This document shows positions 1-44,531 of a stretch of 44,531 bases of DNA, one piece after another. Source of the DNA: Clostridia bacterium. Lineage in GTDB: Bacteria; Bacillota; Clostridia; Oscillospirales; CAG-272. The stretch covers positions 1 through 44,531 of the forward strand of contig JAFTYE010000006.1 in NCBI GenBank assembly GCA_017464805.1, given 5' to 3'. Both the position numbers and the translations under genes were made by a program. The notes under the pieces are model-generated. The model was not told the origin of the DNA. It saw only the letters and a program-made list of their open reading frames with translations, and made no database searches. The number at the start of each line of letters is the position of its first letter. Within the stretch, counting starts at the first letter, position 1.

Positions 1-244
1 GAGCAATCCTCTCGGCCGCGACCCTCTTATTCTACCACATCCTTCCCCGCTTGTCAACCCTTTTTTGAAACTTTTTTCATTTTTCTTGAAGGTTTTTTCG
101 GGATTTTGCTGTGGCAGCCTTCCCTCTCGGGCAGAGGCTTGCATAGTATATCATCACTTTTCGAATTTGTCAAGCGTTTTTTTGTATTTTTTCGGATTTT
201 TTTCAAAAACAGGGGGCGCGAGGGCATAAAGTTTACACGGCATC
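1..244. other. Leading non-coding stretch, no gene seen
   Basis: I see no credible gene here. The stretch is T-rich on the plus strand, with several runs of T between 60 and 205. It could be the tail of an upstream transcription unit lying outside the window. The only clear signal is the promoter that begins at its right edge. Confidence 0.5.
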
Positions 245-273
245 TTTATTTTTTCCTCGTTTTATGCTATAAT
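245..273 (+). promoter_or_regulatory. Sigma-70 promoter with extended -10
   Basis: The -10 box TATAAT (268-273) is preceded by TGC, an extended -10. The -35 position 17 bases upstream is a weak TTTATT (245-250). It would start a short leader with a small hairpin around 281-297 ahead of the DUF1385 gene. Confidence 0.6.
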
Positions 274-352
274 ATCGTAATACGGACAAAATCGTCCGTG
301 TTGTGTCGATATTGCGTCTATTTGACCCTTATATAATAGAAAGGATGAAAAC

Positions 353-1450
353 ATGAAAAAGGACAACAAGAGCGAGGCGTCCTGCCGACTCGGCCGCGTG
401 GGCGGCTCGGCTCTGCTGGAGGGCGTGATGATGCGCGCGGGCGAGAACATTGCCACCACCTGCCGCCGCGAGGACGGCAGTCTGTGCGTGATCAAGTCGA
501 AGCACACCTCTCTGCGCAAAAAATACAAGATCTTCAACCTGCCCATTCTGCGCGGCGTGGTGAACTTTATCGAGTCGATGGCGCTCTCGGTCAAGACGCT
601 GAACGTCAGTGCCGAGATGTACGGCGGCGAGGAAGAGGAAACGCGCGCCGAAAAGTGGATGAAGAAGCACCTGGGTGTCGGCCTGTTCGACATTCTGATG
701 GTGTTTGCGACCGTGCTCGGCGTGTTACTGTCGATCGGGCTGTTCCTCTACCTGCCGAAGCTGGCCACCTCGGGCATTGATTTCCTGACGGGAGGCCTCC
801 TGCCCCTGTGGGCCGAGGGCCTGATCGAGGGCGGCATGAAGGTCGCCATCTTCGTGGCGTACATTTGGCTTGTATCCTTGATGAAGGACATCCGCCGCAC
901 CTTTATGTACCACGGCGCGGAGCACAAATCCATCGCCTGCTACGAGGCGGGTGCGGAGCTGACCCCCGCCGAGGCAAAGAAATACACCCGCTTCCATCCC
1001 CGCTGCGGCACGAGCTTTATGTTTGTGATGATCCTCTTGGGTGTGGTGATCGGCATTGCCCTGCGCTACATCCTGCCTGCCGCGATCGTGTCAAACAGCT
1101 GGCTGTACACCGCCATCCGACTGCTCTTGCTCCCCTTCGTGGTGGGCATCGGCTTTGAATTTATCCTGTACGCGGGCAAGCACCAGAATGCCCTGACTCG
1201 CATCCTATCCGCCCCCGGCCTGTGGATGCAAAACCTGACCACCCGTGAGCCGGACGAGGCCATGCTGGAGGTGGCGATCACCTCGCTCAAGGCCGCACTT
1301 GCCGAGGAGTTCCCCGATTTTGACACCGCGGAGTACGAGGAAAACGCGCGCCGCATTATGGAAAAGGAAGAAAACACCACCCCCATGTGTTGCGAGGGCG
1401 AGGAAAACACCCCCGGAGCCGAAAAAACCGATGACACGCAGGGAGCTTGA
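353..1450 (+). CDS. DUF1385 family membrane protein (YqhQ-like)
   Basis: A 365-residue protein with the family hallmark GGSALLEGVMMR near the N-terminus. The middle has the conserved YHGAEHKS and HPRCGTSF blocks, and there are about four hydrophobic segments (roughly residues 105-130, 160-180, 220-245 and 258-280). The C-terminal tail is acidic and probably disordered. The molecular function of the family is not established; homologues sit next to prmC and release-factor genes in many Bacillota. AAAGGA lies seven bases before the ATG. The gene ends 20 bases inside prmC, so the two are translationally coupled. Family assignment is firm; the role is unknown. Confidence 0.88.
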   Translation: MKKDNKSEASCRLGRVGGSALLEGVMMRAGENIATTCRREDGSLCVIKSKHTSLRKKYKIFNLPILRGVVNFIESMALSVKTLNVSAEMYGGEEEETRAEKWMKKHLGVGLFDILMVFATVLGVLLSIGLFLYLPKLATSGIDFLTGGLLPLWAEGLIEGGMKVAIFVAYIWLVSLMKDIRRTFMYHGAEHKSIACYEAGAELTPAEAKKYTRFHPRCGTSFMFVMILLGVVIGIALRYILPAAIVSNSWLYTAIRLLLLPFVVGIGFEFILYAGKHQNALTRILSAPGLWMQNLTTREPDEAMLEVAITSLKAALAEEFPDFDTAEYEENARRIMEKEENTTPMCCEGEENTPGAEKTDDTQGA

Positions 1451-2249
1451 GGCACGCCTTTCGGCGGCGGGGATCGAAGATTTCCGTGCCGAGGCGAATA
1501 TTCTGTTCTGTCACTTTTCAGGGCTTTCGCTTGCCGCCGCGATGGCGGACCGCGAGGCCGACTGTACCGACCCTGCGCTCGCCGCCGCGCTCGCACGTCG
1601 AGAGGTGCGCGAGCCGCTTGCCTACATTCTGGGGGAGGCCTATTTTTACGGAAAGCGGTTTGCCGTTTCGCCCGCGTGTTTGATCCCGCGTCAAGAAACC
1701 GAATTGCTGGTAGATCGCGCGTGTCAAATTTTGCCGCACGGCGCGGTTTTTGCCGATTTTTGTACGGGAAGCGGCTGCATCGCCGTGGCTCTTGCGCTTT
1801 CGCGCCCGGATCTTTGGGCCGATGCCTTTGACCTCTCGCGCGACGCGCTGACGGTCGCAAAAGCGAACGCCGCGACACACGGGGTGGCTGAGCGCGTGTT
1901 TTTTTACGAGCGCGACCTACTGGATGCGGGCGCGCCGTTTCCGCGCACGCGGTATGACGCGATCCTATCCAATCCCCCGTATCTGACCGCCCGTGACATG
2001 AAAGAGGCCCAGCCCGAGATCACAAGCGAGCCGAGGATGGCACTTTTCGGCGGCGAGGACGGCATGACCTTTTACCGATATTTTCTTTCGCATTATCGTA
2101 ACCTGCTTGCCCCGGGTGGCGTCTTTTTGTTTGAGATCGGCGCGGCCGAGGGAGAGCAGATCCGTGCGGCAGCCGAGTCGCTCGGCTACGATTGCACCGT
2201 CACGCCCGATTACGCCGGCCTTGACCGCGTGGCAGAGGTAAGGGTTTGA
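1431..2249 (+). CDS. prmC: Release factor glutamine N5-methyltransferase PrmC
   Basis: A 272-residue class I SAM-dependent methyltransferase that modifies the GGQ glutamine of peptide-chain release factors. The SAM-binding loop reads DFCTGSGCIAVAL, and the catalytic SNPPYL motif follows. An N-terminal helical domain of about 80 residues precedes them, as usual for PrmC. The frame is open further upstream, but ATG 1431 gives the normal family length and begins MTRRELEARL. The start overlaps DUF1385 by 20 bases. prfA, a frequent neighbour, is absent. One copy of the repeated 12-mer CGACACACGGGG lies inside the gene and encodes part of NAATHG. Confidence 0.93.
   Translation: MTRRELEARLSAAGIEDFRAEANILFCHFSGLSLAAAMADREADCTDPALAAALARREVREPLAYILGEAYFYGKRFAVSPACLIPRQETELLVDRACQILPHGAVFADFCTGSGCIAVALALSRPDLWADAFDLSRDALTVAKANAATHGVAERVFFYERDLLDAGAPFPRTRYDAILSNPPYLTARDMKEAQPEITSEPRMALFGGEDGMTFYRYFLSHYRNLLAPGGVFLFEIGAAEGEQIRAAAESLGYDCTVTPDYAGLDRVAEVRV
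1873..1884 (+). repeat. Single 12-mer copy in prmC
   Basis: An exact copy of CGACACACGGGG, preceded by G, in coding sequence. It is read in the frame that gives Ala-Thr-His-Gly. Confidence 0.8.
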
Positions 2250-2265
2250 GAGGAACGGAGCTGGT

Positions 2266-2540
2266 GCTTTTCGAGAAAGGCTTGGCAAAAGCGCTTTCAG
2301 GCTCGCCGCGCAAGCTTGGTGTAGGGGGATTTTGGATCTCCGTAGGAGCGTGCATTGCACGTTCGCGCCTTTTTCTTGTACAGATGACCGATGGTCGCTA
2401 CCATTACCTTATAAGCGTATTGATCTGCACAACGGCGTCTGTGAAGTTTCCCCTGTTCGGCGTCAGCCGTATTAACCTTTTTGTGGCGGGCCTGCAGCCA
2501 CGCCATAAAAGCTTTTGAGCCACTTTTTTCAAAAAGTGGC
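2266..2540 (+). repeat. Hairpin-ended intergenic repeat, copy 1
   Basis: It begins with the self-complementary GCTTTTCGAG... and the conserved stretch CTTGGCAAAAGC, and ends in a strong hairpin with arms GCCACTTTTT/AAAAAGTGGC. Inside are blocks shared with copies 2 and 3: GGCGTCTGTGAAGTTTCCCC, then CGGCGTCAGCCGT and TTTTTGTGGCG. It fills nearly the whole prmC-ddl gap. The middle section (about 2330-2430) is longer than in copy 3. I see no transposase, so a MITE-like non-autonomous element is the simplest reading. Confidence 0.7.
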
Positions 2541-2614
2541 AATATTCGCACATACACCCCTTTGCCACCCCTTGCATAGGATATAAGGAACAAATCCGAT
2601 TGCGAGGTGGCCTT

Positions 2615-3649
2615 ATGAAAAAACGGATCGCCGTCTTTTTTGGCGGCCGGTCGGCGGAATACGCCGTATCCCTGCGCTCGGCCGCAGCGGTCTTGCGCGC
2701 CCTTTCCTCACAAAAATACGACATCTTCCCCGTGGGCATCACCCGCGCAGGCGCATGGCACCTCACGCGCGCGACCCCCGATGAGATCGAGGCCGACGCG
2801 TGGCAACAAAACGCCACCCCCTGCCTGCTCTCCCCCGACCGCGAGGAACGCGGCCTGTGGATTTTTGAAGACGGCGGCGCATGTCGTCAGCCCATCGACC
2901 TACTCCTGCCCGTGACACACGGCACCTATGGTGAGGACGGCTGTCTGCAAGGCCTTTTCGCGCTCTCGGGCATCCCACACGTCGGGTGCGGCGTACGCGC
3001 CTCGGCCGTCGGCATGGACAAAGCACTGACCAAGACCCTGTGCGCCTCGCACGCGATCCCCACGCTCCCCTTTGTCTTGATGCGCCCCGACACCCCCACC
3101 ACCGCCGCGATCGGCGAGGCGGAGGAGCGGCTCTCTTACCCCCTGTTTGTCAAGCCCGTCACGGGCGGCTCGTCGGTCGGAACAGGGCTTGCGCGCGACC
3201 GCGCGGAGCTTTGTCGCGCCATTTCCATCGCCCTTCCCTACGGTCCCGTCATGATCGAGCCCTTCACCCCCGCGCGAGAGCTGGAGGTCGCGGTCACGGA
3301 CAGCCACGCCGACGGTGTCGGTGAGATCGACACGGGCGGCGCGGACTTCTACGATTACCAGACAAAATACGAAAAGCTGGGTGCGCGCCTCGTCATTCCC
3401 GCGCCCGTATCCCCGCGTGTCGAGCGCGCCGCGCGCGCCTACGCGGAACAGATTTACCGACTTCTTGACTGCCGCGGCGGCGTTCGAGTGGACTTTTTCC
3501 TCTCGCGCGCGGACGGGAGGCTGTACTTCAACGAGATCAACACCCTGCCGGGATTTACCGATATCAGCATGTACCCGCGCCTGGCCGCGCAGGGCGGCTC
3601 TCTTTCCTCCTTGCTTGACCGCCTTGTCACGGGGGCCTTTTCCCGATGA
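2615..3649 (+). CDS. ddl: D-alanine--D-alanine (or D-Ala--D-X) ligase, VanG-like clade
   Basis: A 344-residue ATP-grasp ligase that joins two D-amino acids for the end of the peptidoglycan stem peptide. Glu15 lies in GGRSAEYAVSL. The family blocks HGTYGEDGCLQG, KPVTGGSSVGTG and FNEINTLPGFT are present. The N-terminus, with EY instead of the usual EH and a following SLRSAAAVL...GITRAGAW, resembles VanG-type ligases as I remember them. However, the omega loop reads FYDYQTKY, with the Tyr typical of D-Ala-specific enzymes. ATG 2615 follows GAGGTGG; a TTG five codons upstream is less likely. It overlaps murI by four bases (ATGA). No vanT, vanXY or vanRS genes are nearby, so a housekeeping role is most likely. 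Confidence 0.88.
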   Translation: MKKRIAVFFGGRSAEYAVSLRSAAAVLRALSSQKYDIFPVGITRAGAWHLTRATPDEIEADAWQQNATPCLLSPDREERGLWIFEDGGACRQPIDLLLPVTHGTYGEDGCLQGLFALSGIPHVGCGVRASAVGMDKALTKTLCASHAIPTLPFVLMRPDTPTTAAIGEAEERLSYPLFVKPVTGGSSVGTGLARDRAELCRAISIALPYGPVMIEPFTPARELEVAVTDSHADGVGEIDTGGADFYDYQTKYEKLGARLVIPAPVSPRVERAARAYAEQIYRLLDCRGGVRVDFFLSRADGRLYFNEINTLPGFTDISMYPRLAAQGGSLSSLLDRLVTGAFSR

Positions 3650-4374
3650 TCGGGGTCTTTGACAGCGGTGTTGGCGGACTTTCCGCCCTGCGCACGATTC
3701 GTGCGGCCGCGCCGCAAGCCGACCTCTTTTACTTCGCGGACGAAGCCAACCTGCCCTACGGCGAAAAGACCGAGGATGAGCTGCTTTCGCTTTCCCGCGC
3801 GGCCGTATCCCGCCTGCTTTCGGCAGGGGCGGACGCGATCCTTTGTGCCTGTGGCACGGTCAGCTCTACCGCTCTGCCAACCCTTGTGCGGGAATGTCCC
3901 GTGCCACTCTACGGTATCCTGGATCCCTTGGCCGAGGCCACCGCCTGTGCGAGTGCCGAAAAAGGAGGGGCAATCCTGGTCCTTGGCACGCGAGCCACGG
4001 TCGAGCGCGGTGCTTTGGAGGCAAAAATTCGCGACTTTGCAACACACGCCCCCCTGCTTACGCATCCATGCCCGGATTTTGTGATGCTGGCCGAGGAGAA
4101 AACCGCTCTGTCCGAGGGCGAGATCCTTCGCCGTGTTTCGGCCACCCTTGCCCCCTTTTTGGGAAAGAAGATCGGCGCAATCGCACTGGGGTGCACGCAT
4201 TTTTCCTGCCTTGCCCGCGAAATCGGCTCGCTATTCCCGCGCGCCGCAATCGTCGATGGGGCGAACGAGGGCGCGCGCGCCGCGCTTGCCTCTCTGCCTG
4301 CCGCGGCCCTTGTGGGGACAGGGCAAACCACCCTGACCACCAGTGGCGACCGAGCCCTGCGTTTTGACATGTAG
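3646..4374 (+). CDS. murI: Glutamate racemase MurI
   Basis: A 242-residue enzyme that converts L- to D-glutamate for peptidoglycan, acting in the cytoplasm. The N-terminus is FDSGVGGLSALR, followed by the YFADEANLPYG block. The two catalytic cysteines are kept: Cys69 in CACGTVSS and the one in GCTHF. The first site is unusual, since the family normally has ACNT and this protein has ACGT, and the protein is about 20 residues shorter than typical MurI. It shares ATGA with the end of ddl, so two steps of stem-peptide supply are co-expressed. Distant members of the Asp/Glu racemase superfamily are an alternative, but the context favours MurI. Confidence 0.88.
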   Translation: MIGVFDSGVGGLSALRTIRAAAPQADLFYFADEANLPYGEKTEDELLSLSRAAVSRLLSAGADAILCACGTVSSTALPTLVRECPVPLYGILDPLAEATACASAEKGGAILVLGTRATVERGALEAKIRDFATHAPLLTHPCPDFVMLAEEKTALSEGEILRRVSATLAPFLGKKIGAIALGCTHFSCLAREIGSLFPRAAIVDGANEGARAALASLPAAALVGTGQTTLTTSGDRALRFDM

Positions 4375-4418
4375 TTCCACCGCATCGTGGTAAAATCCAT
4401 AAAAAGAAGGATAACAAA

Positions 4419-5261
4419 ATGAACCAAATTCACACCTTTCTTGACTCGCTCATAAAGCTCACGGCCTGGGAAATGGTCAAGCCGAAGGCCTACGGTGTCT
4501 TTCACCTCACCTTTACGTTTGTGGGGTTTGCCGTTTGCCTGCTGCTTGCCTATCTGCTCCGCAACCTCGGGGAGCGCGGCAACCGCCGCCTGCTCACGGG
4601 CGTTGGCGTCTTTTTGATGCTCACTGAGGTTTACAAGCAGCTCTTTTACACCTACTACATAGGGGGCGGAAGCTACCAGTGGTGGATCTTCCCCTTTCAG
4701 CTTTGCTCGGTGCCGATGTACCTGTGCGTGATCGCACCGTGGTTAAAAAACGAAAAAGTCAAGCGTGGCATGTATGCCTTTATGACCACCTTTAATCTGC
4801 TGGGCGGTTTTATGGCGTTCATTGAGCCGTCGGGCATCGTGCATGAATACTGGACGTTAACTCTACACGCCTTCGTGTGGCACATGATGCTGGTCTTTGT
4901 CGGCTTCTACCTCATCGCGTCGGGACGCGGTGCCACCACGATGCAGGACTATCGCGGCGGCGCGATCTCCTTCCTTGCCCTGTGTGCCCTCGCCTTTTGC
5001 ATCAATTTCGTGGTGCAGACCTTTGTCGGGGAGCATATCAACATGTTTTTCGTCGGCCCGGGCGAATCCTCTCTCATCGTCTTCAAGCAGATTTCCCGCG
5101 CAGCGGGCTGGTTCGTCAGCACCGCACTGTACATTCCCGTGGTCTGCCTCGGCGCTTTTATCGTTTTTTTACCCGTGTACCTCTACAAGAAGAAAAAGGC
5201 ACAAAAGACCACCGAAATCGAACAAGTCACCGAAAAAGAGACCTCTTTGTCCGTTGTTTGA
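4419..5261 (+). CDS. YwaF/TIGR02206-type integral membrane protein
   Basis: A 280-residue polytopic membrane protein with about seven hydrophobic segments and a basic KKKK tail. The motif FPFQLCSVPMYL and the later TLHAFVWHMML carry the Cys and His residues conserved in the TIGR02206 (YwaF) family, which is related to eukaryotic TMEM164. An acyltransferase-type role has been proposed for TMEM164; for the bacterial proteins the function is not established. AGAAGGA precedes the ATG by nine bases. It follows murI after 44 bases and may be read from the same transcript. Confidence 0.78.
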   Translation: MNQIHTFLDSLIKLTAWEMVKPKAYGVFHLTFTFVGFAVCLLLAYLLRNLGERGNRRLLTGVGVFLMLTEVYKQLFYTYYIGGGSYQWWIFPFQLCSVPMYLCVIAPWLKNEKVKRGMYAFMTTFNLLGGFMAFIEPSGIVHEYWTLTLHAFVWHMMLVFVGFYLIASGRGATTMQDYRGGAISFLALCALAFCINFVVQTFVGEHINMFFVGPGESSLIVFKQISRAAGWFVSTALYIPVVCLGAFIVFLPVYLYKKKKAQKTTEIEQVTEKETSLSVV

Positions 5262-5288
5262 CGAACAGACAGGATAGGCCCCCTTGGT

Positions 5289-5317
5289 CGTAGGGCGGGG
5301 GCTGCGCTCGCCCTACG
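5289..5317. repeat. GTAGGGCG/CGCCCTAC hairpin
   Basis: A hairpin with nine-base arms CGTAGGGCG/CGCCCTACG and a GC-rich loop, in the gap before rbfA. It has no T-run on the plus side, so it is more likely a dispersed palindromic repeat or an mRNA structure than a terminator. Confidence 0.5.
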
Positions 5318-5394
5318 AAAAAACGGCACTCTATTGTCTTCCCCATGCCCTAACAGGGCATACTATCAAAAACACAAAGAAAAGGAAAAACAAC

Positions 5395-5778
5395 ATGGCA
5401 AAATACAGAAGAGGGCGCATCAACGATGCCGTATCCCGGGAGCTGGCCGTTATCCTGCGCGAGCTGCGCGACCCGCGCCTGTCCGACAACTTCGTCAGCA
5501 TCACCCGTGCGGAGGTGTCCGCCGACCTAAAGGTCGCGCGGGTCTACTTCTCGGTCATGGGCGACGCTTCCGCCGCCAAAAAGGCTTTGGAGGGGGCAGA
5601 GGGCAAGCTTCGCCACCACCTGGCCATTACCCTGAACCTGCGTATCACCCCCGAGCTGCTCTTCTATGAGGACGGCTCGATCGAGCACGGCGCGCGCATC
5701 GCCAAGCTGCTCTCGGACATCAAGGCCGAGGAAGCCGAGCGCGATGCCGAGGGCGGCGAGGAGGAGAACCATGACTGA
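5395..5778 (+). CDS. rbfA: 30S ribosome-binding factor RbfA
   Basis: A 127-residue cold-shock and ribosome-maturation factor with a KH-like fold that acts on the 16S 5' end during late 30S assembly. The sequence shows the typical start KYRRGRINDAVSRELA, the ELRDPRL block, VSADLKVARVYFSV, and RITPELLFYEDGSIEHG. The tail is acidic and variable. AAAGGA precedes ATG 5395; the upstream in-frame extension lacks a ribosome site and was dropped. nusA and infB, its usual upstream partners, are missing, but the downstream partner nrnA is kept with an eight-base overlap. Confidence 0.93.
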   Translation: MAKYRRGRINDAVSRELAVILRELRDPRLSDNFVSITRAEVSADLKVARVYFSVMGDASAAKKALEGAEGKLRHHLAITLNLRITPELLFYEDGSIEHGARIAKLLSDIKAEEAERDAEGGEEENHD

Positions 5779-6751
5779 CTTCGCATGCCTCTCGCTTGAC
5801 GAGGTGTGCGATGCGCTCCTCGCAGCCGAACGGCCGATCATCCTCTCCCACGTGCGCCCCGACGGGGACACCGTCGGCACGGCGGCGGCCCTTTCGTTTA
5901 TCTTCGCCGCGCTGGGCAAGCGCGCCGCGTGGGATTGCGCCGACCCCCTGCCGCGTCGGCTTGCCTTCCTGTTTGAGGGCACCGACCTCGCTACGCCCGA
6001 GGAAAACGCAGGCGGCACGGTGATCGCGGTGGACGCGGCGTCTCCCGCCCAGCTTGGCTCGCTTCGAGAAAAATATCCGTCCGTTGCCCTGTCCATCGAC
6101 CACCACGGAACGGGCGAGTTGTTCGCCCCCTCGCTGGTTTGCCCTGACGCGGCCGCCACGGGTGAGGTCCTGTTCGCCGTAGCCGAGCGTCTGATCGAGC
6201 GCGGCGCGTTGCCGTCCCTGTCGCAACGCGCGGCGGCGGCCATCTACGCCGCCATCTCCTCGGACACGGGCTGCTTTAAGTATGCCAACGTCACCCCCAC
6301 CACCCACCGCGCGGCGGCGGCACTCCTTTCGCTTGACATCGGCGCGGACAAGATCAACCACCTCTTGTACGACAGCCGTTCTCCCTCACAGCTTGCCGCA
6401 GAAAAGATCGCCCTTTCCCGTCTGACCACCCGCCACGGCGGCAAGATCGCCGCCGTCTGCCTGACGCGCGTCGACCGCGAGGGCCTATCGGAGGAGGATT
6501 TTGAAACGGCGGTGGACATCGCGCGCTCCATGGCGGGCGTCGAGATTGCCCTCGCCATCCGCGAGCTGGAGGGCGGCGTTTGCAAGGTTTCCCTGCGCTC
6601 CACCGATGCGAACGTCGCAGCCGTCGCACAGTCCTTCGGCGGCGGCGGACATCTGCATGCCGCAGGATGCACGGTGCTCGGCGAGCCGGAGGACGCACTG
6701 GATGTCCTGCTACCCTCGCTCATCACCGCACTGAACAAGAGCCGGAAGTGA
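5771..6751 (+). CDS. nrnA: Bifunctional oligoribonuclease/pAp phosphatase NrnA (DHH family)
   Basis: A 326-residue DHH/DHHA1 phosphoesterase. It is predicted to degrade nanoRNAs of two to five nucleotides and to dephosphorylate 3'-phosphoadenosine 5'-phosphate. Metal-binding motifs are SHVRPDGDTVG (Asp31, Asp33) and the DHH signature SIDHHGTG; the C-terminal DHHA1 domain has GGGGHLHAAGC. ATG 5771 follows GGAGAA and overlaps rbfA by eight bases, the classical rbfA-nrnA arrangement. A terminator begins 24 bases after the stop. Confidence 0.92.
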   Translation: MTDFACLSLDEVCDALLAAERPIILSHVRPDGDTVGTAAALSFIFAALGKRAAWDCADPLPRRLAFLFEGTDLATPEENAGGTVIAVDAASPAQLGSLREKYPSVALSIDHHGTGELFAPSLVCPDAAATGEVLFAVAERLIERGALPSLSQRAAAAIYAAISSDTGCFKYANVTPTTHRAAAALLSLDIGADKINHLLYDSRSPSQLAAEKIALSRLTTRHGGKIAAVCLTRVDREGLSEEDFETAVDIARSMAGVEIALAIRELEGGVCKVSLRSTDANVAAVAQSFGGGGHLHAAGCTVLGEPEDALDVLLPSLITALNKSRK

Positions 6752-6775
6752 GAGGAATCTACATATAAAACGACC

Positions 6776-6812
6776 CCCCGTGTGTCGTGAAACGGCACGC
6801 GGGGATGTTTTT
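6776..6812 (+). terminator. Rho-independent terminator after nrnA (12-mer repeat type)
   Basis: A twelve-pair stem (left arm CCCCGTGTGTCG, right arm CGGCACGCGGGG, with G-U pairs) is followed by ATGTTTTTTCG. The left arm is an exact inverse copy of the CGACACACGGGG 12-mer. Confidence 0.8.
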
Positions 6813-6869
6813 TCGTAAGGGTGGCCATCGGCCGTCTGCGTTCATCCTTCCGTGGGGGAGAGGTAAGCC

Positions 6870-6926
6870 GTTGTAGGGACCGGCATCCTCGACGGTCCGC
6901 CAATGACAGACAAGCCCCGTGCGGGA
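6870..6926 (+). repeat. Dispersed repeat GTAGG-CCGGC, copy 1
   Basis: It shares GTAGGGACCGGC, CGACGGTCCG, CAATGA and AAGCCCCGTGCGG with the copy at 26680-26735, and part of it with an inverted copy at about 29213-29248. It lies just downstream of a 12-mer terminator hairpin, as the 26.7-kb copy does. Confidence 0.6.
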
Positions 6927-6959
6927 GGGGAAACACCTCCTCTACGGCATAATGATATA

Positions 6960-7226
6960 CTACCCACGCCCGTGACCTTGTTTCTCTACAAGGCATTCCG
7001 CCCCAAGACGAACGCCAAGGGAAAAGGCATATTCAAAAGGTGCCACATTCGAGAGATCGTGCAGCTCTCACACGTCTTCATCGTATCGCTCCGACATCAT
7101 GCCCCCCTCCTCCGACAGCTACTCCTTCAGCCTTTTTCGCTCCCGGTTGATCAGCTTCGCTAGCTCCTGCATCTCCGGCGTGTTTGAGCAAACATGCTCG
7201 CGCGGGTTGATATTGCCGTTATACAT
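6960..7226 (-). pseudogene. DUF6809-like small protein, broken by two in-frame stops
   Basis: The minus strand reads as one 89-codon frame from MYNGNINPREH to ECLVEKQGHGRG, with a TAG at codon 36 and a TGA at codon 53. The C-terminal part (ELHDLSNVAPFEYAFSLGVRLG) aligns with the DUF6809-like genes at 26353 and 33366. DUF6809 proteins are short clostridial proteins of unknown function that end in a conserved YGFRLG-type helix. It is transcribed away from an XRE regulator at 7296, the same arrangement as at 26.0-26.8 kb. Both stops would have to be suppressed to make protein, so it is called a pseudogene. The match to DUF6809 is from memory of the family. Confidence 0.7.
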
Positions 7227-7252
7227 TTGATTGGTGCATATGCTTTAGCATT

Positions 7253-7283
7253 TATTTGAATGCTTGCCATGAGCATTCAAATA
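7253..7283. promoter_or_regulatory. Perfect inverted repeat abutting the ribosome site of the XRE gene
   Basis: Twelve-base arms TATTTGAATGCT/AGCATTCAAATA surround a seven-base centre and stop exactly at the GGAG of the downstream gene. It may be an operator for the XRE protein or an mRNA hairpin that hides its ribosome site. Confidence 0.55.
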
Positions 7284-7295
7284 GGAGACGTTCTT

Positions 7296-7571
7296 ATGTT
7301 TTTACATGTAAGATTGCGCGATTTAAGAGAAGATTTTGATAAAAACCAAGAGGATATCGCTGCCATTTTGACAATTTCCGGACAACAATACCAGTTGTAT
7401 GAAAGCGGAAAACGCAAGATGCCCCTGCATCTGTTTGCAATTTTGGCAAGGGATTATACTGTCACGCTCGACGATCTTGCCGGCTTGATCGACACCCCGC
7501 GAAAGCTGGAATATTACCTCCCATGGAGCACCGCAGGGTCGAACACTGCCCCCTCCCAAGGGGGCTTATGA
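7296..7571 (+). CDS. XRE-family helix-turn-helix regulator
   Basis: A 91-residue protein with one HTH_3 domain covering residues 3-65 (LRDLREDFDKNQEDIAAIL...YQLYESGKRKMPLH). Its core and the ending LAGLIDTPRKLE match the 73-residue regulator at 26004, so the two are paralogues. ATG 7296 follows AGGAGA. The last 20 residues run through a GC-rich repeat hairpin and are not shared with the paralogue, which suggests the original stop was lost. It diverges from the broken DUF6809-like gene, so it may be a regulator orphaned from its target. Confidence 0.8.
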   Translation: MFLHVRLRDLREDFDKNQEDIAAILTISGQQYQLYESGKRKMPLHLFAILARDYTVTLDDLAGLIDTPRKLEYYLPWSTAGSNTAPSQGGL

Positions 7572-7583
7572 TCGCCTTCCTTA

Positions 7584-7626
7584 CGAAAACACCCCCACCC
7601 GTGTGTCGCGGGTGGGGGTGTTTTCG
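7584..7626. terminator. Bidirectional terminator between the XRE and glycosyltransferase genes
   Basis: A perfect 18-pair stem (arms CGAAAACACCCCCACCCG and its complement) with a seven-base loop TGTGTCG. The A and T tracts at its base allow termination in both directions. Positions 7597-7608 are an exact inverse 12-mer that spans arm and loop. Confidence 0.88.
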
Positions 7627-7645
7627 TAAATTTCAAGAATTTTCG

Positions 7646-8380
7646 TTATGGTTTTTCTTTCGGAATGCGTTTGAGGTGCTGCCTCACGCGGCCAAGGTCG
7701 CGGAGCATGCGGACGCTGTCGCGCACAAGGCGGATGCGGCCGGGGCGGTTCTCGATCACGCGGACGGGCATTTCGCCAAAATGCACGCCGCGCCGCTCGC
7801 CAACGGCGATCGCTTCGAAATCAAAGGCATAGCGGTCGATGCGGCAAAGCGGGAAGATCTTCTCCGCCGCCTCGGCGGTAAAGCCCTTGATGCCGCTTTG
7901 CGAATCGGACAGGTGCAGACCGAAAAACAGGCGAAGCAGAAGTCGATACGCGCGGGACACCGCGCGGCGAAGTAGCGAATATCCCTCATATCCCTGCGGA
8001 TGTAGGTCGCGCGACCCGATCACCGCGCCGTAGCGCGGGTAGGCGGAGAGGAAGGCCACCGTCCGCCCGATGACCGCCGTGCCGTAGGCCAGGTCGCAAT
8101 CGGTGAAGACGATGTACTTGCCGCGCGCGGCAAGGATTCCCCGCCGCACGGCGTGTCCTTTACCGTGATTTTTATCGCTTCGCAACACACGGGTGGCGGG
8201 ATCGCCATATTTTTCGACGATCTCGACCGAATTGTCGGTCGAACCGTCGTCCGAGAAAAGGATCTCGTATCCGTCGGGAAACGCCTCTTTCATGTAGGCG
8301 CACACGCGCGGCAGGATTTGAGGTAGGATGTCACTCTCATTGTACATGGGAATGACGAGCGTGGTATGCAGCCTTTCCAT
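7646..8380 (-). CDS. GT2 glycosyltransferase, dolichyl-phosphate beta-glucosyltransferase-like
   Basis: A 244-residue family-2 glycosyltransferase that probably loads a sugar from a nucleotide donor onto polyprenyl phosphate at the inner membrane face. It shows TLVIPMYNES, the SDDGSTDNS nucleotide site, the DXD-like TDCDLAYG, and SDSQSGIKGF, which is typical of the DPG/DPM-synthase group. There is no transmembrane tail, unlike some relatives. AAAGGAG precedes the ATG by seven bases. It stands alone between two hairpins; the lipid acceptor and the sugar cannot be read from the sequence. A near copy of the repeated 12-mer (8183-8194, one mismatch) lies inside it. Confidence 0.82.
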   Translation of the reverse strand: MERLHTTLVIPMYNESDILPQILPRVCAYMKEAFPDGYEILFSDDGSTDNSVEIVEKYGDPATRVLRSDKNHGKGHAVRRGILAARGKYIVFTDCDLAYGTAVIGRTVAFLSAYPRYGAVIGSRDLHPQGYEGYSLLRRAVSRAYRLLLRLFFGLHLSDSQSGIKGFTAEAAEKIFPLCRIDRYAFDFEAIAVGERRGVHFGEMPVRVIENRPGRIRLVRDSVRMLRDLGRVRQHLKRIPKEKP

Positions 8381-8424
8381 GGCATCTCCTTTCGGTATGG
8401 TATGGGTATAGGGAAGGTGTTTCG

Positions 8425-8448
8425 AAGCCCCCTCCCGGAGGGGGGCTT
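8425..8448. terminator. GC-rich hairpin between gyrA and the glycosyltransferase
   Basis: Arms AAGCCCCCTCC/GGAGGGGGGCTT with one bulge. There is no good T-run on the minus side, so termination of gyrA is uncertain. Similar hairpins lie at about 7549-7567 and 33556-33577. Confidence 0.45.
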
Positions 8449-8473
8449 GTATTATGTTTTCCTTTGCTGTGTC

Positions 8474-11047
<2,574 letters not shown>

Positions 11048-11123
11048 GGCTTCCTCTTATTAGCCGAATGGATCTTCGGCGGTTTTTCTTTCTGTGCCTT
11101 TCCCGTAAGGAGGGTGTTTTTTC

Positions 11124-11212
11124 GTGTCATCCTGAGCGCAGCACCGCCGAGATTCCGATGCTTCGCATCGCCCTGCGGGTTCGACTACGCTTCGCTCCGC
11201 TCAGAATGACAC
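11124..11212. repeat. 89-base inverted repeat between gyrB and gyrA
   Basis: The ends GTGTCATCCTGAGCG and CGCTCAGAATGACAC pair with each other, and a small hairpin (CGATGCTTCGCATCG) sits inside. Repeats starting with GTCATTCTGAGCG are common dispersed palindromes in bacterial genomes. Here it would fold in the gyrB-gyrA message and may separate their expression. Confidence 0.7.
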
Positions 11213-11297
11213 CTGCGGTGTCCGGCGGTGCGGAGTCGAAATCCGACCGCAGGGAGGATCAAACGCGACTCTCGCATTTGGGAACTTGTAAAAGCAT

Positions 11298-13247
<1,950 letters not shown>

Positions 13248-13351
13248 CTACCCAAAATTTGATGTCGTCCGTTCCGTCCGTGTGATATCCTATCACGCGA
13301 AAATCGGAAATTTCGGACACGGTGAAAATTTTTTAAGGGATACGGGGGTGT

Positions 13352-13415
13352 TGCCGCTTTTTGCAAAAAGCGGCGCAAAAACCTTTATATAACGGCTCGC
13401 AAGCTCGCCGTAAGA
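13352..13415. repeat. Partial hairpin-ended repeat (copy 4)
   Basis: It starts with a hairpin of arms GCCGCTTTTT/AAAAAGCGGC and contains AACGGCTCGCAAGCTCGCCG, also found in the fragment at 31128-31256. The other terminus is missing. It lies between remB and gyrB. Confidence 0.65.
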
Positions 13416-13422
13416 AAAATTA

Positions 13423-13695
13423 TTATTCCTCTCCCCACGCAGGCTCTTCGCCTCTTGCGCCGAGCGACAGAGAGGAGATATGAGAAAGGATCACGCGGCT
13501 TTCCTTTTTCTTTTCCCCATCCAAGAGGAGAAAGGATCTTGGAATATCCGCGTCCGCGACGCTCACGCGGCTTTCCTTCTGTGCACGGGATAGAAACGCC
13601 CTTCCCCCTGCCGTGACGGTCACGTTATCAAAATCAAAAATACCGATGATATCCTTTTTGCGAACGGTCTTGCCGTTACCGATGTGCAGGATCAT
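13423..13695 (-). CDS. remB: Extracellular matrix regulator RemB (DUF370)
   Basis: A 90-residue DUF370 protein. The related B. subtilis RemA and RemB proteins regulate biofilm matrix genes, and remB (yaaB) sits between recF and gyrB there, exactly as here. The domain begins MILHIGNGKTVRKKDIIGIFDFDN, and the region up to about residue 75 is typical. The tail is Gly/Glu-rich. ATG 13695 lies inside the last 20 bases of recF, which implies translational coupling. Direct targets in this organism are unknown. Confidence 0.88.
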   Translation of the reverse strand: MILHIGNGKTVRKKDIIGIFDFDNVTVTAGGRAFLSRAQKESRVSVADADIPRSFLLLDGEKKKESRVILSHISSLSLGARGEEPAWGEE

Positions 13696-14779
13696 AGCAG
13701 CCGCCCTCCACGTATATCTCATTGGCCGCAAGACCAAGCCTCTCTCCCCCCTCACAGGAGGTCAAGATGATCTGCTTTTCACCGTCACCGCCGAGCAGCA
13801 CCGCGCGCCGCCCCTCATCCAGCTCCGAGAGCACGTCGTCAAAGAGAAACACGGGGTATTCTCCCGTCCGCTCGCGGCACACCTCTCCCTCTGCCATTTT
13901 CAGCGACAGCACCGCCGTGCGCTGCTGCCCCTGCGAGGCAAAGGTTTTGGCTTCTTTATCGTTTATAAAAATCTCAAGGTCGTCTCGGTGCACGCCAAAC
14001 AGACTGCACCCCGTCGCCATTTCGCGGGAAATATCCGTGTTATACAACTCGATATATTTCTCCCGAACACTTTCTTTATCGGTAATTTCTCCCGCATCCG
14101 AGGAAAAGCGAAGAGATAGCCTCTCCCTCTCACCGGAAAGCGAGGCTTGCGCGTCCTTCGCGTATCCCGACAGGCGGTCGATATATTCCCGCCTCGCCAC
14201 AGCCACCGTGGCACAGGCCTCGGCCATGCCCTCGCTGTATGAGGCAAGCAGGTCGCGGTCGATGTATCCGAATTTAGCCGCTTCCTTTAGCACCGCGTTG
14301 CGGTGCTCGCGCAGCTTTTCGTAGCGCGACAGCGCACGCAAATATCCCTTATCTAATTGAGAAATTGCAATATTGAGAAACAGACGCCGCTCGGCGGGCC
14401 CTCCCTTGACCAGATCCAGATGCTCGGGATAAAAGAGCACCGCACGGAACTTGCCCATCATCTCCGAAAGTGAAATGGGAGCCGCACCGCGAAGACGCTT
14501 TCTCTCGCCATCGTAGTAACGGTAAGTCAGCCTTTGCTCGCCGTATTCCTTTTCTTCAAAGGTAAGGGACAAGGAAAAGCCCCTCTCCCCAAAGCGCACC
14601 TGATCCGCGTCGGTCGCGCCGCGGAAGCTTTTTCCGCGCGCAAAGGTGTAAATACCCTCAATGAGGTTGGTCTTTCCTTGTGCGTTTTTGCCGTACAGCA
14701 GGTTCACGCCGGGGGAAAAATCCAACCGTACCTTTTCCATGTTGCGGTAGTTCTCCGCCTCAAAGGAAGAGATCTTCAT
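13676..14779 (-). CDS. recF: DNA replication and repair protein RecF
   Basis: A 367-residue SMC-like ATPase that, with RecO and RecR, loads RecA at gaps and helps restart stalled forks. The Walker A motif is YGKNAQGKTNLIEG at about residue 30. The signature and Walker B region reads FLFDDVLSELDEGRR, followed by a D-loop-type segment. It starts three bases after the dnaN stop with only a weak ribosome site, as expected for coupled translation. The end overlaps remB. Confidence 0.95.
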   Translation of the reverse strand: MKISSFEAENYRNMEKVRLDFSPGVNLLYGKNAQGKTNLIEGIYTFARGKSFRGATDADQVRFGERGFSLSLTFEEKEYGEQRLTYRYYDGERKRLRGAAPISLSEMMGKFRAVLFYPEHLDLVKGGPAERRLFLNIAISQLDKGYLRALSRYEKLREHRNAVLKEAAKFGYIDRDLLASYSEGMAEACATVAVARREYIDRLSGYAKDAQASLSGERERLSLRFSSDAGEITDKESVREKYIELYNTDISREMATGCSLFGVHRDDLEIFINDKEAKTFASQGQQRTAVLSLKMAEGEVCRERTGEYPVFLFDDVLSELDEGRRAVLLGGDGEKQIILTSCEGGERLGLAANEIYVEGGCYDPAHR

Positions 14780-14782
14780 CTC

Positions 14783-15931
14783 TTATCCGTTCATGCGAAC
14801 GGGCAGAACCATGTAGAAGAAGCTCTTTTCCTCGCTCTTCTCATGCGGACGAATGGTCACACTCTGCGTGGGCGACTGGAAGGACAAATCCAGTAGCTCT
14901 CCCTCACTTGCGCGGATGCTGTTTATAAGGTAGCGGCAGTTAAAGCCTATCTCCAGATTCTCCCCCTCGTGGGTAACCGGCATTTCATCGTACACCTTGC
15001 CGTTGACCGAGGTCGAGGTGATGCTCATGACGTTGCCATCCAAAATAAGCTTGACGTAGCTGCGGCCGGAGCCTACGATGCGTTCCTCGGCGATCAGAGT
15101 CGCTCTTTCCAGTGCTGCGAGCAGACGGTCGCGCTCAACAGTGATGTGGATGGTTTGATCCTTTGGAATGATGCGTTCGTAGTCGATGTATTCGGAATCG
15201 ATCATGCGCGTAAAGAAGATAATATCGTCAAAGAAGAAAATGGCATGCTTGCGCGCAATTTTGACGCAGGTGATCTCGTCCCCGTCACCAAGGATCCGGA
15301 CAAGCTCGTTCAGCGCGTGGCCGGGTACGAGAAAGGAAAAGTCCAGCACGCTGACCTCACCCACATCCCGCAGGTCGCAGGATACCGCGCGGCGGGAAAG
15401 AGTATAGGAGTCGCAGGAGATCAGCTCCATGCGATTTTCCATAATACGGAAGAAAGCACCGCAGAGCATGGGACGAGAATCCTGCTCTGCGACCGAGTGC
15501 AGGACCTTGGAGATCATGTCCTTAAGAATCTCACTCTCTACCTCAAAGCCGCGCGGGCCGGTCAGCTCCGGCATGGTGGGAAAATCCTTACCGGGAAGTG
15601 CGGACAAGGAGAAGGATGCCTTACCCGAGGTGACGGTGGTGTTGAGGTTTTCGTCCACCGCGATGGTCAGCTCGTCCTCGGACAGCACCTTGATGATCTG
15701 AAGAAGACGACCGGCCGAAATGATATAGCTGCCGGGCTCGATCACCGACTCTGCCTCCAGCGTTGCACGGACACCCTTGTTCATGTCGTAGGTGGACAGG
15801 CGAACCGTGTTGCCCCCCATCGTTTCGATGAGGACACCCTCAATAGATGGAATGGAGTTTTTGGTGGATACGGTTCCCATGCAGGGGTAGAGCTTCTCCA
15901 GCAGCTTGGATTTTTTGAAAACGATCTTCAT
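14783..15931 (-). CDS. dnaN: DNA polymerase III beta subunit (sliding clamp)
   Basis: A 382-residue clamp of three similar domains that encircles DNA and tethers polymerase III. The start MKIVFKKSKLLEKL and the C-terminal LPVRMNG are typical. The frame continues upstream, but ATG 15931 fits the family. The nearest good Shine-Dalgarno (AAAGGAGAG) lies about 30 bases upstream, with a GTCCC-TTCG-GGAC hairpin between it and the ATG. dnaA lies upstream across a 493-base gap that may contain the origin. The small S4 gene (yaaA), often found between dnaN and recF, is absent. Confidence 0.95.
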   Translation of the reverse strand: MKIVFKKSKLLEKLYPCMGTVSTKNSIPSIEGVLIETMGGNTVRLSTYDMNKGVRATLEAESVIEPGSYIISAGRLLQIIKVLSEDELTIAVDENLNTTVTSGKASFSLSALPGKDFPTMPELTGPRGFEVESEILKDMISKVLHSVAEQDSRPMLCGAFFRIMENRMELISCDSYTLSRRAVSCDLRDVGEVSVLDFSFLVPGHALNELVRILGDGDEITCVKIARKHAIFFFDDIIFFTRMIDSEYIDYERIIPKDQTIHITVERDRLLAALERATLIAEERIVGSGRSYVKLILDGNVMSITSTSVNGKVYDEMPVTHEGENLEIGFNCRYLINSIRASEGELLDLSFQSPTQSVTIRPHEKSEEKSFFYMVLPVRMNG

Positions 15932-16151
15932 GTTGCACGTCGTCGTCCCGAAGGGACGGCTCTCCTTTTGTGTGTTTTCTTTTATTCTGTATCCAGTAGT
16001 AACCGTAGTAGGGGCTGTTGAAACTGTTGGGAATTCAAAATTGCCATATAAGGACAAGCAATTTCAGCTTTTCTAAATGTTGGAAAGGGGTTAGGAAGGT
16101 GTGTGGTGTGTGTTGAAAAACAGACACTTTTCAACAGGGGTAGGGGAAGAT
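15932..16151. other. Candidate oriC segment between dnaA and dnaN
   Basis: Five 9-mers of the form TGTTGRRAA or close lie at 16016-16024, 16025-16033 (tandem), 16078-16086, 16111-16119 and 16128-16136 (the last inverted). Two related ones lie upstream of dnaA at 17862-17870 (inverted) and 17873-17881. They differ from the canonical DnaA box TGTGGATAA at two or more positions. No canonical box was found by eye. The location is a usual place for a Bacillota oriC. Confidence 0.4.
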
Positions 16152-16405
16152 GCCACTTTTTGAAAAAAGTGGATCAAAAACTTTTCATGCGTGCCTCACA
16201 GGTTCGGCACAGGAAAATTTATCGCGACTGCGCGGCAGTCGCGCAGGGGGAAAGCCGACGGACGCCGTTATGCGATCATTACACTAAAAGGGAAACGGTG
16301 TCTGTGAAGTTTCCCCCCACACGGCGCAAACCGTGATAACCACTTTTGCGGCGATCCTGCGGGCCGCGCCCTGAAAGCTTTTGCGGAGCTTTTCTCGAAA
16401 AGAGA
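16152..16405 (+). repeat. Hairpin-ended intergenic repeat, copy 2
   Basis: The left end is a hairpin with arms CCACTTTTT/AAAAAGTGG and the right end is AAAGCTTTTGCGGAGCTTTT followed by CTCGAAAAG. The inside shares GGTGTCTGTGAAGTTTCCCC, CGGCGCAAACCGTGATAACC and TTTTGCGGCG with copies 1 and 3, in the same orientation. It sits between dnaA and the candidate origin, so the dnaA message probably ends in or before it. Confidence 0.7.
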
Positions 16406-16424
16406 CCCTTCTCTTCTCGTCCTA

Positions 16425-17804
16425 TCACATCTGCAAGGTAGAGATCAGCTCGTTAACCTCGCTCTCCATACCGGGTACGCTTTCAATCTGTCCCTTGACG
16501 TACTTGGTCGAGGCAATGACTGTTGCGTGGTCACGCGAGAAAAGCTTACCGATATCGGACAGGGAAAGCTCCGTCAGGTGCCGTATCAGGTAGATACACA
16601 AATGCCGCGCCTTGGCGATATTGTCGTTTCTCTTTTTGCTGCGGATATCCTCCTCGCTCACCCCGTACCGCTCGGAGATCAACTCAAATATTTTGTCGAT
16701 GGTATCGTTCTCCGACTTCGAGCTGGAAAGGATCGGCGAAATCGCCTCTTTGCACAGCTCCAGGGTGATGGGCGTGGAGGTCAGCATGCTCACTGCGCTG
16801 ATCTTTTTGATCGCACCCTCGATGGTTCGAATGCTGTTTTTGAGCTTTTGGGAAAGGAAGGTCACTGCATCCTCGGGAATGACAATGCCAAGCTCCTCTG
16901 CCTTTTTCAGAATAATGGCCGTCCGCAGCTCGATGCTCGGCGGCTGCACGTCCGCGATCAGACCCCACTCAAATCGGGTACGTAAACGCTCCTCCAGCGT
17001 GCGGATGTCCCGCGGCGGTCGATCGGAGGTCAGAATGATCTGCTTATCCGCATCATGCAGGGCATTAAAGGTGTGGAAGAATTCCTCCTGCGTGGACTCC
17101 TTACCCGCGATAAACTGAATATCGTCAATCAGCAGCACGTCTGCGCGGCGGTAATAGTCGCGGAACTGCTTGGTACGTCCCGTTTGAATGGCCTGGATCA
17201 GCTCGTTTGTGAAATCCGCACCGCCCTTGTAAATGATATGTACGTCGGGCATGGTGTTTTTGATCTCGTTTGTGATTGCATAAAGCAGGTGGGTCTTGCC
17301 AAGCCCGCTCTGACCGTAAATAAAAAGCGGGTTGTAGCTGGTCGCGGGGTTGCGTGCCACCGCAATACAGGCGGCATGGGCGAACTTGTTGGAATCGCCG
17401 ACCACAAAGTTATCAAAGGTGTATTGAGAGAATATCTTTTTGCTCTCGATATCCGCGCCGATGTTCGGCTCCTCCTCAAGTAGCTCTGTACGCTTTTCCT
17501 TGGAAACCAGCGACTGCGGCTCGCGCGTAAAGGTGGGAACGGAAATGCCCTCGTTTTTCTCGGTGGAAATGATATCCACCTCCACCTCAAAGCCGATTAC
17601 CTCGCGCAGTGCGTCCGAAAGAACGCCCGTATATTTATTCTGTATGATGCTCTGCTTGAAATCGCTGTTGATCTTAAAGACCGCGCGGCCCTCATCCAGC
17701 GAAAGAAGAACCAGATCCCCAAACCACAAGTCAAACACCGTGGGGGAATAGTGGGTGCGGACACGTTCCAGGGTTGCCGCACAGACGGATTCCAGCTCTT
17801 GCAT
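16425..17804 (-). CDS. dnaA: Chromosomal replication initiator DnaA
   Basis: A 459-residue AAA+ initiator. Domain I covers about residues 1-80, followed by a variable linker. Walker A is GQSGLGKT (164-171) and Walker B is VLLIDDIQF (about 223-231). The C-terminal DNA-binding domain carries the signature RDHATVIAS. One deviation: the segment usually read SSEKFTNEL in the initiator-specific region is GGADFTNEL here (194-202). It has its own promoter, diverging from that of nfnA. Confidence 0.97.
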   Translation of the reverse strand: MQELESVCAATLERVRTHYSPTVFDLWFGDLVLLSLDEGRAVFKINSDFKQSIIQNKYTGVLSDALREVIGFEVEVDIISTEKNEGISVPTFTREPQSLVSKEKRTELLEEEPNIGADIESKKIFSQYTFDNFVVGDSNKFAHAACIAVARNPATSYNPLFIYGQSGLGKTHLLYAITNEIKNTMPDVHIIYKGGADFTNELIQAIQTGRTKQFRDYYRRADVLLIDDIQFIAGKESTQEEFFHTFNALHDADKQIILTSDRPPRDIRTLEERLRTRFEWGLIADVQPPSIELRTAIILKKAEELGIVIPEDAVTFLSQKLKNSIRTIEGAIKKISAVSMLTSTPITLELCKEAISPILSSSKSENDTIDKIFELISERYGVSEEDIRSKKRNDNIAKARHLCIYLIRHLTELSLSDIGKLFSRDHATVIASTKYVKGQIESVPGMESEVNELISTLQM

Positions 17805-17839
17805 ACGAAAACTCCTATAATACTAATATAATATACTAT

Positions 17840-17868
17840 ATTATAACATATACCTTTATAAATTTCAA
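17840..17868 (-). promoter_or_regulatory. dnaA promoter
   Basis: On the minus strand TTGAAA (17863-17868) and TATAAT (17840-17845) are separated by 17 bases, about 35 bases before the start codon. The surrounding 60 bases are very AT-rich and could also serve as an unwinding element. One TGTTGRRAA-type 9-mer overlaps the -35 box. Confidence 0.75.
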
Positions 17869-17887
17869 CCACTGTTGAGAAAAAACC

Positions 17888-17916
17888 TTGCAAAAACAGG
17901 ATGGGTGTGCTACAAT
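17888..17916 (+). promoter_or_regulatory. nfnA promoter
   Basis: TTGCAA (17888-17893) and TACAAT (17911-17916) with a 17-base spacer, 24 bases before the nfnA start codon. It faces away from the dnaA promoter. Confidence 0.72.
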
Positions 17917-17940
17917 AAAAGAAATTCAGGAGGTAAAGAC

Positions 17941-18777
17941 ATGTTTCTGATTACGAAAAAAAAGCAGTTGAACGAAAACACCGTTCAAATGACCATAAAG
18001 GCACCACACGTGGCGCGGCGCGCCCTGCCGGGGCAGTTCATCATTTTCCGTACCCACGAGGGCGGGGAACGCATTCCGTTGACCATCGCTTCCTATGACC
18101 GTGAAAGCGGTGAGGTGACGCTCATTTTCCAGACCGTCGGGGCATCTACCTCCATTCTCGGTGCAAAGCAAGAGGGAGAGAGCATTCTCGACTTCGTCGG
18201 CCCGCTGGGACAGGCAAGTGAGTTTGAAAACGAAACTCGCGTGGCGGTAATCGGTGGCGGCCTTGGCTGTGCGATCGCCTGGCCGCAGGCAAAATTTTTG
18301 CATGAGTCGGGGGTCGAGGTTGATATGATCTGCGGCTTCCGAAACAAGGATGCCGTCATTTTGGAAGAGGAAATGAAAAATTCCTGCCAAAATCTCGTTC
18401 TCATGACCGACGACGGCTCCTACGGCGAAAAGGGGCTTGTGACCCAGGGGCTGAAAAAGCTGATAGAGGGCGGCGCGAAATACAGCCGCGTGATTGCCAT
18501 CGGCCCGCCTGTGATGATGAAATTCGTGGCCGCGCTGACTAAGGAGTACGGTATTCCGACCACCGTCAGCATGAATCCCATTATGATTGACGGAACAGGC
18601 ATGTGCGGCGGTTGCCGCGTTCGCGTGGGCGGCGAGTATAAGTTCGCTTGCGTGGACGGCCCGGATTTTGACGGCCATGCCGTGGATTTCGACGAGCTGA
18701 TTCTGCGTAACCGCATGTACGCGGAGCAGGAAAATCATCACCGCGAGGAGACCTGTAATTTGCTCAAACAGGGGTAA
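17941..18777 (+). CDS. nfnA: NfnA-like ferredoxin:NADP+ reductase subunit (FAD, [2Fe-2S])
   Basis: A 278-residue flavoprotein of the ferredoxin-NADP reductase superfamily, closest to the small subunit of NfnAB / sulfide dehydrogenase beta and related to PyrK. The FAD site is RIPLTIASYD, the nucleotide site is AVIGGGLGCAIA, and the [2Fe-2S] ligands are in GTGMCGGCRV followed by FACVDGPDFDGH. ATG 17941 follows CAGGAGGT; an upstream in-frame start at 17875 overlaps the promoter and is rejected. With the nfnB gene downstream it probably forms a complex that transfers electrons between NAD(H), NADP(H) and ferredoxin. Whether it bifurcates is inferred. Confidence 0.85.
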   Translation: MFLITKKKQLNENTVQMTIKAPHVARRALPGQFIIFRTHEGGERIPLTIASYDRESGEVTLIFQTVGASTSILGAKQEGESILDFVGPLGQASEFENETRVAVIGGGLGCAIAWPQAKFLHESGVEVDMICGFRNKDAVILEEEMKNSCQNLVLMTDDGSYGEKGLVTQGLKKLIEGGAKYSRVIAIGPPVMMKFVAALTKEYGIPTTVSMNPIMIDGTGMCGGCRVRVGGEYKFACVDGPDFDGHAVDFDELILRNRMYAEQENHHREETCNLLKQG

Positions 18778-18787
18778 AGAGGAAACA

Positions 18788-19010
18788 GAATGCTTTTCGA
18801 GAAAAGCTTGGCAAAAGCTTTCAGGCGCGCCGCGCAAGCTTGGTGCAGGGGTAAAACCGACGGGCGCCGTCCCCTACCGATTTTCTATAAACGTGACAAT
18901 CCGCAGACAGCGTCTGTGAAATTTACCCCTATACGGCGTAAGCCGTGATAATCGTTTTTTGTGGCGAGCCACTTATGAAAAGTTTTGCGGAGCTTTTTCA
19001 AAAGCGACCC
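18788..19010 (+). repeat. Hairpin-ended intergenic repeat, copy 3 (inside the nfn operon)
   Basis: The left end GCTTTTCGAGAAAAGC is self-complementary and the right end is AGTTTTGCGGAGCTTTTTCA followed by AAAGCGACCC. The internal blocks GCGTCTGTGAAATTTACCCC and CGGCGTAAGCCGTGATAATC match copies 1 and 2. It separates nfnA from nfnB, which are usually adjacent, so it is transcribed within that unit. Confidence 0.72.
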
Positions 19011-19041
19011 GTCCCATTCCCTTCAAACAAAAGGAGAAATC

Positions 19042-20433
19042 ATGAAAAATATGTCCCCAACACGCACGCCCATGAAAGAGGCGGCGCCCGATATCCGAAA
19101 CAAAAACTTTTCCGAGGTCGCGCTCGGCTACACGGCAGAGGAAGCCATGACCGAGGCCGCGCGATGCCTCGGCTGCAAAAATCACCCCTGTACCGATGGA
19201 TGCCCCGTATCCGTCCGCATCCCCGAATTTCTTTGTCTTGTCGCAGAGGGCAAATTTGCCGAAGCGTATGCGGTCATCCGTTCTACCAACTCTCTGCCCG
19301 CTGTCTGCGGCCGCGTCTGTCCGCAGGAAACGCAGTGCGAGGGCAAATGTGTACGCGGCATCAAGGGCGAGCCGGTCGCAATCGGGCGTCTGGAACGCTT
19401 CTGCGCGGACTTTGCGCGCGCCAATGCGACACACGGGTCCCTTGAAACCAAACAGGAAGGCCCCCGTGTGGCGGTGATCGGATCGGGTCCCGCAGGCCTT
19501 GCCTGTGCCGGTGACTTGGCCGCAGCAGGCTGTCGCGTGACGGTCTTTGAGGCCCTGCACGCCGCGGGCGGCGTGCTGGTCTACGGTATTCCCGAGTTCC
19601 GTCTTCCCAAATCCATCGTCGCACACGAAGTGGACAACCTTCGCCGCGCGGGCGTGGAATTTTCCTGTGACACCGTCATCGGCCGTTCCATGACCGTGGA
19701 CGAGCTGTTTGCGGATGGCTACCGCGCGGTCTTTATCGGCTCGGGCGCCGGATTGCCGCAGTTCATGAACATCCCGGGTGAGGGTCTTTGCGGCGTGTAC
19801 AGCGCGAACGAATACCTGACCCGCGTGAACTTGATGAAGGCATATGAGGAAAACGCCTTGACCCCCATCAAGCGTGCCCGTCGCGTCGCCGTGATCGGCG
19901 GCGGCAACGTGGCCATGGACGCCGCCCGTTGCGCGAAGCGCATGGGCGCGGAGGAGGTCTACATCGTCTACCGCCGCGGCGAGGAGGAAATGCCCGCGCG
20001 TCGCGAGGAGATCCACCACGCCAAGGAGGAGGGCATCATCTTCCGCCTGCTCACCAATCCGACCGCCATTCTGGATGACGGACGCGGCAACGTGGCGGGC
20101 ATCACTGTCCAAAAAATGGAGCTTGGCGAGCCGGATGCAGGTGGCCGTCGCCGCCCCGTAGCCATTCCCGGCTCGGAGGAGGATATCGCGGTCGAGGCGG
20201 TCATCGAGGCCGTCGGCACGCGTCCTAATCCCCTGCTCCGCATGACCACCGAGGGCCTCACGGCCAACCGTTGGGGATGTATTGTGGTCGGCGAGGACGG
20301 CGTGACCACCGAAAAGGATGGTGTGTTCGCGGGCGGAGATGCCGTCACGGGTGCCGCGACCGTTATTCTCGCCATGGGTGCGGGTAAGGCCGGTGCCGCC
20401 GCTATCCTCGATTACATCAAGAACAATCCGTGA
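19042..20433 (+). CDS. nfnB: NfnB / NADPH-dependent glutamate synthase small-subunit-like flavoprotein
   Basis: A 463-residue protein with N-terminal [4Fe-4S] ligands in CLGCKNHPCTDGCPV and CGRVCPQETQCEGKC. An FAD Rossmann fold follows (AVIGSGPAGLACAGDL), then an NAD(P)H site (VAVIGGGNVAMDAAR) and a C-terminal FAD loop (GVFAGGDAVTGAATVI). Such proteins are often labelled gltA, but no large glutamate synthase subunit is present and nfnA is next door, so the NfnAB transhydrogenase reading is preferred. AGGAGA lies six bases before ATG 19042. An exact 12-mer repeat (19427) falls in the linker ANATHGS. Confidence 0.87.
   Translation: MKNMSPTRTPMKEAAPDIRNKNFSEVALGYTAEEAMTEAARCLGCKNHPCTDGCPVSVRIPEFLCLVAEGKFAEAYAVIRSTNSLPAVCGRVCPQETQCEGKCVRGIKGEPVAIGRLERFCADFARANATHGSLETKQEGPRVAVIGSGPAGLACAGDLAAAGCRVTVFEALHAAGGVLVYGIPEFRLPKSIVAHEVDNLRRAGVEFSCDTVIGRSMTVDELFADGYRAVFIGSGAGLPQFMNIPGEGLCGVYSANEYLTRVNLMKAYEENALTPIKRARRVAVIGGGNVAMDAARCAKRMGAEEVYIVYRRGEEEMPARREEIHHAKEEGIIFRLLTNPTAILDDGRGNVAGITVQKMELGEPDAGGRRRPVAIPGSEEDIAVEAVIEAVGTRPNPLLRMTTEGLTANRWGCIVVGEDGVTTEKDGVFAGGDAVTGAATVILAMGAGKAGAAAILDYIKNNP
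19427..19438 (+). repeat. Single 12-mer copy in nfnB
   Basis: Exact CGACACACGGGT preceded by G, coding Ala-Thr-His-Gly in a linker between the iron-sulfur and FAD domains. Confidence 0.8.
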
Positions 20434-20506
20434 AGGACGGGGAAAGGTATACCCATTGGGCTTTTCTATCTGTCCCCAAACTTCCCTTTCAAAACAAGGA
20501 GAAACC

Positions 20507-21151
20507 ATGAAAAAAACGCTATCGTTGCTCGTCCTTGCGGCCATGACGGTCGCTTCCCTCTTCGGCCTTTCGTCCTGCGCGAAGCTGGATACGACGGGCC
20601 TGCTCGAGGCCGCTCCCGACCTGATCGCGCGCTCCGCCACACTTAACGAGGTCTTTTTCGGCGAGGGCATCCCCTATAACAAGGGCGTGACCCCCGTCGG
20701 AAACTACTATGAGGCGGACAAGGACTACCTCGCCGAGGCGGGCTTTTCGACCGTGGACGAGCTGAAAGCGATGACGCAGGAGGTCTTCTCGGCCGAGTAC
20801 AGCGCGATCATTTTTGAAACCAACCTGTCCGGCTTTGCGGTCGAGGGTAGCGGCTACACCTACGCGCGCTACACGTCCAGTCAGCCCGAGGCTCTGCGCG
20901 ATGAGAACGAAACCATCCTGGTCTTTGTGGGGGAAGGCAACCAAAATCCCTACGACATCGGAAAATGCACCTACGATTATACCACCCTTGCGCTCGGCAA
21001 GGTAAGTAAAAAGTACGCCGAGGTGACCCTGTCGGTGCACACCGTATTCCCACCCGACGAGGATCACCCCGACGGATATGAGGAAACCGCCCCTATGACG
21101 GTGCGCTTCGTATACGAGGACGGCTGGCACATCGATTCCCCGACCTATTAA
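20507..21151 (+). CDS. Predicted lipoprotein of unknown function
   Basis: A 214-residue exported protein. It has a signal peptide (MKKTLSLLVLAAMTVASLFG) and a lipobox LSSC with the acylated Cys at 24, so it should be anchored on the outer face of the membrane. The mature part is acidic, with no domain I recognise; it ends in a beta-rich section (EVTLSVHTVFPP...MTVRFVYEDGWHID) that resembles small DUF4830/DUF5104-like folds only in general style. AAGGAG precedes the ATG by eight bases. It ends one base before rlmH and follows nfnB by 73 bases. Confidence 0.75.
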   Translation: MKKTLSLLVLAAMTVASLFGLSSCAKLDTTGLLEAAPDLIARSATLNEVFFGEGIPYNKGVTPVGNYYEADKDYLAEAGFSTVDELKAMTQEVFSAEYSAIIFETNLSGFAVEGSGYTYARYTSSQPEALRDENETILVFVGEGNQNPYDIGKCTYDYTTLALGKVSKKYAEVTLSVHTVFPPDEDHPDGYEETAPMTVRFVYEDGWHIDSPTY

Positions 21152-21152
21152 G

Positions 21153-21632
21153 ATGAAGCAGGCCACGATCATCAGCGTGGGAACGCTGAAGGAGAAATTT
21201 CTGCGAGATGCGGCGGCGGAATATGAAAAACGACTCTCGGCCTTTTGCCGCGTCGAAAATATCCATTTGAAGGAAGAGCGCATCGCAAACGAGAACAACG
21301 CCGCCGAGGTGGCGGCCTCCCTCGCCGCCGAGGGAGAGCGCATGCTCGCCCGCGTGCCGCAGGGTGCGTACACCGTCGCGCTTTGCGTAGAAGGCAAGGA
21401 GCCGGACTCCCCCGCCCTTGCGCGGGAGCTGGGCGAGGCACTCGACCGATGCGGCAAGCTTTGCTTTTTCATCGGCTCCTCGCACGGACTCTCCCCCGCC
21501 GTCAAGGCGGCCGCGAATGCACGCATCTCGCTCTCGCGCCTGACCTTCCCGCACGGTCTTGCGCGCGTGCTCCTCTTGGAAGCCCTCTACCGTTCGATGA
21601 ACATCCTCGCCGGAAAGCGGTATCATAAATAA
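21153..21632 (+). CDS. rlmH: 23S rRNA (pseudouridine-1915-N3)-methyltransferase RlmH
   Basis: A 159-residue SPOUT methyltransferase that methylates the pseudouridine at 23S position 1915 in helix 69, acting on assembled ribosomes. The SAM knot is seen in LCFFIGSSHGLS and the C-terminal LSRLTFPHGLARVLLLEALYR...GKRYHK is diagnostic. One residue differs from the usual LLEQLYRA (Ala for Gln). The start lies one base after the lipoprotein stop, so the two are coupled. rlmH is commonly near the origin in Bacillota. Confidence 0.94.
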   Translation: MKQATIISVGTLKEKFLRDAAAEYEKRLSAFCRVENIHLKEERIANENNAAEVAASLAAEGERMLARVPQGAYTVALCVEGKEPDSPALARELGEALDRCGKLCFFIGSSHGLSPAVKAAANARISLSRLTFPHGLARVLLLEALYRSMNILAGKRYHK

Positions 21633-21635
21633 AAC

Positions 21636-21670
21636 CACCCCCGTGTGTCGTTTCACAACACACGGGGGTG
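21636..21670. terminator. Bidirectional terminator between rlmH and rnhA (12-mer type)
   Basis: A 13-pair stem (CACCCCCGTGTGT/ACACACGGGGGTG). The left arm contains an exact inverse 12-mer and the right arm a copy with one mismatch. It serves convergent genes. Confidence 0.82.
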
Positions 21671-21673
21671 TAC

Positions 21674-22123
21674 TTATTCTTCAAATTTTTCCAAAAACCT
21701 GTCTGCATTGGAGGTGGCGATCTTGTCGCAACGCTCGTTGTAGGGGTTGCCGTCGTGTCCCTTGACCCATTCGAACGTCACCTCGTGCTTTCCGAGAAGC
21801 TCGTAAAGCTCCTGCCACAGATCGACGTTTTTCAGCTCTTCCCTGCCGCGCCGCCAGCCGGCCTTGCGCCAGCCCTCCAGCCATCCTTGGTTGATGGCGT
21901 CTACGATGTATCGGCTATCCGAATACAGGGTCACCTCGCATTTCTCGCGCAGCGCGCGCAGACCGTAGATCGCCGCCGAAAGCTCCATGCGGTTGTTGGT
22001 TGTTTCGCGCTCGCCGCCCGAGGTCGTTTTCTCATGCTTTCCGTAGACCAGGATCGCTGCCCAGCCGCCCCGCCCGGGGTTGCCGCGGCAGGCACCGTCG
22101 GTGTAGATCTGTACCTGCTTCAT
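21674..22123 (-). CDS. rnhA: Ribonuclease HI
   Basis: A 149-residue type I RNase H that removes RNA from RNA-DNA hybrids such as R-loops and primers. All four acidic catalytic residues are visible: Asp in YTDGACRGNPG, Glu in NNRMELSA, Asp in YSDSRY and Asp in NERCDKIA. The basic handle WRKAGWRRG is present. The length equals E. coli RnhA. It starts four bases after the upstream membrane-protein gene and ends the parA-parB unit. Confidence 0.95.
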   Translation of the reverse strand: MKQVQIYTDGACRGNPGRGGWAAILVYGKHEKTTSGGERETTNNRMELSAAIYGLRALREKCEVTLYSDSRYIVDAINQGWLEGWRKAGWRRGREELKNVDLWQELYELLGKHEVTFEWVKGHDGNPYNERCDKIATSNADRFLEKFEE

Positions 22124-22127
22124 GCCG

Positions 22128-22742
22128 TTATCCTATCCACGTGATCGTATTGTCGATGAGGCGGAAGAAGACGGGCAACAGTCGTAGCACCACCGCGCCG
22201 CCGACAAGACACACGACAACGATCAGAAGAAATGAACCGATGCCGCTTCCCTTTGCGTCGTAGCGGGTCTGGGCGCGCGGCAAAAGCTCCGCGGGCACGT
22301 AAAAGCGCGTCTTTTGCGGGTCGATTTCGTCCCGCATGACCAGCTTATCTTTGGCTGAACCGCCAAGCTCCTCGGGGATCACATCCTCGCGTTCCTCGCC
22401 TACAAAGCGAAGCACGCGGCGAAGCCCCGAATCCCGACGGGACAGCGTGTTTTTCAGCATAAAGCCCTTGGTGTAGCCGAGGTCGGCCATGGTCAGGGCG
22501 TTCTGCTCGTCCTGCGCACCGCGCGCGATCAGGGCGCGCACAAAGCCGCCGAGATAACGCCGCTCGTAGACTGCGACGGCCGAGGCCAGAATACAGCCAA
22601 TCATCACGGCAAAGACGATCTGCGACAGGGTCGCGCCGAAGCCGTCCAGCGAGAAGTTGCGGTAAGAACCGAAGTCTACTTCAAAATAGGTCTCCCGCAA
22701 ATAATCCCAAATATCACCGAAAAAATTATAAATTTCTGCCAT
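22128..22742 (-). CDS. Hypothetical two-helix membrane protein
   Basis: A 204-residue protein with one hydrophobic segment near residues 38-60 and a second near 170-192. A charged central domain with LTMADLGYTKGFMLKNTLSRRDSGLRR lies between them. I do not recognise a named family. AGGT stands seven bases before the ATG. It lies 25 bases after parB and four bases before rnhA, so it is co-transcribed with both and may be a membrane factor of the origin region; that is inference from position only. Confidence 0.72.
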   Translation of the reverse strand: MAEIYNFFGDIWDYLRETYFEVDFGSYRNFSLDGFGATLSQIVFAVMIGCILASAVAVYERRYLGGFVRALIARGAQDEQNALTMADLGYTKGFMLKNTLSRRDSGLRRVLRFVGEEREDVIPEELGGSAKDKLVMRDEIDPQKTRFYVPAELLPRAQTRYDAKGSGIGSFLLIVVVCLVGGAVVLRLLPVFFRLIDNTITWIG

Positions 22743-22767
22743 ATTTTCTACCTATTACGAGTGAATA

Positions 22768-23655
22768 TCAGTATTCCTCAAAGAAATCGTTGCCGCAAAC
22801 GCCGCGTAAAAAGGCTTCCAGATCCTCGTTGTCCTCGTAGTAGAAGGTGATGCAGCCCTTGCCCTTCTTATTGTCCAGCTTCACGCGACGGCCGAGTGCC
22901 GTCATCACGCGTCGCTCCAGCTCGCGGGAGTAGTCCACGACCTGCGGTTGCGGCTCGATCGGGGTGATCTCGCTTCCCTTTTTGTTGCGGCGGCGAACCT
23001 CTGCCTCGGTCATGCGCACCGAAAGCCCACGCTGGGCCACAAAGGCCGCCAGCGCGACCATACCGTCACGGTCGCGCAGGCCAAGTAACGCGCGCGCGTG
23101 GCCCGCGCTCAACTCACCCGACACGACCAGCGCGCGAACGCCTTCGGGCAGCTCCAAAAGGCGCACGGCATTGGCAATTGCCGAGCGGCTTTTGCCGATG
23201 CGGGTGGAAATTTCCTCCTGCGTGAGGTGGAACTCCTCGGCAAGCGAGCGGTAAGCCGCCGCTTCCTCAATGGGGTTGAGGTCCTCTCGCTGAATGTTCT
23301 CGATTAGAGCGATCTGGGCGGTCTCCTCCTCGGTGGTGTCGAGGATGATGACCGGCACCTCGGACAGCCCCGCCATCTTGGATGCGCGGAAACGACGCTC
23401 GCCCGCGATGATCTGATAGCGGTCGTCCCCTACCCGGCGGACAAGGATCGGCTGTAGCACGCCGTGTGCGGAAATGGACTCGGCTAACTGGGCCAGTGCC
23501 TCGGTGTCGAAATACTTGCGCGGCTGATTTCCCTTCGGCTCCATCTGCGACAGGCGCAGCATGGTCTTGCCACCGGCGGGCGCGCTCTCCTCCATGGTGT
23601 TTTCCAGAAAGATCGCGTCAATGCCTCGGCCAAGGCCGGATAATTTCTTTGCCAT
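22768..23655 (-). CDS. parB: Chromosome partitioning protein ParB (Spo0J)
   Basis: A 295-residue CTP-dependent DNA clamp that loads at parS sites and spreads. The N-terminal LSGLGRGIDAIF is the ParA-contact segment. GERRFRASKMAGL is the CTP-binding arginine patch, and the helix-turn-helix follows with TQEEISTRIGKSRSAIANAVRLL. A C-terminal dimerisation domain is present. AAAGGAGA precedes ATG 23655. A 189-base gap separates it from parA, and three matching parS sites lie 1.1 kb upstream. No noc-like second copy is nearby. Confidence 0.95.
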   Translation of the reverse strand: MAKKLSGLGRGIDAIFLENTMEESAPAGGKTMLRLSQMEPKGNQPRKYFDTEALAQLAESISAHGVLQPILVRRVGDDRYQIIAGERRFRASKMAGLSEVPVIILDTTEEETAQIALIENIQREDLNPIEEAAAYRSLAEEFHLTQEEISTRIGKSRSAIANAVRLLELPEGVRALVVSGELSAGHARALLGLRDRDGMVALAAFVAQRGLSVRMTEAEVRRRNKKGSEITPIEPQPQVVDYSRELERRVMTALGRRVKLDNKKGKGCITFYYEDNEDLEAFLRGVCGNDFFEEY

Positions 23656-23844
23656 GATGATGTTCTCCTTTTTTGGTTGGGTCGTTTCGGGGTTGCGGAA
23701 GCAAGGTTTTCCTCTTTTCGTGCGATACCCGTGTCGATCATAATTTCCATATTTTACCAATTTTGTGGATTTTCTCTTGATTGTTGCACGGTTTTTGATC
23801 GGATTTTGGTGAAACCCGTCGATTTTTGCTTCGTAACGGCGGGA

Positions 23845-24606
23845 TCAGATGCGCAGAACCAGCTCCTTGGCCACGTCGTTATATTCCTGTGTTCCCTTCC
23901 CGAGCGGGTCGTAGTAGCAAATCGGCTTGCCGAAGCCGGGGGCCTCACTCAATTTCACGCTACGCGAAATGGGGGTCTTAAACAGCTTTTCGGCATAGTA
24001 TTTCTTCAACTCTGCCACCACCTGCCCCGATAGGATCAGGCGACCATTGTACATGGTGAGCAGAATGCCCGTGATCTCCAGGGTCGGATTGTAGAGCGAG
24101 CGAACGCGCTTGACCGTCATCATCAGCTGGGAAAGGCCCTCCAGGGCGAAAAACTCGCATTGCATGGGGATCACCACGCCGTTGGCGGCGGTGAGCGCAT
24201 TGACCGTCAGCTGCGAAAGCGAGGGCGGGCAGTCGATGATGATGTAATCGTACTCTTCGGCTACCTGCGCAAGAGCATTTTTGAGGCAGTTTTCGCGGTG
24301 CTCGATCTCTCCAAGCTCGAATTCCGCGCCTGCCAGGGCCATCGTAGACGGCAAAACCGACAAATTCTTAAATTCCGTGGGCATAATGGCGGCTTTGATG
24401 TCCGCTTGACCGATCAGAACCTCGTAGGTAGAGCTTTTGATACTCTTTTTGGGGATTCCGACGCCGCTGGTTGTGTTGCCCTGCGGGTCCATGTCCACCA
24501 TCAGCACCCTTTTGCCGCGTTTTCCGAGTGCGGCGGCTGTATTCACGGCAGACGTGGTCTTTCCAACGCCGCCCTTCTGGTTGGCGAAAGCCAATATCTT
24601 TCCCAT
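23845..24606 (-). CDS. parA: Chromosome partitioning ATPase ParA (Soj)
   Basis: A 253-residue Walker-type ATPase that binds DNA as an ATP dimer and, in B. subtilis, also regulates DnaA. The deviant Walker A is KGGVGKTT at residues 11-18 and the Walker A' segment is VDMDPQGN. ATG 24606 follows AGGGAGG; the longer upstream frame has no ribosome site. A consensus promoter lies about 125 bases upstream. The clusters of parS and of dnaA are both close, as in most Bacillota. Confidence 0.95.
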   Translation of the reverse strand: MGKILAFANQKGGVGKTTSAVNTAAALGKRGKRVLMVDMDPQGNTTSGVGIPKKSIKSSTYEVLIGQADIKAAIMPTEFKNLSVLPSTMALAGAEFELGEIEHRENCLKNALAQVAEEYDYIIIDCPPSLSQLTVNALTAANGVVIPMQCEFFALEGLSQLMMTVKRVRSLYNPTLEITGILLTMYNGRLILSGQVVAELKKYYAEKLFKTPISRSVKLSEAPGFGKPICYYDPLGKGTQEYNDVAKELVLRI

Positions 24607-24729
24607 GGTTGCCTCCCTAATTTGTGTCAGGATTCGGTTTTTGCGTCCGAAAGGAGGGCAAAAAATCGCCAAAGTAGCCATGTTTGCCTACAAGAAGATG
24701 GTTGGGACGCAAAAAACCAACTTTTCTTT

Positions 24730-24758
24730 ATTATATCATTCAAATCGCGCTATGTCAA
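24730..24758 (-). promoter_or_regulatory. parA promoter
   Basis: TTGACA (24753-24758) and TATAAT (24730-24735), both perfect, with a 17-base spacer on the minus strand. The first parS begins 36 bases upstream of the -35 box, so ParB spreading could repress it. Confidence 0.85.
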
Positions 24759-24793
24759 TGAAAAGAATGTAAACACCGTATAAATTCACAAAA

Positions 24794-24809
24794 TGTTTCA
24801 CGTGAAACA
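24794..24809. promoter_or_regulatory. parS site 1
   Basis: Perfect 16-bp parS palindrome TGTTTCACGTGAAACA, the nucleation site for ParB. Confidence 0.96.
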
Positions 24810-24850
24810 CATGGGACAGTGCGACCGTCCCGCTGTTTTCAAAAGCCAAT

Positions 24851-24866
24851 TGTTTCACGTGAAACA
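24851..24866. promoter_or_regulatory. parS site 2
   Basis: A second perfect copy of the 16-bp parS palindrome, 57 bases from the first (start to start). Confidence 0.96.
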
Positions 24867-24898
24867 ATCCAATCAATGGAACAAGCGCGCCCAACAAA

Positions 24899-24914
24899 TG
24901 TTTCACGTGAAACA
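24899..24914. promoter_or_regulatory. parS site 3
   Basis: A third perfect parS palindrome, 48 bases from the second. It touches the terminator of the next gene. Confidence 0.96.
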
Positions 24915-24950
24915 AAGGCCGCCCCGTGCGTTTACACGGGACGGCCTTTT
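24914..24950. terminator. Terminator hairpin next to parS 3
   Basis: Stem AAAGGCCG/CGGCCTTT continuing, after one mismatch, as CCCGTG/CACGGG. It has T-tracts on the plus side. It can end the phosphopantetheinyl transferase transcript before it runs into parS. Confidence 0.75.
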
Positions 24951-24965
24951 CTGTTTTTACAGCGG

Positions 24966-25766
24966 TTATACGGTTTCGACAGTGTTTTCCTCAATTTCGG
25001 CGGGTTCTTCGGCCTCGGCAGCCTCGGAATACACCTTTTCGCCGATTTTGGCGCATACTGTGAGGCAATATAGCTCCTCCTTGGGCTTCCCGTCCACAAA
25101 ATCGGTGTAGGTATGGACTTTTTCTTCTTCGATAAAAAAACAGCCGTGCTCTTCGGGTCTCGTGCTATCGGCTACGCTGATTCGCGTCAAACCCACGCCT
25201 AAATACTTCAAAATGGACTCTTTTCGTGTCCAAATACGGGTGAAGAGGCGGCAATACGCCTCGGGATCGGCTGCGACAGGGGCCAAAAGAGCCTTTTCCT
25301 CGTCGTTGAAGTAGCGTTCTGCTACGCGCTCCGCACGGGCGGTATCAATACGGACACGCTCCATGTCGATGCCGACCTGTGCGGAGATCTCGCCCTCGGG
25401 CGCGGTGATCAGGGCACAGCCTACCATATATCCCGAATGAGTGAGGTTAAAGGCGGCATTTTCATGTCCCTCAAAGTAGGGTTTGCCATAGGAATCGTAT
25501 CGAACGCATTCAAGAGCGCCCCTTTTTTCAAAAAAGCTGTTGTATTCGGGCTTCACGATGTCCTGTACGCTCCGAACAAAGTCATCCGTGTGCTTGCGGA
25601 GCATCTTTTCCAGTAATATATAGGCACCCGCGCGACGGGACCGCTCCTCGATGTCGGCGGTTCGAAGGATACGCCGTGAAAGCTGGGGGGGGAGAAGGGC
25701 AACGGTGGTGTGGATCTGGTTGAAGTGCATCAACGGATAAACCGAAAAGGTTTCATAGTATAGCAT
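24966..25766 (-). CDS. 4'-phosphopantetheinyl transferase, Sfp type
   Basis: A 266-residue transferase that attaches the coenzyme A arm to carrier proteins. The magnesium motif is GIDMERVR and the second signature is FTRIWTRKESILKYLGVGL (WxxKE). The C-terminal tail is Glu-rich and probably disordered. ATG 25766 has AAAGGA eight bases upstream; an earlier in-frame start has none. Its carrier protein is not in this window; both fatty-acid ACP and natural-product carriers are possible. It is a stand-alone gene between the parS array and an XRE regulator. Confidence 0.87.
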   Translation of the reverse strand: MLYYETFSVYPLMHFNQIHTTVALLPPQLSRRILRTADIEERSRRAGAYILLEKMLRKHTDDFVRSVQDIVKPEYNSFFEKRGALECVRYDSYGKPYFEGHENAAFNLTHSGYMVGCALITAPEGEISAQVGIDMERVRIDTARAERVAERYFNDEEKALLAPVAADPEAYCRLFTRIWTRKESILKYLGVGLTRISVADSTRPEEHGCFFIEEEKVHTYTDFVDGKPKEELYCLTVCAKIGEKVYSEAAEAEEPAEIEENTVETV

Positions 25767-26003
25767 GGCTTGTCCTTTCTGTTGGTGAGATAGGGAAGCG
25801 CGAAGGGTAGGGAAGAGCATGGCAGGGATCGCGACCGCGGCACTACACATAATATATTAGGAAGAAAACCGTCGAATTTTGTCAAAACAAGAGAAAGATT
25901 TTGCTTCCAAATATTGCCAATCGCCTTCGCAGGGTAACCATATAAAGCCTTCCCTCAAGGGGGAAGCCTTGCGCTGGAATTCTACGACACCACGAATAAA
26001 TGT
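25767..26003. other. Gap between the XRE regulator and the phosphopantetheinyl transferase
   Basis: It contains a terminator-like hairpin at 25944-25970 (AAGCCTTCCC paired with GGGGGAAGCCTT, one mismatch) that would end the XRE transcript. A TTGACA on the minus strand near 25903 lies upstream of the transferase, but a -10 at the right distance is not convincing. Confidence 0.45.
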
Positions 26004-26225
26004 TTACGGCTCCAATTTGCGCGGGGTGTCGATCAGACCCGCGAGATAATCCAGGCTTATGCCATAATATCGTGCCAGGGTGATAAAATGGTGCATGGGG
26101 AGCTCGCGATCCCCTCTTTCGTAACGGCTGTATTGTGTTTGTTGGATTTGCAGCTGGGCGGCAATTTCTTCTTGCGTTTTGTCGCAATCCTCTCGCAGAT
26201 CGCGCAGTCGTCTGTAAAGGTGCAT
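26004..26225 (-). CDS. XRE-family helix-turn-helix regulator, paralogue of the 7.3-kb gene
   Basis: A 73-residue single-domain HTH_3 protein. The recognition region is QEEIAAQLQIQQTQYSRYERG, with the ending YLAGLIDTPRKLEP. It shares LRDLRED, LARxY and LAGLIDTPRKLE with the gene at 7296. AGGAGCCTGTC precedes the ATG. It diverges from the DUF6809-like gene at 26353 across 127 bases holding three CCGTTTGG half-sites, so autoregulation and control of that gene are likely. Proteins of this type act as small repressors. Confidence 0.85.
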   Translation of the reverse strand: MHLYRRLRDLREDCDKTQEEIAAQLQIQQTQYSRYERGDRELPMHHFITLARYYGISLDYLAGLIDTPRKLEP

Positions 26226-26250
26226 GACAGGCTCCTTTTTCTTTTTTCAT

Positions 26251-26325
26251 ATTTTAGCACAAAACCGTTTGGTACTATCGACTTTATAGCCAAACGGTGC
26301 TAAAACATAGGTAAGAGCCGTTTGG
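26251..26325. promoter_or_regulatory. Divergent promoter/operator with three CCGTTTGG sites
   Basis: ACCGTTTGG at 26264-26272, its inverse CCAAACGGT at 26290-26298, and CCGTTTGG at 26318-26325, spaced 26-27 bases centre to centre. TTTTAGCAC (26252-26260) and GTGCTAAAA (26298-26306) flank the first pair, giving -10-like TAAAAT and TAAAAC in opposite directions. This looks like an operator for the XRE protein. Confidence 0.6.
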
Positions 26326-26352
26326 TTCTGAAAAATAAAAAAGGAAAACGCC

Positions 26353-26775
26353 ATGAACGACATTTTGAAAGAGCTTTGTACGGAAACATCCTGCCACGGC
26401 AGGCGAGGGGAGAACGCGGGGAGGAAATTGCAAATTTGCGCGTTGTTCCAACAAAACCACGAGAAATTGGAAGGGAAGCTGAATGCGGAAGGCCTTGACC
26501 GCCTTGGTCGGCATGACGATAACATGTTCGAGCTCTGTACGTTGTGGGAAGCGGATGTATTCGTCCATGCCTTACGCCTCGCTGCTCGCCTTGCGGCGGA
26601 ATGCCTTTCGGAGAAACAAAATGGTACCCCGTGTGTCGTTTTGCGACACACGGGGTGGCTTTTATGGTCTCCTTTTGTTGTGGTAGGACCGGCCTTCGGA
26701 CGGTCCGTCAATGATAGAGAAGCCCCGTGCGGACCGTCGGATAAGCGAATAAAAGCGGGGGAGGCGTTTTTATGA
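26353..26775 (+). CDS. DUF6809-like small protein with a run-on tail
   Basis: The first about 90 residues (MNDILKELCTET...DVFVHALRLAARLAAECLSEKQ) match the DUF6809 pattern of a short N-terminal block, a helical middle and a C-terminal RLGARL-type helix. AAAGGAAAACGCC precedes the ATG. In the related fragment at 33.5 kb the frame ends with TAA right after LSEK. Here that codon is CAA, so the frame runs on for about 50 residues through the terminator hairpin and a repeat. The tail is therefore unlikely to be functional. Function of the family is unknown; the divergent XRE gene suggests a regulated accessory or phage-derived trait. Confidence 0.6.
   Translation: MNDILKELCTETSCHGRRGENAGRKLQICALFQQNHEKLEGKLNAEGLDRLGRHDDNMFELCTLWEADVFVHALRLAARLAAECLSEKQNGTPCVVLRHTGWLLWSPFVVVGPAFGRSVNDREAPCGPSDKRIKAGEAFL
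26626..26656. terminator. 12-mer inverted-pair hairpin (DUF6809 / rnj)
   Basis: A perfect 13-pair stem formed by two exact 12-mers, CCCCGTGTGTCG and CGACACACGGGG, with a five-base loop. T-rich sequence follows on both sides. It lies inside the extended DUF6809-like frame and downstream of rnj. Confidence 0.85.
26680..26735 (+). repeat. Dispersed repeat GTAGG-CCGGC, copy 2
   Basis: It matches the copy at 6870-6926: GTAGGACCGGC, GGACGGTCCGTCAATGA and AAGCCCCGTGCGG. It again follows a 12-mer hairpin and a DUF6809-like gene. I see no gene between here and rnj. Confidence 0.6.
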
Positions 26776-26848
26776 AGCGTGTAACGCCGCAAGGTTCGAC
26801 CACTTAGGCTAACCGCCGATGCCTACGAATACTTGTGCGTGCCGCCAC

Positions 26849-28885
26849 TTACGCTTCCATCACAATCGGCAGGATCATAGGGCTACGCTTGGTCTGCGTG
26901 AAGAAGAAACGCGAAAGCTCATCGCGCAGGGAATTTTTCAGCATGGTGAAATCCCCGCGTGACTCCAAGGCACGGCGCAGCGCGTTTGTGGCGATCTTGC
27001 GCGCGCTGTCCATCATTTCCTCGGATTCGCGCACGTACACGAAGCCGCGCGAAACGATCTCCGGCCCCGAAAGGATCGCGCGCTCGCGGAGCGCGACCGT
27101 GGCCACCACCACAATCAGGCCGTCCTGCGAGAGCAGACGGCGGTCGCGGAGCACGATTGAACCGACATCCCCGACGCCCGCGCCGTCCACCAGCACTCGC
27201 CCGGCGGGTACGGTGCCGTTCTTGCGCGCGCCCTTTTCGTCAATTTCCAGCACCTCACCGATCTCGGACACGAAAATGCGATCGGGCGACATGCCCATGT
27301 ACTCCGCGATCTTTTTGTGCGCGTGTAGATGCCGTGCCTCGCCGTGTATCGGCATGAAATATTGCGGTCTGACCAGCGCGTGGAGCAGCTTCAGCTCCTC
27401 GGAGCAGGCGTGCCCCGATGCGTGTACGCCCGCCGTGGTCGCGTCGCTGACCACCTTGATGCCGCCCGTGATCAGGGCGTTGATGATGCGGTCAACCAGC
27501 AGCTCGTTGCCCGGAATGGCACTGGAGGACAGGATGACCGTGTCCTGTGGCGTGAGCTTGACCCGCTCGTGCGAGCCGAACGCCATGCGGTAAAGCGCGC
27601 TCATCGGCTCGCCCTGGCTGCCCGTGGTGACCAGTGTGATCTCGTTCGGGCGGAAGCGGCGAAGGTCGCCTACGCTGACCAGCGTTCCCTCTGGCACGTT
27701 CATATAGCCCAGCTCCACCGCCGCGCCGATGACGTTTTCCATGCTCCGACCGAGCACCGCCACATGTCGGCCGTGCTTCACCGAGCAGTCGATGATCTGT
27801 TGCACACGGTGGACGTTTGAGGAAAAGGTTGCGATGACCAGGCGACTGTCGGCGTTCTCGGTGAAAATGCGGTCAAGCGAGCCGCCGACCGACCGCTCCG
27901 ACGGGGAAAAGCCCGCACGCTCCGCGTTCGTGGACTCGGCGAGCATTAGGAGAACGCCCTCGTTTCCGATCTGGCCGATGCGGGTCAGATCCATCATGTT
28001 GCCGTCGATGGGGGTCACGTCCAGCTTGAAGTCGCCCGAATGGAATACGGTGCCAAGCGGCGTGCGGATCGCCAAGGCGCAGGCGTCCGCGATCGAGTGG
28101 TTGACGTGGATAAATTCGGCCAAGAGAACCCCAAGCTGTACCACGTCTCCTGCCTCCACGGTCAGAAGGCGCGGCTTGTGCGGCAGCTTGTGCTCGCTCA
28201 ATTTGTTCTTGATGATGCCAAGGGCCAGGCGGGTGCCGTAGATCGGCGGATTGATCGCGCGGAGTATATAGGGAATCGCGCCGATGTGATCCTCGTGCCC
28301 GTGGGTGATGAGGATGCCGCGTACACGGTCGGCATTCTTTTCGAGATAGGAGATATCGGGAATGACGTAATCCACGCCCAGCATATCCTCGTCTGGGAAG
28401 CCGAAGCCGCAGTCCACCACGATGATGTCATTCTCGTGCTCGATCACCGTCATGTTCTTGCCGATCTCGCCAAGACCGCCGAGTGACATCACGCGCAGCT
28501 TGCCGAGTGGCTTTTTCCTTGTGTGTGCGGCAGCGCGGGGGCTTTTTGCTTCGGCAGGCTTGTGCAGGGGGGCAGGGGACGCGCCGCGCGGTTGCGGGGT
28601 GGTGCCGCTCGGTTTTCCGACTGTGCGCGACACACGGGTCGGCTTGTCGGCCGATTTTTGCGCGCGCGTCGGCTTCTCGGTCTGCGGCGCATGCGGGGCG
28701 CCCCGTTTTTTCTCCGTGTCCCTTTCGGTTTTTGCCGTGGCACGCGAGGCGGGCTTTTCCGAGCTCTTTTTGTGTGTTTGGGGATACCCGTGTGTCGTGC
28801 TCGGACGTTCGACGGGCTCCCATGCCTGCCGCACGGGGCGGGGCGGAGATTTTTTGACTTTGGTTTTCTTTTCTGTATTGTTCAT
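26849..28885 (-). CDS. rnj: Ribonuclease J with a long basic N-terminal extension
   Basis: A 678-residue beta-lactamase/beta-CASP nuclease combining endonuclease and 5'-3' exonuclease activity in mRNA turnover and rRNA maturation. The core starts near residue 129 with KLRVMSLGGLGEIGKN, carries the zinc motif HGHEDH (195-200), the beta-CASP region, and a C-terminal domain ending in FFTQTKRSPMILP. The first about 128 residues are Lys-, Arg-, Pro- and Thr-rich, low complexity and probably disordered; they may bind RNA. ATG 28885 is chosen because a longer frame would run through the leader hairpin. Only a weak ribosome site (GAAAG) is visible. Two exact 12-mers lie in the extension. Confidence 0.92.
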   Translation of the reverse strand: MNNTEKKTKVKKSPPRPVRQAWEPVERPSTTHGYPQTHKKSSEKPASRATAKTERDTEKKRGAPHAPQTEKPTRAQKSADKPTRVSRTVGKPSGTTPQPRGASPAPLHKPAEAKSPRAAAHTRKKPLGKLRVMSLGGLGEIGKNMTVIEHENDIIVVDCGFGFPDEDMLGVDYVIPDISYLEKNADRVRGILITHGHEDHIGAIPYILRAINPPIYGTRLALGIIKNKLSEHKLPHKPRLLTVEAGDVVQLGVLLAEFIHVNHSIADACALAIRTPLGTVFHSGDFKLDVTPIDGNMMDLTRIGQIGNEGVLLMLAESTNAERAGFSPSERSVGGSLDRIFTENADSRLVIATFSSNVHRVQQIIDCSVKHGRHVAVLGRSMENVIGAAVELGYMNVPEGTLVSVGDLRRFRPNEITLVTTGSQGEPMSALYRMAFGSHERVKLTPQDTVILSSSAIPGNELLVDRIINALITGGIKVVSDATTAGVHASGHACSEELKLLHALVRPQYFMPIHGEARHLHAHKKIAEYMGMSPDRIFVSEIGEVLEIDEKGARKNGTVPAGRVLVDGAGVGDVGSIVLRDRRLLSQDGLIVVVATVALRERAILSGPEIVSRGFVYVRESEEMMDSARKIATNALRRALESRGDFTMLKNSLRDELSRFFFTQTKRSPMILPIVMEA
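28628..28639 (+). repeat. Single 12-mer copy in the rnj extension (a)
   Basis: Exact CGACACACGGGT, preceded by G, on the strand opposite the gene. It encodes Thr-Arg-Val-Ser on the coding strand. Confidence 0.8.
28786..28797 (-). repeat. Single 12-mer copy in the rnj extension (b)
   Basis: Exact copy in the orientation opposite to (a), 158 bases away. It encodes Thr-Thr-His-Gly. Confidence 0.8.
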
Positions 28886-28916
28886 GTCTTTCTTGCACCC
28901 GAAAAAAAGCAGACCT

Positions 28917-28950
28917 CCCCCATCGGTTTCGGGCATTCGCCCGATGGGGG
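28917..28950 (-). promoter_or_regulatory. Leader hairpin of rnj
   Basis: Arms CCCCCATCGG/CCGATGGGGG with a nested CGGGC/GCCCG stem. A run of seven T follows eight bases later on the minus strand. It may stabilise or attenuate the rnj message. Confidence 0.5.
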
Positions 28951-29056
28951 CTATGGGCGGGGCGTGATTTTGCGACAAACAAAACGTCCTTTTGTCGCAC
29001 ACGCGCCCGCGTAACGTACACTCGCAACGGGGATGGATCCGTTGCATTTCCTTTAT

Positions 29057-29085
29057 ATTATACACAAAATCAGAGAAAAATGCAA
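29057..29085 (-). promoter_or_regulatory. rnj promoter
   Basis: TTGCAT (29080-29085) and TATAAT (29057-29062) on the minus strand with a 17-base spacer, giving a leader of about 165 bases. Confidence 0.78.
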
Positions 29086-29099
29086 GCCCAACCGAAAAA

Positions 29100-29257
29100 G
29101 AAGTCGCACGTGAAGAAAAAAGCCGAGCAGAGCAGGGGAGCCCCTCTCCTGTTTATGCCCTGCGGGCGTCTGGCGAGAGGGCTCGGAGCAAGAGTGCTTC
29201 GCGCGGTGAGGGCGGATCGTCGGAGATGCCGGTTCCTGTTGCGGATCAACCAAAAAG
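29100..29257. other. Gap between dnaI-like and rnj
   Basis: No gene seen. It contains an inverted partial copy of the GTAGG-CCGGC repeat at about 29213-29248 and GC-rich palindromic stretches such as GGGAGCCCCTCTCC. Confidence 0.45.
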
Positions 29258-29286
29258 CCCCGTGTGTCACTTCGCAACACACGGGG
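29258..29286 (-). terminator. Terminator of the dnaI-like gene (12-mer type)
   Basis: Ten-pair stem CCCCGTGTGT/ACACACGGGG, followed on the minus strand by CTTTTTTGG. Both arms are 12-mers with one mismatch. Confidence 0.85.
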
Positions 29287-29300
29287 TTACTCTTTTCAGG

Positions 29301-30263
29301 TTATTTCAGCTTCTGCTTGCGAACGTCCTCACCGACGAAGACAAGGGCGCGGTAGCCGCCGAACAGACGGGATGTGATGCGGTCGCCGTAGCGCGATTCC
29401 AGCTCTCCTTCCCCAAGGTTGGTGTTGATGATGGTGGGGCGACCATTGTTTTCGCGCGTGTTGATGAGGTTGTAGAGGCAGGAAACGGTAAACTGCGTGG
29501 TGGTTTCGGTGCCGAGGTCGTCGATGATGAGGAGGTCGGCCTCCATGTACTTATCCGCGCGGGCATCCTCGCCGTGTCCGCTCTTGAAGCGGTCGTACTC
29601 AAATTCCCCGAACAGATTGGGCGCGCTTTCGTAGCGCACGTCAAAGCCGCGCTCGATCACCAATCGCGCGATCGCGGTGCACAGGTGGGTCTTGCCCAGC
29701 CCCGTTCGACCAAAGAAGATCAGATTGCCTGAGGCAAGCGAAAAGGCCTCCGCATACTCGCGGCAGATGGCGAGTGTGCGCTCCATGCGGCGCAGGTTGT
29801 CCTTATTTTCGCGGTAATAATCGAGCGAAAAGTTCTCAAAGCTCTGGCGGTCGATGAGCGTACCGAGGCCCGACTGGCGCAACGCGGCCTTGGTCAGCTC
29901 GGCGCGCATACAGCCACACATGTGGATGTCGGTGTACCCCGAGTCACGACACACGGGGCAGCTGTAATGTACCTCGGTGTAATCCTCCGGGAGGCCAAGC
30001 GACACGAGAATTTTCTTTCTTTCTTCTTGCAGGGCTTGGTTTTTCGCCATCACCTCGATGAAGGCGTCCGAGCTTTTGCCCCCATCGCAGGCGGCGCGGA
30101 ACAGGGCAAGGCCTGTCTTGCGCAGGGCGCGGTCGATCTCGGCAATCTCGGCACTTTTTTCGTGAACCTCCGTGCGGCGGCGGTCACTTTCCGCGATGGC
30201 ATTTTGGCGACGTTTTTCCAGAATGTCCTTCACGGTGCGGTAGGTTTCGGTACTGTATCCCAT
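29301..30263 (-). CDS. DnaI/DnaC-type helicase loader ATPase
   Basis: A 320-residue AAA+ protein expected to load the replicative helicase. The N-terminal about 95 residues are helical. A zinc-type motif follows (CPVCRDSGYTDIHMCGC), then Walker A GRTGLGKTHL, Walker B LLIIDDLGTE and a sensor region ending in SRLFGGYRALVF. The zinc plus ATPase layout matches DnaI of B. subtilis and the DnaC-like proteins of clostridia; IstB-type transposition helpers lack this N-terminal half. AAGGGGG precedes the ATG. It follows proC by 18 bases. The repeated 12-mer at 29947 encodes part of the conserved CPVCR zinc motif. Confidence 0.87.
   Translation of the reverse strand: MGYSTETYRTVKDILEKRRQNAIAESDRRRTEVHEKSAEIAEIDRALRKTGLALFRAACDGGKSSDAFIEVMAKNQALQEERKKILVSLGLPEDYTEVHYSCPVCRDSGYTDIHMCGCMRAELTKAALRQSGLGTLIDRQSFENFSLDYYRENKDNLRRMERTLAICREYAEAFSLASGNLIFFGRTGLGKTHLCTAIARLVIERGFDVRYESAPNLFGEFEYDRFKSGHGEDARADKYMEADLLIIDDLGTETTTQFTVSCLYNLINTRENNGRPTIINTNLGEGELESRYGDRITSRLFGGYRALVFVGEDVRKQKLK
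29947..29958 (+). repeat. Single 12-mer copy in the dnaI-like gene
   Basis: Exact CGACACACGGGG on the strand opposite the gene. On the coding strand it supplies the codons for Pro-Val-Cys-Arg of the zinc motif, so it coexists with a conserved protein sequence. Confidence 0.8.
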
Positions 30264-30281
30264 GGGTTTTCCCCCTTTGTT

Positions 30282-31094
30282 TTATTTCTTCATCTCCCGG
30301 GCGCGGCGGTAGGCGGCGGTGACGGCACTGCCCGCGACCGCCTCGAAATTCGCGTCCCGAAGCGCGCCGATGCCCGCAAGGGTGGTGCCGCCGGGGCTGC
30401 ACACCGCGCGAATGAGCGCGTCGGGGTCGCCGTGTGCGAGCAGCATGTCGGCCGCACCGCGAAGCGTGCCGGCCGCGTAGGTGGCTGCCTTCTCGGGCGG
30501 AAGACCGCATGCGGTCGCGGCGGCGGCAAGCGATTTGGCAAACAAATAGACGAAAGCGGGGCCGCTGCCCGACAGGGCGCAGGCGGCGTCGATCAAGCTC
30601 TCGTCAAGGGGATCGAGCATGCCGCTTTTTTGCATCATGGCGGCGAAGGTCGCCTCGTTTTCGGCGGTGACGGCTCCGTTTTTCGCGTACACGGTCACGC
30701 CCGCGCCGAGCGAGCAGGGCGTGTTGGGCATGATGCGGATGATGGGGGCGGAAAAGCCGAGCATGCCTTCGATGCCCGAAATGCTCACTCCCGCAGCCAT
30801 ACTGACGAGGGTGAAGCTACCTGCCTCGCGCGCGGCGAGGGTGGGAGCGAGCTCGGAAAGGGCTTCGTTCATGATCTGCGGCTTGACGGCGAGGAAGAGG
30901 AAATCCGCCGCGGCCGCGGCGGATTTTCCGTCCGCGACGGTGGCGAGGTCGCCGCAGGCGGCGGCAAGGGTCTTGGCTTTTTCGGTGTCCGGATCGCACA
31001 GGAACAGGCGTTCTGCCACGCCCGAGGCGGCCACGGCGCGCGCAAGCGCGCTACCCATGTTGCCGCATCCGATAAATGAAACGGTTGTGTTCAT
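30282..31094 (-). CDS. proC: Pyrroline-5-carboxylate reductase ProC
   Basis: A 270-residue NAD(P)H-dependent enzyme for the last step of proline synthesis. The Rossmann motif is IGCGNMGSALA; further on are IRIMPNTPCSLGAG, the active-site block LSGSGPAFVYLF, and AVCSPGGTTLAGI. AAGGAAAAATT lies before ATG 31094; an upstream extension would run through a repeat and is rejected. The order proB-proA-repeat-proC on one strand suggests one transcription unit with the insertion in between. The dnaI-like gene follows 18 bases later. Confidence 0.95.
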   Translation of the reverse strand: MNTTVSFIGCGNMGSALARAVAASGVAERLFLCDPDTEKAKTLAAACGDLATVADGKSAAAAADFLFLAVKPQIMNEALSELAPTLAAREAGSFTLVSMAAGVSISGIEGMLGFSAPIIRIMPNTPCSLGAGVTVYAKNGAVTAENEATFAAMMQKSGMLDPLDESLIDAACALSGSGPAFVYLFAKSLAAAATACGLPPEKAATYAAGTLRGAADMLLAHGDPDALIRAVCSPGGTTLAGIGALRDANFEAVAGSAVTAAYRRAREMKK

Positions 31095-31127
31095 AATTTT
31101 TCCTTGTAATGTGGTATTAAGAGAACG

Positions 31128-31256
31128 GGTCGCTTTTGAAAAAGCTCCGCAAAACTTTGGTGTAACGGCTCGCAAGCTCGCCGTGGTTTTCATTTAATTG
31201 CGCTGTGCAGGGGTAAACCTTACATGCGCCGCTTTTTGCAAAAAGCGGCATATCCT
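31128..31256 (-). repeat. Hairpin-ended repeat (copy 5, short) between proA and proC
   Basis: On the minus strand it starts with arms GCCGCTTTTT/AAAAAGCGGC and ends with GTTTTGCGGAGCTTTTTCAA followed by AAGCGACCC, an exact match to the right end of copy 3. AACGGCTCGCAAGCTCGCCG inside links it to copy 4. The central block of copies 1-3 is missing. Confidence 0.72.
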
Positions 31257-31264
31257 CGCTCCCC

Positions 31265-32521
31265 TTACCTTACCTGCCCATTTCCACGGACGATATACTT
31301 ATACGAGGTAAGCGCAGAGAGGCCCATCGGGCCGCGCGCGTGGAGCTTTTGGGTCGAGATGCCGATCTCACATCCGAGTCCGAACTCCCCACCGTCGGTA
31401 AAGCGGGTCGAAGCGTTGACGTACACGGCCGCGCTGTCCACCGTGCGGATAAAGCGTTCGGCAGTCTCCGCATTTTCGGTGACGATGGCATCGCTGTGGT
31501 GGGTGGAATGTGCCGCGATGTGCGAAATGGCCTCGGCTACGTCATCCACCACACGCACAGCGAGAATATAGGCGAGAAATTCGGTATCAAAATCCGTCTC
31601 GGTCGCGTCCTTCCCGTCGATGACGGCGGCCGCGCGAGGGCAAAGGCGAAGCTCGACGGGTATTTGCCCCGCGGCTTCTCTGTCCGCGACCAGCCGCTTG
31701 GCAAGGCGGGGCAAGAACGTCGCCGCCACCTCACGGTGAACGAGGCACACCTCGGCCGCGTTGCAGACTGAGGGACGGGAGGTCTTCGCGTTCTCGACGA
31801 TGGCGAGGGCGCGGTCAAGCTCCGCGTCGCGATCCACGTAGATATGGCAGATCCCTGTGCCCGTTTCGATGCAGGGGATCTTTGCCTGCTCCACGCAGGC
31901 ACGGATCAATCCTGCGCCGCCGCGCGGGATCAGCACGTCCAAGTATCCGACGGCCTCCATCAGCTCGCGCGCCGCGTCACGGGAATTGTCCTCCAGCACC
32001 GCGATACCATCTCCGACCGAGAGGTTGGCGACTGCCTCTCGCATCACGCGCGCGATGGCAAGCGCGGTGGCATGGGCTTCCTTGCCTGCCTTCAGAACGC
32101 AGGCGTTGCCGCTTTTGAAGCAGAGCGCGATCGCGTCGGCGGTAACGTTCGGGCGGCTTTCGTAGATCATGCCCACCACGCCGAGCGGCACGCTGACCTT
32201 TTGTAGATGCAGGCCGTTCGGGCGGTCGAATTCGTCCAGCGTAATACCCAACGGGTCGGGCAGGTCGGCGACCTGTAAAATGCCCTCGGCCATGCCGCGG
32301 ATGCGCTCCTCGGTCAGGGTCAGACGGTCGATCATCACCTCGCCGAGCGAGGTGCGCGCCGCTTCGACCTCGGCGGCGTTTGCGGTTAAAATTTCGTCCG
32401 CGTGGGACAAAAGCGCTGCCGCCATGCGGCGCAGGCCTTCGTTGCGCTCCGCCTCCGAGAGCAGGGCAAGGGTCGGAGCGGCGGCCTTGGCCGCGCGGAG
32501 AATATCTATCGTTTTTCTCAT
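31265..32521 (-). CDS. proA: Gamma-glutamyl phosphate reductase ProA
   Basis: A 418-residue aldehyde-dehydrogenase-fold enzyme that reduces gamma-glutamyl phosphate to glutamate semialdehyde using NADPH. Visible are YESRPNVTADA, KSGNACVLKAGKEA, the catalytic Cys in SRPSVCNAAE, and the C-terminal STRFTDGGEFGLGCEIGIST. The start lies three bases after the proB stop, with a modest GGTGA ribosome site. Length is standard. Confidence 0.96.
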   Translation of the reverse strand: MRKTIDILRAAKAAAPTLALLSEAERNEGLRRMAAALLSHADEILTANAAEVEAARTSLGEVMIDRLTLTEERIRGMAEGILQVADLPDPLGITLDEFDRPNGLHLQKVSVPLGVVGMIYESRPNVTADAIALCFKSGNACVLKAGKEAHATALAIARVMREAVANLSVGDGIAVLEDNSRDAARELMEAVGYLDVLIPRGGAGLIRACVEQAKIPCIETGTGICHIYVDRDAELDRALAIVENAKTSRPSVCNAAEVCLVHREVAATFLPRLAKRLVADREAAGQIPVELRLCPRAAAVIDGKDATETDFDTEFLAYILAVRVVDDVAEAISHIAAHSTHHSDAIVTENAETAERFIRTVDSAAVYVNASTRFTDGGEFGLGCEIGISTQKLHARGPMGLSALTSYKYIVRGNGQVR

Positions 32522-32524
32522 AGC

Positions 32525-33292
32525 TTATTTCACCAAAAATCGGGTGCAGGGAACATCCTCGCCCGAAAGAATGTCGTACAGGATGGCGGGATTTTCACCA
32601 TTTGCAATGACCATTTCACAGCCTGCCGCAGTGACGATCCTCGCCGCGTGGAGCTTGGTGGCCATGCCGCCCGTGCCGAGCGAGGAGCCGGCATCCCCGC
32701 CAAGCGAGAGGATGTGTTCGTCAAGCTCCGTGACCTCGCGGATGAGGGTGGCGGTTTCGTCCTTGCGGGGGTCACCCGTAAACAGGCCGTCGATGTCCGA
32801 GAGCAAAATCAGCACGTCCGCCTCGGCCGAGCAGGCGACCAAGGCCGAGAGCGTGTCGTTGTCCCCGACCTTGATCTCCTCGGTGGCGACGGTATCGTTT
32901 TCGTTAATGATGGGGAGCACACCGAGCGCGAGTAGGCGGTGCAGGGTGCTGTGTAGGTTGTGGTGACGTTCCTCGCTTTTGAAGTCCGCACCCGTCAGCA
33001 AGAGTTGGGCGATGGTCTGACCGTACTCGCCGAACATTTTGTCGTAGGTGTACATCAGATCACACTGACCGACTGCCGCGGCGGCCTGCTTGGTGGCGAT
33101 GTCCTTCGGCTTTTCCGAGAGGCCGAGCTTGCCGACCCCCATGCCGATGGCACCCGAGGACACGAGGATGACCTCGTTGCCTGCGTTTTGGATATCCGAA
33201 AGCACACGACAGAGCTGCTCGGTGCGGCGAATGTTCAGCCGCCCCGTAGCGTGTGCCAGCGTGGAAGTACCGACCTTCACGACGATTCTCAT
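32525..33292 (-). CDS. proB: Glutamate 5-kinase ProB, short form
   Basis: A 255-residue amino-acid kinase that phosphorylates glutamate at the gamma position. Motifs are VVKVGTSTLAH, VSSGAIGMGVGKLGL, NENDTVA and GTGGMATKLHAARIVTAAG. It lacks the C-terminal PUA domain found in enterobacterial ProB, which is usual in many clostridia. GAGGT lies eight bases before ATG 33292. A consensus-like promoter stands just upstream. Confidence 0.95.
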   Translation of the reverse strand: MRIVVKVGTSTLAHATGRLNIRRTEQLCRVLSDIQNAGNEVILVSSGAIGMGVGKLGLSEKPKDIATKQAAAAVGQCDLMYTYDKMFGEYGQTIAQLLLTGADFKSEERHHNLHSTLHRLLALGVLPIINENDTVATEEIKVGDNDTLSALVACSAEADVLILLSDIDGLFTGDPRKDETATLIREVTELDEHILSLGGDAGSSLGTGGMATKLHAARIVTAAGCEMVIANGENPAILYDILSGEDVPCTRFLVK

Positions 33293-33323
33293 AAACAGAC
33301 CTCGATTTCGTTGCTTTTTTCCT

Positions 33324-33352
33324 ATTTTATCATAACACACAGGAAAGTGCAA
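33324..33352 (-). promoter_or_regulatory. proB promoter
   Basis: TTGCAC (33347-33352) and TAAAAT (33324-33329) on the minus strand with a 17-base spacer, about 30 bases before the start codon. Confidence 0.75.
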
Positions 33353-33365
33353 GAAGTTTTTGAAA

Positions 33366-33510
33366 AAAGCACGGCGAGGGGTGCATGATGTTGGAGTGAC
33401 ACGACGAAAACGTGTCGGAGTTGCATGATTTTTCGAACGAGGTGCTTTTTGATGAATACGCCTTTTTCTTCGGTGTTCGCCTCGAAGAGAGATGCCTTTC
33501 GGAGAAATAA
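33366..33510 (+). pseudogene. 3' fragment of a DUF6809-like gene
   Basis: The plus strand reads KKHGEGCMMLE, a TGA stop, then HDENVSELHDFSNEVLFDEY and AFFFGVRLEERCLSEK ending in TAA. It aligns with the 6960-7226 pseudogene and the 26353 gene; the 5' half and the XRE partner are missing. The TAA here marks the original end of the family, followed at once by the 12-mer hairpin. Confidence 0.65.
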
Positions 33511-33516
33511 AAATTG

Positions 33517-33546
33517 CCCCGTGTGTTGCAAAGCGACACACGGGGG
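33517..33546. terminator. 12-mer hairpin terminator after GH42
   Basis: Arms CCCCGTGTGTTG (one mismatch) and CGACACACGGGG (exact 12-mer). On the minus strand CAATTTTTATTT follows, fitting termination of the GH42 gene. It also stands right after the DUF6809 fragment on the plus strand. Confidence 0.8.
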
Positions 33547-33622
33547 TCTTTCTTAAGCCTCCCGCTTAAGGGGGCTTTGAATGGACGGTCGACCGTTGGT
33601 TGTCCCTGCGAAAAGACCTTTG

Positions 33623-35650
33623 TCAAGCCTCTTCCTTTAAGAACAGGCACTCGTAGGCAGAGAGGGCGATCTTTTCGCCTGCTTGAACGCGCTTGCCGGT
33701 CAGGATATCTGTGGCCGTAAAGGGAGCGGTCGCCTCACCCGGTGCACCTGCCGTTTCCACCAGGCAAAGCACCCTGCCGTATTCGCCCTCGCGGAGCACC
33801 GTTTCCACGCTCGCGTCCGCCTCGGCCACAGGAGTGATGCCGCATTCCTCGGCCACCTCGGCAAGAAATTCGGTAAGGGCCGCGTTCTCAAGCTGTGCGC
33901 CCATCAGAATAATGCGGCCGCGCCCGACCTTCGTTTCCACGATGGCGGGGTAGTTTGCGATATATTCGTTGCCGCCCTTCTCGTATTTACCGAGCACGCG
34001 GGAGCCGTCATCCGCACGGAAGGCATCGTAGGCCACGGCGGCGGTTTCTACCACCTTGCCGTTTAACAGGCGGATTCTCGTCCGCTCGCCAACGGGCGCA
34101 AACGCCGCGTACCGATCCTCTTTGTGCGGCGCGGGGACGGAGTACACACGGTAAACCTTGCACCAGTCCTCCAGATGCCCGAATGGGGCGTGCTTGTATT
34201 TCGTGCCGTCGGGGGTCGCGATGTCTGAAAGCGGACCGACTACCCACGTGCCGCCCGCCTTTACCCACTCGTACACGCGCTCGGCAAAGCCGTCCTCGTC
34301 CAGCGTGTATTGCCCGATCGATACCAGCATCTTGTAGCGGGAAAGATCCGCGCGCGTGCCGACTACGTCGGCCGAGAAGTGCGCGTCCGAGAGCAGACGA
34401 TGGATCTGTGCCTCATGATATTCGGGCAGGCGGGATGCCATCGGCAAATATTTGCGGATGTAGTAGGGAATGCCGCCCATCACGGTGGCAAGCCCGCCGT
34501 GCGACACACGGGTGCCCCGCAGGGCGGGGGACAGCACCGTCAGTGCCGAGGAAATGCTCCGCACCTCGTCGGCGGTCTGCATCTCGCGGCCCCACGCGTC
34601 CACCAGTGAGCCGTGCGCCTGCTCGTGCCCCGCGCGGTGCGCGCGGAAGAGCCAATACAGGGTCGCCTCTGCCCCCCGTGCAAAGCCCAGAAGGGTGTTG
34701 GCACGGCAGAAGCCGGGCAGGCGCGGGCCGTTCGGGAATTGGCTGTCGTTGTGGTTGGCTGAGGTCTCGGTCACCCAAAACGGGCGGTCCTTCATCGCAC
34801 GGTAGAAGTCGAACCAGAAGGACGCCTTGCGCGGCCCGCTGTAATGATTGAGCTGCATCACGTCCAGGGACGCGGCCGTCTTTTCCACATCCAGCCAGCC
34901 GATGGGCATGGTGTCCGTGCCGATCGGCGCAGTGACGAACTCGCGCAGGGTGTCTGCCCATTCGCGGCAAAGCTCTGCGTACACTTCATTTTTGTACGCC
35001 GACCAGACAATGTACAGCGAGGCGCAGTAGCCCGTGGTCTTGTCGGGCGGGTCGATCTCCTCAAAGTCCGAGTAGGCGAGGCTCCAGGTGAAATTGCCCC
35101 AAGCGTCGTTGAGAGCCTCGATTGTGTCGTAGCGGCTTCGGAGGTAGCGTCGAAAATCCGCGGTGCAGGTCGGGCAGGTACAGCCAAAGCCGTCCTTTTG
35201 CGGGATCAGCTCGTTGTCAAGCTGCCAGCCGATCACGTTCTCGTCCGCGCCGAACTCGCGTGCCATTTCGCGGTTGATCTTGCGGCACAGCTCACGGTAG
35301 GTAGGGTCGGTCGGGCAGGTATCGCGGCGGCCGCCGTGCGACACACGGGTGCCGTTTACCGTTGCCATGATTGTGGGATATTTCCGTACCATCCATTTTG
35401 GCGGTGTCGCAGACGGCGTACACATGATGACCGCCATGCCGCGCTTTTTGCACTTGTCTACCACCTCGCGGAAGAGGGAAAAGTCGTATTCGCCCTCGCG
35501 CGGCTCCATGGTCGCCCAAGCGAACTCCGCCACGCGCACGGTGTCGAGGCCCTGCCTTTGCATGCGATTGAGATCGGTGTCGATGTCCTCGCGCGGCCAG
35601 GCTTCGGGGTAGTAGGCTGCGCCGAGATAGGGGGGAGTATGGCGTTTCAT
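33623..35650 (-). CDS. GH42 beta-galactosidase
   Basis: A 675-residue retaining glycosidase that releases terminal beta-galactose, probably cytoplasmic since no signal peptide is present. The TIM barrel begins LGAAYYPEAWP; the acid/base is Glu147 in WQLDNE and the nucleophile Glu295 in WVTETSANH. Four cysteines (112, 157, 159, 162) match the zinc cluster of GH42. The trimerisation and C-terminal beta domains follow, giving the family length. AAAGGA precedes the ATG. The heptad TRVSHGG appears twice (101-107 and 380-386), encoded both times by an identical 23-base stretch that contains the repeated 12-mer. Galactoside range cannot be read from sequence. Confidence 0.93.
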   Translation of the reverse strand: MKRHTPPYLGAAYYPEAWPREDIDTDLNRMQRQGLDTVRVAEFAWATMEPREGEYDFSLFREVVDKCKKRGMAVIMCTPSATPPKWMVRKYPTIMATVNGTRVSHGGRRDTCPTDPTYRELCRKINREMAREFGADENVIGWQLDNELIPQKDGFGCTCPTCTADFRRYLRSRYDTIEALNDAWGNFTWSLAYSDFEEIDPPDKTTGYCASLYIVWSAYKNEVYAELCREWADTLREFVTAPIGTDTMPIGWLDVEKTAASLDVMQLNHYSGPRKASFWFDFYRAMKDRPFWVTETSANHNDSQFPNGPRLPGFCRANTLLGFARGAEATLYWLFRAHRAGHEQAHGSLVDAWGREMQTADEVRSISSALTVLSPALRGTRVSHGGLATVMGGIPYYIRKYLPMASRLPEYHEAQIHRLLSDAHFSADVVGTRADLSRYKMLVSIGQYTLDEDGFAERVYEWVKAGGTWVVGPLSDIATPDGTKYKHAPFGHLEDWCKVYRVYSVPAPHKEDRYAAFAPVGERTRIRLLNGKVVETAAVAYDAFRADDGSRVLGKYEKGGNEYIANYPAIVETKVGRGRIILMGAQLENAALTEFLAEVAEECGITPVAEADASVETVLREGEYGRVLCLVETAGAPGEATAPFTATDILTGKRVQAGEKIALSAYECLFLKEEA
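34502..34513 (+). repeat. Single 12-mer copy in GH42 (a)
   Basis: Exact CGACACACGGGT, part of a 23-base stretch identical to copy (b), coding TRVSHGG at residues 380-386. Confidence 0.82.
35339..35350 (+). repeat. Single 12-mer copy in GH42 (b)
   Basis: Exact CGACACACGGGT in the same frame and orientation as copy (a), coding TRVSHGG at residues 101-107. Confidence 0.82.
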
Positions 35651-35709
35651 GATTTTTTCCTTTCAAAAAGTTTCTGAAATGAGGGTATGGTACGGGGATG
35701 CGGGATTTG

Positions 35710-35806
35710 ACGTTTTTTGAAAAAAGTTTGGCAAAAAACCTTCATGCGCGCGCTGCAGGATCGACTTTCATGAAAAGCTTTGCGGAGCTTGCGGGGAAGC
35801 GACCCA
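35710..35806 (+). repeat. Hairpin-ended repeat (copy 6, diverged)
   Basis: It starts with TTTTTTGAAAAAAGTTTGGC and ends with GAAAAGCTTTGCGGAGCTTG followed by AAGCGACCC, both in the style of copies 2 and 3. The centre is short. It fills the gap between GH42 and nagA. Confidence 0.6.
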
Positions 35807-35828
35807 CCTCTCCCCTCCCTCGTCGCTC

Positions 35829-36902
35829 TTACAAAACCAACGGGCGAATGAGGCGCCAATCCTCGTCGAGCAAAAGGAATTCCGCGTCGTAGCCGACCTC
35901 AACCTTGCCCTTTGGCAGCCCCAACATCTCGGCGGGGGTGGTCGATGCCATCGCGTAGGCATCCTCGGGCGGAATACCGAAGGAAATCGCCTTCTGCACG
36001 CAGTCGTACAGGGTTGCGGTGCTGCCCGCCAGCGCGCCGCCCGCGGTGCGGGCCACGCCGTCCTTTACGGTGATTTCCAAGCCGCCCAGCATGTACTGCC
36101 CATCGGGCATGCCTGTGGCGCGCATCGAATCGCTGATCAAGATCATGCGGCGTACACCGAACGTGCGGTAAAGAGCCAGCACCATGCTCTTACCAAGGTG
36201 CAGCCCGTCTGAAATGACCTGCGCATATGCGTCCTCGAGAATGGCCGCGCCGATTGGCCCGCCGTCGCGGTGTAAGAGGGGCGGCATGCGGTTGCAGGTG
36301 TGCGTGAGGCACTTTGCTCCCGCGCGGAAGGCCGCCACGGCGGTCGCCTCGTCGCATTCGGTGTGCCCGATCGCAACAGATGCCCCCGTCCTTTTAATAA
36401 AATCCATGGCATCCGGCAGCTCGGGCGCAACCGTCACGATTGCCGCGTTCGGAAAACGCTCGAACTCCGCAATATCGGGATTTTTTATGTAGTCCGGATC
36501 CTGTGCGCCTGCGGCACGCGGGTTGACATAGGGGCCCTCGACGTGAAAGCCCGGAACACACGCTCCCCCACTCTCGGGGGTCTTTTGCGACAAAACCGCC
36601 AAAATATCCTCGGCCGACGCGGTCACGGTGGTCGGGTACACGGTGGTCGTGCCGACCGATAGATAGGCCGCGGCCAACGCAGCCAGGTTGTCACCATCCA
36701 TTGTGTCCATGCCGCGCATGCCGTGGGTATGAATGTCGATGAGGCCCGGAACAAGCCGTGCACCGCCCGCGTCGATCTCGTTTTCGGCGGGGGCGTGTGT
36801 CGCAAAGTCTGCCTCGGACTCGATTTTGGTGATCTTATTATCCGCTACCGTGACGGCAAACAGGCCGTCGCCCAGGCGGGCGCGGCGGATGACCGTGCTC
36901 AT
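35829..36902 (-). CDS. nagA: N-acetylglucosamine-6-phosphate deacetylase NagA
   Basis: A 357-residue amidohydrolase that removes the acetyl group from GlcNAc-6-P. The metal and substrate motifs are DIHTHGMRGMD, HVEGPYVNPRAAGAQ, IGHTECDEA, THTCNRMPPLLHRDGG and ILISDSM. The last differs slightly from the usual VTDA, and THTCNRM replaces THLFNAM, so it belongs to a divergent clostridial branch. It overlaps nagB by four bases. The product glucosamine-6-P feeds the next enzyme. Confidence 0.92.
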   Translation of the reverse strand: MSTVIRRARLGDGLFAVTVADNKITKIESEADFATHAPAENEIDAGGARLVPGLIDIHTHGMRGMDTMDGDNLAALAAAYLSVGTTTVYPTTVTASAEDILAVLSQKTPESGGACVPGFHVEGPYVNPRAAGAQDPDYIKNPDIAEFERFPNAAIVTVAPELPDAMDFIKRTGASVAIGHTECDEATAVAAFRAGAKCLTHTCNRMPPLLHRDGGPIGAAILEDAYAQVISDGLHLGKSMVLALYRTFGVRRMILISDSMRATGMPDGQYMLGGLEITVKDGVARTAGGALAGSTATLYDCVQKAISFGIPPEDAYAMASTTPAEMLGLPKGKVEVGYDAEFLLLDEDWRLIRPLVL

Positions 36903-37627
36903 CCCTTCTGGAAGGCCGCGCGATCGCAGATCAGCGTCACGTCGGGATGCAGCTTTAAGAGGGTCGCGGGGATTTGCGTGGTCACGGAGAACTGCTTGTC
37001 GATCATCGCCTGTACGATCGGACGCTTTTCCTCACCCGTGATCAGGATCACGATCTTCTTCGCGCACAGGATATTGCCCATGCCCATGGTCACGGCCTTG
37101 GTGGGAACATCCCCCTTCTTCTCGAAGAAGCGGGAATTGGCCTCGATGGTGCTCTCGGTCAGGTCGGTCACGTGGGTGCGCGCGCACAGCGTGTCGGCCG
37201 GCTCGTTGAAGCCGATGTGGCCGTTCAGGCCCGAGCCGAGCAGGGCCAGGTCAATGCCGCCCAGCTTCTCGATTAGGTCATCGTAGGCCGCACACTCGTT
37301 GGGGGCCCAGCCGAGGCCGTTCGGCACGTGGGTGTTTTCTTTTTTGATGTTGATATGGTTGAAGAAATTTTCGTTCATGAAATAGCGATAGCTCTGCGGA
37401 TGCGTGGGCTCAAGACCCACGTATTCGTCCAGGTTCACGGTCTTGACTTCGGAAAAGTCAACGCCCCCCGCTTGGTTCGCGCGCGAAAGCTCGCGGTACA
37501 GTCCCAGCGGCGTGGAGCCGGTTGCCAGACAAAGCACGGAATCGGGCTTGCGCTCGATCTGTTCCTCGAAAATCTTGGCCGCCTCCTGAGACACCTCGTC
37601 ATAATCCTTGCATACAATCAGCTTCAT
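36899..37627 (-). CDS. nagB: Glucosamine-6-phosphate deaminase NagB
   Basis: A 242-residue isomerase/deaminase that turns glucosamine-6-P into fructose-6-P and ammonia. Visible are CLATGSTPLGLYREL, VNLDEYVGLEPTHPQSYRYFM and the signature GLNGHIGFNEPAD. It has the short Gram-positive length without the allosteric extension of E. coli NagB. GGAGG lies before ATG 37627. It is the first gene of nagB-nagA and has a consensus-like promoter. Confidence 0.95.
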   Translation of the reverse strand: MKLIVCKDYDEVSQEAAKIFEEQIERKPDSVLCLATGSTPLGLYRELSRANQAGGVDFSEVKTVNLDEYVGLEPTHPQSYRYFMNENFFNHINIKKENTHVPNGLGWAPNECAAYDDLIEKLGGIDLALLGSGLNGHIGFNEPADTLCARTHVTDLTESTIEANSRFFEKKGDVPTKAVTMGMGNILCAKKIVILITGEEKRPIVQAMIDKQFSVTTQIPATLLKLHPDVTLICDRAAFQKG

Positions 37628-37658
37628 ATGAGAAAAACCTCCGGAATTGTTTTTTTTC

Positions 37659-37688
37659 ATTATAAAACAAACGGGCAGGGAAATGCAA
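37659..37688 (-). promoter_or_regulatory. nagB promoter
   Basis: TTGCAT (37683-37688) and TATAAT (37659-37664) on the minus strand with an 18-base spacer. No NagR or catabolite site is obvious. Confidence 0.7.
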
Positions 37689-37716
37689 GGGATAATAGGA
37701 CATTTTTTTGAGAAAA

Positions 37717-37986
37717 TCAGACAAACAGCACAAGAAGCAGCAAAAGCCACGCCACGCTTGCCGCTGCGAAGCCCAGCGCAAAGAACAAAAGCCGCGCGGA
37801 CGGGGAGGAGGCACGCCGCCTCGGTGGCAGCATGTTTTCCTCTAATATACGATTTGCCTCGGCCAGCATGTCCCCCTCGCCCGCGTCGGCCGCATCCCCG
37901 CGCAACACAAAAAAGGCTTCGTCAAACAGGCGGCTTCCTGCGCTCTTTACGCGGATGACCTTGCCTTGACACCCCTTGACCAACAT
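37717..37986 (-). CDS. Small membrane protein of unknown function
   Basis: An 89-residue protein with an N-terminal soluble part (MLVKGCQGKVIRVK...SRLFDEAFFVLRG), a helical middle, a basic PPRRR stretch and one C-terminal transmembrane helix (LLFFALGFAAASVAWLLLLL). The topology looks tail-anchored with the N-terminus inside. AGGAGGATGTGTT before the ATG is a strong ribosome site, which supports a real gene. No family recognised. Confidence 0.7.
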   Translation of the reverse strand: MLVKGCQGKVIRVKSAGSRLFDEAFFVLRGDAADAGEGDMLAEANRILEENMLPPRRRASSPSARLLFFALGFAAASVAWLLLLLVLFV

Positions 37987-38107
37987 AACACATCCTCCTT
38001 TTCGGCCCGCGCGGACCGTTTTTTGGATATTTTCACCTCGGCCGCCGCGAAATATGCAGCTTGCCCGGCAGAAAACAAAAGAAAAACAAGAATTTTTGAA
38101 AACGGAC

Positions 38108-38136
38108 TTGACAAACGAAAAAATGTTTGGTATAAT
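38108..38136 (+). promoter_or_regulatory. tRNA-Thr promoter
   Basis: TTGACA (38108-38113), a 17-base spacer and TATAAT (38131-38136), all consensus; 17 bases then lead to the tRNA. Confidence 0.88.
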
Positions 38137-38153
38137 ACTGCCGTTGACGACAA

Positions 38154-38229
38154 GCTGCTATAGCTCAGCTGGTAGAGCACATGCTTGGTAAGCATGAGGT
38201 CTCCGGTCCGAATCCGGATAGCAGCTCCA
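38154..38229 (+). tRNA. tRNA-Thr (anticodon GGT)
   Basis: A full cloverleaf: acceptor GCTGCTA/TAGCAGC, D stem GCTC/GAGC, anticodon stem CATGC/GCATG with loop TTGGTAA (anticodon GGT, reading ACC and ACT), five-base variable arm, T stem TCCGG/CCGGA. The discriminator is T and CCA is encoded. The T loop reads TCCGAAT, so position 55 is C and not the near-universal T. The encoded CCA also forms the base of the terminator stem. Confidence 0.95.
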
Positions 38230-38273
38230 ACACAAAAAACCACCCCGATTGGGGTGGTTTTTTGTGTTGGAGC
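38224..38273 (+). terminator. Terminator that includes the tRNA 3' end
   Basis: An uninterrupted 23-pair stem: the left arm starts inside the tRNA acceptor (GCTCCAACAC...) and continues to CCACCCC; the loop is GATT; the right arm GGGGTGGTTTTTT... closes it. It is strong in both directions because of the A and T tracts. Confidence 0.88.
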
Positions 38274-38687
38274 CACTCCTTCCGTTTGACCGGGGCATGC
38301 GTACGCATGCCCCGGTTCGCAACCCCGCCGACACGAAGCGGATGACGGAATCCGAATAGTGCCCCGCAGGGGCACTAAGCCGCACTTACACGGTAAATGT
38401 GCTCGTGAGGGTTCGTACCCTTCCTCCTTAATGGTTGACTGCCGTCGCCTGCGCCTGCTCGGCTCGGCGCGCTCCCTTGCGGCGTTACTCGAGACGCAAA
38501 AACGCCTTTGCCGTTTTTACTTACTCCCCCGCCCTGCGGGATGGTTGGGACATGCTTTTTGTAGGAGAGACCGTCGGCTTCCCGGTCACCCCGACCGTTT
38601 TTGGAAATTTTTGTGGTCGACGCAGGAAAAACCGAAAAAGAAGCGCGGAATTTGTGAACCAATTTTGTCCGAAAAGAGCGAATGTTC
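38274..38687. other. Non-coding gap before the polysaccharide operon
   Basis: No convincing gene. It holds a perfect 26-base palindrome at 38290-38315 (half CCGGGGCATGCGT) and a hairpin at 38357-38377 (TAGTGCCCC/GGGGCACTA). A T-arm-like fragment lies at 38405-38435 (GAGGGTTCGTACCCTTCC). The short frames seen here lack ribosome sites. Confidence 0.5.
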
Positions 38688-38716
38688 TTGACATTATCCC
38701 CGTGCTGTGCTATAGT
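38688..38716 (+). promoter_or_regulatory. Promoter of the polysaccharide operon
   Basis: TTGACA (38688-38693), 17 bases, TATAGT (38711-38716). The leader of about 80 bases contains a GCGGG/CCCGC hairpin and AAGGGGG seven bases before the first start codon. Confidence 0.82.
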
Positions 38717-38802
38717 ATAAGATAGAATGAATTCTATTTATATCACATAGCATATATGAATGTCGCGGGTGTTTTGCCCGCAAAAATCATAAGGGGGATC
38801 GT

Positions 38803-39453
38803 ATGTACGCAAAATTTTTCAAACGGCTGTTCGATTTTTTACTGTCCCTGATCGCACTCCTGGTTCTGTCGCCGATTCTGCTCATATTGATGCTGATCGG
38901 CGCGATCGCCATGCGCGGCAACCCGTTTTTCGTTCAGTCGCGTCCCGGCAAGATCAACCGCAGGACCGGCAAGGAGAAAATCTTCAAGCTGCTCAAATTC
39001 CGCACCATGTCCAATAAAAAGGACAAGGACGGCAACCTGCTGCCCGACGAGGTCCGCCTCAACGGCTACGGCAAATTTCTGCGCTCCACCTCGCTTGACG
39101 AGCTGCCCGAGCTGCTCAATATCCTTGTCGGCGATATGTCCATCGTCGGCCCGCGACCCTTGCTTGTCAAATACCTGCCTCTGTATACCGAGGAGCAGCG
39201 CAAACGCCATCTCGTTCGCCCCGGCCTGACCGGCTATGCACAGGCACACGGCAGAAATGCCCTTTCCTGGGAGGAGCGTTTCGATATGGATGTAAAGTAC
39301 GTACAGCACATCACCCTCTTGGGTGACATAAAGATCCTTTTCGCCACGGTCATGGCAGTTTTGAAGCGTGACGGTATTTCTTCCGAATCTTCCGTTACCA
39401 TGGAGGAGTTCACAGGCGGTACACCGCGTACGGAAGAGGAGGTCGCGGTATGA
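38803..39453 (+). CDS. PglC/WcaJ-type phosphoglycosyltransferase (initiating enzyme)
   Basis: A 216-residue monotopic sugar transferase (bacterial sugar transferase domain) that moves a sugar phosphate from a UDP-sugar to undecaprenyl phosphate, the first step of a repeat unit. One re-entrant hydrophobic helix (about residues 12-35) is followed by FKLLKFRTMSNKKD, the catalytic STSLDELPELLN with the Asp-Glu pair, DMSIVGPRPLL and RPGLTGYAQ. The length fits the small PglC class, without the five-helix N-terminal domain of WcaJ. It overlaps the next gene by four bases. Confidence 0.9.
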   Translation: MYAKFFKRLFDFLLSLIALLVLSPILLILMLIGAIAMRGNPFFVQSRPGKINRRTGKEKIFKLLKFRTMSNKKDKDGNLLPDEVRLNGYGKFLRSTSLDELPELLNILVGDMSIVGPRPLLVKYLPLYTEEQRKRHLVRPGLTGYAQAHGRNALSWEERFDMDVKYVQHITLLGDIKILFATVMAVLKRDGISSESSVTMEEFTGGTPRTEEEVAV

Positions 39454-40079
39454 AGCAGAAGCTCATCATCGTGGGAGCCGGCGGCCACGGCCGCGTGGTA
39501 GCCGATCTTGCCGAGCGACTTGGCTGCTACGGCAGTATTTTGTTCCTCGACGACGGCGGACCGATCGGCGGCAACGTCGTTGGTGGTGTGTCGGCCTGCA
39601 AGACCTACCTTGCGGATTCGGATTTTTTCATCGCCATCGGTGATAACGCTACGCGTGAACGGCTCTTTGCGGAGCTCGACGCACTGGGTGCTTCCATCGC
39701 CACGCTTGTCCATCCCTTTGCCTGCGTTAGTCCACATGCCACTCTTGGGGGTGGCTCAATCGTTATGGCAGGTGCGGTGATTCAATCGGGTGCTACGCTC
39801 GGTCGAGGCATCATTGTAAATACCGGCGCAACCGTGGATCATGATTGCCGCCTTGCCGATTTTTGTCACGTTGCGGTTGGCGCACATCTTGCCGGTACGG
39901 TAACGGTCGGCGAAAGAACCGTTGTCGGTGCAGGGGCTATGATCGTCAATAACGTGAACATTCCCGCAGACAGCATCATCGGTGCGGGAGCCGTTGTCGT
40001 TAAGAATATTTCGGAGCGCGGTACGTACGTCGGCGTTCCTGCAAGGAGGCTTCATGCGGATCCTGATTCTCGCCAATAA
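39450..40079 (+). CDS. PglD/NeuD-like sugar O/N-acetyltransferase
   Basis: A 209-residue protein with an N-terminal Rossmann-like domain (LIIVGAGGHGRVVADLAE) and a C-terminal left-handed beta helix of hexapeptide repeats. The presumed catalytic His lies in GATVDHDC. PglD acetylates a UDP-4-amino sugar before PglC uses it, which fits the gene before. The matching dehydratase and aminotransferase are not in this window. ATGA overlap with the upstream gene; the end overlaps the next gene by 26 bases. Confidence 0.87.
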   Translation: MKQKLIIVGAGGHGRVVADLAERLGCYGSILFLDDGGPIGGNVVGGVSACKTYLADSDFFIAIGDNATRERLFAELDALGASIATLVHPFACVSPHATLGGGSIVMAGAVIQSGATLGRGIIVNTGATVDHDCRLADFCHVAVGAHLAGTVTVGERTVVGAGAMIVNNVNIPADSIIGAGAVVVKNISERGTYVGVPARRLHADPDSRQ

Positions 40080-41160
40080 CGACGTTGGCCTTTACAAATT
40101 CCGCCGCGAGTTACTTGAGGCATTGCTTGCCGCACAGCACGAGGTACATATCAGCCTGCCACAGGGTGATTTGGTCCCGGAGATGGAGGCGATGGGCTGT
40201 ATATTCGATCCCTGTGAATTTGACCGCCACGGGACCAACCCCGTCAAGGAGTTGAAGCTGATTTCTTACTACAAAAAGCTGATCAAGCGCGTGAAGCCCG
40301 ATATCGTATTCACGTACACCATCAAGCCGAACGTGTACGGCGGTATGGCCTGCGCTTCGCTTGGTGTGCCTTACGTTGCCAACGTTACCGGACTTGGCAC
40401 GGCAGTCGAGAACGGCGGCTTGATGCAGAAGATCACCATGACGCTGTATCGTTATGGCCTGCGCCGCGCGCAAAAGGTCTTCTTCCAGAACGCCGAAAAC
40501 CGCGATTTTATGCTCTCGCACGAGGTCGTGAAAGGGGCCAACGATCTGTTGCCCGGCTCGGGCGTTAATCTCATGCGTTATGAGGCAATGGATTATCCGC
40601 AGGGGGAAACCGTGGATTTTGTGTTCATTGCCCGCCTGATGAAGGAAAAGGGAACCGATCAGTATCTCGAAGCAGCGGAATTTATCCGCAAAAAGTATCC
40701 GAACACCCGCTTTCATATCTGTGGTGCATGTGAGCAGGATTACCGCGAGCGTCTTGCTGCTCTGGAGGCGAACGACACGGTCATCTATCACGGCTTGGTC
40801 AAGGATATTGCGGGTGTTCACCGCACCTCCTCTTGTACCGTGCATCCGACCTACTATCCCGAAGGGGTTTCCAACGTTCTCTTGGAGAGCTGCGCTTGTG
40901 CGCGTCCCATCATCACTACCGATCGAGCCGGTTGCCGCGAGGTTGTGGAGGACGGGGTAAACGGCTTCGTCGTGAAGCAGAAGGACGCCGCCGACCTGAT
41001 CGAGAAAATCGAGCGATTCCTTGCCCTCTCCTGGGAGGAGCGGCGTGATATGGGTCTTTGCGGCCGCGCCAAAGTGGAAAAGGAATTCGACCGCCGTATC
41101 GTGGTGGAGAAATACATGGCGGAGATGGTCTCTGTTGGGCAAATTCCCGCCAAAAAATAA
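40054..41160 (+). CDS. GT4 glycosyltransferase (PglA/EpsD-like)
   Basis: A 368-residue GT-B enzyme that adds the second or a later sugar on the lipid-linked unit at the cytoplasmic face. The N-terminal domain has ILANNDVGLYKFRREL and FTYTIKPNVYGG; the C-terminal donor site has the E-x7-E pattern in HPTYYPEGVSNVLLESCACARPIITTD. AAGGAGG lies before ATG 40054. A longer in-frame start lies within the acetyltransferase and has no ribosome site. Confidence 0.88.
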   Translation: MRILILANNDVGLYKFRRELLEALLAAQHEVHISLPQGDLVPEMEAMGCIFDPCEFDRHGTNPVKELKLISYYKKLIKRVKPDIVFTYTIKPNVYGGMACASLGVPYVANVTGLGTAVENGGLMQKITMTLYRYGLRRAQKVFFQNAENRDFMLSHEVVKGANDLLPGSGVNLMRYEAMDYPQGETVDFVFIARLMKEKGTDQYLEAAEFIRKKYPNTRFHICGACEQDYRERLAALEANDTVIYHGLVKDIAGVHRTSSCTVHPTYYPEGVSNVLLESCACARPIITTDRAGCREVVEDGVNGFVVKQKDAADLIEKIERFLALSWEERRDMGLCGRAKVEKEFDRRIVVEKYMAEMVSVGQIPAKK

Positions 41161-41171
41161 GGGGGCTTCCC

Positions 41172-42062
41172 GTGGATTATAAAAAAATTTTTCGCTCTCG
41201 CGCAGTAAGATTTGCTATTTTGAATTGCTTGCGCTTTGTGCCGGACAAGGCTATGCTCAAGCTCCAGTACAAAATGAAAACAGGTCGGGCATTAAATCTG
41301 GAAGATCCGAAAAGATATACGGAAAAGCTACAATGGTACAAGCTCAACTATAAAAACCCCATCATGCACCAATGCGTGGATAAATACGCCGTGCGGGAGT
41401 ACGTCAAAAGCAAGGGCCTTTCGGACATTCTGGTCGGCCTTTACGGAAAATACGACAATCCCGCCGATATCGATTGGGATAAGCTCCCTGACAGCTTCGT
41501 TCTCAAAACGACCAACGGTGGCGGCGGACTGAACGTGGTTATTTGCCACGATAAAGACGCGCTGGACAAGGCGGACGTGCAAAGTAAGCTGGCCTGCTCA
41601 ACCGTTAAGAGCCGCACAGGCGGTCGCGAATGGGCGTACTACGGCCTGAAGCCCGGCATCGTTGCCGAGGAGCTGCTCGTCAACCGCGAAAACCCTGAGG
41701 CGGGCGTCAGCGACTATAAGATCTTCTGTTATAATGGCAAGGCGAAATACATCATCGTGGACGTGGATCGGTATATCGGACATAAACGCAACTTTTATGA
41801 CCGCGAGTGGAACCGCCTTCCGCTTTCAAGCGATTGCCCCGCCGCGGACCGTGAGATCGAGCAACCGCAAAACTTCGAGCGGATGATGGAGATTGCCGAA
41901 AAGCTCTCCGAGGGTTTTCCCTATGTGCGTGTGGATCTTTACAACGTGGAAGGGAAGATCTATTTTGGCGAGCTGACCTTCTACCCGTGGAGCGGGTACG
42001 TCAACTTTGACCCCGACGAATACGACTTCGTGTTCGGAGAGGATTTTGAGTGTGAAATATAA
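41172..42062 (+). CDS. TupA-like ATP-grasp protein
   Basis: A 296-residue protein of the TupA-like ATP-grasp family. Typical features are DPKRYTEKLQWYKLNY, DKYAVREYVKSKG, FVLKTTNGGGGLNVVI (ATP-binding loop), DYKIFCYNGKAKYIIVDVDR and YVRVDLYN...FGELTFYPWSG. Related TupA is implicated in teichuronopeptide synthesis in alkaliphilic Bacillus, so an amide or peptide decoration of the polymer is possible. The start is GTG 41172, preceded by AAGGGGG; no ATG is in a better place. A partial homologue follows at 44295. Confidence 0.83.
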   Translation: MDYKKIFRSRAVRFAILNCLRFVPDKAMLKLQYKMKTGRALNLEDPKRYTEKLQWYKLNYKNPIMHQCVDKYAVREYVKSKGLSDILVGLYGKYDNPADIDWDKLPDSFVLKTTNGGGGLNVVICHDKDALDKADVQSKLACSTVKSRTGGREWAYYGLKPGIVAEELLVNRENPEAGVSDYKIFCYNGKAKYIIVDVDRYIGHKRNFYDREWNRLPLSSDCPAADREIEQPQNFERMMEIAEKLSEGFPYVRVDLYNVEGKIYFGELTFYPWSGYVNFDPDEYDFVFGEDFECEI

Positions 42063-42074
42063 GGGGGTGCCTGT

Positions 42075-43202
42075 ATGGGTTTTCTGAAAAAGGCGTTTTC
42101 GGGACTTCAAAACGCCGTGCTCGGTGTCTATGACCTCAATCGCAGAATGTTGATCTCCGTTGCAGAGGATATGAATGTCACAAAAAAGAAAAGCCTGATT
42201 GGCAAGGTGTCCTTGACAAAGGTACAGAAAAAGCAGATCGATGAGTTTTTCCTTCGCCACTACGGCAAAAAGATACCCTATCATTGGCATCGGCTTTATG
42301 CAAGCTACACGGGAACGGTTCGACACGATTATTTCCCGGAAAAGCTGTTTTCTACCAAGCTGGAACCCGCGCTCAATCCTCGCTATATCATTGCTGAGCA
42401 GTTTGGTGACAAAAATTTGCTTGTTCCCTTCTTCGCACGGGTGTCAGATGTAAAAATTCCCACCACCTACTTTTCCTGTGTCAATGGTGTTTTCCGTGAC
42501 GGAGAAAACAGCCTCGTTTCGCTTGATGAGGTGATCGAGGGCTGTGCGAATTTGTACACGGTTATCAAAAAGACCATCGGGTCTTCCAGTGGCAAAGATG
42601 TGCAACTGTGCCATTTTCATGATGGCGTGGACGAAAAAACTGGTGCAAGTGCGGCCGAAATCGTTCGTGCGTTTGGTGACAATTTTGTGGTGCAGGAGCC
42701 GATCAAACAGCATGCAACCTTGGCAAACTTGTATCCGAATTCACTTAACACCTTCCGTGTGATGACCTATATCTGTGACGGTAAGATCTCACATTGCCCG
42801 ATCGCCCTGCGTCTTGGACGAAATTCCGCTGACCGTGATAATATTCACTACGGCGGCATCGTCGTGGGCGTGGATGGAAACGGATGTTTACGGGAAAAGG
42901 CGTTTTCGGAGTATGGCGAGAGCTTTGAAAAACATCCCGACACAGGGATCGTGTTCTCACAGGTCATTTTGGAGTTTTACGAAAATCTGAAAGAGCAAAC
43001 GCGCCGCTTGCACGAGCAGATGCCATGGCTGAAGATCGCTTCCTGGGACGTGTCGGTTGGCGAAGACGGATGTGTCGTGCTGATTGAGGTCAACACGATC
43101 GGACAAAGCTCGTGGTTCCCGCAAATGGTCAATGGGGAGCCGCTTTTCGGTGAGGATACACCGAAAATGCTTGCTCTCATTGGAAAAAAGAAGAAAAGAT
43201 AA
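42075..43202 (+). CDS. Sugar-transfer-associated ATP-grasp protein
   Basis: A 375-residue ATP-grasp protein of the type often found in polysaccharide loci (ATPgrasp_ST). Visible are FARVSDVKIPTTYFSCVNG, a glycine-rich KKTIGSSSGKDVQL phosphate loop, NTFRVMTYICDGK, and the metal-binding end SWDVSVGEDGCVVLIEVNT. The N-terminal 60 residues are basic and helical. It probably forms an acyl-phosphate intermediate to link an amino group to a sugar acid; substrate unknown. AAGGGGG lies ten bases before the ATG. Confidence 0.8.
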   Translation: MGFLKKAFSGLQNAVLGVYDLNRRMLISVAEDMNVTKKKSLIGKVSLTKVQKKQIDEFFLRHYGKKIPYHWHRLYASYTGTVRHDYFPEKLFSTKLEPALNPRYIIAEQFGDKNLLVPFFARVSDVKIPTTYFSCVNGVFRDGENSLVSLDEVIEGCANLYTVIKKTIGSSSGKDVQLCHFHDGVDEKTGASAAEIVRAFGDNFVVQEPIKQHATLANLYPNSLNTFRVMTYICDGKISHCPIALRLGRNSADRDNIHYGGIVVGVDGNGCLREKAFSEYGESFEKHPDTGIVFSQVILEFYENLKEQTRRLHEQMPWLKIASWDVSVGEDGCVVLIEVNTIGQSSWFPQMVNGEPLFGEDTPKMLALIGKKKKR

Positions 43203-43236
43203 CACACGCCGACCTTGATCGGCATGAGGGGTTTTC

Positions 43237-44304
43237 ATGAAGGATATTGTTTTTGTGGTGACGGCTATGGGGCGCGGGGGCGCCGAACGCGTGATTTCGA
43301 TCCTGTCAGATGATTACGCAAAACGCGGCTTCCGTGTGCATATTGTGATGTTGTGGCACAACATCGTGGAATATGAATTGAATCCGAACGTACACGTCGT
43401 GGATCTCTCCTGCGAGAAGAAATCCCTGCCGATGAACATGCTTCGCCTGGTGGGCGCGTTGCGTAAGCTGATCAAGGAGCTTCGCCCGGTGGCGGTGGTA
43501 TCCTTCGTGGCGCATAACAGCGTGGTGACTTGGCTTGCCCGTATGGGACTGAAAACGCGCTTCGTCGCGTCCGAGCGGATCGATCCCTCCTCCACCAAGC
43601 GCGGCTCGCTTCTCCGTGCCGCGATCAACGCCGCTTACGCCGGCTCGACCGTCACGGTCCAGCAGACCGAGCGCGCCCTTCGCTATTTTCCCAACCGAGT
43701 GCAAAAAAAGAGCGTGATCATTCCCAACCCCGTGCGCGTTCTGGCAGAGGCGGACGGCTCCGCCAAGCGCATCGTGACCGCCGGCCGTCTGGAGCCGGAG
43801 AAAAATCAGAAAATGCTGATCCGCGCCTTTGCGGACGTTCACCGCGATCACCCTGACTGGCGGTTGGATATTTACGGAGAGGGGCGGTTGCGAGAGGAGC
43901 TGCAAGGCTTGATTGACGAGCTCCATCTCACGAGCTGCGTGGGCTTGCCCGGTGTTTCTCCCACCTTGCACGAGGAGATCCGGGATGCCTCACTTTTTGT
44001 GCTTCCATCCAATTCCGAGGGGCTTTCCAATGCATTGCTCGAGGCCATGATGATGGGATTGCCCTGCATCTCCACCAACTGCGCCGGCTCGGACGAGGCA
44101 ATCGTCGACGGTGAAAACGGCCGTCTGATCTCCGTGGGAGACACCGATGCGCTTGCACGCGTTTTGCGCGAGCTGGTCGAGGATCCCGACCGCCGCACCG
44201 CAATAGGCCGTGCCGCTAAAGAAAGTGCCGATCGTTACCGTGTAGAAAACGTCATCGCCGAATGGCGAAAGGTTATCGAAGGAGAAGAAGAAGTATGTCG
44301 CTGA
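43237..44304 (+). CDS. GT4 glycosyltransferase
   Basis: A 355-residue GT-B enzyme. The N-terminus VVTAMGRGGAERVISILSD is the classical GT4 glycine-rich loop. The C-terminal half has AGRLEPEKNQKMLIRAFADV and the donor E-x7-E motif PSNSEGLSNALLEAMMMGLP. It follows the ATP-grasp gene after 34 bases and overlaps the next start by ten bases. Sugar donor and linkage are not predictable. Confidence 0.9.
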   Translation: MKDIVFVVTAMGRGGAERVISILSDDYAKRGFRVHIVMLWHNIVEYELNPNVHVVDLSCEKKSLPMNMLRLVGALRKLIKELRPVAVVSFVAHNSVVTWLARMGLKTRFVASERIDPSSTKRGSLLRAAINAAYAGSTVTVQQTERALRYFPNRVQKKSVIIPNPVRVLAEADGSAKRIVTAGRLEPEKNQKMLIRAFADVHRDHPDWRLDIYGEGRLREELQGLIDELHLTSCVGLPGVSPTLHEEIRDASLFVLPSNSEGLSNALLEAMMMGLPCISTNCAGSDEAIVDGENGRLISVGDTDALARVLRELVEDPDRRTAIGRAAKESADRYRVENVIAEWRKVIEGEEEVCR

Positions 44305-44531
44305 AATCTATTGCGAAGCGTTGTACGCGCATCCTGTCGGATAAGACATACACCCGGTTGGCTTTTTTTAGACGGTTCCACCGTTTCCCGAATTTGAAGG
44401 ATCCGAAAACCTTCAACGAGAAGCTGCAATGGCTGAAGCTGTATAATCGTAAGCCGGAATACACCACCATGGTGGATAAGTATGAGGCGAAGAAATACGT
44501 AGCAGAAAAGCTCGGCGAGGAATACATCATC
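44295..44531 (+). CDS. TupA-like ATP-grasp protein, truncated by the window edge
   Basis: The first 79 residues (MSLKSIAKRCTRILSDK...) are visible. DPKTFNEKLQWLKLYNRKPEY and MVDKYEAKKYVAEKLG match the N-terminal part of the protein at 41172, so this is a second member of the same family in one operon. It starts within the last ten bases of the GT4 gene. Confidence 0.82.
   Translation, partial: MSLKSIAKRCTRILSDKTYTRLAFFRRFHRFPNLKDPKTFNEKLQWLKLYNRKPEYTTMVDKYEAKKYVAEKLGEEYII

Follow-up and report, generated by a model that had tools for sequence, protein, structure and literature searches.

Why does one 11-nucleotide word, CGACACACGGG, recur through a 44.5-kb stretch of a clostridial genome, inside unrelated genes as well as in hairpins? 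We analyzed this whole stretch (i.e., the window) within its 1.76-Mb genome (G000) and alongside other genomes of the genus. The original prediction had likened the word to the uptake sequences of Neisseria and Pasteurellaceae. To our knowledge, short words maintained across a genome for a protein to read have been described from only a few groups. A genus-wide set with dialects in Clostridia offers a natural setting for studying a word and a reader that may evolve together, and it would represent either a novel chromosome-organizing system or, as a rarity among Gram-positive bacteria, an equivalent of the uptake sequences.

Copies of the word in the window

The window contains 13 exact copies of the asymmetric, one-directional word, as originally counted, and seven copies with one mismatch, rather than the five first reported; the two classes together were expected 1.08 times, with a maximum of 3 in 100 dinucleotide shuffles of the window. 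The exact copies are followed by G (7 copies) or T (6 copies) and preceded by G in 8 of 13, i.e., in most of them as predicted, and by A in 5 of 13. The predicted division into six copies in hairpins and seven in unrelated genes held, and the minus-strand coordinates proved correct to within 1 base. One-mismatch copies include CGACACGCGGG (3412..3422, minus strand) and CAACACACGGG (8183..8193, plus strand).

The seven genic copies lie in prmC (1873..1883, plus strand; sense, read ATHG), an NfnB-type oxidoreductase gene (18985-20433, plus strand; copy at 19427..19437, plus strand; sense, ATHG, with a one-mismatch inverted copy at 19463), the N-terminal extension of rnj (28628..28638, plus strand, antisense, TRVS; and 28787..28797, minus strand, sense, TTHG), a dnaI-like gene (29947..29957, plus strand; antisense, read PVCR), and GH42 (34502..34512 and 35339..35349, both plus strand and antisense). 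At the first GH42 copy, a related locus (L253 of G054) carries the same word in the aligned place, with a flank identity of 0.62. Codon shuffling, the control that the original prediction had proposed, gave 0.22 copies for the 41 called genes (maximum of 3 in 500 shuffles) against the 7 found, and the genic copies are thus enriched.

Six exact copies sit in five terminator-type hairpins, with folding energies of about -19 to -37 kcal/mol depending on the strand. At 6777..6787 (minus strand), the word forms one arm, and the other arm has 2 mismatches to it. The copy at 7598..7608 (minus strand) lies in a strong hairpin (-36.9 and -34.9 kcal/mol), in which the loop and one edge of the stem come from the word, with no word-to-word pair. 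The remaining three are built from an exact copy (minus) and CAACACACGGG (plus) between convergent SPOUT methyltransferase (rlmH-type) and RNase H genes (21640..21666); from two exact copies about 190 bases past the 3' end of rnj (26628..26654); and from CAACACACGGG (minus) and an exact copy (plus) between GH42 and an amino-acid kinase gene, presumably of the proB type (33518..33544). An additional hairpin between rnj and the dnaI-like gene (29259..29285) is made up of two one-mismatch copies (29259/29275), i.e., TGACACACGGG (minus) and CAACACACGGG (plus).

The window is also the oriC/parS region of the genome, an identity absent from the original prediction. It includes the replication-origin gene cluster gyrA, gyrB, recF, dnaN, and dnaA (8474..17804, minus strand), which has no exact copy inside; parB and parA (22768..24681, minus strand), with ParB/Spo0J structures as the best matches of parB; and three parS sites, TGTTTCACGTGAAACA (24794..24914), besides which the genome has none within 1 mismatch of TGTTNCACGTGNAACA.

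Placement and dialects of the word

Genome-wide, there are 38 exact copies in G000 and none of the reversed control. Thirteen of the 38 fall in the 44.5 kb that hold dnaA and all parS sites, where 0.96 would be expected; with close pairs counted once, the window has 12 of 31 (P ~2e-9, allowing for ~40 such windows). Contigs without an exact copy total 1.10 of 1.76 Mb, against a mean of 0.24 Mb and a maximum of 0.83 Mb in 200,000 random placements, and the excess of copy-free sequence persists with the window left out. The even spacing that the original prediction proposed to look for is therefore not seen. The near-form CAACACACGGG is present on two of the exact-free contigs (three on C10 and one on C15). 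The exact-free contigs are presumed to be terminus-side from their AT content and their lack of the word. A chimeric bin as the source of the clustering was rejected, since the bin is compositionally homogeneous (mean tetranucleotide correlation of sampled G000 stretches with the rest of the genome, 0.71-0.86; stretches from relatives, 0.45-0.74).

Origin clustering proved to be common to the carriers only in part, being extreme in G000 and absent in G016, where none of the 28 copies lies in the 240 kb adjoining parS. The origin contigs of 13 other genomes carry 41 copies against 24.7 expected (P 0.0016; ~1.7-fold). The comEC contigs of seven genomes, looked at only once the pattern was already suspected, carry 7 against 27.2 expected (P 5e-6); in G012, one of three dialect copies is on the comEC contig. 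Copies in G060 show no replication-strand bias (11 versus 16), and a replication-strand mark (fork trap, KOPS, or Chi) was therefore rejected. Genes within 2 kb of the G060 copies match copy-bearing versus copy-free G000 contigs 6 versus 7 times, and genes farther along the same stretches do so 10 versus 0 times, mostly in one block; these matches do not show a domain common to both genomes. No other word clustered in a similar way was seen in origin regions of siblings (L031-L047, samples of 5-40 kb).

Relatives carry the word in more than one spelling. Of 69 genomes of the genus, four or five, G000 among them, share CGACACACGGG, and ten abound in a dialect that overlaps it, ACACGGGTGC (26-74 copies versus 0-3 in controls). 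The two have ACACGGG in common with similar flanks, both extend into AT-rich positions on either side of the core, and both occur as inverted pairs in hairpins and as genic singles. Word-rich genomes hold 14-74 copies each. The mismatch spectrum is sharp: G060 stretches contain 27 exact, 11 one-mismatch (control, 7), and 68 two-mismatch (control, 60) copies. Some copies retain an identical core despite a flank identity of 0.66-0.86, and at one genic copy, the differences from the orthologue in G060 are all synonymous. The counts in the whole genome and in sister species that the original prediction called for thus revealed a genome-wide word with related spellings, and the persistence of genic copies at synonymous sites, which it proposed to test, was seen for that one copy. 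Given the genic excess over codon shuffles, the few one-mismatch forms, and the persistence in relatives, CGACACACGGG is a real word at the DNA level; in this species, its genic copies exceed what codon use would produce, and its copies crowd around oriC. A search of the literature, in which subscription journals were thinly covered, found no report of this word or of an uptake word in Clostridia.

Possible functions

The word is maintained at dozens of sites, crowds at the origin in this species, and is spelled differently in different relatives, so that it is probably read by a protein. The word looks more like a chromosome-organizing mark than a DNA-uptake tag, and the reading that we tentatively prefer, at somewhat below even chances, is that it forms the core of a ~25-bp asymmetric site for a protein marking the origin-proximal chromosome, like the sites of Noc, RacA, or SlmA. 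A sequence-specific DNA-binding protein would recognize this site and, once bound, would mark the origin-proximal chromosome through tens of exact sites crowded around oriC and lacking in a large portion of the chromosome, presumably that on the terminus side; paired copies may additionally serve, by co-option, as intrinsic terminators (a predicted activity). We infer that the reader is a single protein with a job in chromosome organization, division, or segregation. The sharp spectrum, origin clustering, copy-free contigs, homogeneous bin, copy-poor comEC contigs, copy numbers, extended site, kept cores, and lack of strand bias argue for such a mark, as do a second ParB paralogue, probably of the Noc type, and the lack of the canonical Noc site in the 835 kb covered. 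Counting against it are the placement in G016, the G060/G000 gene matches, CAACACACGGG on exact-free contigs, the palindromes of Noc versus an asymmetric word, the pairing in terminators, the post hoc choice of comEC contigs, and G012.

A candidate reader might be sought in this second ParB paralogue, probably of the Noc type (C9:2852-3748 in G000), which spans TIGR04285 at 264 bits, under the cutoff of 315, with Q, K, and R as specificity residues read by eye. The asymmetry of the word argues against this paralogue as the reader. The canonical Noc site, TTCCCGGGAA, does not occur in 835 kb (47%) of G000, and a homodimer site of Noc or ParB was rejected, since symmetrical forms of the word are rare or missing.

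A DNA-uptake (transformation) signal with species dialects, maintained by preferred uptake and biased recombination, is unlikely, although it is the best of the rivals. Dialects around a common core, inverted pairs in hairpins alongside single genic copies, the genic excess over codon shuffles, the synonymous-only difference at one orthologous site, an AT-rich extended motif (also a feature of USS in the portions of PMC1852404 available), and a ComEC frame of 753-756 amino acids in G000 all fit. However, 14-74 copies per rich genome fall short of the ~1,000 or more given in the available parts of PMC1852404 and PMC3630211; the ratio of 27 exact to 4 one-mismatch copies over control in G060 differs from the DUS-to-one-mutation ratios of 1:1.15 and 1:1.45 in Neisseria (PMC3630211, in part); and 1.10 Mb of G000 lack an exact copy. 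The proposed check for comEC and type IV pilin genes also went against uptake: comEC, found in 53 of 69 genomes and in all 22 near-complete ones with or without words, is uninformative as a correlate, and N-methyl pilins (PF07963) occur in 10 of 69 genomes but in only 1 of the 14 word-rich ones, five of which are only 56-81% complete. A regular-expression search for T2SSE-like Walker A motifs (T2SSE/Tad ATPase) over 839 kb (about half) of G000 matched only an ABC transporter. Thus, the traits shared with known uptake sequences stand, and an uptake function is weakly supported, given tens of copies, uneven placement, and type IV pilins in 1 of 14 genomes.

It is more doubtful still that the word is an operator of a conserved transcription factor, with WhiA nearest by sequence. 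The monomeric, asymmetric WhiA core GAYACRCY, for which a bipartite mode of binding and a distortion of the DNA in simulation are described in the available parts of PMC11701221 and PMC3781837, is matched by GACACAC in the word at the first 7 of 8 positions. This core fits the other dialect less well, the count of GAYACRCY spellings is a raw one without a control, and many copies occur either within genes, in both orientations, or beyond their ends, unlike WhiA operators. At rpsJ, a published WhiA target, the operator candidate was negative, with neither GAYACRCY nor the word in 420 bases upstream in G000, the one genome covered.

The main alternative of the original prediction, a REP-like or terminator-stem family that spreads in hairpin form and leaves genic singles behind as debris, is very improbable: 17 of 36 contexts in G000 are paired (19 single), which fits such a spread, but it is insufficient because 38 of 39 contexts in G060 are single copies, as are 15 of 15 in G039 and 83 of 104 across four genomes, while flanks vary from copy to copy, one-mismatch debris is close to the control level, and a genic copy is set apart from its orthologue by synonymous substitutions, with no insertion.

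Comparison with known systems

Like WhiA operators, the word has an asymmetric core with GACACAC in common; unlike the published sites, which lie in promoter regions, it occurs in genes and terminator-type hairpins. It shares with Neisseriaceae DUS and Pasteurellaceae USS the 10-11 bp asymmetric core, dialects, terminator pairs, genic singles, and AT-rich flank, and it differs from them in its tens of regionally clustered copies (rather than about a thousand or more spread ones), sharper spectrum, clostridial host, and rarity of type IV pilins among carriers. Inverted pairs in terminators are an established feature of uptake sequences; we know of no such pairing for chromosome-organizing sites.

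The word lies in the same chromosome region as parS in G000, yet its flanks differ, it is nonpalindromic, and canonical parS sites are present beside it. The Noc-binding site (NBS), TATTTCCCGGGAAATA, is a palindrome according to the available text of PMC7383237, and the word is asymmetric, with pairs that form terminator-type hairpins. Its center reads CAC|GGG rather than the palindromic CCC|GGG of NBS; the CAC half is common to parS and the other half (CCC) to NBS. It is quite improbable that this genus of gut Clostridia gave up the palindromic Noc sites in favor of an asymmetric word with dialects, one that both marks the origin half of the chromosome and supplies its terminator stems; on that reading, the half-and-half center could mean that the word is read by a ParB/Noc-type pair with one subunit of each kind.

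The closest likeness is to the sites of Noc (Bacillus subtilis and Staphylococcus aureus) and SlmA and the ram sites of RacA, which number in the tens and are origin proximal. An origin-proximal excess is seen in G000, and G016 is contrary. In the parts of the sources available, Noc and SlmA sites are largely missing near the terminus (PMC5540599), and ram sites lie chiefly near oriC (PMC4949633). The 14-74 copies in word-rich genomes compare with the 41 Noc loci of S. aureus, all but one of which are placed in the origin-proximal half (PMC5540599, in part).

The word in the replication-origin region

The window is the replication-origin region of the source genome (G000; 1.76 Mb, 91.7% complete). 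It makes up the entire contig C11 and carries gyrA, gyrB, recF, dnaN, dnaA, parB, and parA, and all three parS sites of the genome (≤1 mismatch) fall within it, with none elsewhere. The 11-mer CGACACACGGG (here, the word) occurs in the window in 13 exact copies, as originally predicted, and in 7 one-mismatch copies, where 5 had been predicted; shuffled sequences give 1.08 copies for both classes together. The predicted division between hairpins and genes was also recovered, with six exact copies held by five hairpins (e.g., 21640-21666, between convergent genes) and seven located within genes, versus 0.22 (maximum of 3 in 500 shuffles) after synonymous-codon shuffling of the 41 called genes.

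Two copies lie in the GH42 gene (33623-35650); loci L243, L253, and L254 from the congeners G039 and G054, which align to this gene or to each other, also carry the word, followed by TGCCC. Both copies in the RNase J gene fall in the approximately 190 residues that precede the RNase J match of its frame (26849-29065). The contig end (38803-44304), with sugar transferase and glycosyltransferase genes, contains no exact or one-mismatch copies.

Distribution across the genome and the genus

Genome-wide, G000 contains 38 exact copies versus none of a reversed control and, at ≤1 mismatch, 97 matches versus 28; the near form CAACACACGGG represents 23 of the 97 by our own count of the list. The exact copies are located on C11 (13), C8 (12), C6 (4), C14 (3), C16 (3), C9 (2), and C1 (1), and the remaining 1,103,642 bases of G000 contigs contain none. 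CAACACACGGG is spread slightly wider (three copies on C10 and one on C15), with none on C7 or C17. The even spacing that the original prediction had proposed to look for was not found. Counting close pairs once leaves 31 sites (12 in the window), the random placement of which on the contigs, with six contigs of unspecified length treated as equal, left a mean of 0.24 Mb and a maximum of 0.83 Mb copy-free in 200,000 trials, versus an observed 1.10 Mb. When the window was excluded, leaving 19 sites, 0 of 200,000 trials reached 1.10 Mb. A mixed bin was considered as the source of the clustering, and composition shows no sign of one. C7, which lacks copies, has a mostly lower GC content (0.48 to 0.57 in 14 stretches); C17, also copy-free, does not (0.55 to 0.57 in two stretches), and thus GC alone does not explain the absence of the word. 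We infer, rather than observe, an origin-to-terminus gradient in G000, the contigs of which are unordered.

The exact word is present in 17 of the 69 genus genomes (40 copies in G060, 38 in G000, 15 in G039, 14 in G054, 5 in G001, and 1 or 2 in each of twelve others) and, outside the genus, in 2 of the 11 genomes covered from elsewhere in the order, with one copy each. A dialect, the overlapping 10-mer ACACGGGTGC, came to light when G066 was scanned for sharp words. It occurs 74 times in G047, 55 in G066, 47 in G034, 39 in G065, 38 in G002, 36 in G001, 34 in G070, 33 in G007, 28 in G016, and 26 in G072, versus 0 to 3 for its reversed control in these ten genomes. At least one copy is present in 62 of the 69 genomes, and the genus also contains word-poor members. 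Like CGACACACGGG, the dialect forms inverted pairs in hairpins and occurs singly in genes. Other dispersed words were seen in G047 (L108-L127), around AGCCTTACGAGC and ACAGCGTAACGACTA (approximately 9 to 13 times in 275 kb), and the origin region of G030 (L034-L035) has repeats with 7 to 9 copies in 40 kb, e.g., around ACGGGGACAAGT and ATTCGCATCATA.

In 13 other genomes, contigs identified by parS, by parA, or by the dnaA cluster hold 41 copies versus 24.7 expected (P = 0.0016), with G016 running against this excess (0 versus 3.5). In seven genomes, comEC contigs, examined only after the pattern was suspected, hold 7 copies versus 27.2 expected (P = 5e-6). Genome sizes of the relatives are rounded in the source, and both sets comprise genomes with complete match lists (for G002, 37 of 38 copies are among the matches listed). 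Outside the origin set are G012, G015, G038, G046, and G054, with few copies or lacking contig sizes; G046 has one of its three copies on its parS contig, and the other four have none on theirs. Outside the comEC set are G054, G059, G030, G031, G040, G041, and G069, with no listed copy on a comEC contig, and G012, with one of its three copies on such a contig. Genes lying no more than 2 kb from a G060 copy match copy-bearing and copy-free stretches of G000 about equally (6 and 7); of the more distant genes in the same G060 stretches, 10, mostly from one block, map to copy-bearing and 0 to copy-free stretches.

Maintenance at the DNA level

The word is real and maintained. Its mismatch spectrum is sharp, and the codon-shuffle comparison suggested by the original prediction, run on frames called by our own scorer, yielded a genic excess in G000 (12 versus 0.43), G060 (14 versus 0.33), G034 (26 versus 1.67), G066 (13 versus 0.50), and G047 (3 versus 0.33) and none in G016 (0 versus 0.23). 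The G060 stretches, most of those from G034, and part of those from G000 were selected for holding copies, and the dialect was discovered in G066; only G047 and G016 are therefore free of such ascertainment.

One G000 copy lies inside a Noc-type parB gene on C9, where it encodes the peptide RHTG; the G060 counterpart also reads RHTG and differs at three synonymous positions. Of 15 copies in G039, 6 could be aligned to the G054 loci retrieved, and 4 of these retain the exact core (flank identity, 0.77 to 0.86), one of which is also retained in G060 (0.66). Conversely, 7 of 14 G054 copies align to G039 loci, and 5 retain the core. Among 36 G000 copies, 5 align to G039 or G054 loci, with the core retained in 1 (GH42, 34502), and 2 align to G060 loci, with none retained; 4 of 39 G060 copies align to the remaining genomes, and 1 retains the core. 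These rates are biased upward, because the loci retrieved from G039 and G054, and most of those from G060, all carry copies.

Candidate readers of the word

The word is probably read by something. Our tentative proposal is a protein marking the chromosome near its origin, and such a protein would account for how many copies there are, for their sharpness and clustering, and for the absence of strand bias (11 versus 16 among 27 G060 copies, with no leading- or lagging-strand preference). This proposal, which we hold at somewhat less than even confidence, is contradicted by one relative, invokes a putative protein, and needs paired copies that would serve as terminators by co-option.

The DNA uptake function originally predicted appears unlikely: it accounts for the pairs, singles, and dialects but leaves unexplained why the copies are so few and so clustered, why their spectrum is sharp, and why pilins are missing. 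N-methyl pilins (PF07963), a component that the prediction had named, are encoded in 10 of 69 genomes and, among the fourteen word-rich ones (G000, G060, G039, G054, G001, G034, G066, G047, G065, G002, G007, G016, G070, and G072), only in G070. Another named component, comEC (PF03772), is present in 53 of 69 genomes (in G000, at L229 on C15). All 22 near-complete genomes carry it, whereas only 3 of these 22 have type IV pilins, which raises the question of the role of ComEC there. A regulator such as WhiA is a still more doubtful reader, with no WhiA core in the 420 bases upstream of rpsJ. A hairpin family is very improbable, and some weight remains outside these four readings. Contexts are single for 83 of 104 CGACACACGGG copies (four genomes) and 72 of 79 ACACGGGTGC copies (five genomes).

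Aligned on ACACGGG, both dialects favor T, G, C, and C after the core and tend to have AT-rich positions on both sides of it, which as judged by eye lie approximately one helical turn apart, giving the extended sites TTYG-CGACACACGGG-TGCC-nnn-WWA and AAAAnTTG-ACACGGGTGC-CGCC-TWT. Symmetrical versions of the word are absent or rare.

With respect to an origin-marking protein, the canonical Noc site TTCCCGGGAA was absent from 835 kb of G000, where chance would supply at most approximately one copy of this canonical spelling. Both G000 and G060 (L053:9288-10124, contig C72) encode a second ParB on the chromosome that is of the Noc type, with two and three word copies, respectively, within approximately 6.5 kb and a differing local gene order. 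The G000 protein, a second ParB on C9 (L107:2852-3748), spans the Noc model at 264 bits (cutoff, 315) and, in an alignment read by eye, has Q, K, and R at positions that distinguish Noc from ParB according to PMC7383237.
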